Assembly (NCBI GenBank): GCA_001914785.1
Contig: MNDE01000046.1
Coordinates: 1-33,539 of the forward strand
Length of the DNA stretch: 33,539 nucleotides
From: Acidobacteria bacterium 13_2_20CM_57_17
GTDB lineage: Bacteria > Acidobacteriota > Terriglobia > Acidiferrales > UBA7541
Reading direction: 5' to 3'
How positions within the stretch are numbered: position 1 is the first letter of the stretch; each line of letters begins with the position of its first letter. Positions 1-33,539 of the stretch are shown in pieces. The notes below the pieces were generated by a model. It was not told the DNA's origin. It saw only the letters and a program-made list of their open reading frames with translations, and searched no databases. Position numbers and translations under genes: made by a program.

Positions 1-178
1 AAAAAGGGACAAATCAATACTGAAACATATAGGCCACCAATCCGCACAATCTAAAAGGCTTACGGATCATCCGATCACGGTGGCGGAATGGACACAATTC
101 GATTCACGGAATAAACATTCAAGGCTTATTGTTGCAAAGTCGAATGAGGCGATGGCGAGGAGCCACTGGTTCCAATTG

Positions 179-361
179 TCAAGCGGCGAAGCGCAAAACC
201 GCGCGAACATTGTCCACGAATTCCGCAGCCGCGTTCACATCGAGCGCGCATTCCTGGCACTCTAAAAAATGCTGTTCAAATTCATCGCGCAGGGACGGCG
301 GGAGTTCGCCTAGCGCGTACTTTTCTACAGCGTGTAGTCGCAGAGCTTCGTTATGGTCCAT
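179..361 (-). CDS. zf-HC2-like mini anti-sigma protein
   Basis: Encodes 60 residues starting MDHNEALRLHAVEKYALGEL. The H-x3-C-x2-C pattern in HFLECQEC (about residues 31-38) is the zinc-binding signature of the zf-HC2 domain that starts many ECF anti-sigma factors. The protein ends right after the domain, with no membrane helix or periplasmic part, so it is either a soluble zinc-finger regulator or a truncated anti-sigma factor. The ATG at 361 was chosen because AGCGAGG lies just upstream; a start at 403 has no such support. No sigma gene adjoins it within the window. Family assignment is fairly safe; the role is not. Confidence 0.6.
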   Translation of the reverse strand: MDHNEALRLHAVEKYALGELPPSLRDEFEQHFLECQECALDVNAAAEFVDNVRAVLRFAA

Positions 362-406
362 CAATCGCCTCGCTGAAATTCTTGGCCCTCGCAGCCCGAC
401 CATTTG

Positions 407-718
407 CTAGTCACTGGAATGCTCGCCCCATTTAACCGTGCGATCCGAGAATTCTACGCCCACGCAAAAGCGATCCCCCGCAGTTGGCAAACAATAAATC
501 ACTCTTCCGACTTGCCGAAATTCTCCCGTTAAAGGCGTAATGAGCGACTCTTCGCCAGACTGCCAGAACCGCTGGCTGATTACGCGCACACCGCGGGAGC
601 TGACATTTTCCGTAAGTGTTCGCTCCCGAGAGCGCGGTTCCTCCAGGCTTGCGAGGTAGACGGGAACTGAAGTAGGAAGGCGTTTCTCAACCCTGCCATC
701 GAAATGGGCACCGTTCAT
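407..718 (-). CDS. PilZ-domain protein
   Basis: A 103-residue protein that is essentially one PilZ domain. It has an N-terminal arginine-rich stretch (RVEKRLPTSVPV, about residues 9-20), a central NVSSRGVRV strand corresponding to the PilZ D/NxSxxG motif, and a C-terminal CVGVEF strand. PilZ domains usually bind cyclic di-GMP, but the canonical RxxxR is imperfect here, so binding is uncertain. The ATG at 718 has GAGGGAG about 6 bases upstream; the alternative start at 751 has none. It follows no obvious operon partner. Confidence 0.75.
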   Translation of the reverse strand: MNGAHFDGRVEKRLPTSVPVYLASLEEPRSRERTLTENVSSRGVRVISQRFWQSGEESLITPLTGEFRQVGRVIYCLPTAGDRFCVGVEFSDRTVKWGEHSSD

Positions 719-788
719 CGCTGGCTCCCTCGCGGGGAAGAGGGTCCCCACAGCGCGTCCTTTAAGCTGTCAAATAGCTTCCCATAAT

Positions 789-870
789 CCATTGAGCCGT
801 CAATCGGCAAAAGACTGTAATCGCTGCTGGGGAAATTCCCTGTAGCTCGATAATCGAAACGGTGTGCCAA
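789..870 (+). ncRNA. Foldable repeated element, copy 1
   Basis: This stretch matches 1784-1864 over about 80 bases with scattered changes. Both can fold with an outer stem: ATTGAGC pairs with GCTCGAT here, and with GCTCAAT in the other copy, so one T-A pair becomes T-G and pairing is kept. Inside is a small GCCG/CGGC hairpin. It sits about 110 bases upstream of a cold-shock-like gene. It could be a structured 5' leader or just a dispersed repeat; I do not recognise a known riboswitch class. Strand is assumed from the downstream gene. Confidence 0.35.
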
Positions 871-978
871 GAGAAGCCGCGAGCGGGAAAGAACCATCGA
901 ATGGAGAAGTCTCTTGCTCAACCAATGCCCGAGCGAGATGCTGAACGAGAACAGGGTTGCACAGGGAGAACCGACAAA

Positions 979-1185
979 ATGACGGGAATCGTGAAGAAAA
1001 TTGACGGGCAGGGGTTTGGAATTATTGATGGCGCGGACGGTTCCAAGGTTCCCTTCATTCCGTCCGACGTTAGGAACCGTCATGTTCTTGAACCAGGACA
1101 AAAAGTGATTTTCTCTGTCCGTAGAGTTAAGGACCAGGCATTCGCCGAGAACGTCATATTGATGGGAGAACGACACAGCTGGTAG
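979..1185 (+). CDS. Cold-shock-domain-like small protein
   Basis: A 68-residue protein starting MTGIVKKIDGQGFGII. The pattern G-x-V-K-x-I-x-x-x-G-F-G-x-I, then VPFIPSDV and GQKVIFSV, follows the OB-fold cold-shock domain (normally GTVKWFNxxKGFGFI ... VFFH). The usual aromatic RNP1 residues are only partly kept (GFGII in place of GFGFI), so it is a divergent member, probably an RNA or single-strand DNA binder in the cytoplasm. The ATG at 979 has GGGAGAA 8 bases upstream; in-frame starts further upstream lack this and add a low-complexity tail. The repeated foldable element at 789 precedes it. Confidence 0.6.
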   Translation: MTGIVKKIDGQGFGIIDGADGSKVPFIPSDVRNRHVLEPGQKVIFSVRRVKDQAFAENVILMGERHSW

Positions 1186-1197
1186 CGGTGCGACAAT

Positions 1198-1398
1198 ATG
1201 GAGTTTGGATGCGTCTGCCCTTTTCCATCTTCAGGTTGCGAACTGATAGAACCCTCCATTTCATGGAGGAAGCGCAAAGCCTCGCCGATGCAAAAGCGCG
1301 TGTACAAAAACTGGCCGAATTATCGCGACGAGTACATCATTTCCAACCGGGCAACGGGAGAGCGAGTCTCCATTACCGCAGGCCGCAAACCGGACTAA
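1198..1398 (+). CDS. Hypothetical small protein
   Basis: Encodes 66 residues and begins 12 bases after the cold-shock-like gene, so it may be co-transcribed. It is basic and has no membrane segment. The C-terminal part (YRDEYIISNRATGERVSITA) looks like ordinary protein, while the first 30 residues do not resemble anything I know; a start at the internal ATG near 1288 is possible. The ribosome-binding site is weak for both starts. The DNA of its last codons resembles sequence following the small repeated gene at 1932, which raises the chance that this is a remnant. Confidence 0.35.
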   Translation: MEFGCVCPFPSSGCELIEPSISWRKRKASPMQKRVYKNWPNYRDEYIISNRATGERVSITAGRKPD

Positions 1399-1441
1399 TT
1401 CCAGCTTGGTCTTCCCACCGGAGAGCTTTAGATCGATCTGT

Positions 1442-1711
1442 TCAATCCAGAATCTCAAGTGTGAATCGCTTGTGTAATTTCATTCCAGCTGCGCCTAGGA
1501 GCGTGCGAATCGCTTTGGCTGTGCGTCCCTCCCGCCCGATCACTTTGCCCAAATCTTCCGGATGAGTTTTCAATTCTAGGACGGTGACTTGAGAACCTTC
1601 TACCTCACTGACTTGTACTCCCTCGGGATGGTCCACGAGTGCTCTAGCAATCTCCGCTACGAGGTCTTTTATAGCGAGTTCCTTGCGTGACAAATTGCTT
1701 GTAGAAGCCAT
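1442..1711 (-). CDS. khpA: KH-domain RNA-binding protein KhpA (YlqC family)
   Basis: An 89-residue protein consisting of one KH domain of the KhpA/YlqC type. The GxxG loop with its flank is clear in [18 protein letters not shown] (about residues 56-73), followed by a final strand. Family members are small RNA chaperones, often paired with KhpB, and usually encoded between rpsP and rimM. That context is absent, so this may be an extra copy. The N-terminal helix ([20 protein letters not shown]) and total length match the family. No convincing Shine-Dalgarno precedes the ATG at 1711, but no better start exists. Confidence 0.85.
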
Positions 1712-1783
1712 GATTCAGGCACATTTTCTACATCGGGCGAATTGAACGCCGTCGCCAAAACATCGGCCTAGGTTCCCACGACA

Positions 1784-1864
1784 CATTGAGCCGTCAATCG
1801 GCAAAAGACCTGTAATCGCTGTACAGGTAATTCCCTGTAGCTCAATAACGCGGCTCCTGCCAAA
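1784..1864 (+). ncRNA. Foldable repeated element, copy 2
   Basis: Second copy of the element at 789-870. Outer stem ATTGAGC/GCTCAAT is perfect. An inner GCCG/CGGC hairpin follows, and TACAGG pairs with CCTGTA around a short loop. It lies about 70 bases upstream of the 64-residue small protein at 1932. The shared position ahead of two unrelated small genes fits a leader RNA or a mobile repeat. Function is unknown. Confidence 0.35.
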
Positions 1865-1931
1865 ATGTCGGAACGGATGGAAGTCAGTGCCCCGCTTGCG
1901 GGAGACCTGACTCCAATTCAGAGGGCCGGAA

Positions 1932-2126
1932 ATGATTGACAGTTGGACGAAGAAATCCGCCAACGGCAAAACCGTGACCTTCAAGATTGAGGGAGATAGG
2001 AAGTCCGGTTTTGTGTACTCGGCAGGGATGGACGGGCGCGACATCAAGGAAATCACCGGTTCGCTGAAGGTGCTTACGCGCGAAGATGTGGAGATTATGT
2101 TCGCTAGTTACGTCGCTGGAAGGTAG
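1932..2126 (+). CDS. Repeated 64-residue small protein
   Basis: Begins MIDSWTKKSANGKTVTFKIE. It is rich in beta-type sequence with a central DGRDIKEITG turn and a C-terminal REDVEIMFASYVAG helix. I do not recognise the family. A GAGGGCCGGAA ribosome-binding sequence lies directly before the ATG. A frameshifted copy occurs at 6662, and in both places the N-terminal part of a PilZ gene follows after about 50 bases, so the pair was duplicated as a unit. It may be functionally linked to PilZ signalling, but that rests on position only. Confidence 0.65.
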   Translation: MIDSWTKKSANGKTVTFKIEGDRKSGFVYSAGMDGRDIKEITGSLKVLTREDVEIMFASYVAGR

Positions 2127-2174
2127 CCCACGCTCCATTAACTCAGGCCGTAAACCGGGGCAAGGGGCAAATCA

Positions 2175-2403
2175 ATGCCCAGCTCTCCTATCCACGGACG
2201 CCGCCGATCCAACCGGATCGTTACGAAGAAGCGCGCCAGCCTTGTCATCACTCTCAGGGGAGTCCAGAAAATGTTTCCCTGTCTTATTGTCGATAGGTCC
2301 AAAGAGGGGTTTAGGTTGCGTGGTAACTTCAATCGTTGGGCGAAGGAGAGCTGGTGCTTTGATCCTAACTCCCTATCTGCTTGTTGCGCTTGGCTACTTC
2401 TAA
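2175..2403 (+). pseudogene. Degenerate PilZ-domain gene
   Basis: The first 50 residues read as a PilZ protein: HGRRRSNRIVTKKRASLVIT, then FPCLIVDRSKEGFRLRG, with the basic start and the D-x-S-x-x-G motif. After about position 2330 the similarity becomes poor in this frame, while neighbouring frames look PilZ-like only over short pieces, suggesting indels. The open frame runs on to 2594 but would then overlap a convincing opposite-strand PilZ gene (2400-2762), so I end it near 2403. The same N-terminal DNA recurs at 6905. Confidence 0.45.
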
Positions 2404-2762
2404 GTGCTGGCAGTCCAATCGGCGGGCGGATACGCAATGCGCCAAAAGCTCGGTGCGGGCTGTGTGAATTCCACCGCAACCTTAGTCGGTCCCGTCAGCT
2501 CCTTCTCCACGTAGACCACGCGGCACTCTTTCTGTTCCCCGCTGTCTATGTTTTGCATGAGGAGCCTTTGCCTTGGCATTACTTTTTCGGCTAAGACCAT
2601 CAACGCACCATGCGCGTTGACTACCAACTTTTGCGACCTTTCAGAGAACTGCTGGCCTTGCTTTGGGGGTCTGTGAACAACTACTGAAACGGTCAACTCA
2701 ATCCGCTGGCTGCGCCGCTTCCTTAACCATTGTTTTGTGTCAGTGAGCTGCTGGTCGCTCAT
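2400..2762 (-). CDS. PilZ-domain protein
   Basis: A 120-residue PilZ protein. It has LRKRRSQRIELTVSVVVHRP near the N terminus (RxxxR-like motif RRSQR), a middle VNAHGALMVL strand and a C-terminal VAVEFTQPAPSFWRIAYPP, a tail I associate with Acidobacteriota PilZ proteins. The ATG at 2762 is preceded by CCAGGTTCT; starts at 2783 (ATG) or 2816 (TTG) lack a ribosome-binding site. The D/NxSxxG motif is altered to NAHGA, so cyclic di-GMP binding may be weak. Confidence 0.75.
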   Translation of the reverse strand: MSDQQLTDTKQWLRKRRSQRIELTVSVVVHRPPKQGQQFSERSQKLVVNAHGALMVLAEKVMPRQRLLMQNIDSGEQKECRVVYVEKELTGPTKVAVEFTQPAPSFWRIAYPPADWTAST

Positions 2763-2796
2763 AGAACCTGGACTGCACCTCATATTCTTGGGACGT

Positions 2797-3312
2797 TCAT
2801 ACTCGGTTCTCTTCAATCCGCAATTTTAGAGCTTCAAGCTCCTGCTTCTTCATCCCTTGCAGAGCCATCGCTGTGGCCAGATGCAAGGCGGGGACCTGTT
2901 TCATTTTGTTGCCGTGTTCCACCTTGCGACGGAGTTTCTCTACTTCCGGGTCAGCGCCCACTTTCAAGAACACTTCATACGCATCGGAAATGGACACGTT
3001 TTTTTCAATCAGGCCGTGCTTAACCAGAATGCGATGATACGAAGGTACTGCCGAAGCGGATGGATGAGTCTGCGGAGCGCGCCTGGTTTGTCTGGGGTGC
3101 TTCATTGCACTATGCTGACGGGCGGCTGGCCAATCTGCAAGTCCATCCAGAACCCTGCGGAGGTACTTCTTCCTGGCGGGGCTGTCGCGGTCCTTCGATA
3201 GCCATTCGAGAAACTTATCCCTGTCCACGCGATAGGTCTTGGAATCCGCAACCACGATAAACTTCTGTGCCTTCCATGATGCCTCGAACAAGTCCCACCC
3301 GCCCGCGAACAT
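2797..3312 (-). CDS. Hypothetical protein with repeated N-terminal module
   Basis: A 171-residue soluble, basic, mostly helical protein. The N-terminal half has FIVVADSKTYRVDRDKFLEW followed by SPARKKYLRRVLDGLADW; the C-terminal half is charged and helical (EVFLKVGADPEVEKLRRKVE). The short strand-helix pattern in the first half is like small DNA-binding excisionase-type modules, but I cannot assign it. A damaged copy of the RKKYLRRVLDGLAD segment lies at 6412-6548, so this module has been duplicated. The ATG at 3312 lacks a clear ribosome-binding site. Confidence 0.5.
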   Translation of the reverse strand: MFAGGWDLFEASWKAQKFIVVADSKTYRVDRDKFLEWLSKDRDSPARKKYLRRVLDGLADWPAARQHSAMKHPRQTRRAPQTHPSASAVPSYHRILVKHGLIEKNVSISDAYEVFLKVGADPEVEKLRRKVEHGNKMKQVPALHLATAMALQGMKKQELEALKLRIEENRV

Positions 3313-3372
3313 GAACGCGGCCCATCCACGGCATACGGCTTCGTACAGGGACCTCGCCCGGACTTCGGCGCT

Positions 3373-4332
3373 GTGTTCGACGCCAAGGGCATCACGAAAA
3401 TAAAACGCGGCAATCTACCATTTGGGATGGTACAGGAGGGGGCTTACAGTCTACGCCGACAAGGCCAGTGGTACACTCTGCGAATGGCACGCAGCCGAGT
3501 CAAAAGCCCCGAAGGTGAAGTGAAATCAATACGTCCGACACTTCTTCTCGACGGGGATGCCATCGAGAAAAGCAGTTGGCCTGGCCTTCGTAATTATTTC
3601 CCGTATTACGAGGAGTTCTGGCGGATGCACTTGTATCCCCTGAGAAGCAGTGGTTCAATCTACCTGCGTCGAGGAATCGATGAAGACTTCGAGTTCCTGG
3701 CGATGTTCCACTATTCAGCATTCGTGAACCTTGTCGGGGCTTTAGAAAAAATCAGTAAGGCGAGTCAGAACCTTTTCTTCCCCGGCGACATTTACACGAC
3801 TTTGTACGCCGCGAACGAACTTGCGGGCAAAGTTATTGAGAAATGGTCCGCAATTTATCAGGAGTGCGAGCGGAGAGACCCACAGATCAATACCACGCGC
3901 CTCGAAGAATTAGGAGAAAGATTTCGCAAGTATCGCAATCGGATTCACGAACAACTTCCTGCCGTAGTTTTGGATGCCTACAGTGTACGGATTCCTCGTC
4001 CTGAAAAGATGGATTCGTATGTAAAGTGGACCGACGTTCTGTATGCAAACAAACCGGAGGACTTTATCGAGGTCGGAATCCAGGTGAACAATGACTTCCG
4101 GTCGCTATGCTCTGCCCTCCAAAACGCATGGAAGGAAATGTGCGAGCTGTCGGCGAAGCTCTTGAAGAATCAAGACTACATGCAGAAGCGTGGGAAAGGA
4201 GAGTCTGTTACGCTGCGCGCAAGTTTTGTAGTGCAATCCGTTTCCAGCAACACGTCGCTCGCATACTCTCCCACTGCGGTGGCCGCTGTACTGCCCTCAC
4301 CAGGTTCACGTTTCGACAAAGGGAAACGCTAG
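3373..4332 (+). CDS. Hypothetical protein, 319 residues
   Basis: Encodes a 319-residue soluble protein I do not recognise. The central part (residues about 60-260) is well ordered, with many aromatic residues (YFPYYEEFWRMH, MFHYSAFVNLVGALEKI) and several amphipathic helices ending in KWTDVLYANKPEDF. Acidic and aromatic residues suggest an all-helical globular fold. The last 50 residues are low in order. The first codon is GTG without ribosome-binding support; ATG codons at 3427 and 3484 are alternatives, and the ordered part would be kept with either. Confidence 0.6.
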   Translation: MFDAKGITKIKRGNLPFGMVQEGAYSLRRQGQWYTLRMARSRVKSPEGEVKSIRPTLLLDGDAIEKSSWPGLRNYFPYYEEFWRMHLYPLRSSGSIYLRRGIDEDFEFLAMFHYSAFVNLVGALEKISKASQNLFFPGDIYTTLYAANELAGKVIEKWSAIYQECERRDPQINTTRLEELGERFRKYRNRIHEQLPAVVLDAYSVRIPRPEKMDSYVKWTDVLYANKPEDFIEVGIQVNNDFRSLCSALQNAWKEMCELSAKLLKNQDYMQKRGKGESVTLRASFVVQSVSSNTSLAYSPTAVAAVLPSPGSRFDKGKR

Positions 4333-4878
4333 TGGGTGCGTGTTACGTTTTCGTTGTAGGGACCTCAAGGAGGCCGAGCAGTCTGTCAACTTTATTACAC
4401 TCCTGAAAATGTAACCTACCCCGCCCAAAACTGGCCGCCCTTGCACTTCCAACGGTCACTATTGTGTTGAACAGTTGTCCGTCGAAGGTAAGCGTGTGCC
4501 GAGGCCGACAGGCTCCCAAGGCACCTTCCGTTCCGACGGAGGTCTGGATAACAAACCAGTGAGTTTAGATGAAAAAACTCACTAACTTCCGTCAGCACGT
4601 GTCTCATGGTCGTTGACAAGGGCCAATCCTGAGTCTGTGTTCAAATCAGCCACACAACTATTCGGGTGGGATGTCCAAATTTGACCACCGCTTTTGGACT
4701 GCGGCGGACCGCAACTGGATTTTGTGGTACTACACACGTAAATCCGCGAGGGAGTCCGTGGGGCCGCTACCGATACAAACAAGGCTTCCTTTCGATTCGT
4801 CGAGGTTTTAGAGGTTTTAGTTGACGGTAACTGAATTTCTTGCTACGAAGAAATTTCACTCTGCAATGAGGCAATCTG
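4333..4878. other. Intergenic stretch upstream of the Crp/Fnr gene
   Basis: No convincing gene on either strand. It contains a tandem GAGGTTTTAG pair near 4801-4820, directly followed by TTGACG and, 17 bases later, a weak -10-like TACGAA, which could be the promoter of the regulator at 4879. A sequence close to TTGACGGTAACTGAAT recurs in the spacer upstream of the PilZ gene at 5819 (about 5671). This may be a shared regulatory site. Confidence 0.3.
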
Positions 4879-5556
4879 GTGAGTTCGCTACCGAAGTCGA
4901 CTAGGAAACAAAAGGGAAGGGTTTCTTTCGATCCCCAAGTGTTTCTTTCGACGGTGGGCGCGGCAAGGACTATTACTCAGTGCTCAAAAGACTACAAAAT
5001 CTTCTCCCAGGGTGATCCCGCCGAGAATGTTTTCTATATTCAGCACGGTAGGGTAAAGATCAAGGTCAAATCCAAGCAGGGCAAAGAAGCGGTCATTGCA
5101 ATCCTAGGCGCTGGTGAGTTCCTTGGTGAGGCATGCTTAATAGGTCAGACTGTCTGCCTGGCGACGGCTACCGCGATTGCACCTAGCACTATTCTTAGAA
5201 TTGAAAAGAACGAGATGCTGCGTGTCCTCCACGAGGAGCGTACGTTCTCAGACCTTTTCATACCATACGTGCTTTCACGCAACGTGCGCGCCCAGGAAGA
5301 TTTGGTCGATCAACTTTTCAACTCCAGCGAGCAACGGCTGGCCCGCACTCTTTTGCTGCTCGCCAATTACGGTAAGGAAGGCACACCCGAAACTGTAGTT
5401 CCGGAGATAAACCAGGAAACCCTAGCAGGAATGGTTGGCACGACCCGGTCACGCGTGAGCTTTTTTATGAATAAGTTCAAGAAGTTAGGCCTTATCGATT
5501 ACAAGAACGGATTGCGAGTGCATAGGTCCCTTCTAAATATCGTTCTGCACGACTAG
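4879..5556 (+). CDS. Crp/Fnr-family transcription regulator
   Basis: A 225-residue protein with the two-domain Crp layout. The cyclic-nucleotide-binding-like beta-roll (residues about 20-135) shows FSQGDPAENVFYIQHGRVKI and the GEFLGEACLIG segment; a long dimerisation helix follows; the C-terminal winged helix-turn-helix (about 165-215) shows INQETLAGMVGTTRSRVSFF. No Fnr-type N-terminal cysteine cluster is present, so it is not an obvious oxygen sensor. The GTG at 4879 has GAGG 7 bases upstream. It stands alone, followed by a PilZ gene after 260 bases. The ligand is unknown. Confidence 0.88.
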   Translation: MSSLPKSTRKQKGRVSFDPQVFLSTVGAARTITQCSKDYKIFSQGDPAENVFYIQHGRVKIKVKSKQGKEAVIAILGAGEFLGEACLIGQTVCLATATAIAPSTILRIEKNEMLRVLHEERTFSDLFIPYVLSRNVRAQEDLVDQLFNSSEQRLARTLLLLANYGKEGTPETVVPEINQETLAGMVGTTRSRVSFFMNKFKKLGLIDYKNGLRVHRSLLNIVLHD

Positions 5557-5818
5557 CCTCCTTATCGCGTAAGGCAATCTAGGGCAGTCGCAGGGTACAA
5601 TTGGTTTCCTGAGGGATTACTCAATTCTGAGCAATTTTGCACACCTTCGTTTCTTACCTCCATACCTTAATTGAACAGTAACTGAATGACTACATTAGGG
5701 TATTTACCTAGATAGCTTCGTAATCGTGTGCACCCTAGGGTTAGAGCAGCAAGAGCCCTTAATGCCCCCCTCTTGAAACCGACGCAAAAAGGCACTCAGC
5801 TCAAGAGGTGAAAAGAAC

Positions 5819-6220
5819 ATGGCCTACTACAGCGGGCCCAGTACTAATCCAATAAAGAAGAACCAGCTAAGCATCGGACGCCCCAGGCAGATCGAACGGC
5901 GTCGCGCAACCCGCCATCACTTCGTAAGCGCCGTGGAAGTGATCAATGTGGAATCACGGAAGCAACTCATTTCCCTTACTCGCAACTTGAGTCTCTGCGG
6001 TTGCTTCGTCACAGTTAAGGCTCCTTCCCCCAAAGGGACAAGAGTTAGCCTGAAAATCTCAAATTCCAAATCGAACTTCTCCGCTGTAGGTGATGTGACC
6101 CATAACCTGTTCGACGAAGGGATGGGCATCGAGTTTGTCCAGGTTGAGGGCAAGGATCAAGCGGTTCTCGAAGAGTGGCTGGCCGAGGCAAGCGCGAATG
6201 CCGTCGGACATGAATTCTAA
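5819..6220 (+). CDS. PilZ-domain protein
   Basis: A 133-residue PilZ protein. The RxxxR motif is present in QIERRRATRHHF (about residues 24-35), the N-x-S-x-x-G motif in TRNLSLCGCFV (about 59-69), and a final GMGIEFVQV strand follows. Key residues for cyclic di-GMP binding are therefore plausible. An AGAGGTG ribosome-binding site lies 8 bases before the ATG. The upstream spacer carries a TTGAACAGTAACTGAAT sequence resembling one in front of the Crp/Fnr gene, hinting at shared control. A broken receiver domain lies immediately downstream. Confidence 0.85.
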   Translation: MAYYSGPSTNPIKKNQLSIGRPRQIERRRATRHHFVSAVEVINVESRKQLISLTRNLSLCGCFVTVKAPSPKGTRVSLKISNSKSNFSAVGDVTHNLFDEGMGIEFVQVEGKDQAVLEEWLAEASANAVGHEF

Positions 6221-6411
6221 TTGTCAACGACCATGAAGCTATACGGCGTGGTATCCGGTTTCTTTTTACCAGCGACTCTCTGGGAATTTGCGACGAAGCC
6301 GAAAATGGCGAGCAAACATTTGAGAAGGTTAGGGAGCTAAGCTCGATCTGGTAATTTTCAACGTCAGTATGACCGTGATGAACGGCGTCGAGGCCGCTCG
6401 GGGCAGGCATG
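6221..6411 (+). pseudogene. Frameshifted response-regulator receiver domain
   Basis: Reading from 6221 gives VNDHEAIRRGIRFLFTSD and then DEAENGEQTFEKVRELS, the start of a NarL/FixJ-type receiver. That frame stops at TGG-TAA near 6353. Shifting by one base just before it restores LDLVIFNVSMTVMNGVEAAR, the strand after which the phospho-acceptor aspartate is normally found (here N, as in IFNVSM where LDISM is expected). So a one-base deletion and loss of the aspartate have killed the gene. The copy ends abruptly around 6411, where an unrelated fragment begins. There is no start codon and no output domain. Confidence 0.7.
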
Positions 6412-6548
6412 CGATGGTCAGTCTGCAAGTCCATCCATAACCCTGCGGAGGTATTTCTTCCTGGCGGAGCTTGTCGCTGTCCTTTCGGATAGGAAGCCCT
6501 TGGCAGCTCCTAGTTCCGCAACGACGACTTAGAACTTTGTCCATCCCC
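6412..6548 (-). pseudogene. Fragment of the gene family at 2797
   Basis: The DNA aligns with about 3120-3265, inside the 171-residue gene at 2797. Read on the minus strand it gives SARKKYLRRVMDGLAD followed by a stop, matching SPARKKYLRRVLDGLADW. No start codon or full-length frame remains. It is joined directly to the receiver fragment at one end and to unassigned sequence at the other, so it is a rearrangement remnant. Confidence 0.6.
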
Positions 6549-6661
6549 CAATTGCATTATTCACCCGCTTGTCGGGCAATTGCGCCAGCGCTATCCCGAG
6601 GTTTACCGCGCCGTCGCCAAACAGGAACAACGGGCGTCGTAGACAGCGGAGCGTTTTTGAA

Positions 6662-6855
6662 ATGATTGACAGTTGGACGAAGCAATCCCCGAGCGGCAAA
6701 ACCGTAACCTTCAAGATCGAGGGGACCGGAAGTCCGGTTTTGTGTACTCCGCGAAGATGGACGGGCGGGACATCAAGGAAATCACAGGTTTTCGGGAGCA
6801 GCTTACACGCGAAGGAGTGGAGGTCATGTTCGCCAATTACGTCGCTGGAAAGTAC
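6662..6855 (+). pseudogene. Frameshifted copy of the 64-residue small protein
   Basis: Nearly the same DNA as 1932-2126. The ATG and first 20 codons agree (MIDSWTKQSPSGKTVTFKIE), then a net one-base loss in GAGGGGACCGGAAG shifts the frame. The second half of the family sequence (SGFVYSAKMDGRDIKEITG, then REGVEVMFANYVAG) continues in another frame. The family stop codon is also changed (TAC in place of TAG). The protein is therefore not made in its normal form. Confidence 0.75.
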
Positions 6856-6904
6856 CCCACGCTCCATTTACCGCAGGCCGTAAACCGGAGCAAGGGGCAA
6901 ATCA

Positions 6905-6965
6905 ATGCCCAGCTCTCCTATCCACGGACGCCGCCGATCCAACCGGATCGTTACGAGGAAGCAGG
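6905..6965 (+). pseudogene. PilZ N-terminal fragment
   Basis: Matches the start of the degenerate PilZ gene at 2175 almost base for base (HGRRRSNRIVTRK), then the similarity ends near 6962 and unrelated sequence follows. Together with the broken small gene just upstream it is the second copy of the small-protein/PilZ pair. Confidence 0.6.
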
Positions 6966-7126
6966 CGTTCTGCAAGTTGAGCGGGAGTAAGTATCTCCAT
7001 TGCGGCCCGGATCATATCTCTTCTATCCTTCAGTGTAAGTGCCTTCGATTTGCGAGGGAACTGAGATACTCTTCTTGCAGTCCATACGGGGTCTTCACTG
7101 TCCATAGCCGCGCTGCGCTTTTGTGC

Positions 7127-7156
7127 TTGACACAACATAAGCTATAGGAGTATAGC
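7127..7156 (+). promoter_or_regulatory. Promoter with dyad operator for the HTH gene
   Basis: A consensus -35 TTGACA (7127-7132) is followed after 18 bases by TATAGC (7151-7156). The perfect dyad GCTATA-GGAG-TATAGC (7141-7156) covers the -10, so a bound protein would block RNA polymerase. The GTG of the next gene is only 5 bases after the -10, so a transcript from here would be close to leaderless. If translation instead uses the GGAG inside the dyad, an earlier promoter is needed. Confidence 0.5.
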
Positions 7157-7160
7157 ATAA

Positions 7161-7397
7161 GTGAAGACGTATTCGACCAAAGAGGCAGCAAGGCAAGCCG
7201 GGATACATTGGGTGACCTTACTGAGATGGCTGGCTGCTGGTAAGGTTGTCGCGTCGGAAGAAATTGGAATGAATGGCGGTAAGCATTGGCGGTGGACGTC
7301 GACGGACATCTCCAAGATTAGGAATTATAAAAAACAGCATTTTCGCGAAGGCCAAGGAAGAAGAAGCAAGAAGCAAGAAGCAAGAAGTAAGAAGTAA
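7161..7397 (+). CDS. Small MerR/excisionase-type HTH protein
   Basis: A 78-residue DNA-binding protein. The N-terminal STKEAARQAGIHWVTLLRWL (residues 5-24) is a MerR/excisionase-type helix-turn-helix, followed by a wing-like KHWRWTSTDISKIRNYKK. The C-terminal tail is basic and is encoded by a heptanucleotide repeat, with the stop codon created inside the repeat. Start is GTG at 7161 with GGAG 11 bases upstream, or leaderless. The dyad over its own promoter suggests self-repression. It might be an orphan excisionase, but no integrase is in the window. Confidence 0.65.
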   Translation: MKTYSTKEAARQAGIHWVTLLRWLAAGKVVASEEIGMNGGKHWRWTSTDISKIRNYKKQHFREGQGRRSKKQEARSKK

Positions 7398-7423
7398 GAA
7401 GTAAGAAGTAAGAAGTAAGAAGT
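7361..7423 (+). repeat. Heptanucleotide tandem repeat
   Basis: Nine perfect head-to-tail 7-base units: AAGAAGC three times, then AAGAAGT six times. It covers the last codons of the HTH gene and its stop. Because 7 is not a multiple of 3, gain or loss of a C-type unit shifts the reading frame of the tail, while the T-type units supply TAA stops. Such tracts often vary in length by slippage. Confidence 0.9.
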
Positions 7424-7739
7424 GAGAAAGGCAACTGACAGAGCGGGACGCGCCAGTGCGGTAACACGGACGCGCCCCTAACCACAGTCGCACGGTTAAG
7501 GTGCAACGATGGCTGCAGGAGAAGTTATCCATTTCCGATTCCGGGCGCAACTTTACTGCAGCCCAATCGCCCGGCTGTTTTTCCCACCTGCGCAGGTGGC
7601 TGAACCTCCTCCCTAGCTGAAAGCAGGACACATGTTTGCCGAGAGCGGTCCCCTTTGTGACCGCTTTTGCCACTCGTTTGCCCAATCGTTGTTTTGAGAA
7701 TTCGGCAGCCCATGCAAAGAAGGAAGGACTTTAGGAACT
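7398..7739. other. Intergenic stretch
   Basis: Apart from the end of the heptanucleotide repeat I see no convincing gene in these 342 bases. Minus-strand frames crossing it are driven by the repeat (runs of LLLTSYF) and are not believable proteins. Confidence 0.4.
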
Positions 7740-8015
7740 ATGAAGGCAGACTCGTTCGGGGAGATCTTTTTATGGAACCGCGAGATGGACTGCCTGATTC
7801 GCGTCCTGCAACGCAGGGAGTCGAGCGGAATTCTTTCCAAGCACGAGATGAGAGTCTACTGGGTCCAGCTGGAAGAGGTTCGCGCTCGACTCAATGCCGA
7901 TTTTGCCGGCAGAACGGCCACCTCTGAGCGAGCCGACCAAAGTCGTTTGAAGAGACAGCGAACCGCGTGGGAACGCAAGACTCCGGAGAGCAACCAAAAA
8001 GATTTGCCTCAATGA
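7740..8015 (+). CDS. Hypothetical small helical protein
   Basis: A 91-residue protein starting MKADSFGEIFLWNREMDCLI. Residues about 10-58 form a predicted helical pair (EMDCLIRVLQRRESSGILSK, then MRVYWVQLEEVRARLNADF), followed by a charged, disordered tail. I know of similar short helical proteins in Acidobacteriota but no function. AAGGAAGGA occurs 11 bases before the ATG. It may form a transcription unit with the genes at 8154 and 8375. Confidence 0.55.
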   Translation: MKADSFGEIFLWNREMDCLIRVLQRRESSGILSKHEMRVYWVQLEEVRARLNADFAGRTATSERADQSRLKRQRTAWERKTPESNQKDLPQ

Positions 8016-8153
8016 ACACGCGACCGTCTGACCGAAACGAACGCGATTCGGTTGTAGACGTCCTGTGGTTTCAGTGGACCCATAGGAAAAATCGTTTACC
8101 GACACGCTTTTGGTTGCGTGTGAATTTACTGCAGCGTAAGCAAGAGAGCGCGG

Positions 8154-8378
8154 ATGGGGGAATGGAAAGCTCAAATCAGCCTGCGGGTCCGGCAAGCTCT
8201 GCGAGCTGAGCTGGAAGAATTTGCTGTCCGCGAGCGACGGAAGCTGGGGAATATCACAGAACTCATCCTGGAATGGGCCTTCGAGCAGCTCAAAACTGCT
8301 GGGTCCACTGAACGCTTGCTGAAATACAAGATTCGCTTGCCTGACACTGCTGCCACGGGACGGAAGCTCCACAAATGA
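8154..8378 (+). CDS. Ribbon-helix-helix-like small protein
   Basis: A 74-residue protein. The N-terminal WKAQISLRVRQALRAELEEF reads as a beta strand then a helix, followed by RRKLGNITELILEWAFEQLK, the strand-helix-helix order of ribbon-helix-helix DNA-binding proteins. A GAGAG sequence precedes the ATG. Its stop overlaps the start of the next gene (ATGA at 8375), so the two are translationally coupled. The pairing of a small RHH-like protein with a second small gene recalls toxin-antitoxin layout, but the partner does not look like a known toxin. Confidence 0.6.
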   Translation: MGEWKAQISLRVRQALRAELEEFAVRERRKLGNITELILEWAFEQLKTAGSTERLLKYKIRLPDTAATGRKLHK

Positions 8379-8731
8379 TTTATCGGCGACAGTTCTCTTC
8401 AGAGCAAATCGAAAAGATTGCCAGGACAAAGGATGCGCTTGGACGCTTAAGAGCAAATCCCGCGGACGCCGTTGCGGTACTGGCGCTCTATGAAACTTGT
8501 GGTCGGGAACTTCAAGAAGTTGGAGTCCGCTACTTCGGAAAAAACCAGCTTGGAAAGAAAGCTGTCCTTAATCTTCTTGTTGCTGTGGTTTCGCGCGCGT
8601 GGAGCTACGATCCGCAATCCATGAGTGCCTCAGAATGGGTCAGCCGGGTGGCCGACGCCGAGGCGAGAAAACTGTGGGAAGCGCTGGACGCGGGTGGCAG
8701 TGGGGACCAACTCACAAGGCGGGCGATGTGA
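8375..8731 (+). CDS. Hypothetical protein coupled to the RHH-like gene
   Basis: A 118-residue helical protein. Its middle part (KKAVLNLLVAVVSRAWSYDP, then ASEWVSRVADAEARKLWEAL) resembles helix spacing of sigma-70 region 2, but no region 4 is present and I would not call it a sigma factor. It overlaps the previous gene by ATGA. There is no signal peptide or membrane segment. Function is unknown; partnership with the RHH-like protein is inferred from coupling. Confidence 0.55.
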   Translation: MIYRRQFSSEQIEKIARTKDALGRLRANPADAVAVLALYETCGRELQEVGVRYFGKNQLGKKAVLNLLVAVVSRAWSYDPQSMSASEWVSRVADAEARKLWEALDAGGSGDQLTRRAM

Positions 8732-9273
8732 GCCCTCGCGGATTGCCAAGACCAGTTCCCTTCTGTTGGCTACCTCCCCGAGAAGGCGAAGCCACTGCAG
8801 GAGTTATTCAACGCCTTTTGGTGGTCGGAAAACCGAGCACAAGATCAAGTAGTGGCATGCCAGGATCGATTTCATTTCTTGACCATTGGTTCGTTTGGGC
8901 GGTAGCTTCCGATCGTTTTAATTGCCCATTCCCGATTCTACCCCAGCGTGCGCATTTCCATCCTTTGCTGTGTCCGGCCTGGATCAAATCTTCTTTCCCG
9001 AGATTACTAAACCGTGTCGCGAATATGGCTCCCGGTCGTCCAGTCCTTAAGCTGTTGAGTATGTATGCGTTGGCAAGTGACCTAAACCGAAAGCCATTGA
9101 CAATAGACAACTCCGCGGTATATGCAAGCATGTTGAAAGGCCGGTTCAGTTGTGATGAGTCGGCCGGCAAGACAAGCGGTTCGGTCCCCGGGACTCTTGA
9201 CAATCAGGGGAGAGCACTCGGGTCTTGACTCCTTCCAGGCAAGGTCGGTGGATAGCTCTTTGTCACGTGGAAC
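8732..9273. other. Intergenic stretch upstream of the sigma factor
   Basis: These 542 bases hold no gene I can support. Long open frames on both strands lack ribosome-binding sites, and their products (arginine/serine-rich, no recognisable fold) look accidental. The promoter of the sigma/anti-sigma/receptor/protease set should lie in the right half. Confidence 0.35.
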
Positions 9274-9951
9274 GTGGTCGGTTTCCCGACCAGCAGCACG
9301 CGACTTCGTGTTGGGGCATATAACGCCGTGGGCGCGAAAGAGACTCCTGTCCGCGCGCGGGTCCACTGCTATCCGCTCGACTCAAGTTCCGACATCTCTA
9401 AGCTCACCGATGAAGAATTGATGGATTGTCTTAGGTGCGGGGGGCATGAAGCTCTCACCGTTTTATTTGACCGGTACCACCATCTTGTGTTCAGCATAGC
9501 TTTGCGAATCGTTCGAGATCCGGGCGAGGCTGAGGAAGTTGTCCAGATCGTGTTTCTCGATATCTTTCGAACCGCGGCAAATTTTGACTCTCGAAAGGGC
9601 ATACTTAAGGGATGGCTCTTGCAGTTCGCCCACCACGGGGCCCTGCACAGGAAGCGGCATCTTGTTGCCAACCACTTCTACCGTTGGGAGGACCTCGAAG
9701 CTGTGTTAGAAGGCGGGGCATGTTCCCCACTGGCATGCGAATCGCCGGAAGTCAAGCGGCTCGCGGAGGAGATGTTGGGGAAACTCAAACCACGTCAGCG
9801 GGCAGTCGTTGAGTTGACGTATTACGAGGGGCTAAGAGCGGAAGAAATTGCTGACCGCTTGGGGGAATCGGTTCACGCAATTCGACACGATCTTTACCGT
9901 AGCCTCGCGGCGCTTCGGGCAGCGTTTGGAAACGGTCATGAAAAGCGATAG
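9274..9951 (+). CDS. ECF RNA polymerase sigma factor
   Basis: Up to 225 residues. Sigma region 2 is at about 65-100 (FDRYHHLVFSIALRIVRDPG, EAEEVVQIVFLDIF) and region 4 at about 170-215 (LKPRQRAVVELTYYEGLRAE, then an HTH in IADRLGESVHAIRHDLYRSL). It should direct transcription of the receptor/protease set downstream. The true start is unclear: GTG at 9274 adds about 40 residues before the conserved part and has no good ribosome-binding site. The anti-sigma gene starts inside its last codons (14-base overlap), typical of sigma/anti-sigma pairs. Equivalent FecI-type genes accompany receptors in proteobacterial lasso clusters. Confidence 0.9.
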   Translation: MVGFPTSSTRLRVGAYNAVGAKETPVRARVHCYPLDSSSDISKLTDEELMDCLRCGGHEALTVLFDRYHHLVFSIALRIVRDPGEAEEVVQIVFLDIFRTAANFDSRKGILKGWLLQFAHHGALHRKRHLVANHFYRWEDLEAVLEGGACSPLACESPEVKRLAEEMLGKLKPRQRAVVELTYYEGLRAEEIADRLGESVHAIRHDLYRSLAALRAAFGNGHEKR

Positions 9952-11314
9952 CAAACTTGTGCGAGCTGCCATCCGCCTCTGGCCAAAAAGCCATGGACGT
10001 TATAAAGAAATGTGTGCATTGGCGGCCACGGCCCAGCTTCGCGGGAAAGAAATGAGTGAATTGAACGCACATATCTCCACCTGCGATTCGTGCCGCGAGT
10101 TTTTGTGGTCTGTGGGACAGGTAAGCGTGCAGGTGATGCCATTGCTCGCTGAAAATGGCGCGCCTGCGGCGGACATTGTCCCGCCGGACGGCATGCGCGC
10201 GAGGTTCCTGTCACGAATTGGTTCGGAAGAGTTGGTCAACGAAATCAATGGAGGGTCGCGCCTGCACCCGTTTGTTCGCGAAAAGCCATTGTCGTCAAGG
10301 TTTGGAAAAGAACGGGATGGAGAACAGGTTATATATGTCGAACCCGCTCCCTCAGAGCCAAAATCGAGTCTGTTTTGGTTGCTCTCGCCCTCCGCGGCGG
10401 TGATGGCGGTTTGCGTGATTGTAGGCACTGTGGCGTTCTATGCCGGCATGTGGAAAGGCAAGAACACACCGCAGCGACCGACCCAGGTGAAGGCACCAAG
10501 CACTGTGGCACCAGAGCGTACCTCCCAGGAGGGTGACGCTGAAAGGTTGAGTCAGCTTGGGGCGCAAAAATCCGAGCTAGAAAGAACGCTTGCGAAGCTG
10601 AAACGGGAGCTTTCGACTTTGCAGAGCGAAAAACAATCGCTGAGTGATGAGTTGACGACAGCCAAAGACAAACTCGCTACGCTTACGATCCAAGCGAAGA
10701 GTGCATCGGAGCGCTCCTCTACCGAGCTTCAGGATGCGCAAAATAAGGTAGCGACACTTCAAAACCGGGTCGAGGTACTCAGCGAGCGATTCGCAGAGTC
10801 CGAAGTCAAACTTGGTGTGCAGAGACAAATGACCGAGGATCTGGCAGCGAAGCTTGACACGACGGAAGAGGATCTCCGACGTCAGAACGATCTTAAGTCG
10901 GCCAAGCTGGAGTTGGGTGATTTAGTAGCCGCACGGAACCTGCACATCGTGGACGTTTACGATGCGGATTCAAACGGGAAGCGGCAACGGTCGTTTGGGC
11001 GAGTTTTTTATGTTGAAGGGAAATCACTCGTGTTTTATGCCTATGATTTGGACGCCCCCGGTCAGTTCAAAGCAAATGTGGTTTTTCATGTCTGGGGTGA
11101 GAAGGCCGGCGTTAAAGAGGTGGCGCATAGCCTGGGCGTTCTCCACAAAGACAACGGTCAAAGTCGTTGGGCGATGACGTTTGATGATCCAAGGGTACTT
11201 GTTAAGATTAATTCAGCGTTTGTAACGACTGAAGTTGACAGCAAACAGCACAACGAACCCCACGGCAAAAAAGTTCTTTACGCCTACTGGGGAAATCAAC
11301 CAAACCATCCATAG
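9938..11314 (+). CDS. Membrane-anchored zinc-finger anti-sigma factor
   Basis: A 458-residue protein starting MKSDSKLVRAAIRLWPKSHG. Residues about 30-55 contain HISTCDSC, the zf-HC2 metal site that binds the cognate sigma factor in the cytoplasm. A single membrane helix follows (LFWLLSPSAAVMAVCVIVGT, about 145-170), then a long coiled coil (about 190-320, heptad-rich LERTLAKLKRELSTLQSEKQ), and a C-terminal periplasmic domain (about 325-455) with RVFYVEGKSLVFYAYDL, resembling the RskA-type anti-sigma sensor domain. It overlaps the sigma gene by 14 bases. A start at 9848 would overlap far more and is less likely. It probably relays a signal from the envelope to the sigma factor. Confidence 0.85.
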   Translation: MKSDSKLVRAAIRLWPKSHGRYKEMCALAATAQLRGKEMSELNAHISTCDSCREFLWSVGQVSVQVMPLLAENGAPAADIVPPDGMRARFLSRIGSEELVNEINGGSRLHPFVREKPLSSRFGKERDGEQVIYVEPAPSEPKSSLFWLLSPSAAVMAVCVIVGTVAFYAGMWKGKNTPQRPTQVKAPSTVAPERTSQEGDAERLSQLGAQKSELERTLAKLKRELSTLQSEKQSLSDELTTAKDKLATLTIQAKSASERSSTELQDAQNKVATLQNRVEVLSERFAESEVKLGVQRQMTEDLAAKLDTTEEDLRRQNDLKSAKLELGDLVAARNLHIVDVYDADSNGKRQRSFGRVFYVEGKSLVFYAYDLDAPGQFKANVVFHVWGEKAGVKEVAHSLGVLHKDNGQSRWAMTFDDPRVLVKINSAFVTTEVDSKQHNEPHGKKVLYAYWGNQPNHP

Positions 11315-11465
11315 TTGGCTTCCCGTTAGCCGGTCTGCATCAACCACAAACTATCTCCAAGGATTGTCCTTCCGCCTGTTCACGGACAGATCGAAATTAT
11401 TTGAATTTTCGATGGCGAATTCGTCGCGGATGGCGGCCACCTAAGGGACAAGGGAAGGTCACTCG

Positions 11466-14400
11466 ATGATGACACTGCCTCGTCTCCTGCGGATCGCCAG
11501 TCCGTCGTTATTCGTCGTCATATGGTTTGCCAGTGCTGTCATGGGACAGACTGAGACCGCTACGGTTTCGGGGCTGGTCACAGATCGGACAGCTGCCGCC
11601 GTGTCTGGAGCGGAAGTGCGGCTTCAAAGTGCCGAGCGTGGGACGGTCACAACCACGACTACGAACAATTCTGGTATCTATGTTTTTCCAAACGTTCAGC
11701 CTGGCCAGTACCAAATCAGTATCCAAAAGCAGGGATTTAAGCAGGTAGATTTGCTTGGCCTCATTGTCAATATTCAGGATCACATTGATCAAAACTTCAG
11801 GCTGGAGGTTGGCTCGGTCAACGAGAGCGTAACAGTCGAGGCGGGCGCGTCTATGATCAATACGATGGATGCGTCGGTCAGCACAGTGGTTGATCAGACG
11901 TACGTAAAAAACATGCCGCTCAATGGGCGCAGCTTCCAGGATTTAATCCTGCTCACGCCGGGGGTTGTAACGCAAACGCCCCAAGCTAATAACCCAGGGG
12001 TGACCGGCCTTGGAATGACTGGTGAGTTCAGTGTGAATGGCCAGCGACCGGAATCGAACTATTACACGGTGGACGGTGTAAGCGCTAATGGGGGGGCAAC
12101 TGCGGGTTTGAATATGGTGATCGGGGCAGGCCCTAGCGGTTCAGTGCCTACGGCGACGGCTTTGGGAACCACGCAGGCTCTCGTCTCCATTGATGATCTC
12201 CAGGAGTTTCGTGTGCAGAGTTCGACCTATTCCGCTGAGCATGGGCGCAATCCGGGTGGCCAATTTGCGTTCGAGACAAAATCAGGCACCAATCAATGGC
12301 ATGGCACGGCATACGACTACTTGCGTAATGGGGCGATTGATGCCCAGGACTGGTTCAACGATTACTTTGGTAAGCCGGAACCTGCCCTTCGGCAGAACGA
12401 TTTCGGCGGCACACTGGGCGGACCAGTCAGAATTCCTGGCCTGTACAACGGTAAAGACAAGACATTCTTCTTTGTTTCGTATGAGGGGCTGCGTCTGGTT
12501 GCGCCACAGGCAGCAACAGTAACCTTCGTGCCGGATGCTGCTCTGCGCGCGAACACGGTTGCACCTCTGAACCAGGTGCTGAATGCTTTCCCTGTGCAAA
12601 GCCCCAATGGCATAGACGACACGGCGCATGGGGTTGCTCAATTTATCGGAAGTTGGTCGAACCCGAGTTCGATCGATTCGACGAGCGTCCGGCTTGACCA
12701 AGTCGTGAACGATAAGCTGAGGCTCTTCGTCCGATTCAGTAACGTCCCTTCCAAGTCGACGATTCGGGAAACACAGCCCACCGGTGGAAATCCATCAATG
12801 AGCCAAACTACAGCCTATACCCCGCGGAGCTATACAGCGGGCGCCAGTAGCGTCTTCGCGAGCCGCCTCAGCAACGAGTTTCGCCTCAATTACAGTTCGA
12901 ACGAAGTGACGGCTCGTGCTGTCATCGATTCATTCGGGGGCAGCACACCTGTCGATCTGGCGCAACTCACAGGGTCCAGCGTTGACAGCCAGCCAGAAGT
13001 CATCCTTCAGTATGCTGGGTATCGCATTGTTATGCTTCAGCAGCGGATATCAGCGGTTCAAAGACAATGGAATCTCGTGGACACAGTGGACCTCTCTTGG
13101 GGACGTCATCACTTCAAGTTTGGGATCGATTATCGTCGGCTTACTCCGATTGCGACTCCACCTAATTCAGCCCACCTGTTTGACTACTTTAGCGTGGCTG
13201 CTGTCCAAGCGAACCGGGCCCTCACAATAGCCGTTAGTACTGTTCCTTTCTACCCGCTGTACACAAACTTCTCGGCGTTTGCGCAGGATGAATGGAGAAT
13301 GTCACACAAGCTAAGCCTCTCCTTGGGACTGAGGTGGGATGTAAACCCGGCGCCCGGTGTAACTCAAGGTTCGAACGCTTATACCGTTCAAGGGTCCGGC
13401 CCCAATACGTGGGCGCTGGCGCCGCAGGGCACGCCATTATGGCAGACTGCCTGGTACAACTTTGCACCGCGCCTTGGTGCCGCATATATTCTCCGCGGCA
13501 CGCCGGGCCGGGAAATAGTTGTGCGGGGCGGTGGCGGTGTCTTCTTCGATACCGGTCAACAGCAGGGATCGTTCGGCTTCGATGGGCCAGGTTTCCAGGC
13601 AGTAAAGGTTCAGCCTGGAGCGTTTCCTTCGCCTGCAGCGCCTTCTCCTGTCATTGTGAACCCGCCTGTGCCGGGTTCGTACGGCGCTCAACCCATTGTA
13701 TTCCCAGCGCACCTGCAGCTGCCGTATACGCTTCAGTGGAACGCCAGCATCGAGCAGGCGCTGGGCAGCTCACAGGTTCTTACGGTTTCGTATGTAGGGG
13801 CGCACGCAGGGAGATTGCTGAGAGAAGCTCAAATTTCAACGCCCAGCAACCCAAATGCAAAGACGTTTCTCTTTGTCGATAGTGGACTGATGTCGGATTA
13901 CGACGCGCTGCAGATTCAGTTCCGTCGGAGATTGAGCAGGGGGCTAACGACGTTGGCTTCGTATACGTGGTCGCACTGCATGGACTACGGGTCACAAAAT
14001 TATACGTTGGGATATCAACGGGGTAATTGCGATTTCGATGTTCGGCATAATTTTTCGACTGCTTTTTCTTACGACCTACCGAATCTTGGAGAGAACAGGT
14101 TTCAACGGGCCGTGTTTCACAATTGGGGTCTCGACGACCGTCTAACCGCGAGAACTGGTTTTCCGATTACGCTAAACGGAAATCAGAACTTTGATTCTGC
14201 AACGGGACAATCGTTCAACTCCGGGCTCGATCTAGTTTCGGGCCAGTCCGTCTATTTGTATGGCTCCAATTGCACCTCTGTTCTCCAAGGGATGGGAGAC
14301 CTTCTTCCGGGACAAGGATGTCCGGGAGGCCGCGCGATTAACCCCAATGCGTTCGCTCCTCCGGCTTCTGGTCTGGGAAACGCGCCTCGCAACTTTGTGA

Positions 14401-14684
14401 GGGGTTTTGGAGCTTGGCAGATGGATCTGGCGCTCCGGCGGGATTTTCCAATCCATGAAGGGCTGAAGCTCCAGTTCCGTGCCGAGGCATTTAATATTTT
14501 CAATCATCCGAATTTCGGAACCATTAGCGCGTTCTGTGGTGGCACTCCAGGCGTACCTGGTTGCACAAACCGGCAATTCGGCCAGGCTACAGGCACGCTT
14601 GCAAGTACGCTGGGAGTCCTGAGCCCGCTTTACCAACAAGGCGGGCCACGCTCCATGCAGTTTGCTCTGAGATTAGTTTTCTAA
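11466..14684 (+). CDS. TonB-dependent Oar-like outer-membrane receptor
   Basis: A 1072-residue receptor. A signal peptide is visible (LLRIASPSLFVVIWFASAVM, cut near MGQ). A carboxypeptidase-regulatory-like domain follows (about 30-115, TVSGLVTDRTAAAVSGAEVR), then a plug (about 120-240, VDQTYVKNMPLNGRSFQDLI), then a long beta barrel ending in a terminal phenylalanine (MQFALRLVF), the usual outer-membrane assembly signal. GGAAGG lies 9 bases before the ATG. It is preceded by sigma/anti-sigma genes and followed 18 bases later by a secreted protease, so the set probably takes up and degrades one peptide-like substrate. Given the facing biosynthetic genes, the likely candidate is the cluster's own RiPP. 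Confidence 0.92.
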   Translation: MMTLPRLLRIASPSLFVVIWFASAVMGQTETATVSGLVTDRTAAAVSGAEVRLQSAERGTVTTTTTNNSGIYVFPNVQPGQYQISIQKQGFKQVDLLGLIVNIQDHIDQNFRLEVGSVNESVTVEAGASMINTMDASVSTVVDQTYVKNMPLNGRSFQDLILLTPGVVTQTPQANNPGVTGLGMTGEFSVNGQRPESNYYTVDGVSANGGATAGLNMVIGAGPSGSVPTATALGTTQALVSIDDLQEFRVQSSTYSAEHGRNPGGQFAFETKSGTNQWHGTAYDYLRNGAIDAQDWFNDYFGKPEPALRQNDFGGTLGGPVRIPGLYNGKDKTFFFVSYEGLRLVAPQAATVTFVPDAALRANTVAPLNQVLNAFPVQSPNGIDDTAHGVAQFIGSWSNPSSIDSTSVRLDQVVNDKLRLFVRFSNVPSKSTIRETQPTGGNPSMSQTTAYTPRSYTAGASSVFASRLSNEFRLNYSSNEVTARAVIDSFGGSTPVDLAQLTGSSVDSQPEVILQYAGYRIVMLQQRISAVQRQWNLVDTVDLSWGRHHFKFGIDYRRLTPIATPPNSAHLFDYFSVAAVQANRALTIAVSTVPFYPLYTNFSAFAQDEWRMSHKLSLSLGLRWDVNPAPGVTQGSNAYTVQGSGPNTWALAPQGTPLWQTAWYNFAPRLGAAYILRGTPGREIVVRGGGGVFFDTGQQQGSFGFDGPGFQAVKVQPGAFPSPAAPSPVIVNPPVPGSYGAQPIVFPAHLQLPYTLQWNASIEQALGSSQVLTVSYVGAHAGRLLREAQISTPSNPNAKTFLFVDSGLMSDYDALQIQFRRRLSRGLTTLASYTWSHCMDYGSQNYTLGYQRGNCDFDVRHNFSTAFSYDLPNLGENRFQRAVFHNWGLDDRLTARTGFPITLNGNQNFDSATGQSFNSGLDLVSGQSVYLYGSNCTSVLQGMGDLLPGQGCPGGRAINPNAFAPPASGLGNAPRNFVRGFGAWQMDLALRRDFPIHEGLKLQFRAEAFNIFNHPNFGTISAFCGGTPGVPGCTNRQFGQATGTLASTLGVLSPLYQQGGPRSMQFALRLVF

Positions 14685-14702
14685 TTCAATCTGGAAGGGC
14701 AC

Positions 14703-17147
14703 ATGAAATCGTGTCTTCCCCTGAAATGGCACGGCTTTATCCACAGAGGGAAGGCTATATCCAGACTCTGGGGCATTGAATCAGCTTTCGTCGTTGCGAT
14801 GAATCCAAAAGAGAAGCTGATGTTTCCGAGAAAAAAGAAGCTCGTCTTGTTCCTTATCCTTGCTCCTGGATGCATTGGTTGCATTACGCCAGAAATCGCA
14901 TTTGCGCAACAGGCTAGCGCATTGCCCGTAGAGGACGTTCTTCGGGAGCGCTCTTTTGCGCAATTGTCTTCCATCGAGTTTTCTCCTGATGGCAAATGGT
15001 TGGTTTACGGTGTCGAAGGTCAAGAAGAAGCCAAGCCGAATGAAAAAGAACCGGAGCCTCGGAGAGTGGTTTCCGAGTATGTGAGGGGTGAGAACGTTTG
15101 GCTCTTGAATATCGAAACAGGCGAGGCAAGGAACCTCACGAGCGGAAAAGGCAAGAACTGGCACCCGACATGGTCTCCTGATGGAAGATTCCTTGCGTTT
15201 CTCTCAGATCGTGAGGGGGGTGGGCGGGCGCTAATGTGGATTTGGGATGCGACGAAGGATGCCTTGAACAAAGTTCCAGACATCGATGTCGACACATGGC
15301 AGCCGATGAAGTGGACGCCTGATAGTCGCAGTATCTTTGTGACTGTAAAACCGCAGCGCTTGTCTGCTGGCGCGTCTGAGAAAAGGAAAGAGTCCGACGC
15401 CGAACCCGAGAAACCTGCCGGACAAAAAGAGCAAGGTCCAACTCTGCATCTGTACCAATCGAGTTTCACCGGGCCGCGCGACAGGGAAGGTCCGCAATCC
15501 GATCCTTGGGATCTGAATCGATTCTTGCGGGACCTAGTTAAGGTTGACGTTGTTACGGGCCAGACTCGAGTATTGGTTCACGATCAGAGAATTCAAGCAT
15601 ATAAGATTTCATCCGATAGTTCACGCGTCGCGTATGCAGTTGAGAAACGGTTTGAGAAACCGGGATCACAGCAGTTACTTTACGACCTTGTGGTACTAGC
15701 ACTTTCGACGATGAAAGAACGAGTCGTCGCGGCGGACGTCCGACTCAGCGATGGGGACTTCAGTTGGTCGCCGGACATGCAGCTGATCAGCTATCAACCG
15801 GATGGGCCCGAGGAGAAGATTCGTGACTGCTACATCGTCAACGCAGAGGGAGGACCTCCACAAAATATATCAAAATTCTTGCCTTTGCAGCAATCACGTC
15901 GTGGTTATTCATCAGTTCCATTGTGGGACAGGAGTGGCCGTTATACTTATTTTCTCCATGATGGAGCATTATGGCGGGCTTCCGTCAGCGAAGGCAAAGC
16001 ATGGCAGATCGCTCGCATCCCAAATCATCAGATCAATTTGTCCATTTCACAATCCCATGACTTGTTATGGACGGACGGTGGAAACTCGACCGTAATTGTA
16101 GCGCATGACGATGTCGGGAAACAGGACGCGTTCTACAGGATCAACTTGGAGAACGGGGAAAGTGTCAAGCTTGTAGAAAACGGTGAGTGTTACACTTGCA
16201 CGGCCATGCAGCGCCCAATTGCGGTGGCGCGAAATGGAAAACAATTAGCGTATGCGGCAGAAGATGCCAAGCGTGATTCTGATCTCTGGCTGAATGATGC
16301 AACTTTTAAACACCCTCGGCGGCTCACACATCTCAATCCTCAGTTCGACAACTATAAGTTGGGGGCCGCCCGGCTTATTGACTGGCTCAGCGACGATGGC
16401 GAGCGGTTGCGAGGAGCTTTGCTATTACCCTCCGACTATCAGGAAGGGAAGCGCTACCCTCTCGTCGTTTGCGTTTATGGTGGGGCGCATCTCTCCGAGA
16501 GTTTCGATCTGTTCGGGCTTAATAGTAATGCAGCCGTACACCCACAATTGTTGGCCACCCGTGGCTATGCAGTGCTCCTGCCAGATTCACCGGCGCACGA
16601 AGGAACACCGATGGCTGATTTGGCAAAGACGGTGCTGCCAGGAGTGAATAAGGTCATCGAGATGGGAATAGCGGATCCAGAGCGGTTAGGAGTGATGGGA
16701 CACAGCAACGGAGGCTACAGCACGCTGGCACTGATCGTCCAGACCAAGCGGTTCAAGGCTGCCGTTAGCGTGGACGGCATGGGAGATCTAGTTGCTACAT
16801 ACGGCGGGATGAAAAAAGACGGAGCAGCGTTCGGAACCTCGTTGGAATCCAGCCAAGACGCCATGGGTGGAACTCCCTGGCAAGTTCGAGAAAGATATAT
16901 CGAGAATTCCCCGTTCTTTTATCTGGATAGAGTCCAGACGCCATTGTTGATTGTGCACGTGGCCGGTGACCCCGTAGTCCCGTCATTTCTAGGCGATCAG
17001 ATTTTTGTGAGTCTTCGAAGGCTTGGGAAAGAGGTCGAGTACGCCAAATACGATGGCGAGAGTCACGCGCCGAGGGGTTTTGTAAATCAAGTGGACCACA
17101 TCAATCGTATGCTCGCTTGGTTTGAAAAATATCTTCAGCCCAACTAA
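14703..17147 (+). CDS. Secreted S9 prolyl-oligopeptidase-like protease, candidate lasso isopeptidase
   Basis: An 814-residue S9 serine protease. A beta-propeller occupies about residues 80-540, with repeated WSPDGRF/FSPDGKW blades; an alpha/beta-hydrolase domain follows. The nucleophile is Ser668 in GVMGHSNGGYS; Asp756 in HVAGDPVVP and His788 in GESHAPRG complete the triad. The ATG at 14703 has a good GGAAGGG site, but the signal peptide (MFPRKKKLVLFLILAPGCIG ... AFA/QQ) starts about 40 residues in, so starts at 14799 or 14820 are serious alternatives. Lasso isopeptidases of the astexin type belong to this fold and are encoded beside TonB receptors. Here an ordinary Asp serves as acid, so general peptide degradation cannot be excluded. 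Confidence 0.88.
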   Translation: MKSCLPLKWHGFIHRGKAISRLWGIESAFVVAMNPKEKLMFPRKKKLVLFLILAPGCIGCITPEIAFAQQASALPVEDVLRERSFAQLSSIEFSPDGKWLVYGVEGQEEAKPNEKEPEPRRVVSEYVRGENVWLLNIETGEARNLTSGKGKNWHPTWSPDGRFLAFLSDREGGGRALMWIWDATKDALNKVPDIDVDTWQPMKWTPDSRSIFVTVKPQRLSAGASEKRKESDAEPEKPAGQKEQGPTLHLYQSSFTGPRDREGPQSDPWDLNRFLRDLVKVDVVTGQTRVLVHDQRIQAYKISSDSSRVAYAVEKRFEKPGSQQLLYDLVVLALSTMKERVVAADVRLSDGDFSWSPDMQLISYQPDGPEEKIRDCYIVNAEGGPPQNISKFLPLQQSRRGYSSVPLWDRSGRYTYFLHDGALWRASVSEGKAWQIARIPNHQINLSISQSHDLLWTDGGNSTVIVAHDDVGKQDAFYRINLENGESVKLVENGECYTCTAMQRPIAVARNGKQLAYAAEDAKRDSDLWLNDATFKHPRRLTHLNPQFDNYKLGAARLIDWLSDDGERLRGALLLPSDYQEGKRYPLVVCVYGGAHLSESFDLFGLNSNAAVHPQLLATRGYAVLLPDSPAHEGTPMADLAKTVLPGVNKVIEMGIADPERLGVMGHSNGGYSTLALIVQTKRFKAAVSVDGMGDLVATYGGMKKDGAAFGTSLESSQDAMGGTPWQVRERYIENSPFFYLDRVQTPLLIVHVAGDPVVPSFLGDQIFVSLRRLGKEVEYAKYDGESHAPRGFVNQVDHINRMLAWFEKYLQPN

Positions 17148-17158
17148 CTATTAATAGA

Positions 17159-17194
17159 CTGTCGGAGCGTCCGCTGTTTTGGACGCTCCGACAG
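17159..17194. terminator. Perfect hairpin between convergent operons
   Basis: CTGTCGGAGCGTCC (17159-17172) and GGACGCTCCGACAG (17181-17194) form a perfect 14-base-pair stem with an 8-base loop. It lies 11 bases after the protease stop and 8 bases after the precursor stop on the other strand, the place for a bidirectional terminator. No strong T-run follows on either side, so termination may need Rho, or the hairpin may chiefly protect the 3' ends. Confidence 0.7.
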
Positions 17195-17202
17195 AGCCTG
17201 GT

Positions 17203-17352
17203 TTAGCTTTCCCAGTCTGCGTAACCATTGGTAGATTCGTTTTGGAATTGGCTATCCAGTGGTTGCGTTGTGCTTCCCTTATTTGGTCCGGTACCCTGAA
17301 TAGCATTGATCGCGGGCGTCAATGCAGTCAGTTCTGGATTTTCATATTTCAT
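17203..17352 (-). CDS. Lasso-type RiPP precursor peptide
   Basis: A 49-residue peptide. The leader has Y3, P6 and L8 (MKYENPELTALTPAINAIQG), the YxxPxL pattern that PqqD-like B1 proteins bind in lasso systems. In the C-terminal half the only glycine with an acidic residue 7-9 positions on is Gly26, with Asp33 at position 8. A Gly1-Asp8 ring (GSTTQPLD) with a 16-residue tail rich in N, S, Q and acidic residues, ending GYADWES, is the best prediction. The usual Thr at leader position -2 is missing (Asn there). An excellent GGGAGGTGA ribosome-binding site precedes the ATG. It is last in the gene train, 43 bases after the second cyclase gene, so it may have its own promoter. The class is inferred; another cyclase-made RiPP is possible. 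Confidence 0.72.
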   Translation of the reverse strand: MKYENPELTALTPAINAIQGTGPNKGSTTQPLDSQFQNESTNGYADWES

Positions 17353-17395
17353 GGTGTTCACCTCCCTTCTTTGATGGATTTGCGTACGCAGCTTG

Positions 17396-19372
17396 CTAGC
17401 TAGCTGAACTTTTGGACTGCGCGGGGGCTGAGACTTCCTTCGCTCCAAGAGCAGAGGAATAGCTGTGTCTTCTTGCCGCCATTGCGTTTGTCAGGACTCC
17501 TTGAATCATGAGGTGACGTAGCCAGGCCTCAAGCTTCAATGTACGCTTCAGGCTTTCGATGGGAGCTTCCCCGTCACGCCGAGCCTTCTGCAATGCTTCT
17601 TCAAATCGCTCTAGATCGATCACCCCCACGTAACTGCTGATCATGTGTTGCCCGATCTCAGTCACGCTGGGCCATTCTACCGAGATGCTTTTCGCCGTCT
17701 TTTGCGGAACAGTCTCTTTCTTTCTTCGGCTCAGGATCTCGCCCGGGACAATGCCGACAAGGGCACGTCTCATCAGAAAACGGCGCTGTCCCAGGCCGAC
17801 GATCTGTTCCCGAGGAATGGCGTACGCGAATTCCAGAAAATCTCGGTCATAGTAGGGATAGCGCACTTCGCGGAGCAATTCTGAACTGAGGTGGCAATGC
17901 GCCACGAACCTCCGATTGGCCCCCAACTTATCAGTATGGTCTTGGAAGCTTGGCAAAGGACCGAACAGTTTCACTCTGAGTGGATAGCCCCGAAAGGCAT
18001 TACGATTCCGACGAACGAAGCTGGGATGAAGCCAGTGAGGCGGGTGCATCTCTTTGAGCACGTTTACGCGAGACGAGAAGAATCCTTGTACAGCTTCCCA
18101 AAGCAAAGGGAGCCGAGATTCTCCCATCTTCGCGGCCCAGGCGTTCAGCCGATGAGCGAGTGTGAAGAATCGTGCTCTGGCCAGGAGATTCTGGAGTTCT
18201 GGCGTTGCTGCAGGCACGCCGTCGCCTGTGACTTCTCCTCCGATTCCGGAGAGCGTGACACGATATCCCCGTGACATGATGTATGCGGCATTCTGCTTAA
18301 AAAACTCGGATTGGCCATTATTTGCAATCGGAGTCGCTGTAAAGCGATCGCTTTCAAATTCGGCTCCGAAACGTTTTTCTGAGCTATCCTTTCTTAAAGA
18401 ACGGCCATCGATGTGGTGACCGACGCAGCCGCGCCTTTCTTCAACTTTCGTGAAGTAGGGAAGTTCACCCCAGTTTGGGTTGGACCCGTCGTACCAAGTG
18501 ACCGTGTCCAGGCGCGGGCAATCGGTGTGGGCGCCAGCGATGATGAGGTCCGCCATGCAGACGATGGAGGAAGAGTCCATGCCGCCGCTAAGTTCGGCGA
18601 GGACGGGGCGGTCCGAGCGCAGTCTGCGCTGGACGGACGTGAAGAAGGCGGAGCGGAAGTGCTCTTCGTATTCGGCGTCGGTGCGGTAGCGTATTCTCTT
18701 GCCTGGATCAAAATCCCAGTACCTGTTTATGACATGCTTTTTTCTATTGCGGATCAGCACCGACGAGGATGGTGGGACGGCCTGGATGCCGACGTACGGT
18801 GTCAGATGCGCGGCGGGAAACATCGTGGCGAACCAGCCGGCAATGTACTCTTCGCAGATTTCGAAGGTTCTGCTCGCGTACAGGACCAGCGGATCGAGAA
18901 TCGTGCTCCACGTAAGGTGATCCTTCTCCATCGAGTAGTAGAGATGTTTCGTGCCAATGGGATCCTTGGCGAGCAACAAGGAGCGCTCGCGCGGATTCCA
19001 GATCGAGAGCGCCCAGTCCCCAATGAGCTTGCCGAAGCACCTGTCGCCCCACCGTTCGAACGCCGCCGCAACGATTTCAATGTCCGTGGAGCTGATGGTC
19101 AAGAACTCGCGCAGCTCGCTGATGAGCTCGGCGCGATTGTCCAAACGGCCATCCCAGGTGATCACGGCGCCGGATGCGGAGATATGCGGCTGCCTTTCGA
19201 AATGCGATTCCTTGGTGGTGTTGAAGGCGCGATAGAGGATCTTTACACCGCCCATCGAATAAGACTCATTGCTGTCGGGCCCATACGGAGCGAGAGTTGC
19301 GTTGACTCTTTCGATATAGTCAGGGGCGGGCGACTGGCCTTCAAAATTCCATTTTCCAAACTGAACGCTCAT
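17396..19372 (-). CDS. Asparagine-synthetase-like RiPP cyclase, second copy with altered motif
   Basis: A 658-residue protein of the asparagine synthetase B/lasso cyclase family. An N-terminal glutaminase-like domain (about 1-210) lacks the catalytic Cys2 (MSVQFGKW), as expected for enzymes that do not use glutamine. A synthetase domain with the ATP loop LSGGMDSSS (261-269) follows. Lasso C proteins adenylate a side-chain carboxylate of the precursor and close the ring on its N-terminal amine. The downstream GGDE motif of the sister protein is GGEV here (378-381). GGGGAGAG precedes the ATG. It starts 53 bases after the sister gene and ends 43 bases before the precursor start. In the first 80 residues I count 66 identical to the sister. 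It may be a weakened enzyme or a partner subunit. Confidence 0.85.
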   Translation of the reverse strand: MSVQFGKWNFEGQSPAPDYIERVNATLAPYGPDSNESYSMGGVKILYRAFNTTKESHFERQPHISASGAVITWDGRLDNRAELISELREFLTISSTDIEIVAAAFERWGDRCFGKLIGDWALSIWNPRERSLLLAKDPIGTKHLYYSMEKDHLTWSTILDPLVLYASRTFEICEEYIAGWFATMFPAAHLTPYVGIQAVPPSSSVLIRNRKKHVINRYWDFDPGKRIRYRTDAEYEEHFRSAFFTSVQRRLRSDRPVLAELSGGMDSSSIVCMADLIIAGAHTDCPRLDTVTWYDGSNPNWGELPYFTKVEERRGCVGHHIDGRSLRKDSSEKRFGAEFESDRFTATPIANNGQSEFFKQNAAYIMSRGYRVTLSGIGGEVTGDGVPAATPELQNLLARARFFTLAHRLNAWAAKMGESRLPLLWEAVQGFFSSRVNVLKEMHPPHWLHPSFVRRNRNAFRGYPLRVKLFGPLPSFQDHTDKLGANRRFVAHCHLSSELLREVRYPYYDRDFLEFAYAIPREQIVGLGQRRFLMRRALVGIVPGEILSRRKKETVPQKTAKSISVEWPSVTEIGQHMISSYVGVIDLERFEEALQKARRDGEAPIESLKRTLKLEAWLRHLMIQGVLTNAMAARRHSYSSALGAKEVSAPAQSKSSAS

Positions 19373-19425
19373 GATTTGCTCTCCCCCTACCGTTCGCTGT
19401 CGACATGTTCGTGGCGGTCTTTTTG

Positions 19426-21345
19426 CTAACCTCGTATGGAAGCGTGGAGTATCAACTCAGACTTCGGCGTCGTCTCCATATTCATGACACCTAAGGTGCG
19501 AAGATTCCTGAGCCACTCTTCCACGAAGATCGTACGCATCAACGTGACCATGGGAACTTCTTCGCCGCGCCGCGCCTTCTGCAAGGTAGCCGAAAAATGT
19601 TCTGAGTCAACAATTCCCAGCGAAGTGCTCACCATGTGCTGGGTCATCTCCGCCCAATGGGTCCATTCCTTCGAGATACGCACCAGGGGCGTCCGGGCGA
19701 CGAACGCTTTCCCCTTCTTGTTCAGGATCTCGTCTGGAACGATGCCAACGAGTGCGCGACGCATCAGGGAGCGGCGTTGGGTCGGGCGGACCAGTTGCTC
19801 CCGCGGAATCGCGAACATAAATTCCAGCAGGCCGCGGTCCAGATAGGGATAACGTTTCTCGAATGGCGGTTCGAATGGCAAAGCGGTACGCGCCAGTTGC
19901 CTTCGCAATCCATTCACCATGCTTATGTTGTCCTGGAAGCTCGGCAGGGGACCGAACAGCTTCGTCCGGGAGGGATAGCCTGTAAGCGTGGCCCAGTGCC
20001 GCTTCACATAGTTGGGCTGCAGCCACGCAACCGGCCGCATGTATTTCGGGACGCCAACGAGCCTGGGAGGAAAGAATCCCCGCGCCGCTTCCCAGAACAG
20101 ATGGAGCCATGGCTTTCTTTTTTCCAGCGCCCATACTTTCAGTTGATGAGCGAGCCCCCGGAATTGTGCTCTTGCGAGAAGATCTTCGAGTTCCGGTGTC
20201 GGTGTCGGCACGCCACCCATAGTCTCGTCGCCACCCATGCCGGAGAGCACGACGCGATTCCCTTGCGAGGCTAGGCACATCCCGAATTGGGGGGAAGGGC
20301 GGCCATCGTAGCCGGGAGTTGGCACAAAGCGCGTGTTAGGAGATTCAGGACGTCGTTGGGACGCGGGCCCTTTTTCCAGGCCGACGTCGATGTGCCAGCC
20401 GGTGCGGCCCCGTTTTTCTTCGACTTTGGTGAAATAGGGGCGTTCGTTCCAGTTGGGTTCGGAGTCGTCGTAGTAGGACATCGTATCCAGGCGCGGGGTT
20501 TCGGCGCCGCCACGGGCGATGACCCTATCGGCCATGCAAACGATGGAGGAGGAGTCCCGCCCGCCGCTAAGTTCGGCGAGCACCGGTCTATCGGAACGGA
20601 GTTTATGCTGAACGGCCTTCGCGAAGACAGTGCGGAAGTGCTCCTCGTATTCGGCGTCGGTGCGGTAACGGATACTCTTGGTGGGATCGAAATCCCAATA
20701 TTTGCTGACCGTGTGCTTTCCGGGGCGGAGCAACACGGACGAAGACGGCGGGACAGCATGAATACCAACGCAGGGTGTCAGATGCACGGCCGGAAACATA
20801 GAGAACCAGCCGGCGATGTACTCTTCGTTGAGTGCGAAGGTTTTGCCAGCAAACCGGACGAGTGGATCGAGGACTGTGCTCCAGGTGACCTGATTTTTGT
20901 CGAACGAATAGTAGAGATGGCGCGTACCGATGGGATCTTTGACCAGGAGCAATGACCGGTCGACAGGGCTCCAGATAGAAAGAGCCCAATCGCCGATAAG
21001 TTTGGCATAGAAATTGGCGCCCCATTTTTCGTAAGCCGCAGCAACAATAGCAACGTCTGTAGAATCGAAGGCCAGAACGTTTCTCAGTTCGCTGATAAGC
21101 TCGGCGCGGTTGTCCAAGCGGCCGTCCCAGGTGATCACCGCGCCCGACGGAGATATGTGTGGCTGCGTTTCGCGATGCGATTCTTTCGTGGTCCGGAAGG
21201 CGCGATAGAGGATGTGTACGCCACCCTTGGAATACGTCTCATTGCTATCAGGTCCATACGGAGCAAGAGCCGCACTGACCTTCTCGACGTAGTCAGGGCC
21301 AGGAGGTTGGCCTTCAAAATTCCATCTTCCAAACTGCACGCTCAT
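19426..21345 (-). CDS. Asparagine-synthetase-like RiPP cyclase, first copy (lasso C type)
   Basis: A 639-residue protein with the same two domains as its neighbour. The N-terminal glutaminase-like fold (about 1-210) has no Cys2. The synthetase domain carries LSGGRDSSS (259-267) and the conserved GMGGDE (369-374), so its ATP and metal site looks complete. It is the best candidate for the enzyme that activates Asp33 of the precursor and forms the isopeptide ring. GGAAGGG lies about 9 bases before the ATG. It begins 31 bases after the B2 leader protease and is followed by its paralogue, showing tandem duplication. Ordinary asparagine synthesis is unlikely, because the glutamine site is missing and RiPP genes surround it. 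Confidence 0.88.
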   Translation of the reverse strand: MSVQFGRWNFEGQPPGPDYVEKVSAALAPYGPDSNETYSKGGVHILYRAFRTTKESHRETQPHISPSGAVITWDGRLDNRAELISELRNVLAFDSTDVAIVAAAYEKWGANFYAKLIGDWALSIWSPVDRSLLLVKDPIGTRHLYYSFDKNQVTWSTVLDPLVRFAGKTFALNEEYIAGWFSMFPAVHLTPCVGIHAVPPSSSVLLRPGKHTVSKYWDFDPTKSIRYRTDAEYEEHFRTVFAKAVQHKLRSDRPVLAELSGGRDSSSIVCMADRVIARGGAETPRLDTMSYYDDSEPNWNERPYFTKVEEKRGRTGWHIDVGLEKGPASQRRPESPNTRFVPTPGYDGRPSPQFGMCLASQGNRVVLSGMGGDETMGGVPTPTPELEDLLARAQFRGLAHQLKVWALEKRKPWLHLFWEAARGFFPPRLVGVPKYMRPVAWLQPNYVKRHWATLTGYPSRTKLFGPLPSFQDNISMVNGLRRQLARTALPFEPPFEKRYPYLDRGLLEFMFAIPREQLVRPTQRRSLMRRALVGIVPDEILNKKGKAFVARTPLVRISKEWTHWAEMTQHMVSTSLGIVDSEHFSATLQKARRGEEVPMVTLMRTIFVEEWLRNLRTLGVMNMETTPKSELILHASIRG

Positions 21346-21376
21346 GGTTCATTCCCTTCCTGCTTGTGGTTGGTTC

Positions 21377-21751
21377 TCAGCACCTGTCGAGCACTCCATA
21401 GAGTTCCGGCGTATACGGCTTATCGTTGACCACGAGGCCATCGACTTCAACCCAGGCGTGGGCCTTGAAGGGCATTTGCAGCGCACCGATGACCATCTGA
21501 GCAGGTACTCCATACCGCTTCAAAAGACACGCGGCTGCCGCCGACCGCTGCAAGCAAAGCGCTTCTTTCCAATACCAGATACAAGCCATGTCTACCGCGG
21601 CACAGATTCGTTCGACAGCTTCGGGAGATGGAGCTTTCTTCCCAACGGGATATCTTCGGACCTCGTTGTACAGGGCGGCGAAATTCCCACGCGCCAAGTA
21701 CAGATCAAAGTGAATCAACTTCAAATACGCTTTAATAACAAGAAACGACAT
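21377..21751 (-). CDS. Transglutaminase-like leader peptidase (lasso B2)
   Basis: A 124-residue protein matching lasso peptide biosynthesis B2 proteins. These are transglutaminase-fold cysteine proteases that cut the leader off the precursor with the help of B1. The triad is readable: Cys66 (EALCLQRSAAA), His98 (FKAHAWVEV) and Asp110 (LVVNDKP). The final GVPAQMVIGA strand is typical of the family. The ATG at 21751 was preferred because AAGGAAG lies 8 bases upstream; a start at 21796 would overlap the preceding gene. It is 14 bases from that gene and 31 bases before the first cyclase, so the B2-C-C order is one operon. Confidence 0.88.
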   Translation of the reverse strand: MSFLVIKAYLKLIHFDLYLARGNFAALYNEVRRYPVGKKAPSPEAVERICAAVDMACIWYWKEALCLQRSAAAACLLKRYGVPAQMVIGALQMPFKAHAWVEVDGLVVNDKPYTPELYGVLDRC

Positions 21752-21765
21752 GACCGAGTCTTCCT

Positions 21766-22227
21766 TTAGTTCTGGAATACAGGCTCCAGGAGCCAAGAGT
21801 TCCGCAAACCGGGTGAGAGTCTCGCCGAGTCAAGACTCGATGTTGGGTACGAAGATCCAAGTGTTTCATTTTCGTCTGCAAGCTTTTCCATGGCGAAGGC
21901 ATTGCCCAATTCGGCTGACTTCGTGAGCCACGCGAACCGCGTTTCGAGTGATTTAGGCAAACTATCGCCAATCACCAATCGCAAGCCGGGCTTCTGCATT
22001 GCGTACAAGTCGCTGTCTTGAGAGCGGTTTCGAAGCCATCGCTCGTCTTCACTTGGTGAGCTTTCCAGCCATCCACGGAAGCTCGAAGCCGAAACAGTGT
22101 TCTTGAGGGAAGAATTCCCTTGTCTTTTCAAAAGAACGATGGAGTGCAGACGAAACTCTAACGCCGAAGCCTTAGTGTCAATTTCAGTATTCCTGGCGAC
22201 TGTAGCGGCTGTGTTCGTTACTGTCAT
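21766..22227 (-). CDS. Unknown protein with a Sel1-like repeat
   Basis: A 153-residue protein. The segment RFAWLTKSAELGNAFAMEKL (about residues 97-116) fits one Sel1 repeat (A..WL.KSAE.GNA.AM..L), a helical protein-binding motif. The rest is charged with no membrane segment and I do not recognise it. TGGAGG stands about 9 bases before the ATG, so translation is credible. It lies directly before the B2 gene and may bind or guide a biosynthetic partner, but this is only positional. The upstream 189 bases form one copy of a block that is repeated before the glycosyltransferase. Confidence 0.5.
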   Translation of the reverse strand: MTVTNTAATVARNTEIDTKASALEFRLHSIVLLKRQGNSSLKNTVSASSFRGWLESSPSEDERWLRNRSQDSDLYAMQKPGLRLVIGDSLPKSLETRFAWLTKSAELGNAFAMEKLADENETLGSSYPTSSLDSARLSPGLRNSWLLEPVFQN

Positions 22228-22411
22228 CGAACTGAACCTCCAGAGTCTCGGATATTTCTACGTATCCTCGAACTTGCGATCGGTCAGGTCACTGTGTAGA
22301 GGGCTAGGCCATTCGATATGTTTTTCATCTCGTTCGTGATGGTGCGGAAGGTCAACTATTCCGTCAATCACAAACAGTACGCAGTTGCGGCCAATGTACG
22401 CGGATCCGGCC
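22223..22411. repeat. Duplicated upstream block, copy 1
   Basis: Matches 24824-24997 over most of its length, with several blocks of 15-25 identical bases and scattered indels. The indels break any shared reading frame, so it is not a preserved gene now. It ends at the ribosome-binding site and ATG of the Sel1-like gene (CAGGTT/GAGGTTCAGTTCGATGAC in both copies). The rest of the spacer up to 22739 shows no convincing gene. Confidence 0.7.
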
Positions 22412-22739
22412 ATAAACTTGGCCGAAAGGTCAGATCTCCATATCCAGAATTGTTCGTAGTTCTGGAAGAGAAGTTTCGGTCTCGGGTTCCGATTTGACGG
22501 GCGTGTTGTGTGGCTAAGCACACGGGTCACTTGCACTTATTACTGCAACTACCCTGTGAAAACACTTCGAGTCAGTACGACGATGCTCTCAGCCCATTAA
22601 GTCCCGATATGCTACACGAAGTGAAGACGAAGCGTCTGGCGGGGAATGCCTATACTTTTCTTCTGATACTTCGTCGCGCCGACACTACGGTGTCTTACGG
22701 TTCGCCGTTGACCTAAAACTGTCCACAATTGCAGTTCGG
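22412..22739. other. Intergenic stretch after the second PqqD-like gene
   Basis: No gene is supported here. A minus-strand frame from a GTG at 22536 lacks a ribosome-binding site and runs into the duplicated block. Together with that block it separates the upstream genes from the Sel1-B2-C-C-precursor group by 512 bases, so a second promoter may lie here. Confidence 0.4.
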
Positions 22740-23114
22740 TCACCCTGGTGTGAGCTGAGCATCATCGATAAGCAGCAAATATTGCGTGAGAAGTTTAATA
22801 AAGTTCGTTACGTCGCTCGCAGCTCGTTCTTCCGGAATATTATATCGCCGAGCAAGTTGAGCAATGAGCTCGGGAGTTGGTAGGCCAACTGCCAGGTTCT
22901 CCCAAATGAGGGCCGCCACGGGATTCAGTTCAAACACAGGGCGGCCAGCGACTTCTAACGTGGCCTTGCCACCTGGTTGTGACACCAGAAACGCTACTCC
23001 TGATACCTTCATGCCTACCGTCCGCGCCTTTGGACCAAACCTACGAACCAACTCTGATTCAACGATTCGTCCCAGAACTTTCTGTCGAGCCGGTGGTGCC
23101 GTTTCCGAAATCAC
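22740..23114 (-). CDS. PqqD-like leader-recognition protein (lasso B1), second copy
   Basis: Up to 124 residues. The PqqD winged-helix core is clear in FELNPVAALIWENLAVGLPT, ELIAQLARRYNI and RAASDVTNFIKLL. Such proteins grip the precursor leader (Tyr and Pro of YxxPxL) and hand it to the protease. The GTG at 23114 has no good ribosome-binding site and makes a 56-base overlap with the glycosyltransferase. An ATG at 23012 with GGTAGGC upstream would remove the overlap but may trim the first strand. It differs strongly from the other B1 (27866), so the two are old paralogues or have different partners. Confidence 0.8.
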   Translation of the reverse strand: MISETAPPARQKVLGRIVESELVRRFGPKARTVGMKVSGVAFLVSQPGGKATLEVAGRPVFELNPVAALIWENLAVGLPTPELIAQLARRYNIPEERAASDVTNFIKLLTQYLLLIDDAQLTPG

Positions 23115-24795
23115 GAGTCACGGCTTGCAGAGCGCCGCTCTGGTCGCCCGTGACGGTACATTCCTCGTTGCTCGCCACCAGTCCGTACTTGAACAGTCGC
23201 CCAAGACTCCATTGTGCATCAGCGGTCGATACGTGATCGCCGTTCCCGCCCAATGTCTCGACCACTTTCGTAGCCGGGATACCAGGACGAGCAGCGATTT
23301 CGCGCAGCATCTGGTTGAATCTTTGCGGAGTTGGGGGATCGTACAAATGGCAGAGGAAATAGAATCGAGCCGGCCGTTTCAACCATTCTCGTCCCTCGGC
23401 TGTGATGAAACACTTGCAATGCGGATTTCGCTTTCCCGTGGCAAAATGACCAAAACTCTTCTCAAGAGACATGCGGAATACTGCACTCGCAAGATCCTCC
23501 TCGCACGGGGCAGTTTTTGCCGCCTGTATCGATTCTCCCCACACTTCTTCATACCGTTTTACAATCACCGGCCAACTGTAATGCTTTTCTGCAGATTGCC
23601 TTGCTGCCCGTCCCATTTGCCTTCGAAGCGCTGGATTGTGTAAAAGGCTTTGGATCTTCTCAGATAAGACGGGGATGTCGATGGTCGTGGATTGTGCCAA
23701 AGAATCTTCTTCTACCATTGATATCCTGCAGTCGCTTACCTCGAGGGTTTCCAAGCTTGAGGGGAACAAGGATGGAACTAAGAATCCGGTCTCACCGTCA
23801 CTCACTATGTCGCGGTACCCGTCCCAGTCGGAGACCACAGCCGGAAGGCCATAGGATAGTGCCTCTGCAACGGTCAATCCGAAGGTTTCCTGTATATTGT
23901 CGCTGGGCGATACGAAAATATCGGCGCCGGAATACAGCATGTGTTTGTCTCTTGCGGATGGATTCGGCCATATCGTCAAGTTCTGAATACAGCCCAATTC
24001 GTTCGCCAGAGCTTTCAAACGACGCGCTTCATTCGTTTGCTTATCGTCACCTGCAATTACCAAATGGGTATGAGTTTCTCTGCGGGATAGCAATGACAGA
24101 GCGATAAGCATGGGCCCTAAGTCGCCCTTACTCATCTGTGAAAGACGACCAAAAAAAAGAGTTATGGTTTCCTGTGCTCCAATGTTTAGCAGTTGGCGCA
24201 AGTTGATCCGATGCTCAGGCTCCAGGAGTGGAATCGTGACCCCTAGGGGGACAAGAACTCGACGCGGCCGATATGTTATGTTCGGTAGCAACAGCCGACC
24301 GACCTCCTCGATATATACGTCGATCGTTCTCATTCCGGCCCTACTGGAACAAAAAAGGAGATCGGCTTCGCAGAGTCCCGCAAAGTAATGCTGTAAGACC
24401 GCAAAGACGACGCGTTCCGAGTTGATGGAGTGGATTAATCCACACACGGGTGCATCAGGTCGTTGGAGTTTTCGACGGGTTGTTGCCAGCGTTCGTAATT
24501 GTGGATCGAAGGTCGTCAGGACGATTTGGTCAGAATTCGTAATTGGCAACTTGCTTCCAATAGGAACGGCAACTAATCTTTTGACGCTGTCCGCGGTCAA
24601 GCCGTCTTCAATCAACTCCTCCTTCTTTTGGTCTGTAAGCCCCGGTACAAAGTAAGCGTCGTACGTTCCGTATTCAAGTAAGGCGCAGAGAGCGGTCCAC
24701 CCAAACACCCGCGCTCCCATAACCGTTGTCTGATCCCATTGTTCCTGATGACGTTCGGGATTTCTGGGCAAACTAGGAAGGTACAATGCTCTCAT
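23059..24795 (-). CDS. GT4-family glycosyltransferase with C-terminal extension
   Basis: A 578-residue GT-B enzyme. The acceptor-binding half covers about 1-195; the donor half (about 200-440) shows TLFFGRLSQMSKGDLGPMLI, the glycogen-phosphorylase-like loop ETFGLTVAEALSYGLP and GETGFLVPS, all typical of GT4 retaining transferases. About 130 residues beyond the GT fold (about 445-578) hold a helical winged-helix-like segment that I cannot name. GGAGAA precedes the ATG. Lying inside the RiPP gene train, it could glycosylate the peptide or an envelope acceptor; no substrate can be read from sequence. There is no signal peptide, so it acts in the cytoplasm. Confidence 0.85.
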   Translation of the reverse strand: MRALYLPSLPRNPERHQEQWDQTTVMGARVFGWTALCALLEYGTYDAYFVPGLTDQKKEELIEDGLTADSVKRLVAVPIGSKLPITNSDQIVLTTFDPQLRTLATTRRKLQRPDAPVCGLIHSINSERVVFAVLQHYFAGLCEADLLFCSSRAGMRTIDVYIEEVGRLLLPNITYRPRRVLVPLGVTIPLLEPEHRINLRQLLNIGAQETITLFFGRLSQMSKGDLGPMLIALSLLSRRETHTHLVIAGDDKQTNEARRLKALANELGCIQNLTIWPNPSARDKHMLYSGADIFVSPSDNIQETFGLTVAEALSYGLPAVVSDWDGYRDIVSDGETGFLVPSLFPSSLETLEVSDCRISMVEEDSLAQSTTIDIPVLSEKIQSLLHNPALRRQMGRAARQSAEKHYSWPVIVKRYEEVWGESIQAAKTAPCEEDLASAVFRMSLEKSFGHFATGKRNPHCKCFITAEGREWLKRPARFYFLCHLYDPPTPQRFNQMLREIAARPGIPATKVVETLGGNGDHVSTADAQWSLGRLFKYGLVASNEECTVTGDQSGALQAVTRDFGNGTTGSTESSGTNR

Positions 24796-24823
24796 CTATT
24801 CAGTTCTCCGAGGTGTTTTGAGC

Positions 24824-24997
24824 GTCATCGAACTGAACCTGCAAAGTCTCGGCCATTTCTCAGCTATCCGGAACTTGCGATCGGTTAGGGTCGCTTTGTA
24901 GAGAGCCAAGCGGTTCGAAGCGCGATGGTGCGGAATGCAAGCTATTGCGTCAACTACAAACAGTACGCCTATCCGGCCAATGTACGCAGATCCGGCC
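24824..24997. repeat. Duplicated upstream block, copy 2
   Basis: Second copy of the block at 22223-22411, filling nearly all the spacer between the ABC exporter and the glycosyltransferase. It too ends in CAGGTTCAGTTCGATGACG; here that ATG opens only a 10-codon frame (MTLKTPRRTE) whose stop overlaps the transferase ATG (TAGATGA). This may be a small upstream reading frame. Confidence 0.7.
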
Positions 24998-25027
24998 CTC
25001 CCTTAGCGTGGCCACGGAAGATTGTGC

Positions 25028-26806
25028 CTAAATGTTCTCACTGGAGATGGGGTAGAACCCTTGTCCGCCAGCCGGGGCCGGAGAGTTATGGAGGAGAGCG
25101 TATAGGCCACCATTGCCGACGAGTCGATCATGCGTACCTTGCTCCTCAACGATACCGCCGTTCAGCACAACGATACGATCGACCCATTTGAGCGCTGAGA
25201 TTCGATGCGAAACAAAGACAATCGTCTTGTCAGCGAAGCGCTCGACCAGATTGGTGAAGACTCTCCGTTCGGAAGGTGCATCCAGTGCTGACGTCGATTC
25301 GTCGAGCAGTAGTACGGAGGGGTTCTGAAGCACCAAACGCGCCAGGGCTAGGCGCTGCCGCTCGCCACCCGACAGGAAATTACCTTTTGGGCCGATTGGA
25401 GTATCCCACCCTTGCGGTAGGCAGCTGATCAGTTCTCCGAGATCCGCGGTTTCTAGCGCCCCAAAGAGATCTCTGTTCGTTGCGGAAGGCTTCCCCAGTA
25501 GAAGGTTCTCTTTCAGCGTTCGGTCGAAGAGGACAGCATCCTGCATGAGATAGCATACGTTCGTCCGAAGACTCTCCAGGCGCACGTCTCGAACATCGAT
25601 TCCATCGATGTGAATCGCTCCTTGATTCACGTCGTACAGCCGTGCAATCAGCTTTGTGATCGTACTCTTGCCACTGCCACTTACGCCGACCAACGCGACC
25701 TTCTCACCAGCCTCTAGCTTGAGTTCGAGTCCATCCACTACTGGAGTTGCTTTTCCGTAGGAGAAAGATACTCGCTGCAATTCGACGCACCCTCGAGAAG
25801 AGGAGGGGAAGTGCATTGCGCTCGGGGATTCCGAGACAGTCGGCGTTTTTTCAATGACCTCCACAATTCTCCGAATGCTCGCGCTCAGGCGGTTAAACCG
25901 AGAATAAATGTCCACAGCAGCATTCAATGGATCAAACAATCGCGCCAGATAACTGTAGAACGCAACCAGCCCACCGACAGTCAATGCTCCAACGAACACC
26001 TCGTAACCGCCGTAACCGAGAGTCGCTATGGTCCCGAGCGCAATCACTGCCATGTAGCAGGTCCTGAACAATGTCTCTGTCAGAGTCCTGTGATTCAATG
26101 CCTTCATTCTTGCTGAGGCCCGCTCAAGGAACGCTTGGACTTGACTTCTCTCCCGGCGCAAGAGCTGGATTTGGATGACGGACGCCAAATGTTCCTGCAG
26201 GAAGCTGCTCTCTCTACTTGATTGCTGTTGCGCGCTGTCAGATGCCTGCCGCAATTGGCCTTCGAAGCGCCTTCTGAAAACGAAGAAAAGAGGCATAAGC
26301 GGTAGAAGGAGAATAGTCAGCCGAAAATCAAGGAAGAACATTGTTCCGATGACGAAAAAAGCGTTGAACGTCGTTTGGAGAACGTAGGGCACAAGGCTTG
26401 ATCCCAGTTCCGCCACCTGGTCCACATCCTGCTCCATTCTGTACAGCTTTTCACCAATTGGCGTCGATTCGTGGAAATCCGCAGAGAGAAGATTCATGTG
26501 CTCTAAGATATCGAGCCGAATGCGGAAAACGAGATTCTGGACGGTCCGGAAGCTCACCATGCCCGCAAGCGCGGAAAAGCCTAACCGACAGACATAGATT
26601 CCCAAGAACGCCCCCGCCGCAAGCAAGAGCAGACGTATGTCTCTTTTCGGCAAGACCTTGTCGATCAGCCATTTGATAAGGAGAGGATCGAGCAGAAACA
26701 TCAAGCTGCTCAGCACGATCAGAGACACACTCAGGAGGTGCGCCCGAAGGAGGGGCCGCAACTTGCGGACAAACCATTGAAGCTGCGAGTTGGACTTCAG
26801 AATCAA
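25028..26806 (-). CDS. ABC exporter (fused membrane and ATPase domains)
   Basis: A 592-residue half-transporter of the lasso D type. Six membrane helices fill about the first 320 residues (from LSVSLIVLSSLMFLLDPLLI). The ATPase part has Walker A GVSGSGKST, the signature LSGGERQRLALARL, Walker B VLLLDES and the switch histidine VSHR. Such exporters expel the mature peptide and often provide self-immunity; no C39 peptidase domain is present, consistent with leader removal by B1/B2. The TTG at 26806 was chosen because GGAGGAG lies 6-7 bases upstream; the longer TTG start at 26851 has none. It is followed by the duplicated block and the glycosyltransferase. Confidence 0.88.
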   Translation of the reverse strand: MILKSNSQLQWFVRKLRPLLRAHLLSVSLIVLSSLMFLLDPLLIKWLIDKVLPKRDIRLLLLAAGAFLGIYVCRLGFSALAGMVSFRTVQNLVFRIRLDILEHMNLLSADFHESTPIGEKLYRMEQDVDQVAELGSSLVPYVLQTTFNAFFVIGTMFFLDFRLTILLLPLMPLFFVFRRRFEGQLRQASDSAQQQSSRESSFLQEHLASVIQIQLLRRERSQVQAFLERASARMKALNHRTLTETLFRTCYMAVIALGTIATLGYGGYEVFVGALTVGGLVAFYSYLARLFDPLNAAVDIYSRFNRLSASIRRIVEVIEKTPTVSESPSAMHFPSSSRGCVELQRVSFSYGKATPVVDGLELKLEAGEKVALVGVSGSGKSTITKLIARLYDVNQGAIHIDGIDVRDVRLESLRTNVCYLMQDAVLFDRTLKENLLLGKPSATNRDLFGALETADLGELISCLPQGWDTPIGPKGNFLSGGERQRLALARLVLQNPSVLLLDESTSALDAPSERRVFTNLVERFADKTIVFVSHRISALKWVDRIVVLNGGIVEEQGTHDRLVGNGGLYALLHNSPAPAGGQGFYPISSENI

Positions 26807-26954
26807 AATTCTCCTCCGACTCTTCGGACAGTCACCTTGAAGTTCATGCAAGTCGCCGAGGCCGCAATTTGGAGGTCATAGACGTCCGTTGTCCAAGCGG
26901 ACTAAGTCGCTTCTCACAGCTCCCTGCGACCCTCCATCGAAACAGAGTCTGGCT

Positions 26955-27398
26955 CTACGCTGCACGCTTGTTCTGGCGCCAGACCGCCCTGAATTCTGTC
27001 GGGCTCAGGAGAAAGAGGCTTTTGAAGCTTCTTCCGAATTCGGCGGTTCTTTCATACCCGGCATCCGCTGCAATCGCCTTGATCGGCACAGTCGTTGTCT
27101 TCTTCAACTGTTCTGCAGCGAAGGCAAGACGGCTTTTTTTCAAGTATTCCTTGAAACCAATTCTCATCGCACGTCGGAAAACCCGGCGAGCTTGGCGCCC
27201 CGACAAAGCAAGACCAAGCTGTTTACATATGTTGTCAAGGTTGCAATCAACCTTCCCGGGATGATTGTCGATGAAATCTGTGATCTTCATTGCGCGCCAG
27301 TCCGGATGACCAGGGACATGGGATATTCGCTGAGAAACGCGATCAAAGAAATGACCTACACTGTCCAACACTCGAATTATAGGATGCTCATAAATCAT
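26955..27398 (-). CDS. AraC-type DNA-binding protein with leader-like N terminus
   Basis: A 147-residue protein. The C-terminal 100 residues form an AraC double helix-turn-helix (CKQLGLALSGRQARRVFRRA; IKAIAADAGYERTAEFGRSF). There is no ligand-binding domain. Its first 14 residues (MIYEHPIIRVLDSV) look like a lasso leader (Y-x-x-P-x-I-x-x-L). The ATG at 27398 has an excellent GGGGGAAG site; a start at 27464 has not. It probably regulates the cluster. If the leader likeness is real, a B1 protein could bind it and link precursor level to gene expression, but chance similarity is possible over so few residues. Confidence 0.75.
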   Translation of the reverse strand: MIYEHPIIRVLDSVGHFFDRVSQRISHVPGHPDWRAMKITDFIDNHPGKVDCNLDNICKQLGLALSGRQARRVFRRAMRIGFKEYLKKSRLAFAAEQLKKTTTVPIKAIAADAGYERTAEFGRSFKSLFLLSPTEFRAVWRQNKRAA

Positions 27399-27558
27399 CG
27401 GACTTCCCCCATGACTGCTAGCTATTTCTAGGGCTGGGCTGACGTTTCCTTCACTGGGTGACATCGCGCCATATCGGGATGGGTATCGATGAACTTGTTG
27501 AGTGTCTCGAGTCCTCCTCTTCTATTTGAGTGCTTCGTTTTTCCTACTGTGGGCTAGA

Positions 27559-27864
27559 TTAGTCCGAGAACGGGTACGCGATTGCTAGATGACAGATTCC
27601 CTCCCGAGCCACAGTTCCATCGGCAATGGCGGTGGTCCTGAACGGAAGCATTCGACAGCAGTGGCAGAAAAGAATTACACACCGAGCGTATTGCGCGTAG
27701 CTCTTGCGCGGAGACTGGCACCCACGGAGAGAAATGCAATAACGACTCGCGCAAAATTCCAGCAAGTTAGAGTTGGACAGAGTGTCGTCCGAATCAAAGG
27801 TCCAGGCCGCCGGCGCATTCGACAGTTCGGTTGTCACGAAGGCACGCCATGAATTCCGAAACAT
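27559..27864 (-). pseudogene. Possible decayed gene after the first B1
   Basis: An ATG one base after the B1 stop, preceded by GGGG, opens 101 residues (MFRNSWRAFVTTEL ...). The product is cysteine-rich and lacks a clear fold. Near its end CRMLPFRTTAIADG recalls the R.LPFRT.CL..A segment of B2 proteases, and B2 normally follows B1, so this may be a frameshifted B2 remnant; the catalytic Cys is not where it should be. It could also be a real unknown coupled gene. The 160 bases from 27399 to 27558 hold nothing I can identify. Confidence 0.3.
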
Positions 27865-27865
27865 G

Positions 27866-28192
27866 TCAACCCCGCGCTCCGGCGGCCTTGGATTCGTGTA
27901 ACAGGCCGTTCCGTTGAACAAGCCCCGTATGTTCCAGCTTAGCTAGGTACTCCTTGATGTCGCGTTCGAGCTGCTCACGAGAGATTGTGTAATGAGTTTC
28001 CATCACATCCACGAGCCCGCGAAGGTCGACTCCTGAAGGGCTCGCTTCCACTGTGCTCCAGACACGTGCAGCGACTGGGTTGAGGCTGTAGCAGAGCCCC
28101 TTTTGAATATCGAGAAGCACAGCGCCATCCTCTGAATATGTGGAACGGACGTCTAAGGAAGCCAGCCACTTAGCGTTGGAATTCGTTTTCAC
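27866..28192 (-). CDS. PqqD-like leader-recognition protein (lasso B1), first copy
   Basis: A 108-residue PqqD-fold protein. The strands VRSTYSEDGAVLLDIQKGLC and the core YSLNPVAARVWSTVEASPSG are textbook B1; helices LRGLVDVMETHY and ERDIKEYLAKLEHTGLV follow. It should bind the leader of the RiPP precursor. GTG at 28192 was chosen because GGAGGG lies 6 bases upstream; the frame extends to a TTG at 28300, but that region is occupied by a hairpin. It is the first recognisable gene of the minus-strand set, with a possible regulatory leader just upstream. Confidence 0.85.
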   Translation of the reverse strand: MKTNSNAKWLASLDVRSTYSEDGAVLLDIQKGLCYSLNPVAARVWSTVEASPSGVDLRGLVDVMETHYTISREQLERDIKEYLAKLEHTGLVQRNGLLHESKAAGARG

Positions 28193-28226
28193 GCTTTCCC
28201 TCCGGCAGAAGTGTATGAGTTCGAAG

Positions 28227-28258
28227 CAAACGGCCTCGGGGCGGGCTGAGGCCGTTTG
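28227..28258 (-). promoter_or_regulatory. Hairpin in the leader of the first B1 gene
   Basis: CAAACGGCCTC (28227-28237) and GAGGCCGTTTG (28248-28258) form a perfect 11-base-pair stem with a 10-base GC-rich loop. It sits about 35 bases before the GTG start on the minus strand. No T-run follows, so it is not a plain terminator; it may be an operator dyad or an mRNA leader structure that controls the operon. Confidence 0.5.
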
Positions 28259-28527
28259 TAAGACTAAAGGAGCAGTGTGAAGTCCGGACTTTTCGGACAA
28301 AACCCCTTCATCTCGCGCTACCGCTTGCGCGGCGACGCGCTTGAATGTGTCGCACGAATTCGAGTTAGTGTGTGAAAAAAGATGTTTCTGCTCCGAATTC
28401 GGGCCTATATAGATGAACGGCGAATGGGAGTTTGGTGAATGAAGCGTGTCTTCGTACTAGTCATCCCGTTGATTTCAAAGAGTTACGGACCGCAACTAAA
28501 CGGGACTGGGCATGACTTAGGCGACAG

Positions 28528-28668
28528 CTATCGGTCGTAGTCCGAACCGTAATTTCCCTTGAAAAGGAGAGTGGTGGTCGAGAATCCGACCTCAAGTAAG
28601 TGCTGCTCGATAGCCTTCAATGTAGATGAGGCGGACAACTTACGCGGCCCGCGGCTTTGAAAAGCCAT
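28528..28668 (-). CDS. Candidate small peptide upstream of the cluster
   Basis: An ATG with GAAGG 10 bases upstream opens 46 residues, MAFQSRGPRKLSASS ... LLFKGNYGSDYDR. The C-terminal end is Gly/Tyr/Asp-rich like a RiPP core, but there is no YxxPxL leader and the only Gly-to-acid spacing of 7-8 (GNYGSDYD) leaves almost no tail, so it cannot be a normal lasso peptide. It may be another small protein or chance. The 335 bases between it and the first B1 gene contain the leader hairpin and no other gene. Confidence 0.3.
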   Translation of the reverse strand: MAFQSRGPRKLSASSTLKAIEQHLLEVGFSTTTLLFKGNYGSDYDR

Positions 28669-28803
28669 GTGCACTGAGCCTTCAAAAGGCTGACGTTTTT
28701 CCTCCGACAAAGTCGGGACCACACACCGCGACAGCGTCAAAGTCCAGGTTAGGGGCCCTCCGCCATCTTAATCAGCCTGTAACGAACGGTACCATTGACC
28801 CAC

Positions 28804-28809
28804 TATAAT
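28804..28809 (+). promoter_or_regulatory. TATAAT -10 box before the XRE gene
   Basis: A perfect TATAAT lies 22 bases before the chosen ATG. No good -35 is found 16-18 bases upstream, so it may be activator-dependent. GGGAG follows at 28814. Confidence 0.4.
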
Positions 28810-28830
28810 ATAGGGAGTAGCGTACCTTTC

Positions 28831-29676
28831 ATGATCCGGGGTCGGTCACTCCAGTCTCGGAATCCTCCGGGCCCTCCCGGACAGCGTCTCAAGGCACTGC
28901 GCGAGGCATTGGGCATCAGTGGTCGAGATGTGCAAACCCATAGCCGCCTAATTGCGCGTTCACAGGGGAACCAAAGATATTGTATTTCCCACAGCTCACT
29001 AGTGGAGATCGAGAACTCCACCAGGGTCCCGAGTGTCCACAAACTCTTCACACTGAGCGCACTCTATCGAATTAACTTCGTGGACCTCCTTCTGTTCTTT
29101 GGAATCGACCTGGACCAGATCAACACAGCTCGCCTTGCCGTCAAACTGCCCAGAACTCATCTCGTTCCTTCCGAGATTTACGACACGGAACGTCGTGTGA
29201 GTTTCCCGGCGAAGTTCGATCCAGGAACAAGGATCGAGGAGACGAATCTCCTCTCTCGCATGGTGCAAACCTGGGGTGAAATTCCTATCGCGTTCGTTCA
29301 GAATCTTGCGCTTCGGAAATATCTGTACGGGTTCATTGGAATGGATGACTACACACTGTACCCGATGATTCGTCCCGGCGCTTTCGTCCAGATAGATGAC
29401 GAGGACACCAAGATTGATCCGGATCCGGGGGAGAATGAGTTTGAGCGTCCCATCTACTTCTTTCAGCTTAGAGAGGGCTATGCGTATGGCTGGTGTGAAT
29501 TGGAAGGCAAGGTCCTGAGCATTATTCCTCATGTGATGTCAGGAAGAAAGACACGGCAATTCAATTATCCAGACGACATAGACGTTCTGGGCCGGGTAGT
29601 TGCTGTGGCGATGCCGCTCCGGCGGAAACCGGCCCGGTCATCTTTGTCTGCCCCCGACAGTAAGAGAATTGGATAG
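28831..29676 (+). CDS. XRE/S24-like transcription regulator, first of two
   Basis: A 281-residue protein. An N-terminal XRE helix-turn-helix region (RLKALREALGISGRDVQTHS, extended to VEIENSTRVPSVHKLFTLSA) is followed by a short helical linker and a C-terminal S24/LexA-like beta domain (YTLYPMIRPGAFVQIDDEDT, then RPIYFFQLREGYAYGWCELE). The self-cleavage serine (S-M-x-P) is replaced by YPMI and no matching lysine is evident, so it should be a stable repressor/sensor. The ATG at 28831 is preferred; a TTG start at 28795 overlaps the promoter. It points away from the biosynthetic genes and could control both. Confidence 0.75.
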   Translation: MIRGRSLQSRNPPGPPGQRLKALREALGISGRDVQTHSRLIARSQGNQRYCISHSSLVEIENSTRVPSVHKLFTLSALYRINFVDLLLFFGIDLDQINTARLAVKLPRTHLVPSEIYDTERRVSFPAKFDPGTRIEETNLLSRMVQTWGEIPIAFVQNLALRKYLYGFIGMDDYTLYPMIRPGAFVQIDDEDTKIDPDPGENEFERPIYFFQLREGYAYGWCELEGKVLSIIPHVMSGRKTRQFNYPDDIDVLGRVVAVAMPLRRKPARSSLSAPDSKRIG

Positions 29677-29680
29677 ACCA

Positions 29681-29706
29681 TTGGGGATGTCTACCCCAAT
29701 CCCCAA
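29681..29706. terminator. Alternative hairpins between the two XRE genes
   Basis: TTGGGG (29681-29686) can pair with CCCCAA at 29694-29699 or, extended to TTGGGGA, with TCCCCAA at 29700-29706. The two structures exclude each other. It lies 5 bases after the stop of the first gene. No T-run follows, so it is either a weak terminator or an mRNA processing structure. Confidence 0.4.
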
Positions 29707-29832
29707 AGGACTCAGGTTATTCAACGAGCTTCCCCCCAATCGGTCCCGATCTAAACCGAAGTTCTATTGCTCTCGCCAACTGCTTCTGCTCTGCTTGGAG
29801 CTGTATTAAAGAAGTAACTAGGCGATGCTCAA

Positions 29833-30642
29833 TTGCACCCCGGAGAAAGACTTGAGGCGATCCGCAGGCGTCATGGGATTTCCACGCGTCAAGTCGAAAA
29901 ATACAGCCGGCAAATCGCAAAGGCCGAAGGTAGTGCGAAGTTCTATATTTCCAACGCTTGGCTCAGCCAGATTGAAGGCACGGGGTCAGTACCCTGCGTT
30001 CAGAAGCTCTTCAGCCTAAGCGTTATCTACCGGATCAATTTTGTCGAGTTGCTATCTCTGTTTGGGATCGACCTGGAGAGGATCGGCTTCCATCAGCTCG
30101 AAATTCGCTTGCCTAAGACGCACCTTGCTAGGCTAGAAGTCTACAATGAACACAGAACCACGACCTTTCCAGCCCGATTGCGCAAGGGGTTTAAACTAGA
30201 CAAGACAACCCTGCTCTCACGTATGGTAAGAGCCTGGGGGGAGGTGCCCATCTCGGTCATACGCCACTTGGACATCAGGCACAGCCTGTATGGATATGTA
30301 GGCCTTCGGGACTACACGATGGATCCCCTTATCCCAGGAGGCTCCTTTGTGCAGATCGACGACCGGGTGCGCGAAGTGCTTCGTCCTTCTTCCTGGCGGA
30401 CAGAATTGGATCGGCCAATCTATTTCGTAAGAATCCCTGGTGGGTATGCTTGCTCTTGGTGTGAATTGAAGAGGAATCAGTTGACCTTAGTACCCCATCC
30501 GTTGTCGCGTAACCGCCTTCGACACTTTGCCTACGCACGGGAGGCAGAAATCATCGGCCGTGTGACTGGTATCGCCATGCGAATTGTCCGTCCTGGAAAG
30601 CGGACTCCTGGCGTGCCTGCAAGATCGCCAAAGCGACCTTGA
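29833..30642 (+). CDS. XRE/S24-like transcription regulator, second of two
   Basis: A 269-residue paralogue of the preceding gene with the same order: HTH (ERLEAIRRRHGISTRQVEKY, SQIEGTGSVPCVQKLFSLSV), RINFVELLSLFGIDL linker, and S24-like domain (YTMDPLIPGGSFVQIDDRVR, RPIYFVRIPGGYACSWCELK). Again there is no catalytic Ser/Lys pair. The shared RMVRAWGE/RMVQTWGE and DxxLxxxLYGF/Y segments show a recent common origin. A TAA just upstream limits the frame, so the start is TTG at 29833 with AGG about 10 bases before. Its 3' end overlaps the end of a minus-strand gene by 92 bases. Confidence 0.75.
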   Translation: MHPGERLEAIRRRHGISTRQVEKYSRQIAKAEGSAKFYISNAWLSQIEGTGSVPCVQKLFSLSVIYRINFVELLSLFGIDLERIGFHQLEIRLPKTHLARLEVYNEHRTTTFPARLRKGFKLDKTTLLSRMVRAWGEVPISVIRHLDIRHSLYGYVGLRDYTMDPLIPGGSFVQIDDRVREVLRPSSWRTELDRPIYFVRIPGGYACSWCELKRNQLTLVPHPLSRNRLRHFAYAREAEIIGRVTGIAMRIVRPGKRTPGVPARSPKRP

Positions 30643-31033
30643 CGTTGGACAGGAAAATCTCAGCGGCCATTTCATCGCACTCTGACGGAATGGTGACCCG
30701 GTAAGATCCGAGATGTCTCCAACTCTCCAAAACGTCTCCCGGCCTTTCGGCTGTCGAGGAAATATAACTTCGCAGCTCCTCGATCAGTTCTTCTAAAGAG
30801 CAATAAACCAGCCGATTAAAAATCTCGGCGTGGCAAGCTGCCATTGCTTTGCAGGCAACGTTTTCGCTGAAGTGAAACGCGAGACCGTCATGGGAGTAGC
30901 GGCCAGTGTTGAGATCGCGCGAAGAGGCCAAATAAACGAGCCGGCTAACATCACCCGGAAGTCTCGCGAGAGTGCGATTCCTCAAGTCTCTTATCGCAGG
31001 CTCAATTTCCACGTTTTTGACTCCAAGGCTCAT
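30551..31033 (-). CDS. Hypothetical protein, last gene of the membrane operon
   Basis: A 160-residue soluble protein of unknown family. It is helical, with a conserved-looking middle part (ARLPGDVSRLVYLASSRDLN, then GLAFHFSENVACKAMAACHA) and acidic helices (SLEELIEELRSYISS). The start ATGA overlaps the stop of the preceding gene, so it is translated with it. Its C-terminal 30 codons run antisense to the end of the second XRE gene. I do not know its role. Confidence 0.65.
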   Translation of the reverse strand: MSLGVKNVEIEPAIRDLRNRTLARLPGDVSRLVYLASSRDLNTGRYSHDGLAFHFSENVACKAMAACHAEIFNRLVYCSLEELIEELRSYISSTAERPGDVLESWRHLGSYRVTIPSECDEMAAEIFLSNVKVALAILQARQESAFQDGQFAWRYQSHGR

Positions 31034-31566
31034 GTCTCAGCGCTTACCCTCGCCATCAGTTGCTCGAATGCGCCCCGCAGCCGTGCCACCGTACGAAGAG
31101 TCTTGCCAACCATCTTGCGAGTGCGCACCGGACCGCGCGCCCAGATCCAGGCAATCAAAAGGTTACACAAAGTGAGAACTACAAGGTAGTTCACAGCTAA
31201 CTTAAGCTCGGTCGCGAGGTGCAGATCCGCAATCTGTCCCACGGCCGCAACATGTGCGCGCATGAGCAGCGAGACTCTCGTGCGCGTGCGCCGAAGCCAG
31301 GAAATAGCAAGGATGGTCCGCTCGCCCAGAAACATTTGTTGAATTTCTGAGGGCACATTTCGTGAAACGAAATCCCAATCCACCAGGTCAAATATCCTCT
31401 CACCAAGATCCCTGTGTGAAGCAGTGCTTCCACTTGTTGGCTCGCGCTTTTGTGGGACTATCAGTTCTATTCTTGTTTTCCGTGTGATAAAGAGCTGCCG
31501 GGCCCACAGCGCCGAGACTACTAAAAGGAGTAATGAGACCCCGAGATACGGTAGCAGTTGGCTCAT
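31030..31566 (-). CDS. Hypothetical membrane protein, two helices
   Basis: A 178-residue protein. One membrane helix is at residues 5-21 (LPYLGVSLLLLVVSALW) and another near 120-142 (TELKLAVNYLVVLTLCNLLI), with a cytoplasmic-type charged region between (IFDLVDWDFVSRNVPSEIQQ). Basic residues follow the second helix. It overlaps its neighbours by ATGA on both sides, so the three genes are strictly coupled. No known family is recognised. Confidence 0.65.
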   Translation of the reverse strand: MSQLLPYLGVSLLLLVVSALWARQLFITRKTRIELIVPQKREPTSGSTASHRDLGERIFDLVDWDFVSRNVPSEIQQMFLGERTILAISWLRRTRTRVSLLMRAHVAAVGQIADLHLATELKLAVNYLVVLTLCNLLIAWIWARGPVRTRKMVGKTLRTVARLRGAFEQLMARVSAET

Positions 31567-32324
31567 AATTCGCCACCCAGCTTCAAGAATGAACTGGCTC
31601 TTGCAAGGGCTCGTCTGGTCTTTTCGGCGATGAGTTTGTAGTCGCGCTCAATTTTGGATTCAGTTTCCGTCGCAGGGTTAGGGGAATAGGACCAGAGAGT
31701 GTAACTCCAGATGAGTAGAGCGGCCAGATACGCAATGGGCTGAACAAGCCGCCATCCTGGTCGTAGCCCGTATCCTGGCAGCGACCCGAATGCCAGGGAT
31801 ACTACGCAGGCGTAAATGTAAGCGCTATACCCGAAGATGATTCCTTTCAGATTTCTCCCAGTGGCAACGACATAGTAAGCAAGCAACGCGATGATCCCCG
31901 CCAGCAATATTGCCTGGACCGTGCGCAGATCGCGTTCCAATGCTGCCCAGGTTGTACCAGGAGACCAAACAGGTCCACTAACGGCGTTCCAGGTAACTTT
32001 CAAGATGACTGCCGCAAGAACTCCCCACAGGAAAGTCCGCGCAATGCGCGCAGCACCAGGTGACTTGTTCAGTGCATGCTTGTAAATTTCAAGAATAACT
32101 GCATAGCCGAAGCCAGCATGGAGGAATTCAGTGTACCAATAGAACGGGGTGTAAACACTGGGGCGCAGAGTAAGCACACAGAGACGCAACAGATCAATCA
32201 GAAAAACAACAGTCAGGTAGATATAAAAAGCGAGATACTTGCGGTAGACCCTTGCATCGATGGAACGCACCAGAATAAAAGCTTCTGTTGCAATTTCCAT
32301 CCACCAAAGAATTTGTCCGAACAC
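31563..32324 (-). CDS. Seven-helix hypothetical membrane protein
   Basis: A 253-residue integral membrane protein with about seven hydrophobic helices, for example YLAFYIYLTVVFLIDLLRLC, ARTFLWGVLAAVILKV, AILLAGIIALLAYYVVATG and PIAYLAALLIWSYTLWSY, and a charged C-terminal tail. The start is GTG at 32324. Its stop overlaps the next gene by ATGA. The helix number and the tail recall sensor or transport-related membrane proteins common in Acidobacteriota, but no catalytic motif is visible. Confidence 0.65.
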   Translation of the reverse strand: MFGQILWWMEIATEAFILVRSIDARVYRKYLAFYIYLTVVFLIDLLRLCVLTLRPSVYTPFYWYTEFLHAGFGYAVILEIYKHALNKSPGAARIARTFLWGVLAAVILKVTWNAVSGPVWSPGTTWAALERDLRTVQAILLAGIIALLAYYVVATGRNLKGIIFGYSAYIYACVVSLAFGSLPGYGLRPGWRLVQPIAYLAALLIWSYTLWSYSPNPATETESKIERDYKLIAEKTRRALARASSFLKLGGEL

Positions 32325-32416
32325 GCTCGCCGCCGGGGGGACGTAAACCGGATACTAACACACAAGGAGGGAAAAGAATGGGCATCTTCTCCCTCCCCGC
32401 ATCGGTGTGGAGCGCG

Positions 32417-32587
32417 TCAGGAAAGCGTTGGAACCCAAGGGATCGGTATTGGCGGTGGTACGGGCGCTCCACCGTCAGCTCTCAAGACAGGATTCCCAGA
32501 AGTTGTCGCATGGTTTAAACCCTCTATCGATAGCAGACTTCCCAGGATTGCCAGTGATATCAGCCAAATCAGCTTTCGTATTTTCAT
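32417..32587 (-). CDS. Small secreted proline-rich peptide
   Basis: A 56-residue peptide preceded by a perfect AAGGAG six bases before the ATG. Residues 1-23 form a signal peptide (MKIRKLIWLISLAILGSLLS); the rest is a short extracytoplasmic tail with GGAPVPPPIPIPWVP. It lies 92 bases before the seven-helix membrane protein and is probably the first gene of that operon. The family is unknown to me. It could be an envelope peptide or a signal sensed by the membrane protein. Confidence 0.6.
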   Translation of the reverse strand: MKIRKLIWLISLAILGSLLSIEGLNHATTSGNPVLRADGGAPVPPPIPIPWVPTLS

Positions 32588-32754
32588 GGTAACTCCTTTT
32601 CGCAGTTAGGGTTGGGCCGATGTGGACAAGATTACTGTGCCTACGTTAGGACCTGCCGAAACTCTTGTTATCTGCTCGGTCCACCGCGCACTTATGCGGA
32701 CAACCGCCCGAAAACCTACAAGCTTTTAGGCTCGGTTGCGGTCAGGCGTCTTCT

Positions 32755-32871
32755 TTACACGGAATCACAAAGAGTCAGCGCTGTGAAAAATGTAAGGGTG
32801 ACAGTAAGAAGCATGCCCGCGCCTAGATCGCTCCTCTGAATTTTTCCAACCTTATGCCAAAAAGAGAACAT
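32755..32871 (-). CDS. Possible 38-residue membrane peptide
   Basis: MFSFWHKVGKIQRSDLGAGM is followed by a hydrophobic helix (LLTVTLTFFTALTL) and ends CDSV. The ribosome-binding site is weak (AGGG 12 bases upstream). It could be a real tail-anchored peptide or chance. The remaining sequence from 32588 to 33108 shows nothing else convincing. Confidence 0.3.
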   Translation of the reverse strand: MFSFWHKVGKIQRSDLGAGMLLTVTLTFFTALTLCDSV

Positions 32872-33108
32872 GTCCGCACATCGGCCCTGCAGCCCAGTCA
32901 ACGGCGACCTCCGACAAGTTCCGGGACCCACAACCCTTCGACCTGTTAACGCCAACGCCGTCGAGACAAACCACGGACTTAGCTTGGAGAAGGCTGGTCT
33001 CAGGATTGCCGTATAATCTTCATAAACTACACTATGATATTTATACTTAACATATAGATGCGTATAGACTACGATATCTCGCATATTTTCATTCTTTGGA
33101 GCAGCTCT

Positions 33109-33528
33109 ATGCCCAACCAATCCGGCGACCTCGGCGCAACTCCGTTCCGGCCTATCCCGCTTGTTCCGATTTACGCGTTCAGCTTTCTATCTGCCTTGAC
33201 TGTAAGCTTCAGTTTTCGATTTGAGCATTCTGCTCACGCGGCTCTCCTAGCTGCAGGTCTTCTGTTTGCAGCGATTGCCGTGGCATGTTTTGCCTGGTTC
33301 CTTCTGGCGGCCGATGAGTTTTTCAAAGCCATCAACTACCAGGCACTCGTTTTTGGATTTGTCAGTTTTCTGGCGCTGACACTTGTGTTCGAGTTTCTCA
33401 GAGCTTTTGGTCTGCGCCTTCCTCCTCTTCCGCGATTCGGAGTCCCGGTCTGCATGATTGTCTTGTGGACCGTAGGCTTGATTCTTGCCGCCTTCTGGCA
33501 AAGGTCGAATGAAGGGCGTGAGGAATGA
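33109..33528 (+). CDS. Four-helix membrane protein
   Basis: A 139-residue membrane protein with four hydrophobic helices: IPLVPIYAFSFLSALTVSFS, LLAAGLLFAAIAVACFAWFL, ALVFGFVSFLALTLVFEFL and VPVCMIVLWTVGLILAAFW. GGAG lies 7 bases before the ATG at 33109; an in-frame ATG at 33058 is less supported. Its last codons overlap the start of the next gene (ATGA at 33525). In many bacteria such small membrane proteins precede a short HTH regulator, which fits the MKTRL start that follows. Confidence 0.7.
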   Translation: MPNQSGDLGATPFRPIPLVPIYAFSFLSALTVSFSFRFEHSAHAALLAAGLLFAAIAVACFAWFLLAADEFFKAINYQALVFGFVSFLALTLVFEFLRAFGLRLPPLPRFGVPVCMIVLWTVGLILAAFWQRSNEGREE

Positions 33529-33539
33529 AAACGCGACTA
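33525..33539 (+). CDS. Start of a coupled gene, cut by the window edge
   Basis: GAGG precedes an ATG that overlaps the stop of the four-helix protein. Only MKTRL is visible. Small XRE regulators of the YozG type often begin this way and follow membrane proteins of this kind, but five residues cannot prove it. Confidence 0.5.

Follow-up and report, generated by a model that had tools for sequence, protein, structure and literature searches.

The locus described here pairs an arm for the synthesis and export of a lasso-type RiPP with a facing arm that, judging from its genes, should sense the peptide, take it back and cut it. We consider it rather likely that the producer makes and exports the peptide, takes it up again and linearises it. 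Although the overall layout is known, the precursor pattern and the sensing module are unusual. The window, that is, the whole stretch of 33,539 nucleotides that was analysed, is the complete contig 44 of a draft genome (191 contigs, 77.6% complete) of Acidobacteria bacterium 13_2_20CM_57_17.

In the scheme that we propose, B1 would bind the YxxPxL leader of the precursor and B2 would cut after Ile(-2)-Gln(-1). C2 would activate an Asp and join it to an amine, producing a macrolactam, with C1 as a degenerate partner. Once released by the ABC exporter, the product, alone or with cargo, would be bound outside the cell by the Oar-like receptor, whose N-terminal domain may relay occupancy to the anti-sigma factor through the RskA-like domain of the latter. 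The sigma factor freed in this way would drive the receptor-S9 operon, and the periplasmic S9 protease would open the peptide and end the signal. We infer all of the ring chemistry, the substrate of S9, the identity of the ligand and the direction of the signal.

Gene content and co-occurrence of the two arms

The minus strand carries a split-B lasso-type set (B1, B2 and two C paralogues), an ABC exporter and a 49-aa precursor. The plus-strand arm comprises an ECF sigma factor, an anti-sigma factor, an Oar-like receptor and an S9 protease, and meets the minus arm at a perfect hairpin, a probable bidirectional terminator to go by its sequence (Table 1). All the gene frames named in a preliminary description of this DNA were found open and in place by an ORF check, the families assigned there were borne out by Pfam and NCBIfam, except for one "Sel1-like" frame, and the convergence on a hairpin was confirmed as a 14-bp stem. 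The Sel1-like frame is indeed open, but it belongs to no recognised family and is split in a 97%-identical sister locus; because of both facts the gene is doubtful, and it has possibly decayed. The YxxPxL precursor also stands, with its coordinates corrected to those of Table 1, and the anti-sigma factor likely starts at ATG 9938. A good ribosome site, GGGAGGTG, lies upstream of the precursor gene. Two HTH genes beyond the span first described form part of the conserved neighbourhood, and Rfam and tRNA scans of the window gave no match.

Table 1. Features of the two-arm locus, with positions in the window
Feature	Position	Strand	Remarks
ECF sigma factor	9274..9951	+	Sigma70_r2/r4 matches (Pfam, 49 bits); start codon uncertain; adjoins anti-sigma in most relatives
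Membrane anti-sigma factor	9938..11314	+	HxxxCxxC, one TM, periplasmic coiled coil, RskA-type C-terminal domain
Oar-like outer-membrane receptor	11466..14684	+	OMP_b-brl_4 475 bits, CarboxypepD_reg 61 bits (Pfam)
Exported S9 protease, proposed isopeptidase	14703..17147	+	Peptidase_S9 91 bits; likely start ATG 14820
Perfect 14-bp inverted repeat, 8-nt loop	17159..17194		Stem 17159-17172 / 17181-17194
Precursor MKYENPELTALTPAINAIQ/GTGPNKGSTTQPLDSQFQNESTNGYADWES	17203..17352	-	ATG, 49 aa
C1 cyclase paralogue	17396..19372	-	Degenerate GGDE motif (GGEV); lasso cyclase 272 bits
C2 cyclase paralogue	19426..21345	-	Intact motifs SGGRDSS, GGDE; lasso cyclase 250 bits
B2 leader peptidase, transglutaminase-like	21377..21796	-	NF033537 75.2 bits (cut-off 33); likely ATG 21751
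Doubtful "Sel1-like" frame	21766..22227	-	No family match (Pfam)
B1, PqqD-type leader-binding protein	22740..23114	-	PqqD 45.7 bits
GT4 glycosyltransferase with C-terminal extension	23059..24795	-	Glycos_transf_1 93 bits
ABC exporter, fused permease/ATPase	25028..26851	-	Family match
AraC-type HTH regulator	26955..27464	-	HTH_18 60 bits
Second B1, PqqD-type	27866..28300	-	PqqD 49.7 bits
HTH regulator a	28795..29676	+	Weak HTH_19; present beside many related clusters
HTH regulator b, paralogue of a (45% identical)	29833..30642	+	Conserved neighbour

Co-occurrence of the arms in related genomes had been chosen beforehand as a test of the two-arm proposal. A protein search with the window S9 in 101 genomes gave matches in six; S9 lies convergent beside a lasso cyclase in four of these, which have its closest copies. 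A cyclase-profile search of 399 genomes of the class detected a lasso cyclase in 49, and further cases in cultured Granulicella, Terriglobus and Silvibacterium came from a named collection; the named relatives are Acidobacteria, mostly Terriglobia. Among lasso loci with at least 4 kb beyond the cyclase, 48 of 50 have a convergent S9 and receptor, always in one orientation and at a median of 427 bases after the cyclase, although the loci counted are not independent and include two pairs of near duplicates. All four arm genes are present in 31 of the 37 loci with a 9.5 kb flank; some other longer loci have a protein of about 1000 aa in the position of the arm, which in one of them (L081) is an ECF-sigma fusion. 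The linkage of S9, receptor and sigma/anti-sigma pair to lasso genes, as first described, is thus supported across the class. The arm is absent from distant lasso-type loci of other families (L084, L210-L212).

Sigma/anti-sigma/receptor cassettes also occur without lasso genes; one of seven includes S9 (L223), and one of starch type uses the same type of module beside an amylase. Consequently, the arm resembles a cassette for sensing substrates in general, which would be given an S9 protease when it stands beside lasso genes.

Precursor pattern, cyclases and ring

The 78 unique related precursor sequences share a fixed register, with Tyr(-17), Pro(-14), Ala(-6), Ile/Val(-2) and mostly Gln(-1), followed mostly by a small residue at core position +1 (Gly in 38, Ser in 19). 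The C-terminus is conserved too, being of AYEADE or GYADWE type, and may be a recognition tag. If the window precursor is cut after Ile-Gln, its acids fall at core positions 14 and 20, and no Asp or Glu is found at positions 7-9. The "established lasso set" of the preliminary description, supported as far as lasso-type machinery goes, overlooks this feature. An acid at these positions is also missing in 50 of the 78 related precursors and present in the other 28. By contrast, 69 of the 78 have an early Lys with an Asp or Glu 6-8 residues further on (Lys6 and Asp14 in the window, 8 apart), the remaining nine are canonical, and none is without both patterns.

The Lys-acid spacing is 6, 7 and 8 in 35, 21 and 13 precursors, respectively, and the pattern is retained in 58 of 66 at clusters under 50% identity. 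When only the first Lys is considered, 66 of 72 sequences fit, as against 20.1 +/- 3.6 in shuffles. Moreover, the pair does not stand at a constant distance from the leader: the stretch from leader to Lys varies by up to 8 residues, and the first acid from position 7, chosen without regard to Lys, tracks the Lys position (r 0.74; permutation maximum 0.40). The Lys-acid pattern and the scarcity of acids at positions 7-9 are new here; Ile/Val(-2) in Acidobacteriaceae has already been published.

The best NCBIfam match of both asparagine-synthase-type cyclases is the lasso cyclase, both scores (Table 1) falling below its cut-off of 525 bits. C1 and C2 form a clade each and derive from one duplication. 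All C2 and 55 of 55 other cyclases retain the Asp of GGDE, which six of seven C1, that of the window among them, have lost; consequently, C2 is the likely cyclising enzyme and C1 looks degenerate, which disfavours a role for C1 as a second working cyclase. No second precursor, for the second cyclase, was found in the window. A spacing of 8 occurs in 12 of 16 precursors from two-cyclase clusters as against one of 52 others, as would be expected if the enzyme set the spacing, although these sequences are related to each other.

Taken together, these patterns suggest that the ring amine probably comes from the conserved Lys rather than from residue 1 of the core as the leader defines it. This amine would be that of the side chain if B2 cuts at a fixed site or, with a trimmed N-terminus, that of residue 1. 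The second case would give a canonical ring after all: in most clusters, B2 or a second peptidase would cut further downstream, the changed site would restore an acid at core positions 7-9, and Lys would become residue 1 of a 7-9-residue alpha-amine ring. We give this possibility somewhat less than an even chance. Spacings of 6, 7 and 8 do correspond to ring sizes of 7, 8 and 9 with Lys1, and Asn1 is accepted in metanodin (PMC12670498), so the demands on residue 1 are looser than had been assumed. However, the distance from leader to Lys varies, while Ile/Val(-2), Gln(-1) and the small residue at +1 do not move, which argues for a fixed cut. A canonical ring would touch only the ring and not the two-arm scheme. 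A bolder version of our proposal, to be taken as tentative and with the odds clearly against it, is that the cyclases join the Lys side chain, instead of the N-terminal amine, to the Asp or Glu 6-8 residues on, and that the resulting macrolactam, both of whose termini would be free, is retrieved and opened by the facing S9 under a swappable sensing module.

Sensing module and S9 protease

The anti-sigma factor of the window has HxxxCxxC and a transmembrane segment and, although it gives no Pfam match over the cut-off of its own, its orthologues match zf-HC2 and RskA_C. The HxxxCxxC segment is predicted to be cytoplasmic and zinc-binding, and a low-confidence model gives the order helix-TM-coil-beta. 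In the receptor, residues from about 30 to 118 correspond to a CarboxypepD_reg signalling domain, followed by plug and barrel, with a module boundary near residues 137-150. The signal of this N-domain may be received by the anti-sigma factor's RskA-like domain.

A sister genome (G027) is 96.7% identical to the window over 20.8 kb, the synthesis arm included (about 97%), until identity breaks at receptor codon 137. From there, sigma, anti-sigma and receptor N-domain have been exchanged together (identities of 31, 28 and about 39%, respectively), and homology resumes further out. The same unit emerges from pairwise distances across 34 loci: those of sigma, anti-sigma and receptor N-domain agree with each other (rho 0.80-0.88; partial Mantel 0.85, p=0.0005), whereas the N-domain does not follow its own plug (0.12) or barrel (0.06), which agree with each other (0.87). 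The pattern is weaker among the few non-lasso cassettes (0.32, 21 pairs). Sigma, anti-sigma and receptor N-domain are, therefore, one exchangeable module, independent of the barrel. Part of this co-inheritance can be due to the genes lying next to each other and to recombination at the conserved plug, but the break of the swap lies inside the receptor gene and not at its start.

A promoter-like sequence, TGRTAC-N17-CGTAGAC, derived from k-mers upstream of the receptor, lies between the anti-sigma and receptor genes at 16 loci of relatives; in 1.19 Mb it has 19 matches, none of them before synthesis genes. The sigma factor encoded in the window belongs to another type, and a promoter for it was not found. 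A generic ECF promoter (GGAAC-N-CGT) was not enriched. As the promoter precedes the receptor and never the synthesis genes, sigma probably drives the retrieval arm rather than both arms.

The window S9 scores 134.5 bits against the lasso isopeptidase family NF033523, below its curated cut-off of 400, whereas the lasso-linked S9 of two relatives exceeds it (438 and 400.5 bits) and one of these matches AtxE2 at 1.9e-56. Lasso-linked S9 proteins fall into at least three lineages, one of which joins the alphaproteobacterial AtxE2-type enzymes; that of the window groups apart from AtxE2 with those of L053, L062, L063, L071 and L179 (support 0.999). Its closest solved relative is a generic S9 peptidase, it resembles an S9 carboxypeptidase, and a fold search with its model (pLDDT 64) returned SpI-IsoP at Z 27.8, tied with other S9 enzymes. 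Thus, "astexin-type isopeptidase", as it was first called, is too strong a name for this protein. By alignment, its catalytic triad is S668, D756 and H788. Ser and His are kept in all lasso-linked S9 except one aberrant protein (L183), and the acid residue of the window lineage is Asp, its counterpart in the AtxE2-like lineage being Glu. The lack of GxSxG in many of these proteins had raised the possibility of pseudo-enzymes, which was rejected because the nucleophile sits in GFSRT-like elbows and Ser and His are kept. Its genomic place and conservation suggest that the window S9 is an isopeptidase. S9 distances did not agree with those of the other arm genes (rho 0.0-0.19), so co-diversification with receptor or cyclase left no signal, which is odd for an enzyme with a dedicated substrate.

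Alternatively, the retrieval arm could be a generic nutrient cassette that abuts the lasso genes by chance, with S9 degrading dietary peptides. The carboxypeptidase likeness of the window S9, the amylase-linked receptor with the same sigma/anti-sigma module and the S9-bearing cassette of L223 all fit this explanation, but we regard it as improbable, given that the arm stands in one orientation at 48 of 50 lasso loci as against S9 in one of seven non-lasso cassettes, and that two relatives have an S9 above the curated isopeptidase cut-off. That sigma activates synthesis and retrieval together, as a single regulon, might be expected from the adjacency and co-occurrence of the arms. Yet the only recognisable sigma-type promoter is restricted to the region upstream of the receptor, the sigma block of G027 was swapped with no matching change in a synthesis arm that is otherwise about 97% identical, and the synthesis genes come with AraC and HTH regulators of their own. 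Joint activation is consequently improbable, and the "one circuit" of the preliminary description is not supported as far as co-regulation is concerned.

Significance and comparison with known systems

As the acidobacterial set is class-wide and includes cultured Granulicella, Terriglobus and Silvibacterium, whether such peptides are made, sensed and retrieved becomes a testable question. Searches for predicted canonical products could have failed because of the Lys-acid pattern, which supplies exact masses to seek: for the window, 3197.381 Da with a ring through the Lys side chain (core GTGPNK...WES less one water) and 2771.195 Da with Lys as residue 1 (KGST...WES less one water). A ring through the Lys side chain, if true, would mean that lasso-type enzymes make a new RiPP linkage. 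In addition, the N-domain/anti-sigma module offers a sequence-level handle on how a ZAS-type anti-sigma factor may be addressed by a receptor that has no recognised signalling domain. In the open-access literature we found no paper that describes an acidobacterial lasso peptide together with an isopeptidase, or a lasso ring linked through Lys, and priority is uncertain to that extent.

Isopeptidase clusters are known mainly from Alphaproteobacteria (PMC13352647); their layout is near-constant and their biological role has been called enigmatic (PMC9266682). Those of astexin, sphingopyxin and benenodin type share with the window a convergent sigma factor, anti-sigma factor, TonB receptor and S9 isopeptidase facing C, B2 and the precursor (PMC9266682). 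Plasmid records of Asticcacaulis, Novosphingobium and Sphingobium have the same convergent order, with a FecR-type anti-sigma factor and AtxE2. The layout had been thought to differ from any known; owing to these records, the order itself must be considered known, while the parts do differ. In the window, B1 and B2 are split, the precursor follows C next to S9, the anti-sigma factor is of ZAS/RskA and not FecR type, and the receptor is Oar-like. The window also has an ABC exporter, GT4, a duplicated C, AraC/HTH regulators instead of GntR, and a precursor with Ile(-2) and a Lys-acid core; neither the FecI/FecR pair nor the GntR regulator of the alphaproteobacterial clusters is present there.

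Similar genes have been reported from soil metagenomes. For instance, cluster 482.1 comprises B1, an APH kinase, B2, C and precursors, and Group II clusters have a prolyl oligopeptidase between core genes (PMC9064862, PMC12670498). An unnamed 2118-bp gene after the 482.1 precursors would fit S9 by size and place. The main text mentions no sensing arm, module exchange or Lys-acid pattern for these clusters. Acidobacterial metagenomic clusters have been cloned without giving a product (PMC9064862, PMC12670498), and those that resemble the window type gave none in E. coli (PMC12670498).

The bsf cluster of Bradymonas resembles the window in its YxxPxL leader and Ile/Val at -2, and the same paper already noted Ile/Val(-2) precursors in Acidobacteriaceae; however, bsf keeps Gly1-Asp8, unlike the window precursor with no acid at 7-9, and neither an isopeptidase nor a TonB receptor is mentioned (PMC10368454). 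Finally, the rubrinodin cluster combines an ABC exporter with a retrieval arm, as the window does, but it has a FecI/FecR pair and has been described as the only isopeptidase cluster with this exception (PMC9266682), whereas in acidobacterial loci the combination of exporter and retrieval arm recurs.

Exchanged and divergent segments of the cluster

Between the window and the cluster of its sister genome (G027:C7; loci L053 and L054), sigma factor, anti-sigma factor and the N-domain of the receptor have been swapped as one block (window 8691-11877), while outside this sensing block the two clusters are ~97% identical. The C-terminal half of cyclase C2 (window 19250-20500) has 81-84% DNA identity to the sister genome, against 98% in the surrounding region, a pattern that suggests local gene conversion. 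The window also carries an imperfect intergenic repeat of 190 bp, whose copies precede the doubtful Sel1-like frame and the GT4 gene, respectively.

Intergenic repeat and orphan arm
Feature	Location	Remarks
Repeat, copy 1	22223-22411 (window)	copies ~73% identical
Repeat, copy 2	24824-24997 (window)	
Orphan arm: ECF, anti-sigma, receptor, S9	7934-15589 (L223, G067)	lasso genes absent nearby

Sensing arms at other loci

The window's own genome holds a second lasso cluster (L050; G000:C17:1-20000), with three precursors of the canonical Gly1-Glu9 type and its own S9 arm facing the synthesis genes. The orphan arm is a possible eavesdropper. At L081 (17886-20909), L082 and L193, a ~1000-aa protein replaces sigma and anti-sigma; in L081, Pfam places an ECF sigma at its start.

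Precursors and putative tailoring enzymes

Precursors of the two-cyclase loci (L055-L058, L064 and the window) keep Asn-[Glu/Asp] 5 or 6 residues ahead of the C-terminal Tyr, which is not a feature of one-cyclase clusters and is possibly tied to C1 or the glycosyltransferases. In L055-L061, L064, L071 and others, the genes upstream of the leader peptidase B2 include one for an APH-like kinase together with one for a true prolyl oligopeptidase, or else genes for GT8/GT4 or GH92/GH127 enzymes, which suggests phosphorylated or glycosylated products in these relatives. Of all these, the window has only a GT4.
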